Assembly (NCBI RefSeq): GCF_000147695.2 | Contig: NC_015958.1 | Span: forward strand, 164,501 to 228,500 | DNA length: 64,000 nucleotides | Direction: 5' to 3' | Source: Thermoanaerobacter wiegelii Rt8.B1 | GTDB taxonomy: Bacteria > Bacillota > Thermoanaerobacteria > Thermoanaerobacterales > Thermoanaerobacteraceae | In this document: piece by piece, positions 1-64,000 of the stretch | Layout: each line of letters starts with the position of its first letter | How positions within the stretch are numbered: the first letter of the stretch is position 1 | Program-made: the position numbers and the translations under genes | The notes under the pieces: model-generated | Told to the model about the DNA's origin: nothing | Seen by the model: only the letters and a program-made list of their open reading frames with translations | Database searches by the model: none

Positions 1-261
1 AAAGGACATTTGCACCACAGGCTTTTAGAAAAAGGCCTTACACAAAAACAGGCTGTGCTTATAATGTACGGCGTAAGTCTGTTGCTAGGAATAAGTGCTA
101 TATTGATATCTTTCAGTAGCGAATTAAAAGGACTGATAATCCTTTTGATTTCAATTTTGCTTGTAATGTGGGGTGCAGATAAACTTGAGCTTTTAGAAAG
201 GCAAAAAAAGGTACACAAGCTCGTTGATAATTGCAACATATTAAGGAGTGTAAAATTATGA
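1..261 (+). CDS. WecA/TagO/MraY-family glycosyl-1-phosphate transferase, C-terminal fragment
   Basis: Only the last 86 codons are in the window; the gene begins upstream. The fragment opens with KGHLHHRLLEKG, the HxHHR-type signature near the C-terminus of polyprenyl-phosphate HexNAc-1-phosphate transferases. Two hydrophobic membrane segments follow (about window codons 18-36 and 42-58) and then a short basic tail. The family transfers a sugar-1-phosphate from a UDP-sugar to undecaprenyl phosphate, starting teichoic acid or surface glycan assembly at the membrane. Its stop codon overlaps the wecB start (ATGA), so the two genes are translationally coupled, which fits supply of UDP-ManNAc for linkage-unit synthesis. 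The exact substrate cannot be told from this fragment. Confidence 0.85.
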   Translation, partial: KGHLHHRLLEKGLTQKQAVLIMYGVSLLLGISAILISFSSELKGLIILLISILLVMWGADKLELLERQKKVHKLVDNCNILRSVKL

Positions 262-1412
262 CATTAAAAATCATATCTGTTTTTGGGACAAGACCTGAAG
301 CTATTAAAATGGCACCTCTTATTAAAGCTTTGGAAAGAGAAAAAGATTTTGAATCAAAAGTTTGCGTTACAGCCCAGCACCGGGAGATGCTCGATCAGGT
401 GCTGAGGCTTTTTAATATTACTCCGCATTATGATTTGAACATCATGAAAGAAAAACAGACATTATCTGAAATTACTACTTCTGCCCTTATAGGGCTTGAA
501 AGAGTCTTTAATAGCGAAAAACCGGACCTTGTACTTGTACACGGAGATACTACAACAACTTTTGCTGCTGCATTAGCAGCTTTTTATCACAAAATTAAGG
601 TGGGACATGTAGAAGCAGGGCTGAGGTCTTTTAACAAATGGTTTCCATATCCCGAAGAGATAAACAGAAAGCTTACAGGAGTTTTGACAGATTTACACTT
701 TGCTCCTACAAGCAGGGCAAAATTGAATCTTTTAAAAGAAGGAGTAAGTGAAGAAAGCATTTTTGTTACAGGCAATACTGTCATAGATGCAATGGCATAT
801 ACTGTAAAGAAAGATTATGTATTTAGGGATGAACGGCTCAACCAAATTGATTACAATGATAAAAAAGTTATTGTAGTTACAGCTCATAGAAGAGAAAATT
901 GGGGTAAACCTCTTGAAAATATATGCAATGCCCTCAAAAGGATTGCTCAAAATTACAAGGATGTTTATATAGTATATCCTGTCCATAAAAACCCTGTAGT
1001 GAGAGAAACTGTATTTAGCATGTTGGGGGAACTTGGCAATGTGCTTCTTTTGGACCCTCTTGATACAGACGAAATGCACAATCTCATGGCAAAATGCCAT
1101 ATGGTGATGACTGATTCGGGGGGCTTACAGGAAGAAGTACCTTCTCTGGGCAAACCCGTGCTTGTTTTGAGAGATGTTACAGAAAGACCGGAGGCTGTTG
1201 AAGCAGGGACAGTAAAAGTAATTGGAACAGAACAGGAAGTTGTATACAATGAAGGAACATTGCTTCTTGAAAACAAGGAAGAATATGATAAAATGGCTAA
1301 TGCGGTAAATCCCTATGGTGATGGTAAAGCCTCTTTGAGAATAATTCAGGCGATAAAATATGCGTTTAACTTGAGTGACACAAAGCCAGAGGAATATAAA
1401 AGCGGGGAGTAA
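258..1412 (+). CDS. wecB: UDP-N-acetylglucosamine 2-epimerase (non-hydrolysing)
   Basis: This 384-aa cytosolic enzyme interconverts UDP-GlcNAc and UDP-ManNAc for surface polymers. The N-terminus IISVFGTRPEAIKMAPLI is diagnostic of the family. Further matches are VHGDTTTTFA, HVEAGLRS, the TAHRREN motif and the C-terminal DSGGLQEE/PVLVLRDVTERPE segment that binds UDP. The ATG at 258 is preferred over the longer in-frame start because a TTAAGGAG ribosome site lies 9 bases upstream and the conserved N-terminus begins there. It overlaps the stop of the preceding transferase gene. The bidirectional hairpin just after it ends the operon. Length is normal for the family. Confidence 0.97.
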   Translation: MTLKIISVFGTRPEAIKMAPLIKALEREKDFESKVCVTAQHREMLDQVLRLFNITPHYDLNIMKEKQTLSEITTSALIGLERVFNSEKPDLVLVHGDTTTTFAAALAAFYHKIKVGHVEAGLRSFNKWFPYPEEINRKLTGVLTDLHFAPTSRAKLNLLKEGVSEESIFVTGNTVIDAMAYTVKKDYVFRDERLNQIDYNDKKVIVVTAHRRENWGKPLENICNALKRIAQNYKDVYIVYPVHKNPVVRETVFSMLGELGNVLLLDPLDTDEMHNLMAKCHMVMTDSGGLQEEVPSLGKPVLVLRDVTERPEAVEAGTVKVIGTEQEVVYNEGTLLLENKEEYDKMANAVNPYGDGKASLRIIQAIKYAFNLSDTKPEEYKSGE

Positions 1413-1426
1413 ACCCCGCTTTTATG
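1398..1426. terminator. bidirectional intrinsic terminator after wecB
   Basis: AAAAGCGGGG, a 6-nt loop and CCCCGCTTTT form a perfect 10-bp stem with T-runs on both strands. It lies between wecB (plus) and the converging membrane-protein gene (minus), so it can serve both. Confidence 0.9.
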
Positions 1427-1434
1427 AATTTATT

Positions 1435-1731
1435 TTATTTATTAGCTTCTGCTTTTGTTTGACTTTTAGCGATTAGGTACCACAAATAACCAATTACTAT
1501 TGCCCCAATGAATCCACCTATTACGTTGTAATCAGCGACTATCCAGCCCCATTTGCCAAGATAAGCGCCGCCAAGCCATGCTCCTATTAGATGTGCAACT
1601 AGTGCTGCCCAGTATGTTCCGTAGATTTTATTTAGCTTTTCGCCGTAAGATTCTCCAGCTTTGGAATTGAACAAAGGATGAAATACAAGACTAGATATAA
1701 GTCCTACTACAATAAGTGTTACCCAGAACAT
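1435..1731 (-). CDS. small GlsB/YeaQ/YmgE-like membrane protein
   Basis: A 98-aa protein with three hydrophobic segments (about residues 2-18, 35-52 and 68-88) and the glycine-rich pattern GAWLGGAYLGKWGW...NVIGGFIGAIVIGYLW. This resembles the transglycosylase-associated (GlsB/YeaQ/YmgE) family of small stress-related inner-membrane proteins. The loop with the FNSKAGESYGEKLNKIYG stretch is longer than in typical family members, so the assignment is at family level only. The start is supported by AAGGAGG-like sequence just upstream on the minus strand. It is a single-gene unit convergent with wecB; no function can be inferred from its neighbours. Confidence 0.7.
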   Translation of the reverse strand: MFWVTLIVVGLISSLVFHPLFNSKAGESYGEKLNKIYGTYWAALVAHLIGAWLGGAYLGKWGWIVADYNVIGGFIGAIVIGYLWYLIAKSQTKAEANK

Positions 1732-1994
1732 ATACTACACCTCCTTTTTGAGAGATTTTTCCTTCCACTTATAATTTTACTTTATAAAAATTATAAAACA
1801 AATTTGATTTTTGACCTTATTTGACTAAAAAAGTTCACCAGGAAAATTTATCTACACATATCTGACCTTTTCTGACTTATTCTCTTTTTATCTAATTATT
1901 TCTAATAGATGTCCGTTTTTCCTATTATGTAAATAATGAAATTTTTTAGATTGATGAATAAATCTTGTTATTTCCGTTAATAATTAAAAATAGA
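1732..1994. other. intergenic region between divergent genes, with a repeated TGACC/TGACT motif
   Basis: This AT-rich non-coding stretch separates the minus-strand membrane gene from ywmB. Two related 17-mers, TTTGACCTTATTTGACT (1811-1827) and TCTGACCTTTTCTGACT (1861-1877), match at 14 of 17 positions and are 50 bases apart. They could be a protein-binding pair, but nothing else supports that. I could not identify a convincing promoter for either gene. Confidence 0.4.
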
Positions 1995-2062
1995 AGGGCG
2001 GTAAAAACGGCGGATCCATTCTCCCCCTTGTGGATTCGCTGATAATTTTACCGCCTTTTCTC
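1994..2062 (+). promoter_or_regulatory. long leader hairpin upstream of ywmB-murA (terminator or attenuator)
   Basis: GGCGGTAAAA (1997-2006) pairs perfectly with TTTTACCGCC (2046-2055). Inside it GCGGATCCA pairs with TGGATTCGC (9 bp, one G-U). The apical loop contains CTCCCCCTT, and TTTTCTCTTT follows the stem. No plus-strand gene lies upstream that needs a terminator, so a leader attenuator for ywmB-murA is plausible. The reverse complement is also terminator-like. Confidence 0.55.
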
Positions 2063-2092
2063 TTTAAGAAAGTATATATGGAGGTATGAGGT

Positions 2093-2842
2093 ATGGTTAA
2101 GAGGATAATTATAGGAATAATAATTTTTACAGTTTTATTTTCATTGAGTGTCCAAAGACAAGCTTTTCTTTCTTTTGATGATAATGTAGAACTTGTAAAG
2201 ATGACTTTCTTAAATACGGGTGCAAAATATGAATATGCAAATATAAACGCATGGGCAAAGATTAACAATGATTTTACATCTTTTTACAAAATAAATGAAT
2301 ATGTCGAAATAGCGATAAAAAACATGAATATCAATAAGCAAAAAACCAAAATATCTCGCATTGAAGAAAACAATTTTAGACAAGTGGAAGTGGAATATAC
2401 GGAAAACACTAGACATATAAACATAGCAGTTCAAAGTTTAAAGAATGGTTCAAATAGCGAAACTTATATGTTAATAGACGAATATCTTATTAACGGTTAT
2501 GACAATGCTTTAAAAGAGAAGGCACTTATAAATAATACTTTTAAAATATTCAAGCTAAAACCTAAGGTAACAGTATGTTTTGTCGGAACTTTTAAAGGTA
2601 AGTTGAATAAAGAAAAAAATAGTAGTATAGTTAAATTAGTACTTGACAAATTACATGCACAAAAAGTAGAAGGAATGGAAGATGAAAACATAATAAGTGT
2701 TTCTGCTTATTCGAGCAAATTAAAAGAATATATTAAATTAGGAAGTGAAAAAATAAATTTAAACGTAGCAATAAGATATAGTTCTTTTGATGATAAGACT
2801 TATTTGTGGGTTGCAACACCTATTATAGCTATAGAATATTAA
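2093..2842 (+). CDS. ywmB: YwmB-like protein (TATA-box-binding-fold family)
   Basis: A 249-aa protein with one N-terminal hydrophobic segment (residues 3-20), giving a likely membrane-anchored or secreted product. The recognisable core is AFLSFDDNVELVKMTFLNTGAKYEYANINAWAKI and, near the end, ISVSAYSSKLKEYIKLG...KINLNVAIRYSSFDDKTYLWVATPII. The assignment rests on these features and on position directly upstream of murA, as in Bacillus, where ywmB-murAA-spoIID are neighbours (established knowledge). Biochemical role is unknown. It starts with ATG behind TGGAGGTATGAGG and is followed after 6 bases by murA, so the pair is an operon. Confidence 0.75.
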   Translation: MVKRIIIGIIIFTVLFSLSVQRQAFLSFDDNVELVKMTFLNTGAKYEYANINAWAKINNDFTSFYKINEYVEIAIKNMNINKQKTKISRIEENNFRQVEVEYTENTRHINIAVQSLKNGSNSETYMLIDEYLINGYDNALKEKALINNTFKIFKLKPKVTVCFVGTFKGKLNKEKNSSIVKLVLDKLHAQKVEGMEDENIISVSAYSSKLKEYIKLGSEKINLNVAIRYSSFDDKTYLWVATPIIAIEY

Positions 2843-2848
2843 AAGAGG

Positions 2849-4099
2849 GTGATAAAAACGAAATTTATTGTTGAAAAAAGTCCACCCCTTAAAGGAAGTG
2901 TAAAAATAAGTGGAGCTAAAAATTCTGTATTACCTATAATTGCCGCTTCTTTATTATCATCAGGAGAAATAGTGCTAGACGACATACCTACTTTAGAAGA
3001 TGTTAATGTCATGATAGAGTTAATTAAGCATTTTGGTGCTATATGTGACTTTGAGAATGAGAAATTAAAAGTAAAAGTAGATATTAAAGATATAGAAGCC
3101 CCCTATGATTTAGTAAAAAAAATGAGAGCATCGTTTTTGGTGATGGGACCTATACTTGCTAGGCTTGGGCATGCTAAAATTTCTATGCCAGGTGGGTGTG
3201 CTATTGGTTCTCGCCCAATAGATTTGCATTTGAAAGGATTTCAAACTTTGGGAGCAGATATTACTATAGGACATGGTTATGTAGAAGCACGAGCTAAAAA
3301 ATTGACAGGCAAAAAAATTTATTTAGATTTTCCAAGCGTTGGAGCTACAGAAAACATCATGATGGCGGCAGTTTTTGCAGAAGGAGTTACTATAATAGAA
3401 AATGCTGCGGAAGAGCCGGAAATTGTTGACCTTGCCAATTTTCTCAACAAGATGGGAGCGAATATTAAGGGTGCTGGTACAGATACAATAAGAATTGAAG
3501 GAGTAAAAGAGCTAAAAGGGGCTGAGCATACTGTCATACCAGATAGAATTGAAGCGGGGACCTTTATGGTAGCAGCTGCAATGACTGGAGGAAATGTTCT
3601 TATAGAAAATGTCATAGTGGATCACGTCAGGTCTATAATTGCGAAATTAACAGAATGCGGAATTAAGATAACAGAAGAACCTAAAGGACTGCGAGTCAAA
3701 GGAATTAAAAATTATAAAGCGGTGGACATAAAAACTCTTCCTTATCCAGGCTTTCCTACAGATATGCAAGCTCAAATGATGGCTATGATGACAGTGGCAA
3801 AAGGGACAAGCGTTATAATAGAAACAGTTTTTGAAAATAGATTTATGCATGTGGATGAGCTAAAGCGTATGGGGGCAAATATAAAGATAGAAGGAAGAAG
3901 TGCTGTTGTTACAGGAGTAGAACATTTGACAGGTGCAGAAGTTAAAGCAACGGATTTAAGAGCGGGAGCAGCCTTAGTATTGGCTGGACTTATTGCAGAA
4001 GGTAAAACTGAAATAAATGATATTTATCATATTGACAGAGGTTATGTAAAAATGGAAGAAAAGTTAAAAAATCTTGGAGCAATAATATATAGGAAATAG
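2849..4099 (+). CDS. murA: UDP-N-acetylglucosamine 1-carboxyvinyltransferase
   Basis: A 416-aa enzyme that transfers enolpyruvate from PEP to UDP-GlcNAc, the first committed step of peptidoglycan synthesis. [38 protein letters not shown] (the Cys of the active-site loop), [13 protein letters not shown] and [11 protein letters not shown] are family hallmarks. The start is doubtful. The annotated GTG at 2849 overlaps the best ribosome site (AGAGGGTGAT), which would better serve an initiation codon 5-9 bases further on, where only ATA, ACG or ATT occur. The conserved fold begins soon after, so the mature protein is little affected. It follows ywmB closely; a terminator-like sequence and the structured repeat lie downstream. 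Confidence 0.96.
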
Positions 4100-4116
4100 A
4101 GGCGTCATATTGACGC
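4099..4116 (+). repeat. left flanking repeat of element copy 1 (split terminator)
   Basis: GAGGCGTCATATTGACGC matches GAAGCGTCATATTGGCGC at 4383-4400 at 16 of 18 positions. Each is itself a small hairpin. Only the right copy is followed by a T-run (4402-4407), so the right copy is the likely working murA terminator. Confidence 0.7.
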
Positions 4117-4119
4117 ATT

Positions 4120-4382
4120 CAGACTGTAGACAAACTTTCGAAAATAGGATATTTTGCATAAGGAACGACTTGTGACAAAGCGGCAACAAAACTTAACAAG
4201 ACCAAGGGTGGAGGCAGGGCCGAAGCCAAGGAAGGCGGAGGCGGGCACTAAGACAAGGATGTCGAATGTGCCCGGTACCCTGCCGGAACCCGAAGGTCGA
4301 GTTTAGTTTTGTCGCTTTGGAACATCGGAGTGACGATGCAAAATATCCTATTTTAAAAATTTTTGACTTTGTCAACAAACTG
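4120..4382 (+). repeat. terminator-associated structured repeat element, copy 1
   Basis: A 263-bp non-coding element with imperfect terminal inverted repeats (CAGACTGTAGACAAA / TTTGTCAACAAACTG). It has a perfect 18-bp internal stem (4141-4158 with 4337-4354), then a stem CAAAGCG-ACAAAAC with GTTTTGTCGCTTTG interrupted by a 3-nt bulge, then GGCAGGG with CCCTGCC, and finally GGGCAC with GTGCCC closing a loop that carries GACAAGGATGTCGAAT. The same architecture with different bases recurs at 20409-20732. It is GC-rich in the centre, unlike its surroundings. It could be a MITE-like element, a structured RNA, or both. Rfam or IS family membership cannot be checked here. Confidence 0.8.
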
Positions 4383-4408
4383 GAAGCGTCATATTGGCGC
4401 CTTTTTTG
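4383..4408 (+). terminator. murA intrinsic terminator (right flank of element copy 1)
   Basis: GCGTCATATTGGCGCC folds into a short GC stem and is followed by TTTTTT. It is a near-duplicate of 4099-4116 on the other side of the repeat element. Confidence 0.7.
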
Positions 4409-4592
4409 TATGCAAAAAATTTTTAAGAAATAGAAGGATTTTTTTATATTTTGAAGAATAATATAGTGTAGTATAAATTGTGTATAGTTTTTAAATGTAA
4501 ATGTTTAATTAGACACAAATAGAGGGGGGATGACATAAAAGGACAAAATTTGTTAAATTTTGTTCAAAATCATTTTGAATAGGAGGATTAAA

Positions 4593-6542
4593 ATGGCCAA
4601 AGCACAAGGTTCAGAAAAGAGAAAATTGTCTCATGATGCTTACGGTGGAGTGCATGGTAGTGAATATATTCCCTTTATACCGGCAGATAAAGCACTTCCA
4701 GAACTTACAGCTGTGGCAGTCATAGTTGGCAGCTTATTTGCTATACTTTTTGCTGCTGCAAATGCCTACTTAGGTTTAAAAGCTGGTATGACAATTAGTG
4801 CCGCTATCCCGGCTGCAGTATTAGCAACGGCTTTATTAAAAGGTGTTTTTAAGCGAGATAGCATATTAGAGTCAAACTTAGTGATGGCTATTGCTGCAAC
4901 AGGTGAAAGCCTGGCGGGTGGCATCATATTTACTCTTCCTGCTATTATTTTGTGGGGATTCGAGGACCAATTTACTTTAATTAGAATTGTTTTTGTCGTT
5001 TTAGTAGGTGGACTTTTAGGTGCTTTATTTGTAATTCCTTTAAGAAGATATTTGACAGTTGAAGAACATGGCAAACTTATCTATCCTGAAGGAATGGCTG
5101 CTGCTGAAGTACTTGTGACCAGCAATCAGGGTGGAACAGGCTTTATGACAGTTTTATCAGGCATGTTAGTAGGTGGAATTTACAAGCTTTTATCTGGTGG
5201 CTTTGGAATATGGTCAGAAAACCCTTCTTGGGTTATAAAGAGGTTTGAAAGTACGGAAGTAGGTGTAAATGTACTTGCTTCTTTAATGGGTGTTGGCTTT
5301 ATTGTTGGTTTGGATGTAGCACTTTACATGTTGGCTGGTAGTGTTCTTGCTTGGTTAGGGTTAATACCTCTTATAAAATTCTTTGGGGCAGGACTTACCA
5401 CCCCAGTATACCCTGCTACGGACCTTATTAAAGATATGTCTGCGGGTGCCATATGGAGTAAATATATTAGGTATATAGGTGCAGGTGGCGTTTTAGCAGG
5501 AGGTTTCATAAGTTTAATAAAAGCTCTTCCTACGATAGTAAAAGCTTTTAGAGAATCAATGGTAGGGTTAGGAATGAAAGGCAAAGATGTTAAAAGGACA
5601 GATATTGATGTTTCCTTAACGTGGGTAATATTTGGAGCGGCCTTTGTATTTTTTGTAGCATGGTTAGCACCTTCTCTTGGTGTTACTGCATTAGGAAGTT
5701 TGTTAGCAATATTGTTTGCCTTCTTCTTTGCAGTTGTATCCGCAAGAATTACAGGACTGGTAGGAGTTTCTAACAATCCTGTGTCTGGTATGACAATAGC
5801 TACATTGCTCATTGTAACATCTGCTTTGAAACTTATTGGGGTTGTTGGAAACGAAGGGATGGTAATAGCTATTACCATTGGGGGTATAGTATGTGTTGCT
5901 ACTGCTATAGCTGGAGCAAATGCACAATCTCTGAAGACTACTTTTATTATAGGTGGAACTCCCAAATATGTTGAGATATTTACCTATGTTGGTATAATAG
6001 CCGCCTCAGTATTTGCTGGATTAATTTTAATACTTTTAAATAATGCTTACGGTTTCGGCTCAAAAGATATTCCAGCACCTCAAGCTACCATCATGTCAAT
6101 GGTTGTAAAAGGCATTATGACAGGTGACTTGCCTTGGACCTTTATAATAGCAGGTGTTTTTATGGGGATAATGGCGGAGATGATGCACGTTCCTGTACTG
6201 CCATTTGCATTAGGACTTTATTTGCCTTTTGAATTAAGTGCCGCTATTGCAGTTGGTGGTATAATAAGATGGATAGTTGATCAACGTTACAGGAAAAACG
6301 AAAAATTGCAAAAAGAAAAAGTGGAAAAAGGTATTCTCATTGCCTCAGGACTAGTTGCTGGAGATGCCTTAATGGGACTTATTATTGCTGCTTTTGTGGC
6401 TTTAAAGATAAATATAGATTTTGCTTCTAATTGGATTACAAATACCTCATCGTTTGCACCGTGGTTTTCATTAATAATGTTCTTGTTAGTTGGATTATTC
6501 CTATATTTATACACTTGTAAGAATGATAAAGAAGAGGCTTAA
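4593..6542 (+). CDS. OPT-family oligopeptide (or metal-chelate) transporter
   Basis: A 649-aa membrane protein with about 15-16 hydrophobic segments spread over its whole length. Family marks include FAAANAYLGLKAGMTISAAIPAAVLA near the N-terminus, LIYPEGMAAAEVL, GVSNNPVSGMTIATLL and LPFALGLYLPFELSAAIAVGG. OPT/YSL transporters are proton-coupled carriers of peptides or metal complexes in the cytoplasmic membrane; bacterial substrates are mostly unproven. The ATG at 4593 is chosen because AGGAGG lies 7 bases before it and the hydrophilic N-terminus MAKAQGSEKRKL is typical. The gene stands alone behind an AT-rich 190-bp region; a strong hairpin follows the stop codon. Confidence 0.93.
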   Translation: MAKAQGSEKRKLSHDAYGGVHGSEYIPFIPADKALPELTAVAVIVGSLFAILFAAANAYLGLKAGMTISAAIPAAVLATALLKGVFKRDSILESNLVMAIAATGESLAGGIIFTLPAIILWGFEDQFTLIRIVFVVLVGGLLGALFVIPLRRYLTVEEHGKLIYPEGMAAAEVLVTSNQGGTGFMTVLSGMLVGGIYKLLSGGFGIWSENPSWVIKRFESTEVGVNVLASLMGVGFIVGLDVALYMLAGSVLAWLGLIPLIKFFGAGLTTPVYPATDLIKDMSAGAIWSKYIRYIGAGGVLAGGFISLIKALPTIVKAFRESMVGLGMKGKDVKRTDIDVSLTWVIFGAAFVFFVAWLAPSLGVTALGSLLAILFAFFFAVVSARITGLVGVSNNPVSGMTIATLLIVTSALKLIGVVGNEGMVIAITIGGIVCVATAIAGANAQSLKTTFIIGGTPKYVEIFTYVGIIAASVFAGLILILLNNAYGFGSKDIPAPQATIMSMVVKGIMTGDLPWTFIIAGVFMGIMAEMMHVPVLPFALGLYLPFELSAAIAVGGIIRWIVDQRYRKNEKLQKEKVEKGILIASGLVAGDALMGLIIAAFVALKINIDFASNWITNTSSFAPWFSLIMFLLVGLFLYLYTCKNDKEEA

Positions 6543-6544
6543 AA

Positions 6545-6579
6545 AATCAACACTCCCATCTAAAGTGGGAGTGTTGATT
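6545..6579. terminator. 14-bp hairpin between the OPT and PqqD-like genes
   Basis: AATCAACACTCCCA and TGGGAGTGTTGATT pair perfectly across a 7-nt loop. The plus strand lacks a T-run after the stem (GTAAAG follows), whereas the minus strand has TTTTTT. It may stabilise the OPT mRNA or terminate antisense transcription rather than be a classic plus-strand terminator. Confidence 0.55.
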
Positions 6580-6595
6580 GTAAAGGGTGGAAGAG

Positions 6596-6958
6596 ATGAA
6601 AAGCAAAGGAAAAAAGAGCGACAATTTCTTGCTTTATGTACCTCATCGTAGTGATAAGGTAGAATGGGAAAATAGGAAAGGAAAAGTAGTGTTTATATTT
6701 CATCATAACAAATTGATTGAAAAAACAGTGAGGCTTTTTGTTAAAAGGCCAAAGATCACTACTTTAGAGTTAGATGAAATAGGAAGTGCTGTATGGAATT
6801 TAATAGATGGTGAGAGGAATGTTTATGAAATAGGGCAAAAACTAAAAGAAAAATTTGGAGATGAAGTTGAGCCTCTTTATGAAAGGTTGATAATGTTTAT
6901 AAGATATCTTAACAGAAGAGGATGGATATATTTTTCAAGGAGTGGACATTCTAAATAA
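6596..6958 (+). CDS. PqqD-family protein
   Basis: A 120-aa soluble protein. The central part KITTLELDEIGSAVWNLIDGERNVYEIGQKLKEKFGDEVEPLYERLIMFIRYLNRRGWI matches the PqqD fold: a D-x-I/G...W-x-L-x-D/G pattern followed by a helix-rich segment. In this family, PqqD and relatives are peptide chaperones that deliver a precursor peptide to a radical SAM enzyme. No radical SAM gene or precursor peptide is visible nearby, so this is an orphan whose partner, if any, is elsewhere. The ATG at 6596 is preferred over GTG 6587 because the GGGTGG ribosome site overlaps the latter. Confidence 0.75.
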   Translation: MKSKGKKSDNFLLYVPHRSDKVEWENRKGKVVFIFHHNKLIEKTVRLFVKRPKITTLELDEIGSAVWNLIDGERNVYEIGQKLKEKFGDEVEPLYERLIMFIRYLNRRGWIYFSRSGHSK

Positions 6959-7086
6959 AAAGATAGTATGTTGTTTGCTTAAAAATTTTTATGATTTCTA
7001 TTTTTTGTTGAAGGATTTTTAGTATTTTTGTAGAATTAATATATTGAAAAGGTTTTGGCAAAAGATTGATAAAGGGGAGATAGAAT

Positions 7087-8211
7087 ATGAAAATTGGTGT
7101 TCCCAAAGAGATAAAAACTGCAGAAGCTCGTGTGGCTATTACTCCTGCGGGAGTGGAAGCTTTTATAAAAAATGGACATGAAGTATATATTGAAAAAAGT
7201 GCAGGAATGGGAAGTGGCATAACTGATGAAGAATATGCAAAGGCTGGCGCTAAAATACTTTCTACTGCAAAAGAAGTATTTGATGTAGCAGATATGATAA
7301 TGAAAGTAAAAGAACCGCAGCCAAGCGAATATGACTATTTCAAAGAAGAACAGGTTCTTTTTACTTATCTTCATTTAGCTCCTGATAAACAACAAACAGA
7401 AGCTTTATTGAGGAAAAAAGTGGTAGGGATTGCTTATGAGACAGTACAACTAGATAATGGAGCTCTTCCTCTTTTGACTCCCATGAGTGAAGTAGCTGGA
7501 AGGATGTCGGTGACAATAGGAGCTTATCTTCTCACCAACATAAATGAAGGAAGAGGAATTGTAATGGGGGGAGTCCCAGGAGTAGAGCCAGCAGAAGTGG
7601 TAATAATAGGTGGGGGAACAGTAGGTACAAATGCAGCCAAGGTAGCTGTGGGGATGGGAGCAAGAGTTACAATATTGGATGTAAATCCTGCAAGACTTGC
7701 ATATCTTGATGACATATTTGGAGGACGAGTTACAACTTTGATGTCAAATAGTTTTAATATTGCTCAGAGTGTGAAAAAAGCGGATTTGTTAATAGGAGCA
7801 GTTTTGATACCTGGAGCAAAAGCACCAAAGCTTGTGACAGAAGAAATGGTAAAGACGATGAAGAAAGGTGCAGTAATAGTGGATGTTGCAATAGACCAAG
7901 GTGGTTGTATAGAGACATGTGATAGAACGACTTCTCACAAAGACCCGTACTTTATAAAACATGGAGTAGTACATTATTCTGTGCCTAACATTCCAGGAGC
8001 TGTTCCGAGAACCTCTACTTTTGCTTTAACTAACGTAACATTGCCTTATGCTTTAGAAATAGCAAATAAAGGATATAAGAAGGCTCTACTTGAGAATAAA
8101 GCTTTATTAAAAGGATTAAATGTTTATAAAGGAATGGTAACATACAAACCTGTTGCAGATGCTCAAGGTTTAGAGTATGTCGATCCTGTTGAAGCTTTAG
8201 ATAAAGAGTAA
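7087..8211 (+). CDS. ald: alanine dehydrogenase
   Basis: A 374-aa cytosolic enzyme that reversibly deaminates L-alanine to pyruvate and ammonia with NAD. It begins [26 protein letters not shown]. It carries the substrate-binding Lys in [11 protein letters not shown], the His of [15 protein letters not shown] and the dinucleotide-binding site [40 protein letters not shown] is characteristic of the family. Length is normal (about 370 aa). The ribosome site GGGGAGA precedes the ATG. A strong terminator follows, and a group II intron is inserted immediately after that terminator. Confidence 0.97.
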
Positions 8212-8234
8212 GATTTTCTGAATGAAAATATCTA

Positions 8235-8267
8235 CCTCTCACAAAGAAATTTTGTGGGAGGTTTTTG
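8235..8267 (+). terminator. ald intrinsic terminator
   Basis: CCTCTCACAAA (8235-8245) pairs with TTTGTGGGAGG (8251-8261) over 11 bp and is followed by TTTTTG. The intron begins two bases downstream of the T-run, at 8269. Confidence 0.92.
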
Positions 8268-8268
8268 T

Positions 8269-8926
8269 GTGCGCCCGGCATGGGCGATAGCTAGGCGGTG
8301 AAAGTCCGCTGTGGGCTTGGTAGTGGGAACCACTAGCCGAGAGCAAGGGTGTCCATCGTGAGGTGGAATCTGAAGGAAGCTTAAGGCAAAATCTCGGTCT
8401 GATGAACAAGAACCAGATAAGAGGCTGAATTGGGATGGATGAGTTTGCACATCAAAACAAAGTCCAACACTACCCGAATCCCATACAGTAAATCTGGCAG
8501 ATATATGAGATGAAAGCAATCGTTCTTACCCGGGGAGGTCTCAAGGATAAGTCATGGAAGTAAAATATGAAGTGACAACCCATACAGTGATGTATGGCTG
8601 AACCTTGAGAAGTCAGCAGAGGTCATAGTACTTATCTAGACATGAATAGATAAGGAAGGACTGAACATTAGGAGGTTTCGGAAATCTTATGAACTCGAGA
8701 GATATGCGAAGACTGCAGACAACTCAACAAAGAGGCTATCCGTTGGATAGAGAAAGGGAATTTCAAAAGACAACGGAAGTGCATAGTATATCATCGGCGT
8801 CAAGGGATGGAAGAAATGATGTACTAAGAATTGTACATAATTCCTAATGAACCGCCGTATACCGAACGGTACGTACGGTGGTGTGAGAGGACGCTGAATA
8901 AAATAATTATTCAGCTCCTACTCGAT
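8269..8926 (+). mobile_element. group II (IIC-like) intron with degraded ORF
   Basis: The 658-nt element begins GTGCGCCCGGCATGGGC, a bacterial group II intron 5' end. Domain V is visible at about 8850-8882: ACCGCCGTA...TACC, loop GAAC, GGTA, bulge CG, TACGGTGGT. Domain VI pairs GAG-AGGA (8886-8892) and GCTGAATAA with TTATTCAGC and TCCT-A-CTC, leaving a bulged A at 8920, seven bases from the end CTCGAT. Insertion directly after the ald terminator is the known habit of class IIC introns. The RNA core looks intact, but the encoded reverse transcriptase is almost entirely missing, so it could move only with help in trans. The exact 3' end (8926) is inferred from the branch-point distance. Confidence 0.9.
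8689..8847 (+). pseudogene. remnant of intron-encoded reverse transcriptase (N-terminal leader only)
   Basis: A 52-codon frame in intron domain IV begins ATG behind GGAGG. It encodes MNSRDMRRLQTTQQRGYPLD, then a stretch ending SSASRDGRNDVL; the first part is the characteristic leader of group II intron reverse transcriptases. The RT palm, maturase and any endonuclease regions are absent. The last codons (RIVHNS and stop) probably come from beyond an internal deletion. Confidence 0.75.
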
Positions 8927-8954
8927 TGTTTACTAAAAAATCTCATGTTATAAT
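8926..8954 (+). promoter_or_regulatory. sigma-A promoter for the PEP/pyruvate-binding gene
   Basis: TTGTTT (8926-8931), a 17-bp spacer and TATAAT (8949-8954). The -35 box abuts the intron 3' end, so the intron inserted between the ald terminator and this promoter without breaking either. Confidence 0.75.
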
Positions 8955-8990
8955 TTGTGTAAAGTTAAAATGTCAATAGGCGGTGAAAAA

Positions 8991-10691
8991 ATGGCTGGGA
9001 CTTTATTATATAAAGATTATGATCCTCGCTTGAATAAAAAAAATAATGAGAGAATTTTTGGAGAAGGGCATATTGGAGGGAAAGCTTCGGGACTTTGTTT
9101 TGCAGAAGAAGTATTAGAAAAATATAACGATGTTTTTAAGCAAAGTGTAAAAATACCTGAAAGCTTTTTTATAGCTACTGATTATTATCAAATGTTTTTA
9201 AATTATAATAATTTAAATGACATAACGGAAGATACTCCTTATGAGGAAGTAGAAATGAGATTTAGAGAAGCTAAATTTCCTCCAGAATATAAAAAAGTGC
9301 TGACAGAGATTTTAAATAAAATGTATTATCCTTTAGCTGTGAGGTCTTCTTCTTTATTGGAAGATAATGTAAAATATTCTTTCGCTGGCAAGTATTATAC
9401 CACTTTTATTCCTAACAAAGGTACAGATAGAGAAAGGCTTAAACAATTAGAAAAAGCTATTAAAGAGATTTATGTAAGCGTATATGGCCCAGATGCTGTC
9501 GCATATAGGAGAAAACATGCTCCTGATCAAAAAGAATTAATGGGGGTAATTGTGCAACAACTGATAGGTTCACAAAAAGGCATGTACTTTTATCCAGAGG
9601 TTTCTGGAGTAGGCTTCTCTCGAAACTACAGACGGTGGACTGACAGAATTAAAATAGAAGATGGAGTTGTGAGATTAGTTTTTGGCTTAGGGACAAAGTG
9701 TACAGGTAGAGGATATGCGAGAATTTTTTCTCTAACTAATTTGCGCTTACGACCCGAAGGCAATAATCCTAAAGAAATTGCCAAAAATTCACAAGAAGCT
9801 TTTGATGTATTAAATTTAATCACAGGAGAAGTAGATACTTATAACATCAATGAAACACCTCAATTTTTAGCTTATCATGAAAAAATAGGTGATATTGCTC
9901 AAATATATTCAAAAAGAGAAAATGCGATTTTTGACATAAATATGGTAAATAGCAGTGATGCCTCTAATAAATATATCTTTACATTTGAAAATTTTCCCAG
10001 AAGGCATAAAGGATTTTTTAATATAATTTCTAAACTATTTAAGTATCTCGAAGAAGAGATGGAAATGGCGGTTGATATTGAATTCACTTATGACTTAAAA
10101 AAAGGCGAATTTTATCTTCTTCAAACACGACCATTGAGTTCTTACGAAAGTTTCAGAAAAGTCCACATTCCTAAGGATATTGAAAAAAAATGTGTCTTGT
10201 TGAAAGGGGATAGGATGCTTACAAATGGCATCTTGAAAAACATAAGATATATAGTATACGTAGACCATGAAGTTTATAGCCAATATAAAGATAAACATGA
10301 AATTGCGAGAATAATAGGAAGACTCAATAAAAGTATAGGAGATAGATACATTCTTGTAGGTCCGGGAAGATGGGGTTCCTCCAATCCCTATTTAGGGGTA
10401 CCTGTTATATACAACGAAATATCTAATGCCGCTATGATTGTAGAACTTGGAATAAAAAATGGCGATTTTATGCCGGAACTTTCTTATGGTACACACTTTT
10501 TTGCTGATTTAGATGTAGACAATATTTTGTATATGCCAGTTTTTGATGGATATGAAAATAACATTTTTAACGAAGAATGGTTTAAAAAAGGGGCATATAT
10601 CGACACAGGAGTAAAAATTTTTGAAGGACGGTTCGACGCCTATTTAGATGGAGATAAAATGATAGGATATGTGATAGCACAAGAAAAATAA
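8991..10691 (+). CDS. PEP/pyruvate-binding domain protein (PEP synthase-like N-terminal domain)
   Basis: A 566-aa protein. The N-terminal half carries the ATP-grasp PEP/pyruvate-binding fold of PpdK/PpsA: IGGKASGLCFAEE, YPLAVRSSSLLEDN, FAGKYYTTFIPN, the segment with VIVQQLIGSQKG and VDIEFTYDLKKGEFYLLQTRPLSS. The C-terminal part, with YILVGPGRWGSSNPYLGVPV and SYGTHFFADL, is shared by a group of uncharacterised homologues. The phosphohistidine and PEP/pyruvate catalytic domains of true PEP synthase are missing, so it is not a complete PpsA. The ATG at 8991 has AGGCGGTG upstream and is preferred over the longer frame from 8955. Its substrate is unknown. Confidence 0.85.
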   Translation: MAGTLLYKDYDPRLNKKNNERIFGEGHIGGKASGLCFAEEVLEKYNDVFKQSVKIPESFFIATDYYQMFLNYNNLNDITEDTPYEEVEMRFREAKFPPEYKKVLTEILNKMYYPLAVRSSSLLEDNVKYSFAGKYYTTFIPNKGTDRERLKQLEKAIKEIYVSVYGPDAVAYRRKHAPDQKELMGVIVQQLIGSQKGMYFYPEVSGVGFSRNYRRWTDRIKIEDGVVRLVFGLGTKCTGRGYARIFSLTNLRLRPEGNNPKEIAKNSQEAFDVLNLITGEVDTYNINETPQFLAYHEKIGDIAQIYSKRENAIFDINMVNSSDASNKYIFTFENFPRRHKGFFNIISKLFKYLEEEMEMAVDIEFTYDLKKGEFYLLQTRPLSSYESFRKVHIPKDIEKKCVLLKGDRMLTNGILKNIRYIVYVDHEVYSQYKDKHEIARIIGRLNKSIGDRYILVGPGRWGSSNPYLGVPVIYNEISNAAMIVELGIKNGDFMPELSYGTHFFADLDVDNILYMPVFDGYENNIFNEEWFKKGAYIDTGVKIFEGRFDAYLDGDKMIGYVIAQEK

Positions 10692-10849
10692 AAAAGTCGA
10701 TTTATGTATAAAAAGATATAAAAATAACAAAAAATGAGACTTAAGTCCTATTTAAAGTACCAAAATAATGTAATATAATTTAAACTGTAAGAATGATTCC
10801 CCTTTTCCCCATAAAATTTAATATATTCTGCACCCCCAACCCAATATAG
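10692..10849. other. AT-rich intergenic region after the PEP/pyruvate-binding gene
   Basis: No reading frame of note. It contains the palindrome GACTTAAGTC near 10739 and a TATAAT-like box near 10772 without a clear -35. It precedes a short terminator and the sigma-28 promoter. Confidence 0.4.
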
Positions 10850-10874
10850 GCTGCTTTAAAGCAGCTATTTTTTT
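10848..10874 (+). terminator. intrinsic terminator upstream of the surface-protein operon
   Basis: GCTGCTTTAAAGCAGC (10850-10865) is a perfect palindrome followed by TATTTTTTT. It isolates the following sigma-28-type promoter from upstream transcription. Confidence 0.8.
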
Positions 10875-10882
10875 GTTTTTGC

Positions 10883-10910
10883 TAAAGTTTAGCCTTTAAA
10901 ATGCCGATAA
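10883..10910 (+). promoter_or_regulatory. sigma-28/sigma-D (flagellar type) promoter of the surface-protein operon
   Basis: TAAAGTTT (10883-10890), 12 bases and GCCGATAA (10903-10910). The established enterobacterial FliA consensus is TAAAGTTT-N11-GCCGATAA, and the Bacillus sigma-D form is TAAA-N15-GCCGATAT. Both boxes match exactly to the former, with one extra spacer base. It lies about 80 bases before the first gene of the operon. Confidence 0.8.
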
Positions 10911-10992
10911 ATAAGGTTAAAGGAGTGTTTTGAGAATTGTTTCACATAGAACATTTTACCATTTATTCATAAATATGAGAGGAGCATGTCGA

Positions 10993-13900
10993 ATGAAGAG
11001 ATTTTTGTCATTGGTTATTGCTGTAAGCATGATATTGTCACTTTTCCCGGGAAATATGTCGAAAGCATATGGAGCATATTCTCCAAATATAACATCGGTA
11101 GCTTCTTTGAGATTAGATGGGACAATGGCATCTCCTGCTAAAGGTCCTGTTGACCAATACACTGACATAAAAATTACAGGAAGCGGTTTTGTTACATACG
11201 ACACAAATGGCAATGTAGTCTCTTCTGTCAGTGCAGTTTACATTGATTCACCCATAGATTCCAATAAGCTCACAATACTAAGTGCAAATGAAAATACAAT
11301 TTATGCAAAAGTTCCCCCAGCGTCTAAAATTGGTCTTAGCCCAGATACTCCTTATACTATAATAGTTCAGCGAAGTGACGGACAGAGTGCAGCTATATTT
11401 AATGGCTTTACATATATAAATAACCCATATATTTCAAAAGTAGCTCTTGATAACTTTATTACACTTGTCAAAGATTCCAATGGCAATATTATAAGCAGAA
11501 CTACAAAGTCATATATAAGAATGGAAGGAAGTTATTTAAATGACATAGGATTAGCTCAGATCAACGGAGAAACAGCTTCAGTTGTTTCGCAAAGCGGTTC
11601 TGTGCTTATTACGACTATTCCTCAAAACATTAACATAGACCCTACAACTTTATACACTGTAAATGTCACAAATATATACCGTGGGCGTTCTAATACAGTG
11701 CAAACGAATATTTATGCTGTAAATCAAGACATAACAGGATTATCTCAGTATACTGTCATTGTAGGAGATACAATTACTATATATGGTCATGGTTTTTCCA
11801 CTCTTGGTAGCGGATTTAAAGTGTATGTAGGAGCGAATCTTGTAAATTCTTCAGATGTAAATATAGTAAGCGATACTGAAATGACTGTAAAGGTTCCTGC
11901 TCCTAAAGATACGACACTTGAGTATCAAAATATTGATATTGTCGCAGCTGACGGTTCTACTGCTACTTTAGTTGATGCTTTAAAAATAATACCTACACCT
12001 GCTGTAATTACCATAGATAATATTACTCCAAATGCAGGTTCTGTATCAGGAGGAACAAAAGTTATAATTGTAGGACAAAATTTAAGAGAAGATTTAATAG
12101 TAAAATTCGGTGGGGTTGTAGCAAAAAGTGTACAAAGTATCACTTTGCCTGGTCTTACAGCAAATCAGCGTGCTATACAAGTTACTACGCCTCCTTACAG
12201 TAAGTCCGGTCCTGTGGATGTGAGTTTAGTTGACCCTATTACAGGGTATACTGTAACCAAACAAAATGGATTTTTCTACCTTGCTGTTGAAGATACTATG
12301 GTAGTTGTTGATATGAATCCCGACCACGGATATGAAAGCGGAAACACAGATGTGACATTGTGGGGATTTAATTTTCAAAGAAGCGATGACCCTTCCCCTT
12401 ACACTGTTAATTCTGACAACACAGAAATAACTTATACCAATACAAATTACACTTACAAAGACCCTGCTACTGGCAATTTAGTAGAAGGTTCCAGGGAAAG
12501 AAAACTTTATGTCACTTTTGGCGGTAACAAAGCCCAGATAAAAAGCATATTCAATCCTGGAACGGGACAACAAACTTTAAATGTGTTGTCTCCTAGTGTG
12601 ACACTTAATCCCCCTGGACAAGATATGCCAGTAGATGTGGTTGTTACAGTGGAAACGACTATAAAAGATGCTAATGGAAATGTAGTCATGCACTACTCTG
12701 AACAGAGTTCTCCACCTACAAAATTTACTTACAATCCATTGCCTTCAAATCCCCAAATTTTAAGCATATCACCCGGTTCGGGAAGCCGTGCCGGTGGAGA
12801 TACAGTGATTATTCAGGGATTTGATATAAGGCCAGGTGTAAAAGTGTACTTTGGGGATAAATTAGCTACTGTTAAAGATTTAACAACTGGTGGAGACAAT
12901 AAGTCAGTGCTTACAGTTATTTCGCCACCATCTACTGCTTTGGGTTATGTAGACGTGAAAGTTGTAAATAAGGATGCGGATGCCAATAGAGGCTTTGCAA
13001 TTTACTCAAAAGGCTATTATTACTATACTGCTCCTTCTATAAGCAATATTTTTACAAATTTTGGTTCAAAATATGGTGGTAACTTTATTACAATAACAGG
13101 TAGTGATTTTTATGTAGGGCAGACAGTCATAGATGGGGTGTATATGCCTAAATATCCTGATGTAAGAATTGGAAATATTCAATTAAAAGTAATTTCTGTT
13201 GAAGACAAAGATGGCAATATAATAGATGGAAAGAAACTTAACATTGGTACAAAGATTAAAGCTATAGTACCTGAAACACAAGTGCCTTATACAGTTGGAT
13301 GGCAAGATATGACAATTCAAAATTACGATGGCATAAGTGGTACTGTAGGCGGAAGTGTGACTTTGCAAAATGCTTTTGAGATAAAAGATACTCAAAAGAA
13401 TCCGACTATTACCTCCGTTGACCCTAATAAAGGGCCCACAAAAGGTGGCACACCTATCAAAATTTTGGGAAGCAATTTTGAAAAGGGAAGCATAGTTACA
13501 ATAGATGGAGTGCAGGCAACCGTCACAAAAGTCTTAAGTGGCAATACTGAAATAGATGCGACTACGCCACCGGGGACATTGGGCAAAAAAATTGTTCAAG
13601 TTGTAAATCCTTCTGACGGCGGTACAGCGACATTAGTAGATGGATTTGAGTATCTTTTGATTGAAACAAAGCCCCAGATAACTAAAGTTGTTCCTAATTA
13701 CGGCGGCAAAGGGACGCTTATATACATTTTTGGAAGTGACTTTTCACTGAAAGTTGGGGATAGCGAAGGAGCAAAAGCTTATATAGGAGATACTGTTCTT
13801 GAAAATGTGTATGTAATAAATGACACGACAATTACAGGAATAATACCTGACATGAGGTACTCTGGCCTTTACGATATAAAAGTTGTAAATCCTGATACTG

Positions 13901-16290
13901 CTCAAGCTGTGGCTCCCGAAAAGTTTCATTTCCTTGTACCAGAAAGTAGCCCAATAATAACTTCTGTATATCCGAACTTTGGTACAGTAAAGGGTGGTAC
14001 TTCTATCTTGATTGAAGGAAGTGATTTTAGAAGGGGTGCAGAAGTATTTATAGGAGGCAACAAAGCTACAAACATAACTGTAAGTCCTGATGGAAAGACG
14101 ATAACTGCTACTACTCCTCCAGGAGTTCCAGGTAAAACTTATGTAACTGTTGTAAACTATGATGGTGGCAATTACACTTATGGAGTTCATGAGGGGGAAA
14201 GCGGGTTTACATACGTTGTGCCCAACAGCCAGCCTGTCATTACAAAGATAGAACCTAATAGCGGCTCTACTTATGGAGGACAAGAAGTGACCATATATGG
14301 TCAAGACTTTAGAATTTCTAAAGACGAAAATGGAAATATACTAAAAGATGAAAACGGCAATCCAATAGGCCCCGAAGTGTATTTTGGAAATGTCAAAGCG
14401 GAGAAGGTTACTTATATTGATTATGGAACTTTAAAAGTTATTACACCTCCTAACGCGCCTGGAAAAGTCAGAGTAACTGTTGTAAACTATGATGCAGGGC
14501 TTGGGTACATTGACAATGGATATACTTATATTCAATCGAAACCTCAGATTAAAGAAGTTATACCTCCAAAGTTTGATAAGGCTGGAGGAACTTATAGTAT
14601 TATCATAGGAAGTGATTTTGCAGTTCCTGTATATGATAACGACAAATTAGTAGTACCGGGTTCTTCTGTTTATATTGATGGAGCTAAAGTGCATGATGTA
14701 AAAGTTATAGACAGTACAATGATAAAATTTACTGCTCCTCCAGTGGACAAAATAGGCATGAAGGAATTAAAGGTGGTAAATCCAGATGGAGGAACTGCTG
14801 TATTTAAAATAGAGTATGTATCTCCAAGCTCACATCCTTTGATAACTTCTATAACTCCAAATAAAGGCAGTATTAATGGGGGCACTTATGTAACTATCAA
14901 AGGACAAGACTTTAGAGAAAAAGTTAAAGTGTATTTTGATGCTTATGAAGCGAAAGTAGTTGCGAATACCTCTGATACTATTACTGTAATCACTCCTGCC
15001 GCAGACCCGCAGAAAGACTTAGACCGTCTTGCGGATGTGACAGTGTTTAATGTTGATGACGGAGGAAGTTATACTTTAAAAGAAGCGTTTATGTATATCG
15101 CTACAGAGTCCAACCCAAAGATAACTTCTATTACTCCTAATACAGGGTCTACAAAAGGAGGAGAAACAGTAACCATAACAGGTAATGACTTTAGACAAGG
15201 AGCAAGGGTGTTTTTTGGAGATGCGGAAGCTTATAATGTAATTGTGAAAAGTTATAACACGATTGTCGTGACAACCCCAGGGCATGCAGAGGGAAAAGTA
15301 GATGTAATTGTGAGAAATCCCGATTATGCAAATGCTGTTTTGCCTCAAGGTTTTACCTATGTGCAAACAGTACCGGATAATCCAGTAGGCTTTTGGGCCG
15401 AATCAATAGCCGGTAACGACCATACATTATATTTACATTGGTCAGAGGCAAAAGGAGCAAAATACTATGAAATCTATGGTAAGACAGCTAATTCGGCAGA
15501 TTACAAATTCGTTGCTGCAACAGATAAATTGGAGTATTACGTGACAAATCTTTTGCCAAATACTACTTACTCCTTTGCCATGAGAGCTGTAAATGATTTG
15601 GGCCCCAGTGATTTTGTATACACTTATGCTACTACTGATACTTCTTCTAACAGCAAATATGACACTTCTGTTACAGGAGTAAAAAATGACACTACTTATG
15701 CAACAGCAAACGGCTCGCTGGTCATTACATTAGGAGATGATATTTTAAATACGACTACTTATAAAATTGATTTGACAGGCAACCAATATAAAAATATAAG
15801 CAAATGGGTTATAAACATACCATCTAAATATAAAAATAAGACTTTTACCACTATATGGGTTATAATGCCTGGATTTAATATAAAATTTACCCTTAACAGC
15901 CTCTACCTATCAGGAGATTATGACAGAATAACAATAAATAAGCTATCGGATAAGACTTATGACGAAATATCAAGAAATATGCCAAAAGGGTATAAGATAT
16001 TATCTGACATTTATGACATGACTTATGAAAAAATTGACGGCGATAAAACAAGCAGTTATCCATATTTTTACAACAAAGTGAATGTAGCATTAAATGTTGA
16101 CAAAAATAGACTTGGCAGCAGGAATATAAGCTTTTCAAAGCTCATGTATATAACGGCTTGCATGAGTAGTGTACCATGTACGGGGCTGTCAATAAGCAAT
16201 AATGGCATATCAAATATGATGGTAGATAGCGCATCGAATAATGTATTAGGTGATATATCTTATCCTGGCAGGTTAGCTGTTATTTATTGA
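10993..16290 (+). CDS. very large secreted IPT/TIG-repeat cell-surface protein
   Basis: A 1765-aa protein with a signal peptide (MKRFLSLVIAVSMILSLFPG, cleavage near AYG-AYS). Most of its length is about 12 IPT/TIG immunoglobulin-like repeats of 85-110 residues. Each has the pattern P-x-I-x-S-I-x-P-N-x-G-S/T-x-x-G-G-T-x-V-x-I-x-G-x-D/N-F and ends V-x-V-V-N-P/Y-D-G-G...F-x-Y. Near residue 1480-1570 is a fibronectin type III-like module (WAESIAGNDHTLYLHWSEAKGAKYYEIY...LPNTTYSFAMRAVND). The last 200 residues are unrecognised. There is no SLH or LPXTG anchor, so attachment probably depends on partners; the next two genes carry SLH domains. ATG 10993 is chosen for its GAGAGGAG site 8 bases upstream and signal peptide. 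Expression is probably flagellar-sigma dependent. Confidence 0.85.
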   Translation: MKRFLSLVIAVSMILSLFPGNMSKAYGAYSPNITSVASLRLDGTMASPAKGPVDQYTDIKITGSGFVTYDTNGNVVSSVSAVYIDSPIDSNKLTILSANENTIYAKVPPASKIGLSPDTPYTIIVQRSDGQSAAIFNGFTYINNPYISKVALDNFITLVKDSNGNIISRTTKSYIRMEGSYLNDIGLAQINGETASVVSQSGSVLITTIPQNINIDPTTLYTVNVTNIYRGRSNTVQTNIYAVNQDITGLSQYTVIVGDTITIYGHGFSTLGSGFKVYVGANLVNSSDVNIVSDTEMTVKVPAPKDTTLEYQNIDIVAADGSTATLVDALKIIPTPAVITIDNITPNAGSVSGGTKVIIVGQNLREDLIVKFGGVVAKSVQSITLPGLTANQRAIQVTTPPYSKSGPVDVSLVDPITGYTVTKQNGFFYLAVEDTMVVVDMNPDHGYESGNTDVTLWGFNFQRSDDPSPYTVNSDNTEITYTNTNYTYKDPATGNLVEGSRERKLYVTFGGNKAQIKSIFNPGTGQQTLNVLSPSVTLNPPGQDMPVDVVVTVETTIKDANGNVVMHYSEQSSPPTKFTYNPLPSNPQILSISPGSGSRAGGDTVIIQGFDIRPGVKVYFGDKLATVKDLTTGGDNKSVLTVISPPSTALGYVDVKVVNKDADANRGFAIYSKGYYYYTAPSISNIFTNFGSKYGGNFITITGSDFYVGQTVIDGVYMPKYPDVRIGNIQLKVISVEDKDGNIIDGKKLNIGTKIKAIVPETQVPYTVGWQDMTIQNYDGISGTVGGSVTLQNAFEIKDTQKNPTITSVDPNKGPTKGGTPIKILGSNFEKGSIVTIDGVQATVTKVLSGNTEIDATTPPGTLGKKIVQVVNPSDGGTATLVDGFEYLLIETKPQITKVVPNYGGKGTLIYIFGSDFSLKVGDSEGAKAYIGDTVLENVYVINDTTITGIIPDMRYSGLYDIKVVNPDTAQAVAPEKFHFLVPESSPIITSVYPNFGTVKGGTSILIEGSDFRRGAEVFIGGNKATNITVSPDGKTITATTPPGVPGKTYVTVVNYDGGNYTYGVHEGESGFTYVVPNSQPVITKIEPNSGSTYGGQEVTIYGQDFRISKDENGNILKDENGNPIGPEVYFGNVKAEKVTYIDYGTLKVITPPNAPGKVRVTVVNYDAGLGYIDNGYTYIQSKPQIKEVIPPKFDKAGGTYSIIIGSDFAVPVYDNDKLVVPGSSVYIDGAKVHDVKVIDSTMIKFTAPPVDKIGMKELKVVNPDGGTAVFKIEYVSPSSHPLITSITPNKGSINGGTYVTIKGQDFREKVKVYFDAYEAKVVANTSDTITVITPAADPQKDLDRLADVTVFNVDDGGSYTLKEAFMYIATESNPKITSITPNTGSTKGGETVTITGNDFRQGARVFFGDAEAYNVIVKSYNTIVVTTPGHAEGKVDVIVRNPDYANAVLPQGFTYVQTVPDNPVGFWAESIAGNDHTLYLHWSEAKGAKYYEIYGKTANSADYKFVAATDKLEYYVTNLLPNTTYSFAMRAVNDLGPSDFVYTYATTDTSSNSKYDTSVTGVKNDTTYATANGSLVITLGDDILNTTTYKIDLTGNQYKNISKWVINIPSKYKNKTFTTIWVIMPGFNIKFTLNSLYLSGDYDRITINKLSDKTYDEISRNMPKGYKILSDIYDMTYEKIDGDKTSSYPYFYNKVNVALNVDKNRLGSRNISFSKLMYITACMSSVPCTGLSISNNGISNMMVDSASNNVLGDISYPGRLAVIY

Positions 16291-16302
16291 GGAGTGAGAA
16301 GG

Positions 16303-18876
16303 TTGGAAAAGATATTTACAATTTTACTTACAATAATTCTATTTGTTTTAAGTAGTGTTTATACTTATGCTTCGGACAATCCTGTATATTACGGTACGGA
16401 CAACGTGCAAAGCATCTATTACAATATGTCCTTCAAAGATATAAAAGATAGTTTTGCTAAAAATGACATAATGAAAATGACTGCTCTTTCAGTTATTAGA
16501 GGTGGAGGAAGTCAAAAATTTTATCCTAAAAGCTATTTAAAAAGAGAAGAGGCAATAGCATATATTGTAAGACTAATGGGACTGGAAGAACAAGTACAAA
16601 AAACACCTATATCCTCCTCTACTGCAGTAGGGGGGAGTAACCCTCCTACTGCTAATTCTAATCAGACTGGGCAAAATAATGCTTCTTCTCAATCAGGTCC
16701 CAAAGTAGATTCGTGGGCACAAGGAATAATTGATGTGGCAGCGAAAAATAATCTTTTGAGGAAAGAGGATATGGCTTTGGATTTTACAGCAAATGCAACA
16801 AGAGAGGAAGTTGCTTATTGGATAGCAAAAGGATTGAATCTTGCGCCGATTTACGGAAAAGATTTACAAAAAGTTTATGCTTTTTCGGATGCTAAAAGTT
16901 TTAATACTGATTATATGCCATATATTGAAGCAGTTTTAAAAAGTGGAATAATGACAGGTTACAATGATAGTAAATTTGGACCTAAAGACAACATAACCAG
17001 AGAGCAGATGGCGTCAGTTTTGAGTAGAGCTTTTAACTTAGGGTATAATTTAATGGGCTATTCAATAATAAATGCTACAGTGCAGGATATACTTTACGAA
17101 GAGGTTGCTAGGAAAAATAGTATAAAGAAAACTTTTGTTCTTCTCAATAATAAAGGGCAAAATGAGTATATTGTGGTTCAACGAACATATTCTTCAGAAG
17201 GAATAGTTCATAATTCAGATTTTTTGACTATTAGCAATGGAGTTCCTTCTTTTTCTGATTCTATTGAAAAAGGGGATAATGTGAATTTTTATATAAGCGG
17301 TCAAAATGTGATATTTGCTGAAAAAAAACCTGTATTTCACAGTACTTTGTACGGAGAGATAAAAGACATATCAGCTTCTAACATAACACTTACATCTGAA
17401 TCAGGAGTTGAATATGTATTTTCTTATAACCCTAATACAAAAATCTATATAAATGATTATCCTGCTTCTATAAAAGATTTACGATATGGTCAAACTGTCA
17501 CAGTATACCTTAATGGTAACACGGCTTATGCAATAAATGTTGATTATGAAGATTTGGGAAGTGGGAAAATCGATACAGGCTCAAGACAAGTAACAGGAAG
17601 CATAATGGCTATAGATAAACAAGATAATGGCATAAATATTAAATTAGACAATGGACAATTTTATTCTATTGCTTATGATGTGCCTATCATAAAAGAGGGA
17701 AATACTGTGTCTTTGTCTTCAATAAGAGAGGGAGACTATGTAAATTTGTATTTTGATGACCCTTATACAAATGCACCCATCAAGGTATTAGTAGAAAATG
17801 AATATCACAAAGTCTACTATATCATAAGAGGAAATCTCGGAAGTTTATTGGCTTCCAACAATTCTATTTCAATAAACAATGTGGAAAAGTATTATCAAGG
17901 TACATGGCAAAGTGCAAATAATTTTGCTTATTATCCTTTAGATGAAGCTAAAATATATTACAATGGCTTTGAGTGCAGCAAAGAAGACCTTAAAAATTAC
18001 AAAGGAAATCAAATATATGCTACAGTTGAGAAGCACTTTGGAACAGATTCGATTACGTTTATAAACATAACCCCAACTTTTACAATGAGTTACAGTGGCA
18101 TTGCAAGTTTTGATACTCAATCGATGATTCTTACATTAAATGATGGCAGAAAAGTAACTGTAAACGACGGCACAATTATTTTAAAAGATGGAATGAAGAT
18201 ACCCTATACTTCACTTATAGGAAATAAACAAGTATATGTATCTTTTTCCCAGACGGATAGAAGCTTATATGCTAATTTCATCTCAGTAATTGATAGTGTA
18301 TATCCAGAGTATTACTATGCGAAAGGTTTTATAACCAGTGCAACATCAAATTCTATCACTATTGGTAACTTATATACAAGTTGGTGGTATCAAGCATATG
18401 GGTATTATGCTATACAAAACAATCAATGGAATATTGTAGGAGGCACAAAAACTTTCTATGTGGGAGATAAAACTTATATAGTTGATAATAGAGATAAAGA
18501 TTCAAAAGTTATTCCCTACACAGAACTTTTGGATGTAAAATATGGAAAATCTAAATACACCTCTGCCCATGTGTATGTGGTATCACAAGGAGACAATGCT
18601 ATTGCAATAAACATTATGAATTCAACGGGGCAAGAAAGAGTGTCTACTGCTGATGTTGTATCTATTGATGGTACCAATTTAACTCTAAATAATGTAAATG
18701 ATTGGAATGAATTAAATGGGGCTTGGAATCTGAATACCTCTCTTGATACAGTAGATGTATCAAAAACGGTAATAATTAAAAATGGACAGGCAGTCAATAT
18801 AAGTTCTATAAATCCGGGAGATTCACTCTATATTATAAGAAATGGCTCATCTGCTGTTATTGTAACGGTGAAGTAA
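16303..18876 (+). CDS. S-layer homology (SLH) domain surface protein
   Basis: An 857-aa secreted protein. The signal peptide EKIFTILLTIILFVLSSVYTYA is followed by three SLH-type repeats (roughly residues 35-90, 120-175 and 185-240). The third is clearest: YIEAVLKSGIMTGYNDSKFGPKDNITREQMASVLSRAF. A Ser/Asn/Gly/Gln-rich linker separates the first two. The remaining 600 residues are beta-rich repeats with motifs such as YGEIKDISASNITLTSESGVEYVF that I cannot assign. SLH domains bind pyruvylated secondary cell-wall polymer. TTG 16303 is chosen over GTG 16294 because GAGGAG overlaps the latter. It starts 12 bases after the IPT/TIG gene, so it is in the same operon. Confidence 0.85.
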   Translation: MEKIFTILLTIILFVLSSVYTYASDNPVYYGTDNVQSIYYNMSFKDIKDSFAKNDIMKMTALSVIRGGGSQKFYPKSYLKREEAIAYIVRLMGLEEQVQKTPISSSTAVGGSNPPTANSNQTGQNNASSQSGPKVDSWAQGIIDVAAKNNLLRKEDMALDFTANATREEVAYWIAKGLNLAPIYGKDLQKVYAFSDAKSFNTDYMPYIEAVLKSGIMTGYNDSKFGPKDNITREQMASVLSRAFNLGYNLMGYSIINATVQDILYEEVARKNSIKKTFVLLNNKGQNEYIVVQRTYSSEGIVHNSDFLTISNGVPSFSDSIEKGDNVNFYISGQNVIFAEKKPVFHSTLYGEIKDISASNITLTSESGVEYVFSYNPNTKIYINDYPASIKDLRYGQTVTVYLNGNTAYAINVDYEDLGSGKIDTGSRQVTGSIMAIDKQDNGINIKLDNGQFYSIAYDVPIIKEGNTVSLSSIREGDYVNLYFDDPYTNAPIKVLVENEYHKVYYIIRGNLGSLLASNNSISINNVEKYYQGTWQSANNFAYYPLDEAKIYYNGFECSKEDLKNYKGNQIYATVEKHFGTDSITFINITPTFTMSYSGIASFDTQSMILTLNDGRKVTVNDGTIILKDGMKIPYTSLIGNKQVYVSFSQTDRSLYANFISVIDSVYPEYYYAKGFITSATSNSITIGNLYTSWWYQAYGYYAIQNNQWNIVGGTKTFYVGDKTYIVDNRDKDSKVIPYTELLDVKYGKSKYTSAHVYVVSQGDNAIAINIMNSTGQERVSTADVVSIDGTNLTLNNVNDWNELNGAWNLNTSLDTVDVSKTVIIKNGQAVNISSINPGDSLYIIRNGSSAVIVTVK

Positions 18877-18898
18877 GAAAAACATTGGGGGAATTGCA

Positions 18899-20386
18899 AT
18901 GAAAAAAATTATAGGGTTAGTTATAATATTCACCCTTTTGATTCCTTTTCCTGTTCAGGTTTTTGCCAATGATGCAGGTTTTGAAGGTGGTATTGCCAAT
19001 GAGCAAGAATACAAAGAAGTTGTATTTATAACGGGACAACCTATTATATTTAGTGGTGTTCTTAAAATTAATCAATCTGTAAGAGGTGATACTACTACAA
19101 CAACATATAGGTATGACCTTGCTTCCGATTCAGGAGACAAACTCACACGTTCTCTTACTTTTGTTACCCAAGAAACAAAAAAACCTGAATACAACCAAGT
19201 GATTAGTCAGACTACTCTTAAGACATATACTGAAAACATAAAAATAGGGGGAAATACTTACACTTTAGACAGAAATAATGGATATATATACTCAGGCTCT
19301 GAAGTAAAAAGCATAAACCCTGGTGTAACCTACTATGCTGGTAACTATTCAGGCGTAAAATTATACAGGGTCAATGGCAATAAAGGGACTGTAAAAGTGA
19401 CTATAGATGACAAAACAGTAGGATTTATTCATAAATACGGAAGTGCTGATACACATCAAATAAATTATTTAATCGAAAGCACAATGGGGTCAAATGGAGA
19501 AGTAAAAAAATGGGTTGGAGAGGCTCATGTAAATGTATCTTTTACTGATAAATCCAGTATTGAATATGTGGAAAATGACCCTCAATATATAAGTTTTAGG
19601 GGTGGATATCTTTTAAGGCGAAATAGCGGTGACATGATGAATTACTCTTATAATCTCCCAAAACTAGATGATAACGGCAACGAAATAGGAAGAAACATAG
19701 GAAATGGAAGTTTGAAACTTGATGGTGTGTCATTCGAAGATAGATTGGTGGTCCCACAGGCTAAAGACATAAATGGAACATGGGGAAAAGAGGATATTAA
19801 AAAATTGATGAGCATGGAAGTATTTCCTAATGACTCAGAATACTTTGGTCCTAAACTTCCCATATTGCGCTCAGACTTTACCGTTGCAGTTGCAAAAGCA
19901 ATTGGATTAAAACCGTATGAACCGCCCAAGAGTACGCTTTATTCAGCAAGAAACAAAAGCGCTATAGAAATTTCACCTTTTATTGATATATCTACTACTG
20001 ATCCGAATTATGGATATATAAAAGCAGCCAGTGATGCAGGGCTTATCTCAGGTACTGCTCCAAATCAGTTCAGTCCTTCAAGGTCTCTTACTCGTGCTCA
20101 AGCGGCAGTGATATTTATAAGAGCTTTGGGGCTTGAGAACCTCGCTCCTTCAGGAAATTTTGATACCGGTTTTTTAGATGACTACGCTATACCATTGTGG
20201 GCAAAAAGGAGTATTTACGTGGCGCGGGAGATAGGACTTATATCAGGCGATGAATATGGAAGGTTTAACCCTGATGGCTATGTTACGCGAGAAGAAGCTG
20301 CTTCAATGATTTCGAGGATGATAAATTTTATGATGAACGACCTTACTTTTGATTATGTAATGAGGATATTAAATTATCATAATTAA
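18899..20386 (+). CDS. surface protein with C-terminal SLH domains
   Basis: A 495-aa secreted protein with a signal peptide (KKIIGLVIIFTLLIPFPVQVFA). An unrecognised beta-rich domain of about 260 residues follows, then three C-terminal SLH repeats (about residues 295-350, 355-420 and 425-485). The second is ISPFIDISTTDPNYGYIKAA...GLISGTAPNQFSPSRSLTRAQAAVIFIRALGL. It follows the previous gene by 22 bases behind GGGGGA and closes the three-gene surface operon. The opposite placement of SLH domains in this and the preceding protein (C-terminal versus N-terminal) suggests two wall anchors for one surface assembly; that is inference. The operon terminator has been duplicated around the downstream repeat. 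Confidence 0.88.
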   Translation: MKKIIGLVIIFTLLIPFPVQVFANDAGFEGGIANEQEYKEVVFITGQPIIFSGVLKINQSVRGDTTTTTYRYDLASDSGDKLTRSLTFVTQETKKPEYNQVISQTTLKTYTENIKIGGNTYTLDRNNGYIYSGSEVKSINPGVTYYAGNYSGVKLYRVNGNKGTVKVTIDDKTVGFIHKYGSADTHQINYLIESTMGSNGEVKKWVGEAHVNVSFTDKSSIEYVENDPQYISFRGGYLLRRNSGDMMNYSYNLPKLDDNGNEIGRNIGNGSLKLDGVSFEDRLVVPQAKDINGTWGKEDIKKLMSMEVFPNDSEYFGPKLPILRSDFTVAVAKAIGLKPYEPPKSTLYSARNKSAIEISPFIDISTTDPNYGYIKAASDAGLISGTAPNQFSPSRSLTRAQAAVIFIRALGLENLAPSGNFDTGFLDDYAIPLWAKRSIYVAREIGLISGDEYGRFNPDGYVTREEAASMISRMINFMMNDLTFDYVMRILNYHN

Positions 20387-20387
20387 G

Positions 20388-20407
20388 ACAAGGGAGAAGT
20401 CTATTGT
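20388..20407 (+). repeat. left flanking repeat of element copy 2 (degenerate terminator copy)
   Basis: ACAAGGGAGAAGTCTATTGT matches the intact terminator ACAAGGGAGAAATCCCTTGT at 20734-20753 in 17 of 20 positions. The left copy has lost pairing in its right arm and has no T-run. Confidence 0.7.
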
Positions 20408-20408
20408 T

Positions 20409-20732
20409 CAGACTGTAGACAAACTATTTTGTAAGATTGGCATTTTGTAAAGTAATGCAACTCGCGACAAAGCAGCCCGGCACTCAAGTAAGAAAGTTTA
20501 TAAAGCAAAAATAGAAAAACAATCATACTTACTTGAGTGCCGGGAAACTTAGCAAGTGTGATGACGGAGGCGGGGCTGGAGCCACGGATGGCGGAAGCTG
20601 CCACCTGAGACAAGGATGTCGAATGTGGTCGGAACCCCGCCGGAGTCTGAGAGCGAGCGCTAGTTTAGCCTGCTTTGTCGCTGGAGCAAACTTGCAAAAT
20701 GCCAATCAAAATTATACTTTGTCAACAAGCTC
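20409..20732 (+). repeat. terminator-associated structured repeat element, copy 2
   Basis: A 324-bp element in the same orientation as 4120-4382, with the same left end (CAGACTGTAGACAAA) and right end TTTGTCAACAAGCTC. The stems are conserved with changed bases: GATTGGCATTTTG (20435-20447) with CAAAATGCCAATC (20695-20707); GCGACAAAGCAG with CTGCTTTGTCGC; GGCGGGG with CCCCGCC; and CCAC with GTGG around the invariant GACAAGGATGTCGAAT. At the position of the 3-nt bulge in copy 1, this copy carries an extra 17-bp hairpin, CCCGGCACTCAAGTAAG with its exact complement (about 20475-20543). Paired changes on both sides of several stems indicate selection for, or generation of, secondary structure. Confidence 0.8.
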
Positions 20733-20733
20733 T

Positions 20734-20760
20734 ACAAGGGAGAAATCCCTTGTTTTTTTG
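20734..20760 (+). terminator. surface-operon intrinsic terminator (right flank of element copy 2)
   Basis: ACAAGGGAGAAATCCCTTGT forms an 8-bp stem followed by TTTTTTTG. It is the intact member of the flanking repeat pair. Confidence 0.85.
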
Positions 20761-20800
20761 TAGACAGAGATTTTTTAGTTTGTAGGGGTGATAAGAGGCT

Positions 20801-22410
20801 TAATTAGTTACCATTGAAAAATGCAATTTTAGATTTTTATTCTTATTTAGTGAGCCTTAACAATCTAATTTCTCCTAATCTATTTCCTAATACTTCCCAT
20901 TTTTCAGCAGGTTTGCACCATAAGTCTCGCTAACTTGCTGATATTATGGGCAAAAATGGACAGATTGACCCATATGCCTGTATTTTTACCGTGAAACAGG
21001 CATATATCAAAACCATATTTTCTTTTTAGTAAACCAATGGTAGCTTCTTCGCCGGAACGCCATCGTATTAGTCTTTTAAACTAGTGTTGTCGTTCAAATT
21101 TTATTCTCTTTTCACTTTTTTTGCCTGGCTTGGGTATCGCTACATGCTCTACTTTAAGTTCCCTTATCTCTTTTTCATTCGTACTCGAATAAAAACCTCT
21201 GTCTCCAGTAACTTCTTTTGGAACCTTATTTAAAACTTTTATAGCTTTCTTTACCGTTGGTACGGCTAGTGTTTTGTCAGCAGGATTACCTTCTTCCACA
21301 ATGCTACAAATTATTAATCCTTCTTCTGATTCGGCCAGTGCTACTTTTCTGCCAAATTCTATATCCGCTTTTGCCTTCCCTCTTTTTATTGGCCTTGCAC
21401 CTTGGTCAAATATGCTTACTACCCTGTTAGAAATTGAAATAGTTCCTTTTAATACTTCACTGGTCTGGCTTATAACTTTATCTACTATGGAAATAGTATT
21501 TTCTAATTTTTGAATAAGGAAATCTCTTGATCTGTTAGTATTTTGTGTATTCTTTATTTCTTCCTTTGCTATTTCCGAAACCTTCTTAGCTGAGCATAAT
21601 ACATCCTTCGCTATTTCTACCAGCTCTTTTACTGTTTGATGTACTTTTTCTTTTGCTTCATTCGTCCTGTTCTTTGTAAATTTCACTATGTTTAGTATTC
21701 TTTTTTTAATTGACCTTGTTCTGTCACGAAATTCTGCCTTTGCTGCAATACCTGTATCTTTTACCTTTTTAACCAGCCTAGTTAGCACTCTGACTCCATC
21801 TGAAAGAAGTCCTGCATCAGTAGGATAATGAATATTGGATTTTATAACTGTGGTATCTATCCTTATCTTCCTAGCTTTTATCAGTTTTTTCTCTATCGCT
21901 TTCTGAACAATGAGAGAGTTTAATTCCTCTAAAGTATCTTTCCCAAATCTTTTTGTAAGCTTTGCCAAAGTAGTATAGTCAGGTACTTCGCCACAAATAG
22001 GTATATGACAGAATATCCTCCAAGTAATACTGTCACCTACTTCTTTGCATAATGTCTCATATCCAAGATTGTATCTGAATTTGAGGTACATCATTCGAAT
22101 GTATGTATCAACTGGAGTACTATGTCTTCCACATTTGGAATTGAACTTTTCTATAAAAGGTGCAAAAAGAGACTCATCTTTTAATAGTTCATCAACAATT
22201 GCTAGTTCACCTTGTAATTTTAAATATGATTCTGGGAGCAATTGGTCAAATACACTCAATTGTTTGAAATCCTTGTTCTCTATTATCACCATCTTCTATT
22301 CCTCCCTTTACAACTCAACTCTATTATACTACAAATGATTAAATCCAAGAGAGGAATAGTCTAGATTTTTTGCGGAGTTAAGACCCCCATTTTTCAATGA
22401 AAACTAATTA
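20801..22410 (-). mobile_element. insertion sequence with DDE transposase (ISNCY-like), 1610 bp
   Basis: The ends are imperfect inverted repeats. The left end at 20801 reads TAATTAGTTACCATTGAAAA, and the right end (22389-22410, reverse complement) reads TAATTAGTTTTCATTGAAAA. The similarity runs about 23 bp with two mismatches. The element carries one transposase gene on the minus strand. No clear target duplication is visible. It lies between the surface operon and spoIID. Confidence 0.8.
20904..22292 (-). pseudogene. IS transposase interrupted by an in-frame amber codon
   Basis: The minus-strand frame runs from ATG at 22292 through 403 codons to a TAG at 21081-21083, then continues in the same frame for 58 codons to a TGA at 20904. 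The continuation, RWRSGEEATIGLLKRKYGFD...NLSIFAHNISKLARL, holds the conserved C-terminal glutamate region that DDE transposases need. The first part supplies the aspartates in KIRIDTTVIKS and TGDRGFYSS. The stop replaces what is probably a Trp codon (RQH-stop-FKRL; TGG to TAG). A C-terminally truncated product would lack the third catalytic residue, so the element is probably inactive. The family (ISNCY-like, with a long Lys-rich insertion) is assigned from memory of similar proteins. Confidence 0.82.
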
Positions 22411-22416
22411 GATAGA

Positions 22417-22443
22417 ATAAATATATACATAAGGACATATATT
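22417..22443 (+). promoter_or_regulatory. candidate sigma-E promoter of spoIID
   Basis: ATA (22417-22419), 16 bases and CATATATT (22436-22443) approximate the Bacillus sigma-E pattern (ATA-N16-CATACANT). spoIID is a known sigma-E gene. The -35 side lies 7 bases outside the IS right end, so the IS left the promoter intact. Confidence 0.5.
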
Positions 22444-22474
22444 TTATTTAGTAGTTCACAATCGGAGGGGAAAA

Positions 22475-23527
22475 ATGAAATATGCCATTTATGGAATTTC
22501 TTTAATATTTTTTAGTTTAATAATTTTACCTTCTGTAATAGTTTTTGGTTTTAATCCTCACAAAACTTCCTCAACGCCTACGAGTGAGGTCAAGCTTATT
22601 GATGGAGGGAAGCTAGTAAAATTAGACAATTTAGATAATACAGATTTGTACCATACCGTGAATGTCTTTATAACAAATCAAAACAAAATCCAGAAAATGG
22701 ATTTAGAGGAATACGTAAAAGGAGTAGTTGCTGCAGAAATGCCTGCAGAATTTGAAATGGAAGCTTTAAAGGCACAAGCTGTTGCAGCGAGGACTTATGT
22801 GCTCTCGAAAGAAATAGCTTTGGGAGGAAAAGGCTGTGATTTACATCCGGGGGCTGATGTGTGCACTGATTCGGAACATTGCCAAGCATGGCAATCTGAG
22901 GGGGAGCTGAAGGAAAAATGGGGAGAAAATTTTGATAAATACTATGCAAAAATATCTCAAGCAGTAGAAGATACAAAAGGGCTTGTATTAGTTTACGATG
23001 ATGCTTTAATTGTGCCAGCTTATCATGCTATAAGTGGAGGAAAAACAGAGAATTCTGAGGACGTATGGCAGAGCAAAATTCCCTATTTAAGAAGTGTGGT
23101 TTCTCCTGGAGAAGAGGCAGCATCAAAATATAAAACTACTGTTATAGTGTCAAAAGAAGAATTTATAAATAAATTAAAGCAAAAAGAGCCTTCTTTGAAA
23201 TTGGATAATAGCAATATTTTAAATCAAATAAAAGATGTAGAAAGAACACAAGTTGGGCACGTTAAAACTTTAAAAATAGGGAATATAACTTTTAATGGTA
23301 AAGATATAAAAGAAATTTTTAATTTAAATTCTACAAATTTTAGCTTTGAGGCACAAGGAAATAACATTGTAATAACCGTCATAGGTTATGGTCACGGAGT
23401 GGGAATGAGTCAATATGGAGCAAATGCAATGGCGAAACAAGGGAAAAAGTTTGACGAAATATTGAAATATTATTATACAGGGATAGAAATAGTAAAAATT
23501 GAAGATTTATTGAAAATACAGCACTGA
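22475..23527 (+). CDS. spoIID: stage II sporulation protein D (peptidoglycan lytic transglycosylase)
   Basis: A 350-aa membrane-anchored protein with an N-terminal hydrophobic segment (residues 6-26). The SpoIID core follows: MDLEEYVKGVVAAEMPAEFEMEALKAQAVAARTYVL with the catalytic-type Glu in AAEMP, then YHAISGGKTENSEDVW and the C-terminal GYGHGVGMSQYGANAMAKQGKKFDEILKYYYTGIEI. SpoIID cleaves septal peptidoglycan with SpoIIP and SpoIIM during forespore engulfment. The gene begins ATG behind CGGAGGGG. In Bacillus it directly follows murAA; here about 18 kb separates them. A terminator follows and spoIIQ is the next gene. Confidence 0.96.
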   Translation: MKYAIYGISLIFFSLIILPSVIVFGFNPHKTSSTPTSEVKLIDGGKLVKLDNLDNTDLYHTVNVFITNQNKIQKMDLEEYVKGVVAAEMPAEFEMEALKAQAVAARTYVLSKEIALGGKGCDLHPGADVCTDSEHCQAWQSEGELKEKWGENFDKYYAKISQAVEDTKGLVLVYDDALIVPAYHAISGGKTENSEDVWQSKIPYLRSVVSPGEEAASKYKTTVIVSKEEFINKLKQKEPSLKLDNSNILNQIKDVERTQVGHVKTLKIGNITFNGKDIKEIFNLNSTNFSFEAQGNNIVITVIGYGHGVGMSQYGANAMAKQGKKFDEILKYYYTGIEIVKIEDLLKIQH

Positions 23528-23546
23528 TAAAGTGCTGTATTTTTTG
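23518..23546 (+). terminator. spoIID intrinsic terminator
   Basis: ACAGCACT, loop GATA and AGTGCTGT, followed by ATTTTTTG. The stem overlaps the spoIID stop codon. Confidence 0.85.
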
Positions 23547-23594
23547 TATAAATAATTAAGTTAATGGTTAAAATACCATTTGGAGGTGAAAAAT

Positions 23595-24431
23595 GTGAGA
23601 ATAAACAGGGAAAATTTGATAAGATTTTTCGATAGAAAGGGTTTTTACATAGTATTATTTTTATCCGTAGTAGTGATAGCCGCTACATCAGTTTATGTTA
23701 CTAATAATAATTTAAAAAAATTAGAAGAACTCAGAAAAGCACAGCAAGAAGAAATTAATTCAGCTATTGAAAGTGATTGGGGTTATGAAGAAGAACTAGC
23801 GCAAGCTCAGGAAGAAAAAGAACAGCAAAATAATTCTACAGCTGTTATCAGCCAACAACAAGAAAATAACGTATCTGACAAAAAAGAAAATCCTCAACCG
23901 GTAACAAAAAATAGTGACGAGGTTAAAAGTTCAGGGAAAAATGATAGTTTAACAAACAGCAAAGTAGCAACTGTTATGGCAAGTACTACATCCACAATAA
24001 AAAAAGATAGTAATTTATCTTCTACGATGTTAGTTTTATTGAAGCCTGTAAATGGAGACATAATATTAGAATTTGCTAAAGATAAGCTTGTATTTTCAAA
24101 AACCCTTCAAGAATGGACAACTCATAAAGGTGTAGATATTGGATCAAACTTAGGAGAACCTGTATTGTCAGCTATGGATGGAATTGTGACAAAGGTATAT
24201 AAAGATCCAAAATTAGGGAATACTGTTGTTATAAAAAATGGAAAATGGGAAACACGGTATGCAAATTTAGACGATGAGATTTTAGCAAAGGAACAAGAAA
24301 AAATAGTAAGAGGACAGCAAATAGGGAAAATAGGAGAATCAGCAAAGTTTGAAGTTGGGGAAGGACCCCACTTACATTTTGAACTTTTAGAAAATGGAAT
24401 ACCTGTTGATCCAATAGCATATTTTAAATAA
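23595..24431 (+). CDS. spoIIQ: SpoIIQ-like M23/LytM peptidase-domain sporulation protein
   Basis: A 278-aa protein with one N-terminal membrane segment (about residues 14-36), a Glu/Gln-rich coiled linker (about 40-140) and a C-terminal LytM domain (about 165-275). The zinc-ligand motifs look complete: HKGVDIG supplies His and Asp, and HLHFE supplies the paired histidines. In Bacillus SpoIIQ the first His is lost and the domain is structural; clostridial SpoIIQ often keeps it (established). It spans the forespore membrane and pairs with SpoIIIAH during engulfment. GTG 23595 is chosen because GGAGGTG lies 6 bases upstream. Placement between spoIID and spoIIID supports the identification. Confidence 0.88.
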   Translation: MRINRENLIRFFDRKGFYIVLFLSVVVIAATSVYVTNNNLKKLEELRKAQQEEINSAIESDWGYEEELAQAQEEKEQQNNSTAVISQQQENNVSDKKENPQPVTKNSDEVKSSGKNDSLTNSKVATVMASTTSTIKKDSNLSSTMLVLLKPVNGDIILEFAKDKLVFSKTLQEWTTHKGVDIGSNLGEPVLSAMDGIVTKVYKDPKLGNTVVIKNGKWETRYANLDDEILAKEQEKIVRGQQIGKIGESAKFEVGEGPHLHFELLENGIPVDPIAYFK

Positions 24432-24445
24432 GAACACCTGCTTAA

Positions 24446-24482
24446 AAAGACTTGGATACTTCCCGTATTCAAGTCTTTTTTG
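24446..24482 (+). terminator. spoIIQ intrinsic terminator
   Basis: AAAAAGACTTG pairs with CAAGTCTTTTTT around a loop containing ATACTTCCCGTAT, which can itself pair; a T-rich tail follows. Confidence 0.85.
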
Positions 24483-24561
24483 TTTTTATAAATATTCTAA
24501 TGGCTTTGTTTTGGCATATACATATTAATGAGATTTGAAAAATTTAAAGGGGGTTTTGGGT

Positions 24562-24822
24562 TTGAAAGATTACATAGAAGAGAGAACACTAGAAATATCA
24601 AAATATATAGTAGAACACAAAGCAACTGTAAGAGAAGCTGCGAAGGTTTTTGGAGTTAGCAAAAGCACAGTTCACAAAGATGTGACAGAAAGGCTTCCAG
24701 ATATAAACTTTGAATTATATAAAGAAGTGAGAGAGATTCTAAGCAAAAATAAAGCGGAAAGGCATATAAGAGGAGGAAAAGCAACTAAAATAAAATATCA
24801 AAAAACGAACAATAAATTTTAA
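24562..24822 (+). CDS. spoIIID: sporulation transcriptional regulator SpoIIID
   Basis: An 86-aa DNA-binding protein closely matching Bacillus SpoIIID throughout: DYIEERTLEISKYIVE, the helix-turn-helix VREAAKVFGVSKSTVHKDVTERLP and the basic C-terminal ERHIRGGKATKIKYQK. SpoIIID switches mother-cell gene expression between the sigma-E and sigma-K phases. The start is taken as TTG 24562, where homology begins and where AAAGGGGG lies 8 bases upstream. An ATG at 24535 would add nine residues not seen in the family. The next gene is mbl, as in Bacillus. Confidence 0.95.
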   Translation: MKDYIEERTLEISKYIVEHKATVREAAKVFGVSKSTVHKDVTERLPDINFELYKEVREILSKNKAERHIRGGKATKIKYQKTNNKF

Positions 24823-24886
24823 GAAAATAAAAGAGGATTTTGTAAATTTGTAGCGAATTAATAAATTGATAATAAATTAAACATTT

Positions 24887-24926
24887 CGGCATCAATGTCG
24901 ATAATTTAAGTGGATGCCATTTTTGT
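24887..24926 (+). terminator. intrinsic terminator between spoIIID and mbl
   Basis: GGCATC (24888-24893) pairs with GATGCC (24913-24918), and the interval can form additional pairs; ATTTTTG follows. It is weaker than the other terminators here. Confidence 0.6.
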
Positions 24927-24953
24927 CGAAATACATAAGAAAGGTGTGTTTGG

Positions 24954-25985
24954 ATGTTTGCGATCTCTAAGGATATCGGAATTGACCTTGGCACGGCATC
25001 TGTCCTGGTCTACATCAAAGGGGAAGGAATTGTTTTAAAAGAACCATCAGTTGTAGCAATTGATAGAAATACTAATAAAATTCTTGCAGTTGGCGAAGAA
25101 GCACAAAGAATGGTAGGCAGGACGCCAGGGAATATATTAGCCATGAAGCCTATGAGGGCGGGAGTAATTTCTGACTACGACGTTACAGAGAAAATGCTTA
25201 GGTATTTTATAAACAAAGCCTGCGGGGGAAGGTTTTTATTAAGACCCAAAATAATGATTTGTATTCCAAGTGGCGTAACACAGGTAGAAAAAAGAGCTGT
25301 CATTGATGCAGCATTACAAGCAGGAGCGCGAAAAGCTTATCTAATCGAAGAACCTATTGCGGCAGCCATAGGAGCAGGATTAGATATATCACAGCCTAGT
25401 GGAAATATGATTGTAGATATTGGGGGAGGCACCACTGACATAGCCGTAATTTCTTTGGGGAGTTCAGTGGTGTCTAAAAATATTAAAGTAGCGGGGGACA
25501 ATTTTGATGAGGCAATTATAAGGCATATGAGAAAAAAACATCATATAATAATAGGAGAAAGAATGGCAGAAGAAATAAAGATAAATATAGGTACTGCCTA
25601 CTTTGACGGTAAAGAAGAGAAAATGCTAGTAAAAGGGAGAAGTTTAATGTCAGGTTTGCCTCAGAATGTAGAAGTGACTTCCAGTGAAATATGTGAAGCA
25701 TTAAAAGAGCCTCTTGAAGAAATTGTTGAAGCTGTCCACAGTGTATTAGAAAGAACACCTCCTGAATTAGCGGCGGACATAAGTGACAAAGGGATAGTAC
25801 TCACGGGTGGCGGAGCATTGCTAAAAGGAATGGACAGGCTTTTAAGGGAAAGGATGAATACACCTGTATATCTTGCAAATGACCCTATAAGTTGTGTGGC
25901 TTTAGGTGCAGGGAAAGCATTGGATTCTCTTGAATTATTAGAAAAATCAGAAACTGTAATAGACGTATACAAAATCAATAAGTAA
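24954..25985 (+). CDS. mbl: MreB-family cell-shape protein Mbl
   Basis: A 343-aa bacterial actin. Phosphate-binding motif 1 is DIGIDLGTASVLVYIKGEGIVL and phosphate 2 is MIVDIGGGTTDIAVISLG. KPMRAGVISDYDVTEKML, EEPIAAAIGAGLDI and GIVLTGGGALLKGMD are shared by MreB, Mbl and MreBH. The choice of Mbl rests on its position after spoIIID and before the flhO/flhP rod genes, as in Bacillus. It polymerises under the membrane and guides lateral wall synthesis. The ribosome site AAAGGTGTG precedes ATG 24954. It is 12 bases from flhO, so the two are co-transcribed. Confidence 0.94.
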   Translation: MFAISKDIGIDLGTASVLVYIKGEGIVLKEPSVVAIDRNTNKILAVGEEAQRMVGRTPGNILAMKPMRAGVISDYDVTEKMLRYFINKACGGRFLLRPKIMICIPSGVTQVEKRAVIDAALQAGARKAYLIEEPIAAAIGAGLDISQPSGNMIVDIGGGTTDIAVISLGSSVVSKNIKVAGDNFDEAIIRHMRKKHHIIIGERMAEEIKINIGTAYFDGKEEKMLVKGRSLMSGLPQNVEVTSSEICEALKEPLEEIVEAVHSVLERTPPELAADISDKGIVLTGGGALLKGMDRLLRERMNTPVYLANDPISCVALGAGKALDSLELLEKSETVIDVYKINK

Positions 25986-25997
25986 GAAGGTGATTTT

Positions 25998-26753
25998 ATG
26001 TTAAGAGGGCTTTACACTGCCTCTTCGGGGATGATTACCCAAACTAAGATAATGGATGTTTTGGCGAATAATCTTGCAAATGTTAATACAGTAGGATATA
26101 AAAGAGATGTGGTAGTTACTTCCTCTTTCCCAAATTTTGAAGTAACAAGACATGGTGGCGATAACACACCGCCTAACGGGAAAATTGGAAGAATGGATTA
26201 CGGCGTGTTAGTTGACACTTTTCATACAAATTTTGAAGAAGGTGCTTTTTCTCAAACAAATGGTAAGTTAGACTTTGCGATAGATGGCAATGGGTTTTTT
26301 GTGGTAAATACCCCTAATGGTCAAAGGTATACAAGGGATGGCTCTTTTACTTTATCCAAAGATGGGTATTTAGTCACACAAGAGGGATATATTGTAGAAG
26401 GGGAAAATGGGCCTATACAGTTGTCACAAGGAGACATTTCTGTTGATGAGATGGGCAATATTATAAACAATGGTCAATTGGTGGACAGGCTTAGAATTGT
26501 GGATTTTGATAATTATGATGGTTTAAGAAAAGAGGGCAATAATTTATTTTTTATAGATAACAGTGCCAATGTACAAGTTATTCCTGCAACAGGGAAAATA
26601 AAGCAAGGTTTTTTAGAACAGTCAAATGTGAATTCCGTTAAAGAAATGGTAAATATGATAAGCGTGATGAGAAATTATGAATCAAATCAGAAGGTTGTAA
26701 TTGCTTTTGATGAGACTCTTGGAAAAGCTGTCAACGAAGTTGGAAAAGTATAA
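25998..26753 (+). CDS. flhO: flagellar hook-basal body rod protein (FlhO/FlgF type)
   Basis: A 251-aa rod protein beginning MLRGLYTASSGMITQTKIMDVLANNLANVNTVGYKRD, the N-terminal rod domain signature. LDFAIDGNGFFVVNTPNGQRYTRDGSFTLSKDG lies in the middle, and QSNVNSVKEMVNMISVMRNYESNQKVVIAFDETLGKAVN is the C-terminal rod/hook domain. Such proteins form the flagellar rod between basal body and hook and are exported by the flagellar type III apparatus. It is 5 bases before the AAGGAGG-led flhP and 12 bases after mbl. Bacillus has the same mbl-flhO-flhP order. Confidence 0.94.
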   Translation: MLRGLYTASSGMITQTKIMDVLANNLANVNTVGYKRDVVVTSSFPNFEVTRHGGDNTPPNGKIGRMDYGVLVDTFHTNFEEGAFSQTNGKLDFAIDGNGFFVVNTPNGQRYTRDGSFTLSKDGYLVTQEGYIVEGENGPIQLSQGDISVDEMGNIINNGQLVDRLRIVDFDNYDGLRKEGNNLFFIDNSANVQVIPATGKIKQGFLEQSNVNSVKEMVNMISVMRNYESNQKVVIAFDETLGKAVNEVGKV

Positions 26754-26767
26754 GGAGGATGAAAATT

Positions 26768-27568
26768 ATGATGAGGGCATTGTGGTCTGTAGCAACTGGC
26801 ATGACTGCTCAGCAACTTAACGTAGATGTTATCGCGAATAATCTTGCGAATGTAAATACTACTGCTTTTAAAAGAGATAGGGCCGAATTTAAAGATTTAA
26901 TATATCAAACTTTACAAAGAGAAAACGTATATGGTGGACAAGGTAAACCTGTCAATATGCAAGTAGGGGTAGGCGTGAGACCTTCAGCAATTGTAAAAGA
27001 TTTTACGGAAGGAAGCCTCCAGCAGACAGAGAATCCTTTGGATTTGGCATTGGATGGAGAAGGCTTTTTTGCTGTGTTAGGACCAGATGACAAAGTTTAT
27101 TACACGAGGGATGGAAGTTTTAAATTAAGTGCTGACGGTAACACTTTAATGCTTGTAACTGCTGACGGCTATCCTGTATTAGATGACAGCGGTAATCCCA
27201 TAGTTTTTGACAGCACTGAAAAAGATATATCAGTATCGCCAATGGGTGTAATAAGCGTAAAAAATCCTGATGGAACTACTCAAGAAGTAGCTACTTTAGG
27301 AATCTATAATTTTGTCAATCCTCAGGGACTTTTAAGTGTGGGTAGTAATCTCTATGAGCCAACAGAAGCCTCAGGGCAGCCTGGTACAAGAGATGACTTT
27401 CAAGGAAGAATGGGCAAAGTCATGCAAGGATTTTTAGAAACCTCAAATGTCCAAGTTGTAAAGGAAATGGTGGACATGATTGCCGCACAAAGAGCTTATG
27501 AAATAAATTCAAAAGCTATACAAGCAGCTGATGAAATGCTGGGAATTGCAAATAATCTGAGAAGATAA
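26768..27568 (+). CDS. flhP: flagellar distal rod protein (FlhP/FlgG type)
   Basis: A 266-aa rod protein with MMRALWSVATGMTAQQLNVDVIANNLANVNTTAFKRDRAEF at the N-terminus and the FlgG-type body (LDLALDGEGFFAVLGPDDKVYYTRDGSFKLSADGNTLML). The C-terminus is QGFLETSNVQVVKEMVDMIAAQRAYEINSKAIQAADEMLGIANNLRR. It is slightly longer than flhO and closer to FlgG. ATG 26768 is favoured because AAGGAGG lies 9 bases upstream. Part of the mbl-flhO-flhP-rod protein operon. Confidence 0.94.
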   Translation: MMRALWSVATGMTAQQLNVDVIANNLANVNTTAFKRDRAEFKDLIYQTLQRENVYGGQGKPVNMQVGVGVRPSAIVKDFTEGSLQQTENPLDLALDGEGFFAVLGPDDKVYYTRDGSFKLSADGNTLMLVTADGYPVLDDSGNPIVFDSTEKDISVSPMGVISVKNPDGTTQEVATLGIYNFVNPQGLLSVGSNLYEPTEASGQPGTRDDFQGRMGKVMQGFLETSNVQVVKEMVDMIAAQRAYEINSKAIQAADEMLGIANNLRR

Positions 27569-27591
27569 TTTATTGAAAGGGATGACCTTGC

Positions 27592-27927
27592 ATGGAAATA
27601 AATCCTATAAATAACAGTGACATAAATAAATTTCAAATTGATTTGCAAAAAGATGGAAGTGATTTTGAACGAATAATACAACAGGCGATAAAATACAAAG
27701 ACAGTAAAAAGCTTAAAGAAGCATGTCAGCAATTAGAGGCAACTTTTATAGGGCTTATGTTAAATGAGATGATAAAGACAATTCCAGAAGACCCATTGAC
27801 GGGAGATAGCCTAGCAAATGATATTTTTACTTCTATGTTATATGATAAATATGCTGAAATGTTGGCTCAAAATGGATCTTTTGGACTGGCTGACCAAATA
27901 TATAATCAACTTTCTAAGAAAGTGTGA
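27592..27927 (+). CDS. FlgJ N-terminal-like rod-binding protein
   Basis: A 111-aa protein matching the rod-binding domain of FlgJ: LKEACQQLEATFIGLMLNEMIKTIPEDPLTGDSLANDIFTSMLYDKYAEMLAQNGSFGLADQIYNQL. The muramidase domain found in enterobacterial FlgJ is absent, which is usual in Firmicutes. The family caps or guides rod assembly in the periplasmic or wall space. It lies 23 bases after flhP and ends the flagellar part of the operon at a strong terminator. Confidence 0.88.
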   Translation: MEINPINNSDINKFQIDLQKDGSDFERIIQQAIKYKDSKKLKEACQQLEATFIGLMLNEMIKTIPEDPLTGDSLANDIFTSMLYDKYAEMLAQNGSFGLADQIYNQLSKKV

Positions 27928-27952
27928 AAGGGCGCTTGCCCTTTTTATTTTT
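27926..27952 (+). terminator. terminator after the rod-protein operon
   Basis: AAAGGGC, loop GCTT and GCCCTTTTTATTTTT form a GC-rich stem with a long T-run. Confidence 0.9.
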
Positions 27953-28032
27953 CATTTTTTTGTGATATAATCAATGATAAGCCACGGTTTTGGCATATCT
28001 TCAAATTCCGCTAAAAAGAGGTGAAGAATAGA

Positions 28033-28461
28033 GTGGAAAATAAAGACATAAGAAAAATTCTTCCTCATAGATATCCTTTTTTATTAGTGGATAGAATAAT
28101 AGAAATTGAAGAAGGTAAAAAAGCTGTTGGAATAAAAAATGTGACCGCTAATGAACCTTTTTTTCAAGGGCATTTTCCAGACAATCCTATAATGCCAGGA
28201 GTTCTTATTGTTGAGGCATTGGCACAAGTAGCCGGGATTGCTGTTATGAATATAGAAGAGTTTAAAGGTAAATTAGGGCTTTTTACAGGTATTGATAAAT
28301 GTCGCTTCAAAAAAGTGGTAAGGCCTGGTGACCAACTTGTTTTAGAAGTTTTAATAGATTCTATAAAGATGGGGCTTGTAAAAGCTAAAGGTGTTGCAAA
28401 AGTTGGAGATGAAGTTGTAGCTACTGCAGAGCTTATGTTTATAATGACTGAAGAAAATTAA
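28033..28461 (+). CDS. fabZ: 3-hydroxyacyl-ACP dehydratase
   Basis: A 142-aa hot-dog-fold enzyme that dehydrates 3-hydroxyacyl-ACP in the fatty-acid elongation cycle. [17 protein letters not shown] and [30 protein letters not shown] contain the catalytic His (GHFP) and Glu (VEAL). GTG 28033 is chosen because AGAGGTG (28016-28022) would overlap the longer GTG at 28021 and because homologues begin near here. Its proximity to Bacillus-like mbl/flh genes also matches Bacillus order (fabZ near flhOP). Confidence 0.95.
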
Positions 28462-28473
28462 GGAGTTGTATGT

Positions 28474-30039
28474 ATGTCGACGGCTAAAAAAACTGTAAAA
28501 GCGGCTAGCGTCATAATGATAATAACTCTACTGAGTAAAGTATTTGGATTTTTGAGAGATATGGCTTTAGCTTCCCAATTTGGTACATCTGTTTCCATGG
28601 ATGCATATAATATGGCGATTGTCATACCTATGATACTTTTTGCAGCAGTAACTGCTTCAATAGCTACTACTGTTGTGCCAATATTTACCGAATATTTACA
28701 AAAAGAGGGGAAACAAAAGGCTTTTGATTTTATAAATAACCTTTTAGGTGTGGTATTAATTGCGACAGTAGTTTTAACTTTCTTGGGTTTTATATTTGCA
28801 CCTTATCTTGTAAAATTTGTAGCGCCAGCTTTTACAGGGGAAAAATTTGAGTTGACAGTAAAACTTACGACTATATTATTACCTACAATGGTGTTAATAG
28901 CTGCATCTAATATTTTCACTGGTGCTCTTCAGGCGATGGAACATTTTACTGTTCCTGCTATGATAGGTATACCTTACAATATTATCGTAATAACAGTAGC
29001 AATTTTATATGGGAGCAAATTTGGGATTACGATAGTAGCTTATTCTATAATTATTGCTACTTTCATACAAGCATTAATGCAGTTGCCTGTTTTATACAAA
29101 TTAGGTTACAAAATCAAGTTAAGAGTGAATTTTAAAGATGAAGGAGTAAAAAGAGTCATTTTATTGGCAATGCCTGTACTTATGGGAACAGGGATACAGA
29201 CTATAAATGTTTATGTGGATAGAGTGATAGCTTCTTTTTTGCCTGATGGGAGTATTGCAGCATTGAATTATGCCAATAGGCTTAACATGTTTGCATTGGG
29301 GATTTTTTCAACAGCAATTGCAACTGTTATATACCCTGTTTTATCGAAACATTCAGTAGCGGACGACAAAGAAGGCTTTCTAAAGAGTTTAAATTTTGCG
29401 GTAAGTGGTATTTTATACGTATTAATACCTGTATCAGTTGGTGCAATGGTACTCCGAGTGCCTATAATAAAAGTATTATTCGAAAGAGGAGCTTTTGATG
29501 AGAGGTCGACATATCTTACCTCAATTGCCCTTTTTTATTTTGCCATAGGAATGACTGCGTATGGCCTTAGAGATGTCTTAAGTAGAAGTTTTTACTCTAT
29601 GAAAGATACAAAAACTCCTATGATAAATGGTGCTATGGCTGTATTACTAAATATTGCACTTAATTTAATTTTGGTTAGATATTTAAAATTAGGTGGACTT
29701 GCACTTTCTACTTCTATTGCAGCCATATTTGTTACTTTTCTTTTATTTACTTCTTTAAAAAGAAAACTTGGGAAAATAGGCGGGAAATACATGTTTATGA
29801 GTTTTATAAAGGCAATGTTTGCAGCAATTGTAATGGGGGTGATAGTGCATTTTATGTATAATAATTTAATTGTTAAGATGCCGTCAGATAAAAGAATTTA
29901 TGAGGTTATAGTCCTGTTTATAACTATATTAGTGGGGGCTATAATTTACTCTACTATTGTATTGGTTACTGATAAGTCTGCTTTTTCTTATCTCAAAAAA
30001 GGCATAAAATTTCTAAATTCTAAACTTGTACGAAATTAA
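28474..30039 (+). CDS. murJ: lipid II flippase MurJ
   Basis: A 521-aa MOP-superfamily membrane protein with about 14 hydrophobic segments. MurJ marks include SKVFGFLRDMALASQFGTSVSMDAYNMAIVIP near the N-terminus with the conserved Arg, INVYVDRVIASFLPDGSIAALNYANRL in the middle and VLFERGAFDERSTYLTSIALFYFAIGMTAYGLRDVLSRSFYSMKDTKTP. It moves lipid-linked peptidoglycan precursors across the membrane. It starts 12 bases after fabZ behind AAGGAG and is probably co-transcribed with it. Confidence 0.93.
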   Translation: MSTAKKTVKAASVIMIITLLSKVFGFLRDMALASQFGTSVSMDAYNMAIVIPMILFAAVTASIATTVVPIFTEYLQKEGKQKAFDFINNLLGVVLIATVVLTFLGFIFAPYLVKFVAPAFTGEKFELTVKLTTILLPTMVLIAASNIFTGALQAMEHFTVPAMIGIPYNIIVITVAILYGSKFGITIVAYSIIIATFIQALMQLPVLYKLGYKIKLRVNFKDEGVKRVILLAMPVLMGTGIQTINVYVDRVIASFLPDGSIAALNYANRLNMFALGIFSTAIATVIYPVLSKHSVADDKEGFLKSLNFAVSGILYVLIPVSVGAMVLRVPIIKVLFERGAFDERSTYLTSIALFYFAIGMTAYGLRDVLSRSFYSMKDTKTPMINGAMAVLLNIALNLILVRYLKLGGLALSTSIAAIFVTFLLFTSLKRKLGKIGGKYMFMSFIKAMFAAIVMGVIVHFMYNNLIVKMPSDKRIYEVIVLFITILVGAIIYSTIVLVTDKSAFSYLKKGIKFLNSKLVRN

Positions 30040-30060
30040 TTTTGTAAATGAGGTGGTATT

Positions 30061-31179
30061 ATGAAATCAAAAGTATATTTTTACAATCTGAGGGCAAACA
30101 AAGCTAGCAGCAGTTTGCCCTCCAAAGTAGCGAGAATTTTTGATGTAGCGGGTTTTAAAAACATTATTGATAAAAATGATTTGGTAGCTATTAAAATTCA
30201 CTTTGGAGAAAAGGGAAACAACGCCTACATAAACCCTATATATGTAAGAAAAGTGGTTGACAAAATTAAAAGTTATGGGGGAAAGCCTTTTTTAACAGAT
30301 ACAAATACTCTTTACAAAGGCAGTCGTTCAAATGCAGTTGACCATTTGGTGACAGCGATTGAAAATGGTTTCGCATATGCTGTTGTGAACGCACCAATAA
30401 TAATTGCTGACGGTATTTTAAGCAAAGATTCTGTAGAAGTGAAAATTGATAAAAAGCATTTTGACACTGTAAAGATTGCTTCAAATATTTTCTTTGCAAA
30501 CTCAATGATTGTGATGTCACACTTTAAAGGTCATGAATTGGCTGGCTTTGGAGGAGCTATCAAAAACTTAGCTATGGGGTGTGCACCTGCAGCAGGAAAA
30601 CAACAGCAGCATTCAACAGTGCAGCCTATCGTAGGAAAGGGATGTACTGCATGTCAAATGTGCATCAGGAATTGCCCCGTAAATGCGATATCTTTGGTCA
30701 ATGGTTCAGCTTATATTGACCCTTCTATATGTATAGGGTGTGGAGAATGCGTGTCTATTTGTCAATATGGTGTCATAAAGCCTCAATGGGGAACTGATAT
30801 GGATGCTTTTGTAGAGAGAATGACGGAATACGCATATGGCGCTTATTCTACAAAAAAAGGCAAAATTGCGTTTATAAATTTTGTCATGAATGTTACACCA
30901 CTTTGCGATTGTACGCCTTGGAGTGATGCTCCTATTGTTCCTGATATAGGAATATTAGCTTCCTTTGACCCTGTTGCTATAGATCAGGCAAGCTATGACC
31001 TTGTGAATCAGCAATTTGGTCACAAAGGCACAGCTTTAGAAGAAGCAGGATATGGCATGAATCCTGGAGAAGACAAATTTAAAGCTTTGCACCCTGAAAC
31101 AAAAGGAGAACTACAATTAAAATACGGCGAAGAAATTGGCTTGGGTACAAGAGATTATGAACTTATTGAACTAAAATAG
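30061..31179 (+). CDS. DUF362 protein with two 4Fe-4S ferredoxin motifs
   Basis: A 372-aa protein with the DUF362 fold: VAIKIHFGEKGNNAYINP, KPFLTDTNTLYKGSR, MIVMSHFKGHELAGFGGAIKNLAMGCAP. Two inserted 4Fe-4S motifs, CTACQMCIRNCP (about residue 198) and CIGCGECVSICQ (about 226), follow. Such proteins are soluble iron-sulfur proteins of unknown role, widespread in anaerobes. It begins 21 bases after murJ behind GAGGTGG and ends at a strong terminator. No redox partner is visible nearby. Confidence 0.85.
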   Translation: MKSKVYFYNLRANKASSSLPSKVARIFDVAGFKNIIDKNDLVAIKIHFGEKGNNAYINPIYVRKVVDKIKSYGGKPFLTDTNTLYKGSRSNAVDHLVTAIENGFAYAVVNAPIIIADGILSKDSVEVKIDKKHFDTVKIASNIFFANSMIVMSHFKGHELAGFGGAIKNLAMGCAPAAGKQQQHSTVQPIVGKGCTACQMCIRNCPVNAISLVNGSAYIDPSICIGCGECVSICQYGVIKPQWGTDMDAFVERMTEYAYGAYSTKKGKIAFINFVMNVTPLCDCTPWSDAPIVPDIGILASFDPVAIDQASYDLVNQQFGHKGTALEEAGYGMNPGEDKFKALHPETKGELQLKYGEEIGLGTRDYELIELK

Positions 31180-31204
31180 CAGGTTAATCCTGCTATTTTT
31201 TTAA
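31177..31204 (+). terminator. terminator after the DUF362 gene
   Basis: AATAGCAGG, loop TTAAT and CCTGCTATT, followed by TTTTTT. Confidence 0.9.
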
Positions 31205-31219
31205 AATTTTTAATGATTT

Positions 31220-31249
31220 TTGACAACGTTTATAGTATTATATTATTAG
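31220..31249 (+). promoter_or_regulatory. candidate sigma-A promoter for the small membrane protein and pgeF
   Basis: A perfect TTGACA (31220-31225) is followed by an AT-rich run TATATTATTAG at the -10 distance. The best -10 hexamer is ambiguous: TATTAT with a 15-bp spacer or TATTAG with 18. Confidence 0.5.
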
Positions 31250-31282
31250 AGAAATCAACGGGAGATAAAGGAGAGAAATTTA

Positions 31283-31444
31283 ATGGAAAAGTATTTTGTT
31301 ATAATTTCCATAATTTCGGTGGTAACACTAATATTGCTTTTATTAGTTCTGATAGCTTTTGTTAAATGGACGGATAGAATTTTTGGAATTGAAAATGAGA
31401 AAAAAGGGAAAAATGACAAAGATAAAAAAGAAAAAAATAATTAA
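31283..31444 (+). CDS. small single-span membrane protein, unrecognised
   Basis: A 53-codon frame begins ATG behind AAAGGAGAG. The first half is a hydrophobic helix (VIISIISVVTLILLLLVLIAFV) and the second half is strongly charged (GIENEKKGKNDKDKKEKNN). It has its own upstream promoter-like sequence and ends 26 bases before pgeF, so both may be one unit. No family is recognised; the clear ribosome site and typical membrane-peptide composition support it being real. Confidence 0.65.
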   Translation: MEKYFVIISIISVVTLILLLLVLIAFVKWTDRIFGIENEKKGKNDKDKKEKNN

Positions 31445-31469
31445 TATGGCATAAAAAGGGGCTGATACT

Positions 31470-32282
31470 TTGGAAATAGGTTTTAAAAGGAATGAGGTAA
31501 AAGGAGTAGTTTTTTACACAATACCTTCTTTTGAAAGGACGGGGCTTGTCAAACACCTTTTTACTACTCGGATTGGCGGTGTAAGTAAAGGCAAATACGC
31601 TTCCTTGAATTTAAGCTTAAAAAGATATGACACTAAAGAGGAAGTCTATGAAAATTTTAAAATAATATGTGATATTGGCGGTTTTTCATATGAAGATATG
31701 GTTTTTTCAGACCAAGTTCATAGTGATGTTATAAAAAAGGTGACTTACGAAGATAAACGCAAAAACTTTGGTGGAAGTGATATCTCTGGTGTAGATGCCC
31801 TTATGACTAATGAAAGAGGCATTCCTCTTGTTACATTTTATGCCGACTGTGTGCCTTTGTTTTTCTTAGACCCTGTCAAAAAAGTTATTGCCCTTGCACA
31901 CGCAGGATGGAGAGGCACAGTAGCCTACATTGGGCCTAAAATAGTTAATGCCATGAAAGAAGAATACGGCTCAAATCCCAAAGATATACTTGTAGGGATA
32001 GGCCCTTCTATATACAAATGCTGCTATGAAGTAGGTGATGATGTTGCGAATAAAATTAAAGATGTTATTGATGAATGGGAAAAAGTTCTTGTGAAAAAGG
32101 CGGGGGGCAAATGGATGCTGGATTTACAGCTTACCAACCACATTGAACTTATAAATACTGGCATACCAGATGAAAACATTACAGTAAGCCAAATGTGCAC
32201 CCATTGCAATAGTGAATTTTATTCCTATAGAAGAGACAAAGGCATGACAGGCAGTATGGCAGCTTTTATGGAACTTAAGTAG
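31470..32282 (+). CDS. pgeF: peptidoglycan editing factor / purine nucleoside phosphorylase-like (YfiH/YlmD family)
   Basis: A 270-aa protein of the multicopper-polyphenol-oxidase (DUF152) family. LFTTRIGGVSKGKYASLNLS, FSDQVHSDVI, DALMTNERGIPLVTFYADCVPLFFLDP, ALAHAGWRGTVAYI and the C-terminal MCTHCNSEFYSYRRDKGMTG carry the His/Cys metal ligands. E. coli YfiH removes misincorporated residues from peptidoglycan precursors, and other members act on purine nucleosides (established for the family). It starts with TTG behind GGGGCTGA. Confidence 0.92.
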   Translation: MEIGFKRNEVKGVVFYTIPSFERTGLVKHLFTTRIGGVSKGKYASLNLSLKRYDTKEEVYENFKIICDIGGFSYEDMVFSDQVHSDVIKKVTYEDKRKNFGGSDISGVDALMTNERGIPLVTFYADCVPLFFLDPVKKVIALAHAGWRGTVAYIGPKIVNAMKEEYGSNPKDILVGIGPSIYKCCYEVGDDVANKIKDVIDEWEKVLVKKAGGKWMLDLQLTNHIELINTGIPDENITVSQMCTHCNSEFYSYRRDKGMTGSMAAFMELK

Positions 32283-32432
32283 TTTTTCTTTTATGATATT
32301 TGTTCTAATATATAAGTTAAAGAAATGGTTATTTATGTTTTTTGCATATTGACTATTTCTATATTGGATAATATAATCAAATTGAATAATATGATAATAT
32401 AGTAAATAAAAATAGTGAAAGAGGTGGTAAGA

Positions 32433-32666
32433 ATGAGAGTAAATGCTACAGAATTCAAAACAAGAGTTGGTAAATATTTAGAATTAGTTGATAAAGAAGA
32501 AATTATTATAACGAAAAATGGACGTGAAGTTGCAAAACTTATTCCAGCAAAAAAAGAAGGTACTCCAAATGCAGATTTTTTGTATGGAATTTTATCTGAC
32601 TATCCTAACAAAAATATATCTGCTGAGCAAATACGGGAAGAAAGAATAAGAAATAAATACAATTAA
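32433..32666 (+). CDS. Phd/YefM-family antitoxin
   Basis: A 77-aa protein whose first 45 residues (MRVNATEFKTRVGKYLELVDKEEIIITKNGREVAKLIPAKK) match the Phd/YefM DNA-binding dimerisation fold. The C-terminal tail (YPNKNISAEQIREERIRNKYN) is the probable toxin-neutralising segment. It lies 50 bases before a PIN-domain gene. Such antitoxins usually repress their own operon. ATG 32433 has GAGGTGG 5 bases upstream and is preferred to the longer frame from 32415. Confidence 0.9.
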   Translation: MRVNATEFKTRVGKYLELVDKEEIIITKNGREVAKLIPAKKEGTPNADFLYGILSDYPNKNISAEQIREERIRNKYN

Positions 32667-32716
32667 AGGGGAGGGAAGATTACCCGTTAAATAACAATAT
32701 GGGTATAATAGGTTAA

Positions 32717-33136
32717 ATGATGAAAGTGTTAATTGATACTAACGTTATTCTTGATGTTTTATTAAAAAGAACTCCCTTTGACGTAGATGCTTATAACATA
32801 TTAAAATTAGCGGAAGAAAAAAAGATAAATGCTTATTTAGCTGCTTTTTCAATTACGGATATATATTATTTCATAAATAAAAACCTTTCTCACAATGAAA
32901 GCATAAAAGCATTAGAAGCTTTGTTAAGTATAGTAGAAGTAGTGAGTATAACAAAACATGATATAAAGAAAGCAATGAATTTTAAGGAGTTTAGAGATTT
33001 AGAAGATGCTTTACAAATGCAATGTTTGAAAAAGTTAAAGGGTGATTTGATTATTACAAGAGATGAGGAATTCCAAAAAATAACTAATAAAGCAATATCA
33101 CCAAAAGATTTTTTATCCAATGAGAGCTTAAATTAA
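32717..33136 (+). CDS. PIN-domain ribonuclease toxin (VapC-like)
   Basis: A 139-aa PIN protein. VLIDTNVILDVLLKR contains the first catalytic Asp. Acidic residues follow in ITDIYYF and FRDLEDALQMQCLKKLKGDLIITRDEEFQ, where D-L-E-D-A and the final R-D-E-x-F are the usual PIN pattern. It probably cleaves RNA and is held in check by the Phd-like protein upstream. Two ATG codons (32717 and 32720) are possible. A terminator follows. Confidence 0.9.
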   Translation: MMKVLIDTNVILDVLLKRTPFDVDAYNILKLAEEKKINAYLAAFSITDIYYFINKNLSHNESIKALEALLSIVEVVSITKHDIKKAMNFKEFRDLEDALQMQCLKKLKGDLIITRDEEFQKITNKAISPKDFLSNESLN

Positions 33137-33165
33137 AAACTAATACAAATGCTACCATACTTTTT

Positions 33166-33200
33166 ATGCCATAAGACCTATTAAGGTCTTTTTTATTTTA
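33166..33200 (+). terminator. terminator after the toxin gene
   Basis: AAGACC, loop TATTAA and GGTCTT, followed by TTTTATTTT. Confidence 0.75.
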
Positions 33201-33266
33201 TCTAAAAACTTTTGTTCACAACTTATGCAATTTACTAAATATTCCGCTACAATTCCTGCCATATTT

Positions 33267-33283
33267 ATGGTATATTTTTTGCA
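33267..33283 (+). promoter_or_regulatory. candidate sigma-54 promoter of LevR-like regulator 1
   Basis: ATGGTATATTTTTTGCA has the invariant GG and GC with exactly 10 bases between them. The remainder matches the -24/-12 consensus less well than the sites at 36248 and 57381. Confidence 0.5.
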
Positions 33284-33312
33284 TAATATACATTGAAGGG
33301 AGGCTTGTCACT

Positions 33313-36228
33313 ATGATTGAAAGGATTTTTGAAATTATACAAAAAGAGGATAAAAAGAATCCTTTAACAGATGACCAAATAGCCGCAATTCTCAATATTA
33401 AAAGAGAAGATGTGACACAATTTAGACTGAAAAATAATATTCCTGACTCAAGAGAAAGAAGAAAACCTTACCTTTTAGAAGATGCAAAAAAAATAATTTC
33501 AAAGGACCCAAATATTTCAGATAGAAATTTGACAAAACAATTAAATAATTTAGGATATAATATTTCTCGTTTTGTAGCTACACAAATAAAAAAGGAAATT
33601 TTAAAAGATAAAATTGCAGATAATTTAGTGCAACAAAGTACTATTAAAAACGATAATGTAAATTTTGAAACTCCTAAAACAGCTAAAAGCTTACTCTCAT
33701 TTAAAGAGATTATTGGAAGCGAAGGAAGCCTTAAAGTGCAGATAAGCCTTGCAAAAGCTGCAGTACTTTATCCTCCCCATGGATTGCATACTTTAATAGT
33801 AGGACCATCAGGATCTGGAAAAAGCCAGTTGGCTGAAGCAATGTACAACTATGCAATAGAGTCTGGAAAATTTAATGAAAATGCGCCTTTTGTAGTTTTT
33901 AACTGTGCTGATTATGCGGATAATCCACAACTACTCATGGCGCAACTTTTTGGTTATGTAAAAGGCGCTTTCACAGGGGCTGATACTGCAAAAGCGGGAT
34001 TGGTAGAAAAAGCTGATGGTGGAATTTTGTTTTTGGACGAAGTCCACAGGCTTCCAAGTGAAGGACAAGAGATACTCTTTTATTTGTTGGACAAAGGAAA
34101 ATTCAGACGATTAGGGGAAACAGAAAGTACTAGAGAGGCACAAATTATGCTTATTGCTGCTACTACTGAAAATCCTGAATCTTCGCTATTACTTACTTTT
34201 AGGAGAAGAATTCCTATGGTGATAGAACTTCCTTCTCTTTCAGAAAGACCTCCCCAAGAAAGATATGAAATTATACATCATTTTTTCTCAAAAGAGTCTT
34301 TTAGAATTAATAAATCGATTATTGTAAAAAAAGAGGCAGTAAGAGCTCTTATGCTTTATGACTGTCCGGGGAATATAGGGCAGCTAAGGAGCGATATTCA
34401 AGTTGCTTGTGCGAGGAGCTTTTTAAATTCATTAGGGGGTAAAAGCTCTTCATTGACAATAGACCTTTCAGATTTACCTAACCACGTAAAAATGGGGATA
34501 ATCAGAGTAAATAAAAGAGATCCCGAAATAGAAAGATATTCAAATGAAGACATTATGGTGTATCCTGACAAGGAAATTAAGTTATATCCAAAAGAAGATA
34601 GATATATGCTGCCTGATGAAATATATCAATTTATAGAAGAAAGGTTTATTGACTTAAAAAGACAAGGACTTACAAAAGAGGAGATAGATAAAATTCTCGG
34701 GAAAGAGATAGAGGCGGAGCTGAAGAAATTTGCTGTAAATGTAAAATCTAACATAACAATTTCAAAAAAAGAATTGACAAACATAGTAGGAGAAAAAATT
34801 GTAAATGCTGTTGAAAAAGCATACGAGATTGCTAAAAAAAGTTTTAAAAACTTAGAGGATAATCTCTTTTATTCCCTTGCTATACACTTAAGTGCTGCTT
34901 ATGAAAGAATATTAAGCGGCAAACCAATAATTAATCCTCAACTTGAAAACATAGTGAAAGAATATCCTGTTGAGTATTCTATTGCTAAAATTATGGCAAA
35001 ACAAATTAACAAAGAATTAGAAATACAGCTGCCTGATGAAGAAGTGGGCTTTATTGCTATGTATCTAAGGACATTCTCAGGGGACAAAGAAATAACTAAA
35101 GGCAGAGTGGGCGTAGTTGTGCTTACGCACGGCCATGTTGCAAGTGGCATGGCAGAGGTGGCAAATAAACTCTTAGGGGTAAATCATGCAGTCGGTATAG
35201 ATATGGCTCTTGATGAAAGCCCAGAATCTGTTCTTGAGAGGACAATTGAAGTAGTGAAAAGAATAGACGAAGGCAAAGGCTGCATTATTTTGGTTGACAT
35301 GGGTTCATTAATTACCTTTGGTGAAATTATAACCAAAAGGACAGGGATACCTACAAGAGTGGTAGGAAGAGTAGATACGGTTATGGTGTTGGAAGCTGTC
35401 AGAAGAGCTATTATACCGGATACTAATTTAGATGAAATAGCAGATGCGTTAGACGTAGATAAAACATATATAGGAAGAGTTGAAGGTATAAAGAGTAAAG
35501 ATAAGCTTCCAAAAGCAATTGTAACTGTATGTATTACAGGAGAGGGAACAGCGTTAAAAATAAAGAAATATATTGAAGATGTCTTACCACAACTAAAAGA
35601 TGATTACAAAATAATACCTGTTGGAATGCTCAGGCAGGAAGATATTGAAAAAGAAATTTCAAAAATAAGAGAAGAAAATGAAGTGGTAGCTTTTGTTGGT
35701 ACAATAAATCCCGGCATAAAAAGTATACCTTTTATATCTGTTGAAGATATTTTACATGGCACAGGGATTGAAAAATTCAAAAAAATTGTCAATTTAGAGA
35801 AAGAAAATCCTTTAAAAGAAGTAATACAGGAAGACCTTATTTTTCATGATTTAGATACTTCTATGAAAAGTGATGTTATAGATAAATTGGTGGAGATATT
35901 GCAAGATAAAGGCTATGTAGATGAAAGGTTTTTACTAAGTGTATATAAAAGAGAGTCAATGGGGGCTACTATTTTAAAAGGAGGGATTGCTATACCTCAT
36001 GGTTACCCAGAACATGTCACAAAACCTGCCATAGCTGTTGCAAAATTGAAAGAGCCTATTTATTGGGAAGGTGAGCTTAAGGCAGATTTGGTGTTTATGA
36101 TAGCGCTGAAGGAAGATTCAAAGGATTACTTTATGTATTTGTATCAAATTTTAACTGAAGAACAAAGCATCAATGCCATAAGAAAAGCTAAAAGTTCCCA
36201 AGAAATAAAAAATATTATTATAAAATAG
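33313..36228 (+). CDS. LevR-like sigma-54-dependent PTS-sensing activator 1
   Basis: A 971-aa multidomain regulator. An N-terminal HTH region (1-100) precedes an AAA+ sigma-54 activation domain (about 125-370) with Walker A GPSGSGKS (164-171), the sigma-54-contacting GAFTGA loop (218-223) and Walker B ILFLDEVHR. A PRD (about 480-580) follows, then a mannose-type EIIA-like domain (VVLTHGHVASG), an EIIB-like segment (VTVCITGEGTALKIKKYI) and a C-terminal fructose/mannitol-type EIIA domain (AIPHGYPEHV). It should respond to phosphorylation by HPr and the cognate PTS. Its likely target is the consensus sigma-54 promoter at 36248, just before the next gene, EIIA. Confidence 0.92.
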   Translation: MIERIFEIIQKEDKKNPLTDDQIAAILNIKREDVTQFRLKNNIPDSRERRKPYLLEDAKKIISKDPNISDRNLTKQLNNLGYNISRFVATQIKKEILKDKIADNLVQQSTIKNDNVNFETPKTAKSLLSFKEIIGSEGSLKVQISLAKAAVLYPPHGLHTLIVGPSGSGKSQLAEAMYNYAIESGKFNENAPFVVFNCADYADNPQLLMAQLFGYVKGAFTGADTAKAGLVEKADGGILFLDEVHRLPSEGQEILFYLLDKGKFRRLGETESTREAQIMLIAATTENPESSLLLTFRRRIPMVIELPSLSERPPQERYEIIHHFFSKESFRINKSIIVKKEAVRALMLYDCPGNIGQLRSDIQVACARSFLNSLGGKSSSLTIDLSDLPNHVKMGIIRVNKRDPEIERYSNEDIMVYPDKEIKLYPKEDRYMLPDEIYQFIEERFIDLKRQGLTKEEIDKILGKEIEAELKKFAVNVKSNITISKKELTNIVGEKIVNAVEKAYEIAKKSFKNLEDNLFYSLAIHLSAAYERILSGKPIINPQLENIVKEYPVEYSIAKIMAKQINKELEIQLPDEEVGFIAMYLRTFSGDKEITKGRVGVVVLTHGHVASGMAEVANKLLGVNHAVGIDMALDESPESVLERTIEVVKRIDEGKGCIILVDMGSLITFGEIITKRTGIPTRVVGRVDTVMVLEAVRRAIIPDTNLDEIADALDVDKTYIGRVEGIKSKDKLPKAIVTVCITGEGTALKIKKYIEDVLPQLKDDYKIIPVGMLRQEDIEKEISKIREENEVVAFVGTINPGIKSIPFISVEDILHGTGIEKFKKIVNLEKENPLKEVIQEDLIFHDLDTSMKSDVIDKLVEILQDKGYVDERFLLSVYKRESMGATILKGGIAIPHGYPEHVTKPAIAVAKLKEPIYWEGELKADLVFMIALKEDSKDYFMYLYQILTEEQSINAIRKAKSSQEIKNIIIK

Positions 36229-36247
36229 CACAAAACATGTCAGATAG

Positions 36248-36264
36248 TTGGCACGGCTCTTGCA
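36248..36264 (+). promoter_or_regulatory. sigma-54 promoter of the sugar-acid PTS operon
   Basis: TTGGCACGGCTCTTGCA matches the consensus TGGCAC-N5-TTGCA exactly, with GG and GC separated by 10 bases. It lies 38 bases before the EIIA gene and directly follows the LevR-like activator gene. Confidence 0.93.
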
Positions 36265-36301
36265 AGAGAAATATAGTGACTCAACGAGGAGGTAATATTC
36301 A

Positions 36302-36760
36302 ATGAAACTTACAGAGTTTTTTCATAAAGAATTAATCGTAACTAAGTTAGAAGCTAAAAGTAAAGAAGAAGTATTTGAAATACTTTATAGGAAGTTACTA
36401 GAAAATGGCTATGTTAAAGAGAGCTTTTTAGAAGGAATTATAAATAGGGAAAAAACTTTTCCCACAGGATTGCTTCTTAATGGCAATAACGTAGCAATTC
36501 CTCATACTGATGCGGAACACGTTTTAAAGCCAGCAATTGCTGTAGCGACACTCTGCAGACCGGTTGTATTTAAAAATATGGCTAATCCAGAAGAAGATGT
36601 ACAGGTAAATATAGTATTTATGATAGCTTTAAATGAAAGCCATAGTCAAGTGGAGATGTTGCAACAATTAGTAGAACTTATTCAAAATAAAAACTTTTTA
36701 AAAAGTATTTTAAATGCTAAAGGTGGTGAGGAAATAATTGATTTAATAAAAATGATTTAA
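36302..36760 (+). CDS. PTS EIIA component (fructose/galactitol type)
   Basis: A 152-aa soluble phosphocarrier. The EIIA type-2 fold shows REKTFPTGLLLNGNNVAIPHTDAEHVLKPAIAVATL, with the active-site His in the IPHTD motif, followed by VQVNIVFMIALNESHSQVEMLQQLVELIQ. It takes phosphate from HPr and passes it to an EIIB; the galactitol-type EIIB/EIIC at 42.3-44.0 kb are the likely partners. It has AGGAGG upstream and is the first gene after the sigma-54 promoter. A second EIIA gene, now broken, sits directly before EIIB. Confidence 0.93.
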   Translation: MKLTEFFHKELIVTKLEAKSKEEVFEILYRKLLENGYVKESFLEGIINREKTFPTGLLLNGNNVAIPHTDAEHVLKPAIAVATLCRPVVFKNMANPEEDVQVNIVFMIALNESHSQVEMLQQLVELIQNKNFLKSILNAKGGEEIIDLIKMI

Positions 36761-36954
36761 TAAAAAATTAAAAAATCAAAAGGTTAAAAAGAAAGATTTC
36801 ATAAATGGTATACGGTGTAATGTCAAGTAGCAAAATTGGAAATTAAGAAAAAAACTGCACTCAATAAGCCCAAAAAAGGCAACACTTAATAAACCCATAA
36901 ACAGCGCAGGCTTACAGGTAATAATTGGGAGAATATTAACTATGTTTAATCATG
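36761..36954. other. non-coding stretch, probable mobile-element debris
   Basis: No gene, strong promoter or terminator is seen. Short AT-rich sequence leads into the IS110 remnant. Confidence 0.4.
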
Positions 36955-37430
36955 CTATGTGTTAGTTACCATACCTCGCGGTCTATATATTTTTGGCCTT
37001 TGCTCAGCAATGCAAAGACCAGCCTGACAAAGTTTACGTGCCGTGAGGACGAGGGCTCTTTTATGCTGATGCCTGTTAATTTCTTTATACTTCTTGTAGT
37101 AAAAGGCTGTATACTCATCTACATGCATCCTAAGTAGATTAGAGGCCTCTACAAGATAGTATCTTAAATAGAAGTTGCCACACTTAGCTTCATCTGTTTT
37201 AGGCAAATGAGTGTACGACTTTTTAAAGCCCTTGACTACACTCGGATTTAGCACATAAAACAGAGGATTAAAGGCAAGGAGACTGGAAGATGAGGCTAAA
37301 TGAAGGTGCAGATGCCATCCAAAATTAGAAGTAGACTCCATCCCAATTTTAATAGAGGAGGCATCTATTTTAAGAGCATAGACAATAATATCAGCGATTA
37401 ACTTATCAGCACCTTCAAGGTCATTTTAAA
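36955..37430 (-). pseudogene. IS110-family transposase remnant (internal deletion)
   Basis: On the minus strand, an N-terminal part reading ADIIVYALKIDASSIKIGMESTSNFGWHLH then FYVLNPSVVKGFKKSYTHLPKTD is typical of the IS110 DEDD domain. It is joined directly to a C-terminal part, GNFYLRYYLVEASNLLRMH...YYKKYKEINRHQHKRALVLTARKL. The roughly 250 residues normally between them, including the Tnp_20 catalytic Ser region, are missing. The last residues (CQAGLCIAEQRPKIYRP) appear shifted relative to the usual LVRLVFALL-type ending, suggesting an additional frameshift. No ends or target duplication can be defined. It separates the EIIA gene from the aldolase. Confidence 0.8.
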
Positions 37431-37593
37431 TAATGGTGTATTAGCTTATCAAAGAATAATTTATTTGAAGGTTTAAAATTTCCTGTGTAGGGTTTTAAAC
37501 CTTAACTGACAATTATTTTAAATTTAGCGAAAAAATGAGATTTTTAAAGCTTGATTGAGTTAATCACAAAATATTGAGATAGGGGGATTTAAA
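37431..37593. other. intergenic region before the class II aldolase gene
   Basis: AT-rich, without a recognisable promoter or hairpin. The ribosome site GGGGG of the aldolase gene is at its end. Confidence 0.35.
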
Positions 37594-38229
37594 ATGGATA
37601 TTAGGCAAGAAGTAGTGAAAATGGCACAAGAAGCGGAGAAATATGGACTTATCAAATACAAATCAGGTAATTTCAGTGTGCGGGATAAATATAGCGGATA
37701 TATATATATTACACCTTCTTGGATTCCAAGAGAAGAGCTTACACCAGAAATAATTTCAGTATTAGATGGGAGTGGTAAAATACTCTCGTCTGTGTATAAG
37801 CCATCAGCTGAATATTTAATGCATGTTAAAATTTATCAAAACAGGAGTGATGTATTTGCTATTTGCCATTCCCATTCATTATATGCTACGACATTTGCAA
37901 TTGCCAATATAGAGATTCCACCCGTTAGTAGAGAAGCTGTACATTACGGCGCAATAACGATTCCTGTAGCAGATTATGCACCACCGGGGTCAGAGGAACT
38001 GGCAGATAATGTAGTAAAAACTTTAGGACAATACGATTGCTGCTTGTTAAGGAATCATGGTGTAGTTACTGTAGGAAAAAATGCAGAAGATGCTTTGATT
38101 AAGCTTGTATATGTAGAGGAAAATGCCAAAGAATTTTTTAATTTAAAATTGTTAGGTGTATCCTTTCAACCTCTTAGTTTGAGTAGTGAGGAATATATAA
38201 GTGCTTTTGTGCCTTATTACAACAAATAA
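37594..38229 (+). CDS. class II aldolase/adducin-family protein (FucA/AraD type)
   Basis: A 211-aa protein with the zinc-aldolase pattern: SGNFSVRDKYSGYIYITPSWIPREEL, PSAEYLMHVKIYQNRSDVFAICHSHSLYATTFA (the HSH metal-binding pair), the later His in LLRNHGVVTVG, and an acidic residue in SAEYLMH. The family cleaves or epimerises sugar phosphates such as fuculose-1-phosphate and ribulose-5-phosphate. The substrate is not determined here. It lies in the sigma-54 operon, between an IS110 remnant and a 1.6-kb IS, so whether it is still transcribed with its neighbours is uncertain. Confidence 0.9.
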   Translation: MDIRQEVVKMAQEAEKYGLIKYKSGNFSVRDKYSGYIYITPSWIPREELTPEIISVLDGSGKILSSVYKPSAEYLMHVKIYQNRSDVFAICHSHSLYATTFAIANIEIPPVSREAVHYGAITIPVADYAPPGSEELADNVVKTLGQYDCCLLRNHGVVTVGKNAEDALIKLVYVEENAKEFFNLKLLGVSFQPLSLSSEEYISAFVPYYNK

Positions 38230-38440
38230 GCAATATTATATAAAGCTTGTAATGAAATGCATCATTGCTAGTTTATTGTCAATCCAAGCTGACATAAAGA
38301 GAGAAGTGGTGTTGAAAATGTTGCAGAGATGAGAGATATATAGTATAACACACATAGTATTGAAACATTTACACAATTTGTTAGGAAGGAGATTTTATTT
38401 TAAACATTAAAAACTATTTAACATATTAAGAAATGAAGAT
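38230..38440. other. non-coding gap between aldolase and IS copy
   Basis: No gene found. An isolated GGAAGGAG near 38387 has no usable frame behind it, so it may be a relic of a lost gene. The last ten bases, AAATGAAGAT, are one half of the IS target duplication. Confidence 0.35.
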
Positions 38441-40070
38441 ATAGGGATGTGCAAAGGTAAGTAAAATTATCAAAAGCAAAAACCAAAATATATATTATAT
38501 GTAATATACTACCATCAAAACTTCAGTTGAACACAAAAATCCAAAGGAAAGTAAAAAGAGGAGCTAAAAAAGGGCATAAATATCCTGTAGAAGTCAAATG
38601 TTAAAAAGTGGCATGAACTAGATTCAGTGAAAATTAAGCCGATTGCATCAGAGCACTAAGAGATTTAAACTCATCAAATTTACCTAGCTTAATAGCTACA
38701 ATAGCGACAGTAAGCAAAGTAATATGGCCAAAAGTATTAAGGTTGCTGACAGAATTAATATTTCTAACATAAGCTTTTTCAAAATCTAGGGCCTTAAAGC
38801 GAGAATTATATCTTTCTGATTCTACTCTTAGTCTATAGACAGCCTTAAAATATAGGGAGTCTCTATTAATAGAGGACCTATAATCAGAAGATATAATAGC
38901 ATACTTAGTACAACCTCTATGCTTTTTGCCATTAAAATATTTAGGATGCTGAATAGGGCAAGCAGAGTCATCTTTAGAATTGCAGAACTTGGCTTAATAA
39001 AACCATCAAAATATTGCTTGCCGTCTTTGAGCATTTTAATACCCGCTTCACAAACGATATAACCATCATCAGTCAGTGGGGGATTTTTAGAATTACGCTT
39101 GTTAAGAGGAATAAAACAATGACCATGAAGAGTATTTCTAACATAATTATAAAGTCTCTTAACATCATAACCCTTATCAGCGATAAAATTAGTACCAATT
39201 AGTTTAAATCATTTATTAGTATCAGCAAGTAAAGACAAAGCGACATCAAAATCAGGGACATTAGCGGGAGTAGTAGTTTCAGCGATAGGCAATCCAGAGA
39301 TAGCATCAACAATAATGTGATTTTTATAGCCCCAATAAAACTTATATCGTTTATTAGAAGAATCATTAGAAGCAGAATAAACGCCTAATTTACAATCCTT
39401 ATCAGACTTAGGCTGATTATCTTTAGAGAATTTATTTTTAGAAAAAGACTTAGGGTTATTTAACTTAGTGTTAGCTTTAATAGGGGTAGAGTCCATGGAA
39501 ATAAACTCACCTGAGATAATGCTCATATTTTTGAGGATATTAACCTGATTTTGAAAGATAGAGGTCAAATAATCATGAGAGAAGTCATTAATAAAACGGC
39601 GGAAAGTCCAATAAGAAGGAAGAGGTTTAAAAATGTTGAAGCCACAAAGATAAGCAATGATAAGATTATTGCGGAGATAATCTAAAAGGTCAGAAATTGT
39701 ACCGAATCTTTCAGCTTGCATAACAATAAAAGCTCTAAACATTGCATGATGAGAATAACCCTTACGGCCAGGGCCAGAGGAAAGGAATTCAGGTATTGAA
39801 GATAGATCGAGATTTTCAAACATAGAAGAATAGAAACAAATTTTAGATTGAGAAGTAAAGAGTTCAGGTATATTTAAGAGTAATTGAAGCTGGTACATGT
39901 GGGATTTCCTCCTTATAAGTATTTTATGGTGTATATACAATAATTCGACAAATAAGGGAGGAAATCCTACATAAAAGATAAAAAAATTTAAGAGTGAGAG
40001 CAAAAAAGTACATCTTGGGAATGGCTTAAATTAAGGCTTTCAAATTATGCACAAGTCTATAAATGAAGAT
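38431..40070 (-). mobile_element. 1.62-kb insertion sequence, defective copy, with 10-bp target duplication
   Basis: The IS spans 38441-40060. Its ends ATAGGGATGTGC and ATAGACTTGTGC (reverse complement at the right) are imperfect inverted repeats, and it is flanked by the direct repeat AAATGAAGAT (38431-38440 and 40061-40070). It is homologous along its whole length to 52811-54459. It lies between the class II aldolase and the dehydrogenase of the sugar-acid region and therefore interrupts that gene string. Confidence 0.88.
38634..39898 (-). pseudogene. transposase of the defective IS copy
   Basis: Compared with the intact copy at 53016-54293, this gene has at least two lesions. An in-frame TGA at 39209-39211 replaces the Trp codon of TNKWFN. 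A 13-base deletion near 38990 removes the zinc-finger-like Cys segment (QKFVCKFCNS) and shifts the frame. The N-terminal 230 residues, including SMDSTPIKANT, are preserved. The element could be mobilised only by the intact copy. Confidence 0.9.
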
Positions 40071-40089
40071 ATAAAAAGGAGTGATTCGT

Positions 40090-41133
40090 GTGAAAGCATT
40101 GGTTTTTAAAGGTATTAATGAAATAAGCATTATGAATGTACCAGAACCAGAAATCGATGATAACGAAATCTTGGTTAAGGTTGATTCATGTTCAATTTGT
40201 GGTACAGATGTAAGGACATACAAATTCGGTCATCCAAGAATTAAGGGAAAAAGAATCCTGGGGCATGAGTTTTCTGGCATAGTTGCAAAAGTGGGTGGAA
40301 ATATAAGTGATTATAAGGTAGGGGACAGGGTGATAGTAGTACCTGGGATACCGTGTGGAAAATGCTATTACTGTCAACACGGACTACAAAACCTGTGTGA
40401 TAATCGAAAAATAATTGGTTTTGACTTCGATGGAGGATTTGCTGAATATGTGAAGGTACCTGAAATTGCCGTCAAAATGGGCAATGTCAAGCACATCCCT
40501 GATAGCCTGAGCTTAAGAAATGCATGCCTTATTGAACCATTTACTGCAGTTTATAACGGACAAAATTTACTAAATATCTCTATAGGAAGTTCGGTGGCAA
40601 TAATTGGGGGAGGCCCTATCGGCTTAATGCATTCGATTCAAGCGCGTTATAGAGGAGCAAGCAAAATTGCACTTTTTGATTTATCAGAAGACAGATGTAA
40701 GATGGCTGAGAAGTTTGATATTGATTTTATTGTTAATTCGGCTATTAAAAATCCGCTTGAAGAAGCTGATAGAATAACCAAAGGTAAAGGATTTGACGTT
40801 GTAATTGTAAGCTGCAGCTCAGGTACTGCACAATTACAGGCTCTTCAAATTGTCAGAAAAGGCGGTAGAGTAAGCTTTTTCGCTGGGCTTCCACATAATA
40901 ATTCGATAGTACAGCTGGATACAAATCTTATACACTATAAACAAATCGGGGTATTTGGTGCCAATGGTTCTGGACCAAAAGACTATGATGCAACGATAGA
41001 TTTTCTAAGCTCGGTGGCAAAAAATGTTTCAGATATTATATCTGTAGAATTATCAATTGATGAGGCGTTAAAAGGGTTTGAAATTGCTCAGATGGCAAAT
41101 GCGCTTAAAGTAGTCATTCATCCAAATATGTAA
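40090..41133 (+). CDS. zinc-dependent medium-chain alcohol/polyol dehydrogenase
   Basis: A 347-aa enzyme of the sorbitol/threonine dehydrogenase branch. The catalytic zinc ligands are in SICGTD and LGHEFSG; the structural zinc Cys cluster is CGKCYYCQHGLQNLC. The Rossmann motif VAIIGGGPIGLMHSIQA binds NAD(P), with Asp in LFDLSED suggesting NAD. Expected reaction: oxidation of a secondary hydroxyl of a polyol, sugar acid or sugar phosphate. GTG 40090 is chosen because AAGGAG lies 8 bases before it. It follows the IS and leads into the KDPG aldolase gene. Confidence 0.9.
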   Translation: MKALVFKGINEISIMNVPEPEIDDNEILVKVDSCSICGTDVRTYKFGHPRIKGKRILGHEFSGIVAKVGGNISDYKVGDRVIVVPGIPCGKCYYCQHGLQNLCDNRKIIGFDFDGGFAEYVKVPEIAVKMGNVKHIPDSLSLRNACLIEPFTAVYNGQNLLNISIGSSVAIIGGGPIGLMHSIQARYRGASKIALFDLSEDRCKMAEKFDIDFIVNSAIKNPLEEADRITKGKGFDVVIVSCSSGTAQLQALQIVRKGGRVSFFAGLPHNNSIVQLDTNLIHYKQIGVFGANGSGPKDYDATIDFLSSVAKNVSDIISVELSIDEALKGFEIAQMANALKVVIHPNM

Positions 41134-41167
41134 TATCTTAAAAATTTATAAGAATGGGGGCTTATAT

Positions 41168-41812
41168 ATGGTAAATAAAATAGCTATTTTAAATCGAATA
41201 TTAAAAGATCGTATAGTGGCTATAGTGAGAGCTGATAATCCTGAAGAAGCAAGAAAAACAGTGGATGCCTGCTTGGAGGGTGGGATACATTCGATAGAAA
41301 TAACGTTTACAGTACCACATGCAGATAAAGTAATAGAAACTCTTAGTAATGAATATGATAGGGACACTCTTTTGATCGGGGCTGGAACTGTTCTGGATTC
41401 AGAAACTGCGAGAATTGCTATCATGTCTGGAGCTCAATATATAGTCACACCTTCTTTGAATATAAGGACAGTCCAACTATGTAATAGGTATCAGATACCA
41501 ATTATGGCGGGTGCTATGACAATAAAAGAAATAATAGAGGCAATAGAATATGGAACAGATATTGTAAAAATATTTCCTGGAGAATCTCTTGGACCTGCGT
41601 TTTTGAAAGCTGTAAAAGGTCCACTTCCCTATGTACCGATGATGCCTACCGGTGGTGTAAATCTGGATAACGTTATTGAGTGGTTTAAAGCTGGAGCTGT
41701 GGCTGTTGGAGTTGGTGGATCTTTAACCGCGGGAGCTAAAAATGGTGATTTCAAATCTGTAACCGAGAGAGCAAAGAAATTTGTAGAAAAGATTAAAACT
41801 TTCATGGAATAG
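41168..41812 (+). CDS. KDPG/KHG aldolase family protein 1
   Basis: A 214-aa TIM-barrel class I aldolase. The catalytic Glu is in GGIHSIEITFTVP, the phosphate/carboxylate-binding Arg in RIVAIVRAD, and the Schiff-base Lys in GTDIVKIFPGESLGP. PLPYVPMMPTGGVNLDNV completes the barrel. The family splits 2-keto-3-deoxy-6-phosphogluconate or the galactonate isomer into pyruvate plus glyceraldehyde-3-phosphate. A paralogue lies at 50865, about 9 kb away at the other end of the cluster. The ribosome site is GGGGG. Confidence 0.93.
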   Translation: MVNKIAILNRILKDRIVAIVRADNPEEARKTVDACLEGGIHSIEITFTVPHADKVIETLSNEYDRDTLLIGAGTVLDSETARIAIMSGAQYIVTPSLNIRTVQLCNRYQIPIMAGAMTIKEIIEAIEYGTDIVKIFPGESLGPAFLKAVKGPLPYVPMMPTGGVNLDNVIEWFKAGAVAVGVGGSLTAGAKNGDFKSVTERAKKFVEKIKTFME

Positions 41813-41857
41813 CTACATGCTTTCCATATATGGCAATTTTATGGAAAGACAAAATCA

Positions 41858-42279
41858 GTGAAAATTGATAAGAAATTATTTTACTTAACAGAGACAAAAC
41901 AAAAAAAGAATAATTATAAAACATGCAAACTTTTATTGGAAAAAGGGAGGTGGTAAAGAAAGGAAAAAAGACTTTTAACCGGGTTGCTTACGGAACCGGT
42001 TAAAATTGCTCTACCGAACACAGATGCTGAACATTGCAAGGGATCGGCAATAACAGTTGCAATGTTAGCAGAACCAGTAAAACTTGGTTTGAGGGGGATG
42101 ATAAGGAAACAGTAGACGTTAAAACAGTTTTTCCTTTAGCAGTGAACAAGAAGGAAGAGCAAGCAACATTTTTATCAAAGTTTTCTCAGTTTATATGTGA
42201 CTCCCAAACAATAGAGAAAATTTTGACCGCCGATGATAGGTCATATGTAGTATCGATATTAAAAGATAGGCTTTGTTGA
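41858..42279 (+). pseudogene. broken PTS EIIA gene (galactitol type)
   Basis: Three reading frames in succession resemble EIIA. A start near 41858 encodes VKIDKKLFYLTETKQKKNNY...LLLEKG and stops. A second piece encodes TGLLTEPVKIALPNTDAEHCKGSAITVAMLAEPVKLGLRG. A third encodes DDKETVDVKTVFPLAVNKKEEQATFLSKFSQF. At least two frameshifts and a missing stretch separate them. The phosphorylated His of IPHTD is Asn here (LPNTD). It is located directly before EIIB, the usual place for the cognate EIIA, so the intact EIIA at 36302 has presumably taken over. Confidence 0.85.
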
Positions 42280-42315
42280 TTCTTGATTTACCAAAAATGA
42301 GGGAGCTGATTTTAA

Positions 42316-42609
42316 ATGGCTAAAAAAAGAATAATTACTTTATGTGGATCTGGTATTGCAAGTTCAACAATTGTTGCTCAAAAAGTGAAGAAAGCGTGTG
42401 AAGAGAAGGGAATTGATGTAGAGGTTAAACCAATTGCCTTTCGTGAGTTACAAGGCGAGATAGTACACGCCGACCTGATTATTAGCATAACACCGGGGTT
42501 AAAAGTAAACAATGTTCCCGTTGTGAATGGTGTGCCATTCCTCACAGGGGTGGGCGAAAAAAATGTCTTGGATGAAATTTTTAAGATTTTAGAGGAGGGA
42601 AGCAAATGA
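42316..42609 (+). CDS. PTS EIIB component, galactitol (GatB) type
   Basis: A 97-aa protein with the EIIB phosphocysteine loop near the N-terminus (RIITLCGSGIASSTIVAQKVKKACEEKG). The rest (VKPIAFRELQGEIVHADLIISITPGLKVNNVPVVNGVPFLTGVG) is typical of GatB. It accepts phosphate from EIIA and phosphorylates the sugar during transport through EIIC. Its stop overlaps the EIIC start (ATGA), so translation is coupled. Confidence 0.94.
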   Translation: MAKKRIITLCGSGIASSTIVAQKVKKACEEKGIDVEVKPIAFRELQGEIVHADLIISITPGLKVNNVPVVNGVPFLTGVGEKNVLDEIFKILEEGSK

Positions 42610-43958
42610 ATCTCCTTGGGATTGTTAAATATATAGTGGGTTTAGGTGCCAATGTATTTCTTCCAGTTATAATGTTCCTACTTGGATTAATTTTTGGATT
42701 GAAACCAGGGAAAGCGTTACGAGCAGGTTTAACATTAGGCGTTGCTTTTACAGCCATAAATCTATTTATTTCTCAGTTATTGGTTGGACAGATAGCGCCA
42801 GCTGCACAGGCAATGATTAATCGGACAGGTTTAAAATTAACTGCAATGGATATAGGCTGGCCGGCAGCTTCTACAATAAGTTGGGCCTGGCCATACGCAG
42901 CAAGTATGTTTCTTGTGCAGATTTTACTTAATTTATTGCTTTTGTGGGTTGGCTTTACTAAGACATTAAATGTAGACCTGTGGAATGTTTGGCAAAAAGT
43001 TTTTGCAGGTGCAATAATATATGGAATTACAGGGAATCTACTCTGGTCATATGTTCTGGCAGTGGCGATAATAATAATTGAATTGAAATTAGGTGATTTA
43101 ACTGCTAAGAGGGTACAAGAAGTCAGCGGAGTACCTGGAATATCAGTTCCACATGCGTGTGCAACATGGTTAGTAATGGTGACGCCAGTAGCATATCTTC
43201 TTGATAAGGTACCTGGTTTAAATAAACTAAAAGCAGATCCAGCTGCAATACAAAAGAAATTTGGATTTTTAGGTGAAAATTTGATAATTGGATTAATAAT
43301 GGGGCTTTTGATTGGAGGTTTGGCCGGATATTCATTTGATAATATATTGAAGCTTGGCGTTGCAACCGCTACTGTAATGGTAATGTTGCCACGAATTGTT
43401 GGAATATTTATGGAAGCACTTATGCCAATATCAGAAGCAGCATCGGACTTTATGAAAAGTAGATATCCTGGCCGAGAATTCTATATCGGGCTTGATTGGC
43501 CAATTTTAGCTGGACATCCAACAACAATTACTTCTGCTATATTATTGATTCCTGTACTTGTGTTGCTATCAGTAATTTTGCCAGGTAACACTACTTTGCC
43601 ATTTGGTGATTTAGGAAACTTTGGGTGCTTAATGGCACCAGTAGTTGCCATAACAAGCGGCGACCTGATTAAGACGTTGATAATAGGTGTATTTGTATTA
43701 GCTATTAGTTTATGGGGAGCAAGTGCAGTAGCGCCTTCATTCACAATGCTTGCAAAAGAAGCGGGAGTTCAAATACCAGAAAACGTATCCCAGATTACCT
43801 GGTTAAAAACATCGCCAATAATTTGGGGCGCTGTAGAGATGGCAAAGAAAAATATAGGAGTTGTAGTAATAATAGTTGTATTAGCAATCATTAGCTTTTA
43901 TTTGTTGAAGAAATACTACTCAGGAGAAAATATTAAGTCAGAATCGACGAAAGTCTAA
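42606..43958 (+). CDS. PTS EIIC permease, galactitol (GatC) type
   Basis: A 450-aa integral membrane protein with about 10-12 hydrophobic segments. Hallmarks are GANVFLPVIMFLLGLIFGLKPGKALRAGLTLGVAFTAINLF at the N-terminus, DIGWPAASTISWAWPYAAS, and EFYIGLDWPILAGHPTTITSAILLIP, the segment that carries substrate-binding residues in GatC. The length equals the family norm. The substrate need not be galactitol: neighbouring genes point to a sugar acid or related polyol. A strong hairpin without T-run follows the stop. Confidence 0.93.
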   Translation: MNLLGIVKYIVGLGANVFLPVIMFLLGLIFGLKPGKALRAGLTLGVAFTAINLFISQLLVGQIAPAAQAMINRTGLKLTAMDIGWPAASTISWAWPYAASMFLVQILLNLLLLWVGFTKTLNVDLWNVWQKVFAGAIIYGITGNLLWSYVLAVAIIIIELKLGDLTAKRVQEVSGVPGISVPHACATWLVMVTPVAYLLDKVPGLNKLKADPAAIQKKFGFLGENLIIGLIMGLLIGGLAGYSFDNILKLGVATATVMVMLPRIVGIFMEALMPISEAASDFMKSRYPGREFYIGLDWPILAGHPTTITSAILLIPVLVLLSVILPGNTTLPFGDLGNFGCLMAPVVAITSGDLIKTLIIGVFVLAISLWGASAVAPSFTMLAKEAGVQIPENVSQITWLKTSPIIWGAVEMAKKNIGVVVIIVVLAIISFYLLKKYYSGENIKSESTKV

Positions 43959-43975
43959 ATAATTATATGATTAAT

Positions 43976-44007
43976 AGGTTGATCACACATTTTTGTGTGG
44001 TCAACCT
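43976..44007 (+). terminator. intra-operon 14-bp hairpin after EIIC
   Basis: AGGTTGATCACACA pairs with TGTGTGGTCAACCT across a 4-nt loop. No T-run follows, so it may be an RNA-stabilising or processing hairpin that sets the PTS/enzyme ratio. Confidence 0.5.
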
Positions 44008-44043
44008 AAATACTAAATATAAGGAAAGTGAGTGAGGTAGAGT

Positions 44044-45081
44044 ATGAGAACTGTTCTAATAAAAGAAAATGAACTTCGTAAAATATGCGTTACGTTACTT
44101 ATGAAATGGTCTGTGCCAAAAGATGATGCAGAAACAATAGCCGATACAATTGTAGAGGCGAATTTAAGAGGGGTAGACACTCATGGTGTTGCAATATTGC
44201 CTACATATTTAAAGAGACTGAGAAATGGTGGTGCTAACCCCAACCCAAATGTGAAAATTGAAAAAGAAGGTATTTCATTTTGTGTATTCAATGGAGATAA
44301 TGCTTTGGGGGCTGTAGTTGCCAAAAAGGCGATGGAAAAGGCTATAGAAGAATCAAGGAGCAAAGGGTTGTTTGCTTCTTTTTGTAGAAATAGTAACACG
44401 TTCGGCCCAGCCTTTTATTACAGCTCTCTGGCTGCAGAAAAGGGAATGGTTGGAATAGCAATATGTAATGCACCACCAAGCATGCCGCCATGGGGAGGGA
44501 AAGAGCCTCTCATAGGGACAAATCCAATATCAGTGGCTATTCCTGTAAAAAATGACAAGCCTATTGTATTGGATATGGCTACCAGTGCGGCAGCAAAATC
44601 TAAGATCTATTTGGCAATAGAAAAAGGAGAAAAAATCCCAATCGGATGGGCTTTGGATAAAGAAGGGAAACCAACCGATGATCCAAAGAAAGCATTGGAT
44701 GGTGTTCTGCTACCGATGGGAGGCCATAAGGGTTATGGCCTAGCACTTATAGTAGATATACTTGCTGGATTATTATCAGGAGCAGGCTTTTTGGATAAAG
44801 TTTTGTCATTGCACAATCAAATAGATAAACCGCAAAATGTTGGCTTTTTGCTTATGTGTCTTAATCCCTCTCTAATTCTTGATGCAGACAAATTTTATAG
44901 CTCAATAGAAGAACTTAGAAGAAAGATTAAATCATGTCAAACTGCTGATGGAACTGAATTTATTTTGTTACCAGGAGAAAAAGAATATATGACGAAGGAA
45001 ATTCGTCTAAAAAATGGTATTCCTATTCCTGAAAGCATTATGAGTCAATTAGAGGAGTTACTTGAGGAAAATAAAATCTAA
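44044..45081 (+). CDS. Ldh-family (malate/L-lactate/2-ketoacid) oxidoreductase
   Basis: A 345-aa enzyme of the PF02615 fold: VEANLRGVDTHGVAILPTYLKRLRNGGANPNP with the catalytic His, FARNS-like FCRNSNTFGPAFYY, GTNPISVAIPVKNDKPIVLDMATSAAAKSKIY and GGHKGYGLALIVDILAGLLSGAGF. The family uses NAD(P)H to interconvert 2-ketoacids and 2-hydroxyacids; members include malate, ureidoglycolate, 2,3-diketogulonate and (R)-sulfolactate dehydrogenases. In this context a sugar-acid or keto-acid substrate is likely. It starts 35 bases after the hairpin. Confidence 0.9.
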   Translation: MRTVLIKENELRKICVTLLMKWSVPKDDAETIADTIVEANLRGVDTHGVAILPTYLKRLRNGGANPNPNVKIEKEGISFCVFNGDNALGAVVAKKAMEKAIEESRSKGLFASFCRNSNTFGPAFYYSSLAAEKGMVGIAICNAPPSMPPWGGKEPLIGTNPISVAIPVKNDKPIVLDMATSAAAKSKIYLAIEKGEKIPIGWALDKEGKPTDDPKKALDGVLLPMGGHKGYGLALIVDILAGLLSGAGFLDKVLSLHNQIDKPQNVGFLLMCLNPSLILDADKFYSSIEELRRKIKSCQTADGTEFILLPGEKEYMTKEIRLKNGIPIPESIMSQLEELLEENKI

Positions 45082-45112
45082 CTTTTGGAATCATTTAAGG
45101 GTGGTGATTTAG

Positions 45113-45889
45113 TTGAATATGTTTTATGGTAAAAATGTGATTGTAACAGGTGGAAGCAGCGGGATAGGTTTTGCAATAGCTAAAAAATTTGCAGAAGAGA
45201 ATGCCAATGTTCTTATAATAGGCAGAAACACCGAAAAACTGGATTCCGCGGTTAAGAAAATAAAAAACGCAACAAATGGTAGGGGTAAGGTTTGCGGATA
45301 TGTTTGCGATGTAAGTAATTATGAAGACATCAAAAAAGTTAGTTATAGCATTGTAACTGAGGTAGGTATTCCTGAAATCTTGATTAATAATGCAGGCGGA
45401 TTTACGAATAAAATACAGTGGGAGGAGATTACCGACGACCTCTGGAATATGTCAATAAAAACCAATCTTTTAAGTATATTTTATTGTACAAAAATTTTTG
45501 CCAAATATATGAAAGAAAAGTGTATCAAGGGGTCTATAGTTAATATTGGATCTTCTAGTGCACTTCAAATAAAAAATGATAAAATGCACTATACTATAAC
45601 AAAATCTGGCGTCCACACCATGACTAAAATTCTCGCACTGGATCTAGCAAAATATGGTATACGTGTAAATGCTGTGGCACCAGGACCTACCCTAACAGAA
45701 AAAGTAAAAAGCAGATTTGAAGACAAAGGCTTATTAGAACAAGAACAAGAGCGTATTAATAAAATTCCTTTAAAAAGATATGCATTACCTGAAGAAATAG
45801 CAGAGGCAGTGGTTTTTTTAGCATCAGATAAAGCGTCTTTTATTACCGGAGTTATATTACCAGTGGATGGAGGTTATACCATTGGTTAG
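45113..45889 (+). CDS. SDR-family oxidoreductase
   Basis: A 258-aa classical short-chain dehydrogenase. NAD(P)-binding motif VIVTGGSSGIGFAIAKKFAEE, NNAGG, the catalytic Ser (GSIVNIGSSSALQ), the Tyr-x-x-x-Lys (MHYTITKSGVHTMTK) and the C-terminal FITGVILPVDGGYTIG are all present. The substrate is unknown; relatives in sugar-acid clusters oxidise gluconate-type compounds. The TTG at 45113 has GGTGGTG 6 bases upstream. The stop overlaps the next gene. Confidence 0.93.
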   Translation: MNMFYGKNVIVTGGSSGIGFAIAKKFAEENANVLIIGRNTEKLDSAVKKIKNATNGRGKVCGYVCDVSNYEDIKKVSYSIVTEVGIPEILINNAGGFTNKIQWEEITDDLWNMSIKTNLLSIFYCTKIFAKYMKEKCIKGSIVNIGSSSALQIKNDKMHYTITKSGVHTMTKILALDLAKYGIRVNAVAPGPTLTEKVKSRFEDKGLLEQEQERINKIPLKRYALPEEIAEAVVFLASDKASFITGVILPVDGGYTIG

Positions 45890-46199
45890 ATTGAGGGTAC
45901 TTGTGGTGCAAACTTCATGTATTGTTAATAATACTAGAATAATAAACCTAGTCAACAGTAGTTTAGAAAAATTGAATATTTTTGATGCAGATGTTTTTGA
46001 GATAAATTATTTTGATGTAATTAACTGGGACTCAAATTTTTCTATTGTGATAAGCCCGGCTCCAGTTAACATTGAGTTAAACTCCCAGGTATTAATTATA
46101 CCAACAGCGTATGCAGGATTAATGAGTCAAGAAGAGTTTGATGCTAAGTTTAGAGAGAGTATTAAAAATATTGTAAGTGTTTCTCGGCTAGATTCATAA
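45882..46199 (+). CDS. unrecognised 105-aa protein overlapping the SDR gene
   Basis: A TTG start with GGAGG 8 bases upstream overlaps the SDR stop by 8 bases, which argues for a real coupled gene. The sequence VRLRVLVVQTSCIVNNTRIINLVNSSLEKL...SIVISPAPVNIELNSQVLIIPTAYAGLMSQEEFDAKF suggests a small alpha/beta protein. The start vaguely recalls EIIB-like folds, but no Cys-x-G loop fits. I do not recognise a family. Confidence 0.65.
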   Translation: MVRLRVLVVQTSCIVNNTRIINLVNSSLEKLNIFDADVFEINYFDVINWDSNFSIVISPAPVNIELNSQVLIIPTAYAGLMSQEEFDAKFRESIKNIVSVSRLDS

Positions 46200-46312
46200 A
46201 ATCGATATAAGAAATATCTGGGGGAAACGTAGGCCTTATTTGAAATAGCCTAAATGAAGATTTTTTAAAATATGTACAAATCTAAAATAGAGCATTAGGA
46301 GGCACTCTGCAA

Positions 46313-47272
46313 ATGAAAAAATGGAAAGTTGTTAGTACAGCAGTTACATTTGGAAAAATTAATAAAGAACCAGTAAAACGTCTCGAAGAATTTGGTTGTG
46401 AAGTTGTACTTAATCCTTTTGGAAGACCTTTTACAAATGAAGAAATAATAAGATATGCTTCTGATGCGGATGCACTGATAGTAGGAAATGATAAAGTTCC
46501 AGGGGATGTTATCAAAAAATGTAAGAAACTCAAGATTATTGCAAAACATGGAGTAGGAGTAGATAGCATCGACGTTAAAACTGCGAATCAATTAGGCATT
46601 GTTGTTACTAATGCCCCTGGCACTAACAGCGAAGAAGTTGCTGATTTAGCTTTTGGATTACTTCATATGCTTGCTCGTGGGCTTTATCAAGCAAATACTG
46701 ATACAAAAAATGGTAAGTGGATTAAGCCAGTTGGTATAAGTTTAAGCAAAAAAACTATTGGAATTATCGGAGTTGGTACAATAGGTACTGCAGTGGCAAA
46801 ACGAGCTACTGGATATGATATGAATATTTTAGGATATGATATCAAGAAAAATCCATTAGCCTTGGAGCTAGGAGTAAAGTATGTGGGGCTAGATGAACTT
46901 TTATCAGAAGCAGATTTTATAAGTTTGCATTTACCATTAACCAACGATACATTAAATATTCTTAATGCAGATAAATTTAAATTAATAAAAAAAGGTGCTA
47001 TTATGATTAATACTGCTAGGAGTCAACTTATTGATAATGAAGCTCTTTACAACTCTTTGATAGATGGAACTTTAAAGGGGTATGCTACTGATGTATATGA
47101 TTTTGAACCTCCAATGCATTTGCCTCTTTTTGATTTACCTAATGTTATATTAACACCTCATATTGGTGGAACAACTGTTGAATCAAATAAACGAATGGGT
47201 AATACTGCCGTTGATAATGTAATTGCAGTTTTAAAAGGCGAAACTCCTCCTAATATTGTTTTGGTTGATTAG
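46313..47272 (+). CDS. D-isomer-specific 2-hydroxyacid dehydrogenase (SerA-like)
   Basis: A 319-aa enzyme. The Rossmann motif is TIGIIGVGTIGTAVAKRATGYDMNILGYDIK. The catalytic residues lie in MINTARSQLIDNEALYNSL (Arg), the Glu in VYDFEPPMH and the His in LTPHIGGTTVES. It should reduce or oxidise a 2-keto/2-hydroxyacid with NAD(H). It is not necessarily phosphoglycerate dehydrogenase, since there is no ACT domain and the neighbours are sugar-acid genes. The ribosome site is GGAGG 11 bases before the ATG. A damaged paralogue lies at 50101. Confidence 0.9.
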   Translation: MKKWKVVSTAVTFGKINKEPVKRLEEFGCEVVLNPFGRPFTNEEIIRYASDADALIVGNDKVPGDVIKKCKKLKIIAKHGVGVDSIDVKTANQLGIVVTNAPGTNSEEVADLAFGLLHMLARGLYQANTDTKNGKWIKPVGISLSKKTIGIIGVGTIGTAVAKRATGYDMNILGYDIKKNPLALELGVKYVGLDELLSEADFISLHLPLTNDTLNILNADKFKLIKKGAIMINTARSQLIDNEALYNSLIDGTLKGYATDVYDFEPPMHLPLFDLPNVILTPHIGGTTVESNKRMGNTAVDNVIAVLKGETPPNIVLVD

Positions 47273-47305
47273 AGCTAAGCTAAAGTAAATGAGGGGAGAT
47301 ATTAA

Positions 47306-47596
47306 ATGCCTAGTATAAAAAAAGCAATTCTTTTAAATAAAGCGGATAGTGTTGCAACGGCATTGTCACAGATTCAAAAGGGTGATGTTGTAGATATTAT
47401 CTATAATAATGAAACAGTTAATAGACTAATTGCATTAGATGATATAGAAATATACCACAAAATCGCAGTAGTACCTATTCAATCCGGAAATAACGTTTAT
47501 AAATATGGGGAGGTTATAGGTAAAGCTATTAAATCTATAGAAATTGGCCAGTGTGTTCATATAGATAATATAGAGAGCGTGAGGGGTAAGAAATGA
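47306..47596 (+). CDS. UxaA-family dehydratase small (SAF-domain) subunit
   Basis: A 96-aa protein resembling the N-terminal SAF domain of altronate/galactarate dehydratases: AILLNKADSVATALSQIQKGDVVDI at the start and KIAVVPIQSGNNVYKYGEVIGKAIKSIEIGQCVHIDNIES, the usual HKIA-x(n)-KYG-x-IG motif. Such domains exist as separate small subunits in several dehydratases and in sulfolactate sulfo-lyase (SuyA). It overlaps the large-subunit start by 4 bases. Confidence 0.88.
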   Translation: MPSIKKAILLNKADSVATALSQIQKGDVVDIIYNNETVNRLIALDDIEIYHKIAVVPIQSGNNVYKYGEVIGKAIKSIEIGQCVHIDNIESVRGKK

Positions 47597-48761
47597 AAAT
47601 TAAGGCATACAAAAGACCAGATGGTAAATATGGAATAAGAAATAAAGTTTTAATTTTACCTTCTGTAGGATGTGCAAATGAAACAGCGAGATTAATATCA
47701 GAACAAGTTCAAGGTACGACATATATAAATAATCCAAAGGGATGCGGGCAAATTGGAAGTAGCGTGGAACTTATGCACAGGACTTTAATAGGGTTGACTT
47801 TAAATCCTAACGTATATGGAACCATTATAGTTGGATTGGGATGTGAAACTATTCAAGCTTATGATTTATATAAAGAAATTAAAAAAGGAGTAATAAACCA
47901 GTAGAAGTCATAAGTATACAAAGAGAAGGAGGAACACTAAAAACTATACAGAAGGGAATTAAATTAGCACGAAAAATGGTAGAAGAGATGTCAAAAATAG
48001 AGCGTGAAGAAGTTGACATTTCTAATATAACATTAGCAACTAATTGTGGAGGTTCTGATGCTACTTCTGGAATAGCTGCTAATCCAACATTAGGATATTG
48101 CAGTGATATTTTAATAAAAGAAGGGGCTACAGTATTTTTGGGTGAAACTACAGAATTCATTGGAGCGGAACATATATTAGCCAGAAGAGCAAAAAATGAA
48201 AAAGTTAGGAATAACTTATTAACAATAGTTAAAAATTTAGAAAACGAGTTTATTAGATTAGGAATAGATGTTAGGGGCGCGAATCCTTCACCGGGAAATA
48301 TTAAAGGAGGATTGAGTACTTTAGAAGAAAAATCATTAGGTTCGATTATGAAAGGTGGAACAAGTATTATTAATGAAGTTGTACGTTATGGAGAAATTCC
48401 GAAAGAAAAAGGTCTCATTATAATGGATACACCAGGTTATGATATTGAATCTGTTACGGGTATGGTAGCTGGAGGAGCGCAGATATGTGTATTTACCACA
48501 GGGAGAGGTACTCCTATTGGTAATCCTATTATACCTTTAATTAAAATAACTGGAAATAAACAAACGTATGAAAAAATGTCGGATAATATTGATTTAGATG
48601 TTTCGGATATAATTGAAGGGAAAAAAAGCATTAAAGAATGTGGTGAAATGCTTTTACAAGAGATAATAGATGTATGTAATGGTAAATTAACAAAAGCAGA
48701 AATATATGGATTTTCAGAAACGTGTATATATAGAAATCAAGAGATTTGGTGTTCATGGTAA
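47593..48761 (+). pseudogene. UxaA-family dehydratase large subunit, frameshifted
   Basis: The first frame (47593-47904) encodes IKAYKRPDGKYGIRNKVLILPSVGCANETARLI...GCGQIG and ends at a TAG. The sequence continues one base out of frame as KPVEVISIQREGGTLKTI and on through TLATNCGGSDATSGIAANPTLG, EFIGAEHILARRA, ANPSPGNIKGGLSTLEEKSLG and IMDTPGYDIESVTGMVAGGAQI to 48761. A single missing base near 47895 (within GTAATAAACC) explains the break. Restored, the protein would be about 389 aa, the normal length of altronate dehydratase/SuyB large subunits. It is a pseudogene unless this is a sequencing error or programmed shift; no slippery site is evident. Confidence 0.88.
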
Positions 48762-48865
48762 GCTAATAAAACATTTCTTAGATTATAAGAAGTTAAAAGT
48801 AAGAAGGAAGTATAAAAAGGTTCAACGTAAGTAAGATATTTAAAATGAGGAGGGGAGAAATAAGG

Positions 48866-50011
48866 ATGAAGATTACATCATTAAAGGTATATAAGGTAAA
48901 ACCAAGATGGATATTTTTAAAGATAGATACAGATGAAGGGATTAGTGGATGGGGTGAATTGATTTCGGGTACTAAAACAGAAACAGTTGTTGCAGGCGCA
49001 TATGAAATGGGAGAGTATCTTATTGATAAAGACCCGAGACAAATTGAGGATATGTGGCAAGTAATGTATAGGTCTTTTTTTAGAGGCGGTCCTATAAATA
49101 TGACAATTTTATCAGGCATAGAAATGGCATTATGGGACATAAAAGGCAAATATTATAATGTGCCAGTATATGAATTATTGGGCGGAAAAGCAAGAGACAA
49201 AATAATGGTTTACTCATGGATTGGTGGAGATAGACCCTCAGATGTAGTGGAAGCAGCTTTGGATAGGAAGAATAAAGGTTTCAAGGCAATAAAAATGAAC
49301 GCCACAGAGGAACTTCATTATATTGATTCATATAAAAAAATTGAAGCTGTTATTGAAAGAGTGGCATCAATAAGAGATGCTGTTGGTTATGAAATGGAGA
49401 TAGGGATAGATTTCCACGGACGTGTTCATAAGGCAATGGCTAAAGTTTTAGCTAAAGAATTAGAAAAATACAGGCTGATGTTTATAGAAGAACCTGTACT
49501 ACCCGAAAACAATGAAGCACTGAAGGAAATAGCAAGTCATACATCCATACCTATTGCGACAGGTGAAAGATTATATACTAGGTGGGGATTCAAAGATGTA
49601 TTAAAAAGCGGTGTTGTAGATATAATTCAACCCGATGTAGCATTAACAGGGGGTATTCTTGAAGCTAAAAAAATATCTGCTATGGCAGAAGCGTTTGATG
49701 TAGCTGTAGCTCCACATGCTCCGTATGGTCCAATTGCACTTGCTGCTACATTACAATTAGATATCTGTACACCTAATGTGTTTATACAAGAACAAAGCTT
49801 AGGCATACACTATAATCAAGGTTTTGATTTACTTGATTTTGTAAAGAATAAAGAAATCTTTGCGTATAAGGATGGCTTTGTCGATATTCCAACGGGCCCA
49901 GGACTTGGTATTGAAATCGATGAAGAATTAGTCAAAAAAGTTGATATGGAAGGATTACATTGGACTAACCCAAAGTGGAGGAATTACGATGGAACGGTAG
50001 CTGAGTGGTAA
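48866..50011 (+). CDS. dgoD: D-galactonate dehydratase-like enolase-superfamily enzyme
   Basis: A 381-aa enzyme aligned over its full length with E. coli DgoD: MKITSLKVYKVKPRWIFLKIDTDEG, MWQVMYRSFFRGGPI, VYSWIGGDRPSDV, GIDFHGRVHKAMAK (metal Asp and His), LMFIEEPVLPEN (metal Glu), IATGERLYTRW (metal Glu), APHAPYGPIALAA (catalytic His) and the C-terminal WRNYDGTVAEW. It dehydrates an aldonate, typically D-galactonate, to 2-keto-3-deoxygalactonate. ATG 48866 has AGGAGGGGAG upstream. It sits between the broken UxaA-type gene and KDPG aldolase 2, supporting a sugar-acid route. Confidence 0.93.
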   Translation: MKITSLKVYKVKPRWIFLKIDTDEGISGWGELISGTKTETVVAGAYEMGEYLIDKDPRQIEDMWQVMYRSFFRGGPINMTILSGIEMALWDIKGKYYNVPVYELLGGKARDKIMVYSWIGGDRPSDVVEAALDRKNKGFKAIKMNATEELHYIDSYKKIEAVIERVASIRDAVGYEMEIGIDFHGRVHKAMAKVLAKELEKYRLMFIEEPVLPENNEALKEIASHTSIPIATGERLYTRWGFKDVLKSGVVDIIQPDVALTGGILEAKKISAMAEAFDVAVAPHAPYGPIALAATLQLDICTPNVFIQEQSLGIHYNQGFDLLDFVKNKEIFAYKDGFVDIPTGPGLGIEIDEELVKKVDMEGLHWTNPKWRNYDGTVAEW

Positions 50012-50100
50012 TATTATTAAGCAGTAAATAACGCATATATCGGATAATTAAAAAGCAATTTAAACAGTAAATAACATTGGATTTTCAAGGGGTGATACAA

Positions 50101-50845
50101 TGTCTAAGTATAAAGTTGTGATTACTGCTAGATCGTTTGGTGAGAGCAGTGATGAGCCGTTCAATATATTAAAAGGGAATGACTGTGAAACGCTAATAAT
50201 AACTCCGTGGCTGATTTGGTAATTGGGCTCATGCTCGTGCTTGCAAGGAATTTACTTGCTGTAGATAGAATTGTGAAATCTGGCGGATGGAAGAGAATAA
50301 TGGGTACTGAAATCTACGGAAAGACTCTGGGCATAATTGGCTTAGGAAAGATAGGGAAAGGTGTTGCAAAGAGAGCTAAGGGTTTTGATATGAATGTACT
50401 TTGCTATGATGTTTATCCAGATCTAAAATTTTCAGAAGAATATGGAGTAACTTATTGCTCATTTGAGGAACTTTTGAAGCAGTCAGATATTGTAACTATC
50501 CATGTTCCATTGACACCGGAGACAAAAGGTCTTATTGGCGAAAGAGAACTTGGCATGATGAAACCAACTGCTTTCTTGATAAATACATCAAGAGGTGGTA
50601 TTGTAGATGAACGCGCACTATACAATGCTTTAGCGAATAAGAAAATAGCAGGGGCTGCACTTGACGTTATGGAACAAGAGCCACCCATTAATAGCCCACT
50701 TCTTCAGCTTGACAATGTTGTAATAACATCCCATATTGGAGGATACACATGTGAGGCCATTACTAATATGGGAATTGTGGCTGCAAAAAATGTTGTACTA
50801 GTGTTAAATAAAAAGCAAGGCGCACACATAGTTAATGGCGAATAA
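50101..50845 (+). pseudogene. 2-hydroxyacid dehydrogenase with internal deletion
   Basis: The intact start (ATG behind AGGGGTG) encodes MSKYKVVITARSFGESSDEPFNILKGNDCE and then runs out of frame. From about 50207, another frame gives NNSVADLVIGLMLVLARNLLAVDRIV and a normal NAD-binding domain (LGIIGLGKIGKGVAKRAKGFDMNVLCYD, INTSRGGIVDERALYNAL, VITSHIGGYT). About 60-65 residues of the substrate-binding domain are missing and the frame is shifted. It is a paralogue of the intact gene at 46313. Confidence 0.88.
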
Positions 50846-50864
50846 TTTTTAGGAGGGAATGATT

Positions 50865-51512
50865 ATGAAAAGCTATGAGGTATTAAATAAGATTAAGGAA
50901 GTAGGAATTTGTGCAATTGTAAGGGGTACATCCGTTGATTCATTATATAGAATTGCAGATTCACTGATTGCAGGGGGAATAAAAGCTATTGAAGTTGCAT
51001 TTAATACCCCTGGTGCTGCTAAGATGATAGAAAAACTTGTTGAAAAATATAGTGATCAGGTATTAGTAGGTGCAGGTACTGTCTTAGATGCTGAAACTGC
51101 GAGAATTGCTATACTGTCAGGAGCATCATTTATATTATCACCTTCTTTAAATCTAGAAATGATAAAAATATGCCAAAGGTACAATGTACTACCTGTTCCG
51201 GGCATTTCGACACCTACAGAAGCAGTAACAGCGTGGGAAAATGGAGCGCAGATTGTTAAAGTGTTTCCTGCTGGAGTCTTTGGGCCAAACTATATAAAAC
51301 AGTTAAAAGGACCTTTATCGCAAATAGAAATGATGGCAGTTGGGGCAGTAAATCTTGACAATTTTAAAGATTTTATAAAAGCTGGAGCATGTTCTGTAGG
51401 AATAGGCAGTGAGCTTGTAAATAATAAGCTTGTCGAGGAAGGAAAGTTTGATGAAATAACAAAGAGAGCTGCAGCATTCGTAAATGCGTTTAAAGAAGTT
51501 AATGGTAAATAA
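50865..51512 (+). CDS. KDPG/KHG aldolase family protein 2
   Basis: A 215-aa class I aldolase with ICAIVRGTS, the catalytic Glu in GIKAIEVAFNTPG and the Schiff-base Lys in GAQIVKVFPAGVFGP. LVGAGTVLDAETARIAILSGA is common to paralogue 1. The two copies differ at many positions (for example FPGESLGP versus FPAGVFGP), so they are old paralogues, perhaps acting on different ketodeoxy-acids. ATG 50865 is chosen over 50859 for its 8-base spacing from AGGAGG. Confidence 0.93.
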   Translation: MKSYEVLNKIKEVGICAIVRGTSVDSLYRIADSLIAGGIKAIEVAFNTPGAAKMIEKLVEKYSDQVLVGAGTVLDAETARIAILSGASFILSPSLNLEMIKICQRYNVLPVPGISTPTEAVTAWENGAQIVKVFPAGVFGPNYIKQLKGPLSQIEMMAVGAVNLDNFKDFIKAGACSVGIGSELVNNKLVEEGKFDEITKRAAAFVNAFKEVNGK

Positions 51513-51518
51513 CCAAAT

Positions 51519-51577
51519 TTGTTTTTCCTCCCCTGTTTCTGTATAATTAATGTGCAGGATAAACAAGACAGGGGAGG
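51519..51577 (+). promoter_or_regulatory. promoter of the MFS gene with an 11-bp inverted repeat
   Basis: TTGTTT (51519-51524), 17 bases, TATAAT (51542-51547). The arms TCCTCCCCTGT (51526-51536) and ACAGGGGAGGA (51568-51578) form a perfect inverted repeat spanning the spacer and the ribosome site. The right arm contains the Shine-Dalgarno sequence. It could be an operator pair; the left arm is upstream of the expected transcript start, so an mRNA hairpin is unlikely. Confidence 0.65.
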
Positions 51578-51585
51578 ATATTTTG

Positions 51586-52746
51586 TTGAGAAAAAACGCG
51601 TATACAATTGCAATAATTTACCTTTTAATGATGTTAATAGGAATAGTAGAAAATGTCAAAGGACCGCTGATAATAAATATCAAGACTTTTTATGGTGTTG
51701 ACTATACTATGATGGGCTTATTTTTGTCAGCTGGAAGTTTTGGATTTATTTTATCAACTTTTCTAGGAGGATTTTTAGCCGATAAAATAGGCCGTAAGTC
51801 AGTATTAATAAGTGGTCTAATCCTTATAATAGCCGGAATACTTGGAATTTTTGCAGCTCGTAAATTTATTGTATTTCTTATTTTTGCTTTTGTGATGAAC
51901 ATGGGGATGGGACTATTGGAGATTGGCATAAATGCAGTTGCTTCAATAGTTTTTATAGTAAACCAAGCACTTATGATGAATTTGCTTCACTTTTTTTACG
52001 GAGTTGGAGCTATTATTTCCCCAAATATGACAGCAAAACTGTTACATATCAATTTTTCGTGGCAACAAGTTTATTTAACTGTTGGAGCAATAGTTTTTAT
52101 ACTAATGTTAGCTGCACTTGAGATTAAGATGCATGGAGAGGAAAAACATATTGCGAGAGATAAAATAGATTACATACAAATCCTAAGTGACAAACGCATG
52201 TGGCTTTTTGCAAGTATGCTTGGATTTTACGTTGCCTCTGAACTTGGCATAGGCAATTGGGCTGTCACATTTTTTAGCGCACAATATAAAATGGACAATA
52301 CAATAAGTTCTCTCTATCTTGGGCTTTTCTTTGCGACATTCACTTTTGGCAGATTAGTTGGGGGGTTTATTGTTGAAAGAATTGGTTATATAAAAAGTTT
52401 GTTTATATTTTCTTTGGTTTCTTCAATACTTATTGCATCTGGAATGGCCGGAAGAAATTTTGCATTTTTAATTTCAGTAGCAGGATTTTTTTATTCAATA
52501 ATTTTCCCAACGACAATTGCTATAGTCATGAAAGAATTTAAACAACATGTAACTATTATAATCGCCATTATTTTGACAATAAGTTCAACAATAAATATGT
52601 TGGCAAATTTTTTAATTGGAAGATTAAACGACATTTTTGGAGTTTTTATTGGATTTTCAGCTATATTGATATTTATGATTTTAGTCGTATTTATGTCTTT
52701 AATTTTAGCGAAAACAGAAACAACTGATGATTTAGAGAAAGTCTGA
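51586..52746 (+). CDS. MFS transporter (FucP-like or related)
   Basis: A 386-aa permease with 12 hydrophobic segments. The family motif between helices 2 and 3 is GGFLADKIGRKSVLISG, and its repeat in the second half is FGRLVGGFIVERIGYIKS. NAVASIVFIVNQALMMNLLHFFYGVGAIISP resembles sugar/fucose-type permeases. It ends the sugar-acid region and has its own promoter, so it may import a related non-phosphorylated substrate; that is inference. TTG 51586 is 8 bases from GGGGAGG. Confidence 0.85.
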   Translation: MRKNAYTIAIIYLLMMLIGIVENVKGPLIINIKTFYGVDYTMMGLFLSAGSFGFILSTFLGGFLADKIGRKSVLISGLILIIAGILGIFAARKFIVFLIFAFVMNMGMGLLEIGINAVASIVFIVNQALMMNLLHFFYGVGAIISPNMTAKLLHINFSWQQVYLTVGAIVFILMLAALEIKMHGEEKHIARDKIDYIQILSDKRMWLFASMLGFYVASELGIGNWAVTFFSAQYKMDNTISSLYLGLFFATFTFGRLVGGFIVERIGYIKSLFIFSLVSSILIASGMAGRNFAFLISVAGFFYSIIFPTTIAIVMKEFKQHVTIIIAIILTISSTINMLANFLIGRLNDIFGVFIGFSAILIFMILVVFMSLILAKTETTDDLEKV

Positions 52747-53015
52747 TTTACAAACTAGCTTAACTTTCCTCTAAAAATTTTTACTTTTCTGTGGTATACT
52801 TTTTATAAATATAGGGATGTGCAAAATTAATTAAAATAATCACGAACAAAAACCAAAATATGTATGACATACAATATATAGTAATCAACACTGACAATCA
52901 AACATAAAGGAAGTGGTAAGGGAAAAGAAAAGACAAAAAGAGGAGCTAAAGAAGGGCATAAATATCCTGTAGAAGTCAAATGTTAAAAAATGGCATGAGC
53001 TAAATTCAGCAAAAG

Positions 53016-54293
53016 TTAAGCCGATTGCATTAAAGCAACAAGAGACTTAAACTCATCAAATTTACCCAGTTTAATAGCTACAATAGCGACAGTAAGCAAA
53101 GTAATATGGCCAAAAGTATTAAGGTTGCTGACAGAATTAATATTTCTAACATAAGCCTTTTCAAAATCTAGAGCTTTAAATCGAGAATTATATCTTTCTG
53201 ATTCTACTCTTAGTCTATAGACAGCCTTAAAATATAGGGAGTCTCTATTAATAGAAGACCTATAATCAGAAGATATAATAGCATACTTAGTACAGCCTCT
53301 ATGCTTTTTGCCATTAAAATATTTAGGATGCTTTATAGGGCAGGCAGAGTCATCTTTAGAATTACAGAACTTGCAAACAAATTTTTGCTTAATAAAACCA
53401 TCAAAATACTGCTTGCCGTCTTTGAGCATTTTAATACCTGCTTCACAAACCATATAACCATCATCAGTCAGTGGGGGACTTTTAGAATTACGCTTGTTAA
53501 GAGGAATAAAGCAATGACCATGGAGAGTATCTCTAACAAAATTATAAACTCTCTTAACATCATACCCCTTATCGGCAATAAAATTAACATACTTAAGGTT
53601 AAACCACTTATTAGTCTTTTCAAGTAAAGACAAAGCAACTTCAAAATCAGGGACATCAGCGGGAGTAGTAGTTTCAGCGATAGGTAATCCAGAGATAGCA
53701 TCAACAATAATATGATTTTTATAGCCCCAATAAAACTTATAACGTTTATTAGAAGAATCATTAGAAGCAGAATAAACGCCTAATTTACAATCCTTATCAG
53801 ACTTAGGCTGATTATCTTTAGAGAATTTATTTTTAGAAAAAGACTTAGGGTTATTTAACTTAGTGTTAGCTTTAATAGGGGTAGAGTCCATGGAAATAAA
53901 CTCACCAGAGATAATGCCCATATTTTTGAGGATATTGACTTGATTTTGAAAGATAGAGGTCAAATAATCATGAGAGAACTCATTAATAAAACGGCGGAAA
54001 GTCCAATAAGAAGGAAGAGGTTTAAGGATGTTAAAGCCACAAAGATGAGCAATGATAAGATTATTGCGGAGATAATCTAAAAGGTCAGAAATTGTACCGA
54101 ATCTTTCAGCTTTCATAACAATAAAAGCTCTAAACATTGCATGATGAGAATAACCCTTACGGCCAGGACTAGAGGAAGGGAATTCAGGTATTGAAGACAA
54201 GTCTAGATTTTTAAACATAGAAGAATAGAAATCAATTTTAGACAGAGAAGTAAAGAGTTCAGGTATATTTAAAAGTAATTGAAGCTGGTACAT
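53016..54293 (-). CDS. DDE transposase of the intact IS copy
   Basis: A 425-aa transposase. An N-terminal helical domain (GRKGYSHHAMFRAFIVMKAERFGTISDLLDYLRNN) precedes the catalytic Asp in ISGEFISMDSTPIKANT, a second Asp in VNFIADKGYDVKRV and the C-terminal RLRVESERYNSRFKALDFEKAYVRN with the likely catalytic Glu. A Cys-rich insert (VCKFCNSKDDSACPI) may bind zinc. It belongs to the IS4/IS5/IS1182-like DDE group; I cannot settle the subfamily. Start ATG is at 54293. The ribosome site is embedded in one arm of an inverted repeat (see the entry at 54292-54372). Confidence 0.9.
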   Translation of the reverse strand: MYQLQLLLNIPELFTSLSKIDFYSSMFKNLDLSSIPEFPSSSPGRKGYSHHAMFRAFIVMKAERFGTISDLLDYLRNNLIIAHLCGFNILKPLPSYWTFRRFINEFSHDYLTSIFQNQVNILKNMGIISGEFISMDSTPIKANTKLNNPKSFSKNKFSKDNQPKSDKDCKLGVYSASNDSSNKRYKFYWGYKNHIIVDAISGLPIAETTTPADVPDFEVALSLLEKTNKWFNLKYVNFIADKGYDVKRVYNFVRDTLHGHCFIPLNKRNSKSPPLTDDGYMVCEAGIKMLKDGKQYFDGFIKQKFVCKFCNSKDDSACPIKHPKYFNGKKHRGCTKYAIISSDYRSSINRDSLYFKAVYRLRVESERYNSRFKALDFEKAYVRNINSVSNLNTFGHITLLTVAIVAIKLGKFDEFKSLVALMQSA

Positions 54294-54372
54294 GTAGGAT
54301 TTCCCCCTCCTTAAAAAATATTTTCATGCGGTATATATAATAATTCGACAAATGGGAGGGGAAATCCTACAT
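54292..54372 (-). promoter_or_regulatory. inverted repeat hiding the transposase ribosome site
   Basis: ATGTAGGATTTCCCC at 54292-54306 (continuing to 54310) pairs with its complement at 54354-54372. In the minus-strand transcript the downstream arm contains AAGGAGGGGG and reaches the start codon. Read-through transcripts entering from outside would fold and block translation. The defective copy keeps the same pairing (39897-39913 with 39956-39973) with different bases. Confidence 0.7.
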
Positions 54373-54521
54373 AAAAGATAAAAAATTCAAGAGTGATAGA
54401 AAAAAAGTATGTCTGTAGAATGGCTTAAATGAAGGCTTTTGAATTTTGCACAAGTCTATTTATAAATACAGTATGGAGGTGTGCGATAGTTTACTAATTC
54501 GCCTTAAAGGGGAGATCATCC

Positions 54522-57269
54522 TTGACAAACAAAGAAAGAGTATTTAATTTGATAAAGGATTTGTCAAAAGATATAAATATTAAAGAAAAGAAGGGATTGA
54601 CTGCCCAAGAAATTGCCAAAAAATTGAATTTGAGAAGGAATGTAGCAAGCCATTTATTAAATGAACTTTATAAAGAAGGCAAAATAATAAAAATAAACAC
54701 AAGGCCTGTTTATTTTTTAGACAAAGAAGTTTATGAAAAGAAGGCAAAAGAATTCAAAGAAACGGCTAAAACCTTGGATTCAACTGTAAAGGTTTCAAAC
54801 GATGACCCTTTTACAAAGCTTATAGGATATAACGGCAGTCTTAAAACACAAGTGAAATTATGTAAATCAGCGGCTTCTTATCCTCCCAATGGACTACCTA
54901 TTTTGCTAATTGGAAATACAGGAGTAGGTAAAAGCTATATTGCGCAGCTTATTTACGAATATGCTAAATCCATTGGTGCTATAGAAGAAAATGCTCCTTA
55001 TGTAATATTTAATTGTGCTGAATACGCCAATAATCCTGAACTATTGTCAGCAAACCTTTTTGGCTATGTAAAAGGAGCATTTACAGGTGCTGATAAAGAC
55101 AAACCCGGCCTTTTAGAAGAAGCGAATGGAGGATATTTGTTTTTGGATGAAGTTCACAGGCTTTCGCCAGAAGGGCAGGAAAAACTGTTTTTGTTTTTAG
55201 ACAAAGGCATATTTAGAAGGCTTGGTGAGACGGGCAATTGGAGGACAGCAAAAGTAAGGTTTATTTTTGCCACAACGGAAGACCCTGAGCAAACTCTTAC
55301 AAAGACTTTTTTAAGAAGAATACCATTAGTTGTAAACATCCCCTCTCTCTATGATAGGCCTTTACATGAAAGGTTACAACTTATCTATAACTTTTACAAA
55401 AATGAGGCCAAAAATCTGGGAATGGATATTTTAATAAGCAAACAAGTCCTTAATGTACTTCTTAAAACCAAAATTTCTGGCAACATTGGCCAGCTTATGA
55501 ATGTCATAAAATACAGCTGTGCTCAAGCCTATAACCATGTTATAAGAGAGAAAACAAATATATTGCGAATCCATCTATATGACCTACCAAGAGAAATGCA
55601 GGCCGATTTAGATATAATAAAAAGTAATTTTCATTTTAACGGAATGTTAATTTCTCACAATAGAAAAGATGAAGCTCTGATATGGGACAAAGAAGACAAT
55701 AAAGATGTATATGAAGTAGTAAGCAAAATATTTGTGCTATTTGAGAAATATAGTAGTAGGGAAATAAATGCTGACAGTTTTAAAAAAGATGCTTTGATTT
55801 ATTTAAATGAGTTTACAGATAAAATAATTTTTAAAAACGACAACACCTATATAGATTCAATAGTTTTCAATGCTATTAAAAATGTAATAGAAAATGTGTT
55901 AAATATAATACAAAACATGTACGGAATTAAATATTATGGTAATTCAGTTTTGGTATTGACTCATTTTATTAATTATTTATTAAGCGATGCAACTTATGAA
56001 AAGTATTCTGAAAATATAACAATGGTATTAAGAGTCTTAAAAAATGTTTTCCCAAAAGAATTTATAGTAGCTAACAAAATGGTAGAACTTATTGAAGTTA
56101 ACTTGGACGTAAAACTCAACCAAATTGCTGTAATTTATTTTACACTTTATATTAAAAGCTTAACTAAAAGTGACAATACAAATCTCATAAATTCCATAAT
56201 AATAGCCCATGGTTATTCAACTGCCAGTAGCATAGCTAGTGTCGCCAATAGGCTTTTGGGACAGTTTGTTTTTGAAGCTTTTGATATGCCAATTGAGATG
56301 TCGACACAAGAGATTATGCTAAAAGTTCAAGATTATTTAAAAAATATAGATACCTCCAAAGGGATTATTATATTAGTAGACATGGGTTCTTTAGAGGAGA
56401 TATACAAGTCTTTGACTGACATTGTCGAGGGAGACATAGCAATTATTAATAATATTACTACTCAATTGGCTTTAGACGTTGGGAATAGAATATTGCAAAA
56501 TCAACCACTAGAGCAAATTGTAACAGAGGCAATACAGAAAAATAGCAGCAGTTATAGATTTATTAAATCTCAAAAAAATAGAGAAAATGCTATTCTAACA
56601 ACTTGCGTAACAGGAATCGGCACAGCAGTGAAAATAAAAGACCTTTTAAAAGAATGTTTTACAAATGAAGATATTGAGATTATTCCATATGATTACAGCA
56701 GGTTAAAAGGAAATGGGATAAAAGATGAGATATTCAAAAATTTTAATGTTAAGCTAATCATTGGAACAGCAGACCCTGGAATAAAAGAGATACCCTATTT
56801 GTCTTTAGAAGATTTAATTGCTGGCAAAGGAGAGGTCCTGTTAAGTAAAATATTAAGAGGTATTGTTGATGACGAAACTATACAGCAGATTAATCAGACA
56901 ATAGTCAGACTTTTCTCTTTACAAAATGTATTACAACATTTGACCATATTGAATCCTGATAAAATAATTGTCCAGGTTGAAAAAGCCATTTCAGATTTAG
57001 AAAGATTTATTGGGGTTAGATTTTCCAATGATTTGAAAATAAGTTTGTATATACATGTCAGTGTAATGATTGAAAGACTAGTGATGAAAGAACCCATAAC
57101 ATCTTACAGTAATTTGGAGGAATTTGAACAGTGTCATAGACAGTTCATAGATTTTGTTAAATCATCTTTTAGTGTCATAGAAGAAACTTATAAAGTGGAT
57201 ATACCGACGACGGAAATAGGGTTTATATATGACTTGATAGTTACAAAAATAAAAGATTTACCAGTATAA
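54522..57269 (+). CDS. LevR-like sigma-54-dependent PTS-sensing activator 2
   Basis: A 915-aa regulator. The N-terminal winged-HTH (LTAQEIAKKLNLRRNVASHLLNELYKEGKIIKINTRPVYFLD) precedes an AAA+ domain with Walker A GNTGVGKS (131-138), GAFTGA (185-190) and Walker B YLFLDEVHR. PRD 1 (about 410-540), a mannose-EIIA-like domain with SIIIAHGYSTAS (about 565-690), an EIIB-like segment (ILTTCVTGIGTAVKIKDLL) and a C-terminal PRD (about 810-912) follow. Unlike regulator 1, it ends in a PRD rather than an EIIA domain. The start is TTG behind GGGGAG. The probable target is the sigma-54 promoter at 57381. Confidence 0.92.
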   Translation: MTNKERVFNLIKDLSKDINIKEKKGLTAQEIAKKLNLRRNVASHLLNELYKEGKIIKINTRPVYFLDKEVYEKKAKEFKETAKTLDSTVKVSNDDPFTKLIGYNGSLKTQVKLCKSAASYPPNGLPILLIGNTGVGKSYIAQLIYEYAKSIGAIEENAPYVIFNCAEYANNPELLSANLFGYVKGAFTGADKDKPGLLEEANGGYLFLDEVHRLSPEGQEKLFLFLDKGIFRRLGETGNWRTAKVRFIFATTEDPEQTLTKTFLRRIPLVVNIPSLYDRPLHERLQLIYNFYKNEAKNLGMDILISKQVLNVLLKTKISGNIGQLMNVIKYSCAQAYNHVIREKTNILRIHLYDLPREMQADLDIIKSNFHFNGMLISHNRKDEALIWDKEDNKDVYEVVSKIFVLFEKYSSREINADSFKKDALIYLNEFTDKIIFKNDNTYIDSIVFNAIKNVIENVLNIIQNMYGIKYYGNSVLVLTHFINYLLSDATYEKYSENITMVLRVLKNVFPKEFIVANKMVELIEVNLDVKLNQIAVIYFTLYIKSLTKSDNTNLINSIIIAHGYSTASSIASVANRLLGQFVFEAFDMPIEMSTQEIMLKVQDYLKNIDTSKGIIILVDMGSLEEIYKSLTDIVEGDIAIINNITTQLALDVGNRILQNQPLEQIVTEAIQKNSSSYRFIKSQKNRENAILTTCVTGIGTAVKIKDLLKECFTNEDIEIIPYDYSRLKGNGIKDEIFKNFNVKLIIGTADPGIKEIPYLSLEDLIAGKGEVLLSKILRGIVDDETIQQINQTIVRLFSLQNVLQHLTILNPDKIIVQVEKAISDLERFIGVRFSNDLKISLYIHVSVMIERLVMKEPITSYSNLEEFEQCHRQFIDFVKSSFSVIEETYKVDIPTTEIGFIYDLIVTKIKDLPV

Positions 57270-57316
57270 AATAACCTTGCAATAACTTTTAAAATAAACG
57301 AAATTATATTTGATTT

Positions 57317-57350
57317 CTAGGCATTCCTTCGATAGGAATGCTTTTTTGTA
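57317..57350 (+). terminator. terminator after LevR-like regulator 2
   Basis: AGGCATTCCT, a 5-nt loop and AGGAATGCTTTTTTG form a 9-bp stem with a T-run. Confidence 0.88.
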
Positions 57351-57380
57351 TATCAATGCTGTTAAAATTAATTACACTCT

Positions 57381-57397
57381 TTGGCATGCTTTTTGCT
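57381..57397 (+). promoter_or_regulatory. sigma-54 promoter of the amino-sugar PTS operon
   Basis: TTGGCATGCTTTTTGCT keeps GG and GC 10 bases apart and fits TTGGCA-N6-TTGCT. It lies 47 bases upstream of the EIIB start and just after the regulator gene and its terminator. Confidence 0.9.
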
Positions 57398-57443
57398 AAA
57401 GAAATATAGTGAAAACAAATTCAAACTGAAAGGAGGGGAGTTA

Positions 57444-57917
57444 TTGTCAGTTCCTAATATTTTATTAACACGTATAGATAATCGTTTAGTTCATGGGCAA
57501 GTAGGAGTTACTTGGGTAAAATCTTTAGGAGCAAATTTGATCGTTGTTGTAGATGATGAAGTAGCTAATGATCCTTTACAGCAGCAGCTGATGAAGATGA
57601 CAGCAGAAATGGCAGGTGTAGGGATTCGCTTTTTTACCATAGAACACACTATAAATATAATTCATAAAGCTTCTCCATCTCAGAAAATTTTTATAGTGTG
57701 TAAAACTCCGCAAGTTGTTAGAAAATTAGTAGATGGGGGAGTACCTATAAAAGAAGTGAATGTTGGTAACATGCATTTTTCACCAGGTAAAAAACAGCTA
57801 AGTAAAAAAGTATATGTAGATGACAATGATTTAGAAGATTTGCACTATATTAGTTCGAAAGGGGTGGAAGTGTATATACAAGATACTCCTGACGATAAAA
57901 AAGAATATTTACAATGA
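57444..57917 (+). CDS. PTS EIIB, mannose/fructose/sorbose family
   Basis: A 157-aa protein with the phosphohistidine motif LLTRIDNRLVHGQVGVTWVKSLGANLIVVVDDEVANDP near the N-terminus. VNVGNMHFSPGKKQLSKKVYVDDNDLEDLHYISSKGVEVYIQDTP forms the C-terminal part. The His of RLVHGQ is phosphorylated by EIIA and phosphorylates the sugar. TTG 57444 is chosen because AGGAGGGG lies 6 bases upstream and the conserved region begins there. First gene of the operon. Confidence 0.95.
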   Translation: MSVPNILLTRIDNRLVHGQVGVTWVKSLGANLIVVVDDEVANDPLQQQLMKMTAEMAGVGIRFFTIEHTINIIHKASPSQKIFIVCKTPQVVRKLVDGGVPIKEVNVGNMHFSPGKKQLSKKVYVDDNDLEDLHYISSKGVEVYIQDTPDDKKEYLQ

Positions 57918-57931
57918 GGAGGTTTGATTGA

Positions 57932-58726
57932 ATGCATAGCATTACATTGACGCAAGCTTTGCTTTTAACTTTAATGGCGATAATAGTAGGTGTGGATTTT
58001 TGGCTTGAAGCATTTTTCCTTTTTAGACCGATAATTGTTGGAACTTTAACAGGATTGATACTTGGTGACGTACACACAGGCTTAATTGCTGGTGGGTTAA
58101 CCGAATTGGCATTTGCAGGATTAACACCCGCTGGAGGAACGCAACCACCCAATCCAATTTTAGCAGGATTGATGACAACAGTTATTGCTTTTACAACAGG
58201 TGCAGATCCTAAGACAGCAATAGGATTAGCATTACCTTTTAGTTTTCTAATGCAGTATATTATTTTATTCTATTACTCTAGCTTTTCGTTTTTCATGGCA
58301 AAAGCTGATAAGTATGCAGAAGAAGCAAACGTAAAAGGACTTGCCAAAATAAATATTTTAACTACTTCTATTGTTGCGCTAAGCTATGGAATAATCGTCT
58401 TTTTAAGTGTATATGTTGCACAGGATTTGATGAAAACAGTTGTGCAATCAATGCCAGCTTGGTTGGCTCATGGATTCCAAATAGCAGGCGGAATATTACC
58501 AGCGGTAGGATTTGGTATGTTGCTTAGAGTTATGATGAAAGCAGAATACACGCCATATTTTATAATAGGGTTTTTTGTAGCTTCTTTCCTACCTTTTTCA
58601 AATTTATTACCTGTTGCGGTAATAGGCGCAGCTTTAGCACTTTACGAGTATTTCCGTACAAAAGATCAGCCTGTTTTAAATAATGTAGTAGCAACGAAGG
58701 GAGATGATTATAGTGACGGAATCTAA
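57932..58726 (+). CDS. PTS EIIC, mannose/sorbose family (AgaC/ManY-like)
   Basis: A 264-aa membrane permease with about 8-9 hydrophobic segments. Motifs are RPIIVGTLTGLILGDVHTGLIAGGLTELAFAGLTPAGGTQPPNPILAG and HGFQIAGGILPAVGFGMLLRVMMKAEYTPYFIIGFF. It forms the transport channel with EIID. It starts 14 bases after EIIB, and its end overlaps the EIID gene. Confidence 0.94.
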   Translation: MHSITLTQALLLTLMAIIVGVDFWLEAFFLFRPIIVGTLTGLILGDVHTGLIAGGLTELAFAGLTPAGGTQPPNPILAGLMTTVIAFTTGADPKTAIGLALPFSFLMQYIILFYYSSFSFFMAKADKYAEEANVKGLAKINILTTSIVALSYGIIVFLSVYVAQDLMKTVVQSMPAWLAHGFQIAGGILPAVGFGMLLRVMMKAEYTPYFIIGFFVASFLPFSNLLPVAVIGAALALYEYFRTKDQPVLNNVVATKGDDYSDGI

Positions 58727-59516
58727 TAAAAAAGTGTTGACAAAAAAAGATATAACAAAACTAGCAATTTTTTCTTCACTTTTACAAGCCAGTTTTAACT
58801 ATGAAAGAATGCAGGCAGGAGGGTTCACTTTAGCACAATTACCATTTTTAAGAAAGATATATAAAGATGATAAAAAAGGCCTTTCAGAGGCTATGAAGGA
58901 CAACTTAGAATTTATAAACACTCATCCTAATTTAGTAGGATTTTTAATGGGACTGTTGCTTTCTTTGGAAGAAAATCATGAGGATAGAGGAGTAATTAGA
59001 GGATTAAAAGTAGCCTTGTTTGGTCCTTTAGCGGGTATTGGCGATGCTATTTTTTGGTTTACTTTACTTCCGATAATGGTAGGTATTAGTGCTTCTTTTG
59101 CTATGCAAGGAAGCTTAATTGGACCAATTTTGTTTTTTGCAGTGTATCTAAGCATCTGGTTATTACGTATTCCTTTAACTCATCTTGGCTATACTTTAGG
59201 TGTAAACGCTATAGACCTCATTAAAGAGCAATCAAAAATATTTTCTAAAGCAGCTTCTATACTTGGTGTTACTGTTATTGGAGGATTAATAGCCACATAT
59301 GTGCATATTGAAGTATTAACTAAGATTCCAATAAATAAAGACCATGTTATCTCATTGCAAACAGAATTTTTTGACAAAATTTTCCCTAATATTTTACCTT
59401 TAGGATATACTCTACTAATGTTTTATCTCTTAAAAAAGAAAAAAGTAAGCCCAGTTATATTGATATTAATAACATTCTTTATGGCGATATTCTTCTCATA
59501 TTTAGGGGTTTTGTGA
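58713..59516 (+). CDS. PTS EIID, mannose/sorbose family
   Basis: A 267-aa membrane component. LQASFNYERMQAGGFTLAQLPFLRKIY, HPNLVGFLMGLLLSLEE, ALFGPLAGIGDAIFWFTLLPIMVGISASFAMQGSLIGPILFF and a terminal hydrophobic helix define EIID. GTG 58713 is used; an in-frame ATG at 58704 is also possible. Either way it overlaps the EIIC gene, so translation is coupled. Confidence 0.94.
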   Translation: MTESNKKVLTKKDITKLAIFSSLLQASFNYERMQAGGFTLAQLPFLRKIYKDDKKGLSEAMKDNLEFINTHPNLVGFLMGLLLSLEENHEDRGVIRGLKVALFGPLAGIGDAIFWFTLLPIMVGISASFAMQGSLIGPILFFAVYLSIWLLRIPLTHLGYTLGVNAIDLIKEQSKIFSKAASILGVTVIGGLIATYVHIEVLTKIPINKDHVISLQTEFFDKIFPNILPLGYTLLMFYLLKKKKVSPVILILITFFMAIFFSYLGVL

Positions 59517-59517
59517 T

Positions 59518-59967
59518 ATGCATGATACTGTGACCATCATTACAGGACATGGGAATTATGCAACTGGGCTAAAAAGTTCAATTCAGCTTATAGCTGGGAT
59601 TATTGATGGTGTGTATGCAATAGATTTTAAGGAAAATGATTCTGATATAAGTTTGAAATATAAGATCAAGGAAATATTGGACAAATATCCTAATTCACCA
59701 GTTTTAATCATATGTGATATTGTTGGAGGAACACCTTTTAAAGTAGCTGCTGAATTTGCTGTTTCGGGTGATAAAAAAATAGAATTGGTAGCAGGGTGTA
59801 ATTTAAGCGCTTTATTAGAAATAGTTTTGCAAAAGGATAAATTGTCAATTTCTGAGTTGGCTAATCTTGCTGTGAAAACTACTAAAAATAGTGTATTAAA
59901 TTTTACACAGTATAATGAACATCATAAAGATGATGAAGGAACAGAGAAAATGAGGGAGGGTATTTAA
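59518..59967 (+). CDS. PTS EIIA, mannose family
   Basis: A 149-aa soluble phosphocarrier. The active His is in TIITGHGNYATGLKSSIQLIAG, and LIICDIVGGTPFKVAAEFAVSG plus LVAGCNLSALLEIVLQ complete the fold. It passes phosphate from HPr to EIIB. It begins one base after the EIID stop. A strong terminator lies just after it, before the aldolase gene. Confidence 0.94.
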   Translation: MHDTVTIITGHGNYATGLKSSIQLIAGIIDGVYAIDFKENDSDISLKYKIKEILDKYPNSPVLIICDIVGGTPFKVAAEFAVSGDKKIELVAGCNLSALLEIVLQKDKLSISELANLAVKTTKNSVLNFTQYNEHHKDDEGTEKMREGI

Positions 59968-59977
59968 GAGAGATTAT

Positions 59978-60026
59978 TATTCTGCACTAGGGTGCTTTAA
60001 ATGCCTGGTGCAGAATAGTTTTTTAG
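59978..60026 (+). terminator. strong intra-operon terminator after EIIA
   Basis: TATTCTGCACTAGG (59978-59991) pairs with CCTGGTGCAGAATA (60004-60017) over 14 bp with one G-U pair, followed by GTTTTTTAG. It separates the PTS genes from the catabolic genes that follow. Confidence 0.88.
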
Positions 60027-60099
60027 AACAGTTAAATAGGTTCAATATTTAAAATATATTTAGTGGTTTTATACTGAGTTTGAATAGGTGGTGAACAAA

Positions 60100-60954
60100 G
60101 TGCCATTAGTTAATACAAAAAAGATGCTTGAAGATGCTAAAAAAAACAAATATGCTGTAGGAGCCTTTAACATACACAACCTTGAAACCTTAAAAGCGGT
60201 TGTAAAAACTGCAGCTGAGATGGAATCACCTTTAATTTTACAGACAACACCTGGCACAATAAAGCATGCAGGAGAAGACTATATAGCGGCAATGGCAGAA
60301 GTCGCATCAGAAAAATATGACATACCAATAGCACTACATTTAGACCACGGAAATTCCTTTGAACTCGTTGTAAAATGCATAAGGGCAGGTTACACTTCAG
60401 TAATGATTGATGGGTCAATGCTTCCCTATGAAGAAAATGTGGAACTTACAAAAAAGGTTGTCGAAGTAGCTCATGCAGCAGGTGTGACTGTAGAAGCAGA
60501 GCTTGGAAGTATAGTAGGTGTAGAAGATGATATATATGTAAAAGAAGAGAAAAGTGCATTTACAGATCCTGAAATGGCAGCGGATTTTGTAGAGAAGACA
60601 GGAGTTGACTCATTAGCTATAGCAATTGGCACGGCCCATGGGATGTACAAAGGAGAAGTAAAACTTGACTTTGAAAGGTTAAAAGAAATAGCGAGCTTAG
60701 TAGACATTCCATTGGTACTTCATGGTGCATCAGGAGTTCCTGATGAGTTGGTAAAAAAAGCTATAGCACTGGGTATATGCAAATTAAACATTGCCACAGA
60801 ATTAAAAATTCCTTTTGCAAATGCAATAAAAGAAGTATTTAAAAATAACCCAGATGAGAGCGATCCAAGAAAATTCCTTGCACCTGGAGAAAAAGCGATA
60901 GAAGAAATCGTAAAAGAAAAAATAAAACTTTTTGGCTGTGGTGAAAGAGCATGA
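60100..60954 (+). CDS. class II tagatose/fructose-bisphosphate aldolase
   Basis: A 284-aa zinc aldolase. PLVNTKKMLEDAKKNKYAVGAFNIHN starts the barrel. IALHLDHGNSFELVVKCIRAGYTSVMIDGS carries the first zinc His and the catalytic Asp, VEAELGSIVGVEDD follows, and AIGTAHGMYKGEVKLDF plus VLHGASGVPDELVKKAI supply the other zinc His residues. Tagatose-bisphosphate aldolases (GatY/KbaY) and FbaA are hard to separate by sequence; the neighbouring kinase and AgaS favour tagatose-1,6-bisphosphate. GTG 60100 is chosen because AGGTGGTG overlaps the earlier GTG codons and homologues begin MPLVNT. Confidence 0.92.
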   Translation: MPLVNTKKMLEDAKKNKYAVGAFNIHNLETLKAVVKTAAEMESPLILQTTPGTIKHAGEDYIAAMAEVASEKYDIPIALHLDHGNSFELVVKCIRAGYTSVMIDGSMLPYEENVELTKKVVEVAHAAGVTVEAELGSIVGVEDDIYVKEEKSAFTDPEMAADFVEKTGVDSLAIAIGTAHGMYKGEVKLDFERLKEIASLVDIPLVLHGASGVPDELVKKAIALGICKLNIATELKIPFANAIKEVFKNNPDESDPRKFLAPGEKAIEEIVKEKIKLFGCGERA

Positions 60955-61880
60955 TATTGACAGTCACTTTAAATCCCTCAGTTGACAGAAGTTACAGAGT
61001 GGACAATTTTCAAGTAGGCAAAATTTTCAGAGCCCAGGAAGAAAACAGCGTGGCAGGTGGCAAGGGAATCAATGTAACAAAAGTCATAAAAACCTTAGGA
61101 GAAGAGGTAACAGCAACAGGATTTTTAGGCGGTAAATCAGGAGAATTCATAGAAGAAGAGCTTAACAAAATAGGTGTCAAATGTAGCTTTATCAAAATAG
61201 AAGGAGAGACTCGTACCTGCATAGCAATTTTGGACCCTGTGTCAAAAACTCAGACGGAAATTTTAGAAAAAGGACCTTATATATCTCAAGAGCATATAGA
61301 AAAATTTTTAGACAATTTTAATGAACTATCAAAAAGTTGCAATATCATAACAGCCTCTGGAAGTGCACCTTCTGGTGTTCCTGAAGATATCTATGTAGAA
61401 CTAATAAATATCTCAAAGAAAAATGGTGCAAAACTAATTTTAGATACAAGCGGTGCATACCTTTCAAAAGCAATCAAATCAAAACCATTTATGATTAAAC
61501 CTAACAAAGAAGAAGTAGAAAAACTGCTTAATAAAGAATTAAAAGATATTGAAGAAATCAAAAGAGCAGCTTTAGAGCTCAAACAGTTTGGAATACCAAT
61601 TGTGTCAATATCTTTAGGCAGCGAAGGTTCTATTGTTGCATGTGAGGAAGGAGTATTTAGACTCATACCACCTAAAATAAAAGTAGCAAGTCCTGTAGGT
61701 TCAGGAGATTCATATGTTGCAGGTATGGCAGTTGGCGTAAAAAAAGGACTTGATATTGTTGATGCTGCGAGACTAGCAACTGCATGCGGAACGGCAAATG
61801 CCATGTATTACAAGACAGGATATGTTACGATAGAAGACGTAGAATATTTAAAAAATAATGTCAAACTACAAAAACTTTAA
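60951..61880 (+). CDS. PfkB-family sugar phosphate kinase (1-phosphofructokinase/tagatose-6-phosphate kinase type)
   Basis: A 309-aa ribokinase-fold enzyme. It has LTVTLNPSVDRSYRV, the substrate motif VAGGKGINVTKVIKTLGEEVTATGFLGG and the ATP/anion-hole signature KVASPVGSGDSYVAGMAVG with the catalytic Asp in GSGDS. It should phosphorylate tagatose-6-phosphate (or fructose-1-phosphate) to the bisphosphate cleaved by the preceding aldolase. Its ATG overlaps the aldolase stop (ATGA), so the two are translationally coupled. Confidence 0.92.
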   Translation: MILTVTLNPSVDRSYRVDNFQVGKIFRAQEENSVAGGKGINVTKVIKTLGEEVTATGFLGGKSGEFIEEELNKIGVKCSFIKIEGETRTCIAILDPVSKTQTEILEKGPYISQEHIEKFLDNFNELSKSCNIITASGSAPSGVPEDIYVELINISKKNGAKLILDTSGAYLSKAIKSKPFMIKPNKEEVEKLLNKELKDIEEIKRAALELKQFGIPIVSISLGSEGSIVACEEGVFRLIPPKIKVASPVGSGDSYVAGMAVGVKKGLDIVDAARLATACGTANAMYYKTGYVTIEDVEYLKNNVKLQKL

Positions 61881-61902
61881 AATAAAAACAGGGGGTACGG
61901 AC

Positions 61903-63066
61903 ATGTTATTAGGTTACAGTGAAGAACAATTAAAAGAAAGGAAAGGCTATGCTACAGCGAAAGAAATAAATCAGCAGCCGAAAGTATGGAGAGAACTTTT
62001 TAATATTCTTTTAAATCAAAAAAGAGAAATTGCTGAATTTTTAAACCCAATATTACAACTAAAAGATTTAAAAATCATACTAACTGGTGCAGGAACATCT
62101 GCCTTTGTAGGCTATAGCAGTGAAGGTTATTTAAGAAAAATGCTGGGACAAGACGTAGAAGCGATTGACACAACGGATATTGTTGCATCACCAGAGAACT
62201 TTTTCTTTAAAGACAAACCTACTCTTTTAATTTCCCACGGAAGGTCTGGCGACAGTCCAGAAAGTGTGGCTACAATAGAGTTAGCAGAAAAAATTATAAA
62301 AGATGTTTATTTTTTAAACATCACCTGTAATAAAAATGGCAAAATGGCAAAAAGCACAATTGACAAGAAAAATTCTTTAAACATATTTATGCCGGAAGAA
62401 TCAAATGATGAAGGCTTTGCCATGACAAGTAGTTTTACATGTATGCTTTTAACAGATTTAATGCTGCCACACATAGAAGAAATTGAGAGCAAAAAAGACT
62501 TATTTGAAAAATTAGCAAAAGAAGCAGAGAGAATAATAGAAGAAGAGGCGAGTATAGTAGAAGAGATATCAAAAATTGACTATGACAGATTGATATACTT
62601 AGGCAGTGGCAACTTAAAAGGATGTGCAGCAGAAGCTGCATTAAAATCTTTAGAATTATCACGAGGAGAAGTCAATACTAATTTTAATACGCCTTTAGGA
62701 TTTAGGCACGGACCAAAATCTGTGATAAATGATAAAACACTTTTAGGGTTTTTTGTGTCAAACAATCCTTATACACAAAAATATGATTTAGACCTCATAA
62801 AAGAGATAGCAAATGAACCCGGGCAAAGAAAATTAATGGCTTTTCTGCCAGAAGATTTGCAAATAGATGGAATAGATTATATATTCAAATTGAGACAGGA
62901 CTTTACCAATGTAGAAGAAGCTTTTTTAACACCTCTATATATTATTTATGCACAAATGTTAGCTTTTTATAAGTCCTTAAACTTAGGAATAACACCAGAC
63001 AATCCAAACCCTGAAGGAAGAGTAAATAGAGTTGTTAAAGGTGTTATAATTTATGAATATGTTTAA
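61903..63066 (+). CDS. agaS: AgaS-family sugar isomerase/deaminase (SIS domains)
   Basis: A 387-aa protein with two SIS domains. KIILTGAGTSAFVGYSSEGYL and LISHGRSGDSPESVATIELAEK lie in the first; LIYLGSGNLKGCAAEAALKSLELSRGEVNTNFNTPLGFRHGPKSVI lies in the second. AgaS converts galactosamine-6-phosphate to tagatose-6-phosphate plus ammonia (established for E. coli AgaS). With the PTS, kinase and aldolase it makes a complete galactosamine route. No N-acetylgalactosamine-6-phosphate deacetylase (AgaA/NagA) is in the window. ATG 61903 has GGGGGTA upstream. Confidence 0.93.
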   Translation: MLLGYSEEQLKERKGYATAKEINQQPKVWRELFNILLNQKREIAEFLNPILQLKDLKIILTGAGTSAFVGYSSEGYLRKMLGQDVEAIDTTDIVASPENFFFKDKPTLLISHGRSGDSPESVATIELAEKIIKDVYFLNITCNKNGKMAKSTIDKKNSLNIFMPEESNDEGFAMTSSFTCMLLTDLMLPHIEEIESKKDLFEKLAKEAERIIEEEASIVEEISKIDYDRLIYLGSGNLKGCAAEAALKSLELSRGEVNTNFNTPLGFRHGPKSVINDKTLLGFFVSNNPYTQKYDLDLIKEIANEPGQRKLMAFLPEDLQIDGIDYIFKLRQDFTNVEEAFLTPLYIIYAQMLAFYKSLNLGITPDNPNPEGRVNRVVKGVIIYEYV

Positions 63067-63079
63067 TATAAAATTTTAT

Positions 63080-63115
63080 TAAAGCCATGGAGAGATTGCT
63101 CCATGGCTTTATAAG
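63080..63115 (+). terminator. terminator after agaS
   Basis: AAAGCCATGGAG, loop AGATTG and CTCCATGGCTTT form a 12-bp stem. The tail is TATAAG rather than a long T-run. Confidence 0.7.
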
Positions 63116-63149
63116 TGAAATGAATACTGAATCGAGAGAAGTAGGAAGG

Positions 63150-63178
63150 TTGACTCGATGACAGTAATTTGTTATAAT
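63150..63178 (+). promoter_or_regulatory. sigma-A promoter of the TrkH gene
   Basis: TTGACT (63150-63155), a 17-bp spacer and TATAAT (63173-63178): a near-consensus promoter about 100 bases before the gene. Confidence 0.88.
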
Positions 63179-63231
63179 TTAAACGTTATAAAAATTTTTT
63201 GTTTTAGACATTTTATCAGTAAAATCGATTA

Positions 63232-63257
63232 TAAAGGCCTCAATGGGCCTTTTCTCC
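63232..63257 (+). promoter_or_regulatory. terminator-like hairpin in the TrkH leader
   Basis: AAAGGCCT, loop CAAT and GGGCCTTTTCT lie between promoter and ribosome site. It could attenuate transcription into the potassium transporter gene. Confidence 0.55.
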
Positions 63258-63278
63258 ATAGGAAGGTGATTTTTTATA

Positions 63279-64000
63279 ATAAAAATAAAACTAACGCCTA
63301 CTCAAGTACTTGCTTTAGGATTTGCAGCTATTATATTAATTGGAACTTTATTACTGATGTTACCTGTGGCAACTAAAAGTGGAGAAGGTGCAGATTTTCT
63401 AACTGCACTTTTTACATCCACATCAGCCACATGTGTTACGGGCCTTACAGTTGTTGACACAAAAACATATTGGTCTGTTTTTGGGCAAATAGTGATAATG
63501 GTGCTTATACAAATTGGTGGTCTAGGTATTATGACCATGTCAACGCTTTTCGCGTTGATCCTTGGTAGGAGAATAACCTTTAAAGAGAGATTGGTAATGC
63601 AAGAAGCTTTTAATACAAATAGTCTTGGAGGCATTGTAAAATTTGCTAAGTATATATTAATGTTTTCTTTTTTATTTGAAAGTATTGGAGCAGTTATATT
63701 GACTTTGAGATTTTTACCCCAGATGGGATTAAAAAAGGCAGTGTATTACGGCTTTTTCCATTCTATTTCTGCATTTAATAATGCTGGCTTTGATCTTATG
63801 GGCAATTTTAGGAGTCTAACGGGTTATGTATCTGACTGGGTGGTAAATCTGGTCATAATGGGTTTGATAATATTTGGTGGATTAGGGTTTTACGTTTTGC
63901 TTGATATATACGAACATAGACATTTTAATAAATTTACATTGCATTCAAAAATTGTTATAACTATTACATTGTTTTTGATTGCTGCTGGAACATTGTTTAT
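63279..64000 (+). CDS. TrkH/KtrB-type potassium transporter, partial, apparent AUA start
   Basis: The frame runs off the window after about 240 residues. It matches TrkH/KtrB: IKLTPTQVLALGFAAIILIGTLLLMLPVAT (helix 1), FTSTSATCVTGLTVVDT (first selectivity-filter loop, with TGL), QIGGLGIMTMST and, further on, FHSISAFNNAGFDLMGNF (second filter loop). The subunit forms a membrane potassium channel controlled by a cytosolic RCK partner. An in-frame TGA at 63267 limits the start. Behind GGAAGGTGAT only ATA codons (63276, 63279, 63285) are available, and ATA 63279 sits 8 bases from the ribosome site where homologues have ATG. A frameshift or sequencing error is the alternative. Confidence 0.88.
   Translation, partial: MKIKLTPTQVLALGFAAIILIGTLLLMLPVATKSGEGADFLTALFTSTSATCVTGLTVVDTKTYWSVFGQIVIMVLIQIGGLGIMTMSTLFALILGRRITFKERLVMQEAFNTNSLGGIVKFAKYILMFSFLFESIGAVILTLRFLPQMGLKKAVYYGFFHSISAFNNAGFDLMGNFRSLTGYVSDWVVNLVIMGLIIFGGLGFYVLLDIYEHRHFNKFTLHSKIVITITLFLIAAGTLF

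Follow-up and report, generated by a model that had tools for sequence, protein, structure and literature searches.

Terminator hairpin duplication by an IS1182-type MITE family of Thermoanaerobacter that carries a TwoAYGGAY-like, putatively CsrA-binding RNA

Among the described systems closest to the elements reported here are the insertion sequences (IS) of the IS1182 family, for which the part of PMC7335449 used here gives DR lengths of 2-60 bp. In staphylococci, its members IS1272 and TnSha1 target terminators and other hairpins with no sequence consensus, according to the relevant passages of PMC4923244 and PMC5678879. As these passages describe it, IS1272 takes the place of the hairpin or deletes part of it, with no target-site duplication, and TnSha1 removes part of the hairpin (PMC4923244). 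The legend of Fig 13 in PMC5678879 also draws duplication of the hairpin (paths 3b-6b) as an alternative, the data of that study being cases of replacement. On the RNA side, the closest described class is TwoAYGGAY (RF01731), a three-way junction in which two terminal loops carry GGA; its Rfam-positive members are dispersed and multicopy in many genomes. The passages of the TwoAYGGAY literature available here do not call it mobile, and one of them already proposed it, from motif matches, as a clostridial CsrA-binding sRNA (Gardner 2015, PMC4333381). The SELEX consensus of CsrA is given as RUACARGGAUGU with the GGA in a hairpin loop (abstracted from PMC4347634), and the CsrA-binding sRNAs CsrB and RsmY/Z likewise expose GGA in hairpin loops.

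The window analysed here, a stretch of 64,000 nucleotides of Thermoanaerobacter wiegelii Rt8.B1, holds two copies of a non-autonomous IS1182-type MITE that carries a conserved RNA. Their coordinates, 4120-4382 and 20409-20732, had been proposed in a first-pass annotation made from the sequence alone and were borne out; all their features are on the plus strand. Copy 1 (263 bp), recognised by an R1 match and by blastn as a family member, lies in sense orientation downstream of murA, between two copies of the murA terminator hairpin. The left one (4099-4119) matches the right one (4383-4403) at 18 of 21 positions and stands for a target-site duplication, the relative G002 having a single hairpin there (L142); repeat scoring and T count place the T-run at the right one. 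The left terminal repeat CAGACTGTAGACAAA (4120-4134) has one mismatch to the left end of the IS1182 IS, CAGACTGTTGACAAA, and the right terminal repeat TTTGTCAACAAACTG (4368-4382) has no mismatch to that of the intact IS of G007. Between them, the TwoAYGGAY-like RNA core (R1 model, 4189-4313; sub-threshold Rfam match at 4169-4326, 32 bits) includes GGA hairpin 1, GCC-AAGGAA-GGC (4225-4236; sequence, fold and loop census), and GGA hairpin 2, GAC-AAGGAT-GTC (4252-4263), which is near the CsrA SELEX consensus.

Copy 2, a long form of 324 bp delimited by shared sequence and repeat scoring, separates the left duplicated terminator of a gene of 495 aa (20388-20408) from the right one, which has the T-run (20734-20754; 18/21 to the left one, repeat scoring and T count). 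The fold and the family alignment show an extra hairpin at 20476-20544, followed by the RNA core at 20545-20670 (core alignment and covariation), in which sequence and fold place GGA hairpin 1, GCC-ACGGAT-GGC, at 20581-20592 and GGA hairpin 2, GAC-AAGGAT-GTC, at 20609-20620. As first noticed, the end sequences and GACAAGGATGTCGAAT are common to both elements, and folds of each copy confirm that their arms diverge with pairing kept; folding energies depart strongly from those of shuffles (z = -11.3 for copy 1 and -10.0 for copy 2). Imperfect terminator copies do flank both elements, with direct repeats of 18/21 at each when rescored here. These two elements bear out the claim that the T-run survives at the right copy alone. 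Among the 25 rows listed for the family, the 8 bases past the right repeat contain at least five T in 18 rows and two to four in the other 7. Neither element contains an ORF of 80 aa or more, which fits a MITE without transposase.

These two copies belong to a large family. The covariance model of the core (R1), built from 31 sequences, finds at least 38 copies in this genome at E <= 1e-6 (best 150 of 201 candidates), and blastn with copy 1 gives at least 56 aligned pieces (best 40 of 64 candidates). Eight other genomes of the genus contain 13-91 R1 matches each, the richest being G005 (91) and G006 (86). Among named records, the exact end pattern occurs in 16 stretches, 12 from Thermoanaerobacter and 4 from one unclassified Clostridia assembly; no match was found in phages. 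The ends CAGACTGTAGACAAA and TTTGTCAACAAACTG are imperfect inverted repeats, and the core sits inside long outer arms, to which the long form adds one hairpin. A 98-bp copy, L037, consists of ends and outer arms only and has hairpin repeats on both sides. The family was aligned from 37 copies, leaving aside fragments or repeats (L025, L028, L035, L037, L050), and the core alignment A2 also leaves aside the truncated L040, L041 and L044 and three duplicate cores. Several end-like matches (L033, L034, L036, L046-L050) were rejected, no element being visible by eye. In the long form, the extra hairpin has a loop that is apparently flipped in L021 and L040 relative to L019 and L020.

The search with the left end also retrieved two IS copies of this genome, L031 and L032, which are bounded by perfect hairpin repeats (26/26 and 21/21) and whose right ends each hold a group II intron. 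The intact IS of G007 has a perfect hairpin repeat of 28 bp. Their transposase belongs to the IS1182 family (NF033551, 496.3 bits for a cut-off of 270; Pfam domains DUF772 and DDE_Tnp_1_6), and four near-full-length open copies of it are present in this genome; L194, one of two further IS copies, had no left end recognisable in the scan. The ends of the MITE match those of an IS, the transposase of the putative parent is of the IS1182 family, no transposase is encoded, and insertions are polymorphic with an IS-type target and duplication, as in IS1182-family MITEs; the elements are a real MITE family of this type with an RNA cargo. The first-pass annotation knew of no named family that fits and had taken a match to a described IS/MITE or Rfam family as evidence against its reading. 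Such a match exists in part: the ends go with an IS1182-family IS and the core is related to RF01731, which it matches at scores below the gathering cut-off. The elements share with the IS1182 family their ends, the transposase family and the palindromes or terminators used as targets, and differ from it by their conserved RNA and by the duplication of whole hairpins.

It should be stressed that the repeat flanking the MITE is the whole palindromic terminator hairpin. In well-preserved copies, the hairpin sequence proper to the site stands on both sides. When all rows are scored by one fixed rule, 25 of 33 (31 MITE and 2 IS copies) outscore all 198 mismatched-flank controls, 7 of 40 rows having been excluded beforehand because their ends could not be identified. 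The duplicated repeats of these 25 rows are 15-32 bp long, and 17 of the 25 are strong palindromes, against 3 of 250 nearby control windows. The other eight rows have no repeat above control, which counts against the best explanation; in two of them (L002, L014) the right end holds a group II intron. The alternative first considered, a structured RNA gene travelling with its own terminators, is right about the structured RNA and wrong about the terminators: these are not brought along, because it is the hairpin of each host site that is duplicated. With IS1272 the hairpin is replaced or partly deleted, whereas here it is duplicated whole, and judging from their sequences these sites are natural cases of the duplication path drawn in the legend available from PMC5678879. 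Since the variable repeats end at the feet of the palindromes, transposition may involve joining to the 5' feet of a cruciform and then repair. A transposase of the IS1182 family would act in trans to move the MITEs. A preference for sense orientation at gene ends is weak: where both neighbours lie on one strand, 17 elements read with the gene at whose end they sit and 8 against it (p = 0.11), in a table of 42 rows whose 12 convergent and 5 divergent cases were left uncounted and whose ORF calling is crude, L013 and L019 being placed by small overlapping ORFs.

Mobility of the MITE is well supported by empty sites. The flanks of 20 sites were joined with one hairpin left and compared with six genomes of the same genus. 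An unbroken junction match was found in at least one of these relatives for 19 of the 20 sites, as read by hand among the matches listed (best 40 candidates per genome); L015 had none among them, and L004 was counted on a partial match. Some of the same sites are interrupted by an insertion in other relatives. At the murA site, G002 has a single hairpin and no element, and the terminator is also occupied in G006 and G005. There the flanks are 96-98.5% identical to those of this genome and the elements only 88-89% identical to copy 1 (89% in G006; 88% in G005, where the element is inverted), which suggests that this terminator was probably hit independently in different species. Furthermore, MITE and IS use common targets: at the terminator of L038, G007 has an intact IS in place of the MITE of this genome, and at that of L031 it has a MITE in place of the IS. 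The first-pass annotation had named as support for its reading a large number of copies, relatives with an empty site and one terminator, and covariation; all three were found for the mobile non-coding element duplicating terminator hairpins that it proposed first. In G001, two MITEs lie next to each other at one terminator with a hairpin remnant between them (L149).

To judge from its sequence, the core forms a conserved RNA of TwoAYGGAY type, a three-way junction with two ANGGAN-type loops. Its structure was written by hand from the covariation, because RNAalifold alone mispaired hairpin 2. Within this genome, 12 of 32 pairs are changed on both sides, and pairing reaches 94%, against 25-44% when partners are slid. 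The covariation score is reached by none of 500 shuffles, which ignore relatedness; the further pair types are not above shuffles, 142 of 500 reaching the observed value. In the cross-genus alignment (32 matches from 24 genera, aligned to R1; 4 of the 35 sources gave no R1 match), double changes affect 31 of 32 pairs, 91.6% of cells are paired against 34-39% when slid, and the further pair types are reached by 7 of 500 shuffles, which again ignore relatedness. GGA is present in both loops of 32/32 of these matches and a C-G pair closes them in 30 and 32, an invariance that is partly selected, as the set was found and aligned with models that contain the loops. In this genome, 24 of 31 copies keep GGA in both loops. 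Loop 1 lacks it in the other seven (six TTGTGA, one ATGAAT), one of which also lacks it in loop 2. In L012, L015, L021, L024 and L045, CCTGACG or CTGACG replaces ATTGTGCCC, the 3' arm below GGA hairpin 2, and the helix is broken.

The core shares with TwoAYGGAY RNAs a covarying junction that ends in two GGA loops; the strict AYGGAY motif fits only one of the four loops in the window. The RF01731 model gives 32.0 bits for copy 1 and 19.5 bits for copy 2, for a gathering cut-off of 43, and at least seven matches in this genome, none of these over the cut-off (best 38 of 77 candidates). Among 299 genomes drawn from the phylum, 45 have a match at E <= 0.001, which passes the cut-off in 29. Loci of G152, G143 and G019 point to other carriers. 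Of the seven loci in G152, five open with CAGACTGTAGACAAA (L154-L158) and five have hairpin repeats scoring at least 14 (L153, L154, L156-L158); of the four in G143, three resemble these at the left end, two of the three with repeats scoring 11 and 13. As far as such sequences tell, the RNA is also found in IS1182-type MITEs of another family. G019 contains at least 29 TwoAYGGAY matches at E <= 0.01, and 7 of its 26 fetched loci (L063, L068, L072, L075, L096, L098, L100) have repeats of 8-19 bp at consistent distances, the shorter of which may be due to chance. Its ends differ from those of the MITE here, so that the RNA has likely changed carrier, riding there in a MITE with other ends. In the sister genus, L090 (G011) and L091 (G009) are single TwoAYGGAY-like elements, seemingly beside the same neighbour genes in opposite orientation. 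A record labelled as a Klebsiella pneumoniae plasmid (NZ_CP061968.1, 19591-19711) matches the core at 75% identity over 45% of the query.

What such an RNA could do at gene ends is suggested by its loops. Because insertion separates the left hairpin from its T-run, read-through from the host gene could take in the element, and the right hairpin copy could still terminate the transcript. The host transcript would then gain a TwoAYGGAY-type three-way-junction RNA at its 3' end, whose two ANGGAN-type loops would most likely fill both sites of a CsrA dimer. The sequence GACAAGGATGTC, present in both window copies, includes ACAAGGATGT, and this genome encodes CsrA (one match, E 2.0e-21). Across the phylum, 43 of the 45 genomes with the RNA also have CsrA, compared with 170 of the 254 without it (Fisher p = 2.3e-5); the counts by genus are 34 of 36 and 119 of 178 (p = 4.3e-4). 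This association is confounded by phylogeny and perhaps by flagella, and it takes two draws of 299 genomes as the same since their handles agree. The two RNA-bearing exceptions, G212 and G264, have no CsrA above the Pfam cut-off among matches listed to E <= 10, and G212 has nine RNA matches. Over whole elements, GGA shows no clear excess against dinucleotide shuffles (z -0.3 to 2.4 among 11 copies, ten of which have 8-10 GGA and one 6). Unlike CsrB and RsmY/Z, this RNA is borne by a transposon, in tens of copies, at gene ends. We regard it as probable that an IS1182-mobilised MITE gives host genes a 3' RNA that binds CsrA. A wider reading makes the whole TwoAYGGAY class travelling CsrA decoys, a module taken up repeatedly by unrelated mini-transposons throughout the phylum, which would link dozens of gene 3' ends in each genome to the CsrA network and possibly free the transposase mRNA from CsrA; we advance it tentatively and lean against it. 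Confidence in both is lowered by the seven of 31 copies that lack a GGA loop.

The same loss of loops would suit an ordinary IS1182 MITE with a passive interior, the structure of which is kept only as quasi-palindromic DNA for transposition. The outer arms are indeed long inverted repeats, and the core seems unneeded for mobility, since L037, which lacks it, also sits between hairpin repeats. Palindromy of the DNA, however, does not predict ANGGAN loops conserved on one strand, nor does a passive interior account for a branched core with conserved loops and covarying stems over 24 genera, or for a related core in the G019 elements with other ends, which makes this reading unlikely. If the RNA instead served the transposon, it would titrate CsrA and derepress a transposase mRNA whose ribosome-binding site is rich in GGA. 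The IS leader, AGAGGAGAGGAAAAGGAAGATG in L031/L032 and similar in L147, and the association of CsrA with the RNA among genomes would agree with this, but purine-rich leaders are common, and at E <= 1e-30 the transposase has no match in G005 and one decayed match in G006, the genomes richest in MITEs, and no match in G019 and G152; we hold such a role to be quite improbable. Finally, Rfam types TwoAYGGAY as 'Cis-reg', which would make it a cis-acting, riboswitch-like regulator. Most copies here are found at gene ends, in both orientations and between site-specific hairpin repeats, and the row 'y n n' of Weinberg 2010, in the part of PMC2864571 used here, has a second column that apparently stands for cis-regulation, so that this last role is very hard to credit.

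Hairpin targeting by IS1182 relatives is already known, and the transposon side is of a known kind; the RNA cargo and the natural duplication of hairpins look new. In open-licence papers, we found neither a link of such MITEs to CsrA or to Thermoanaerobacter terminators, nor TwoAYGGAY RNAs travelling on transposons, nor RNA cargo of MITEs. These elements suggest that an Rfam family without settled function is transposon cargo, provide sequence evidence from nature that a hairpin can be duplicated, and not only replaced, in transposition of the IS1182 type, and point to transposition as a way for a global RNA-binding regulator to acquire many new sites at gene ends.

Other elements of the window deserve mention. 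An ISNCY-family IS (about 20790-22412) adjoins MITE copy 2, with its transposase (21081-22292) on the minus strand. This transposase was rejected as mobiliser of the MITE (382 bits for the ISNCY model, cut-off 325; ends different by eye). As to other RNA classes, the only Rfam matches at gathering level in the window are pieces of a group II intron (8352-8926). This intron (8270-8924), which has no evident intron-encoded protein, follows a terminator-like hairpin 3' of an ORF of 374 aa (7087-8211), and introns like it interrupt the right ends of the IS L031 and L032 and of the MITEs L002 and L014.
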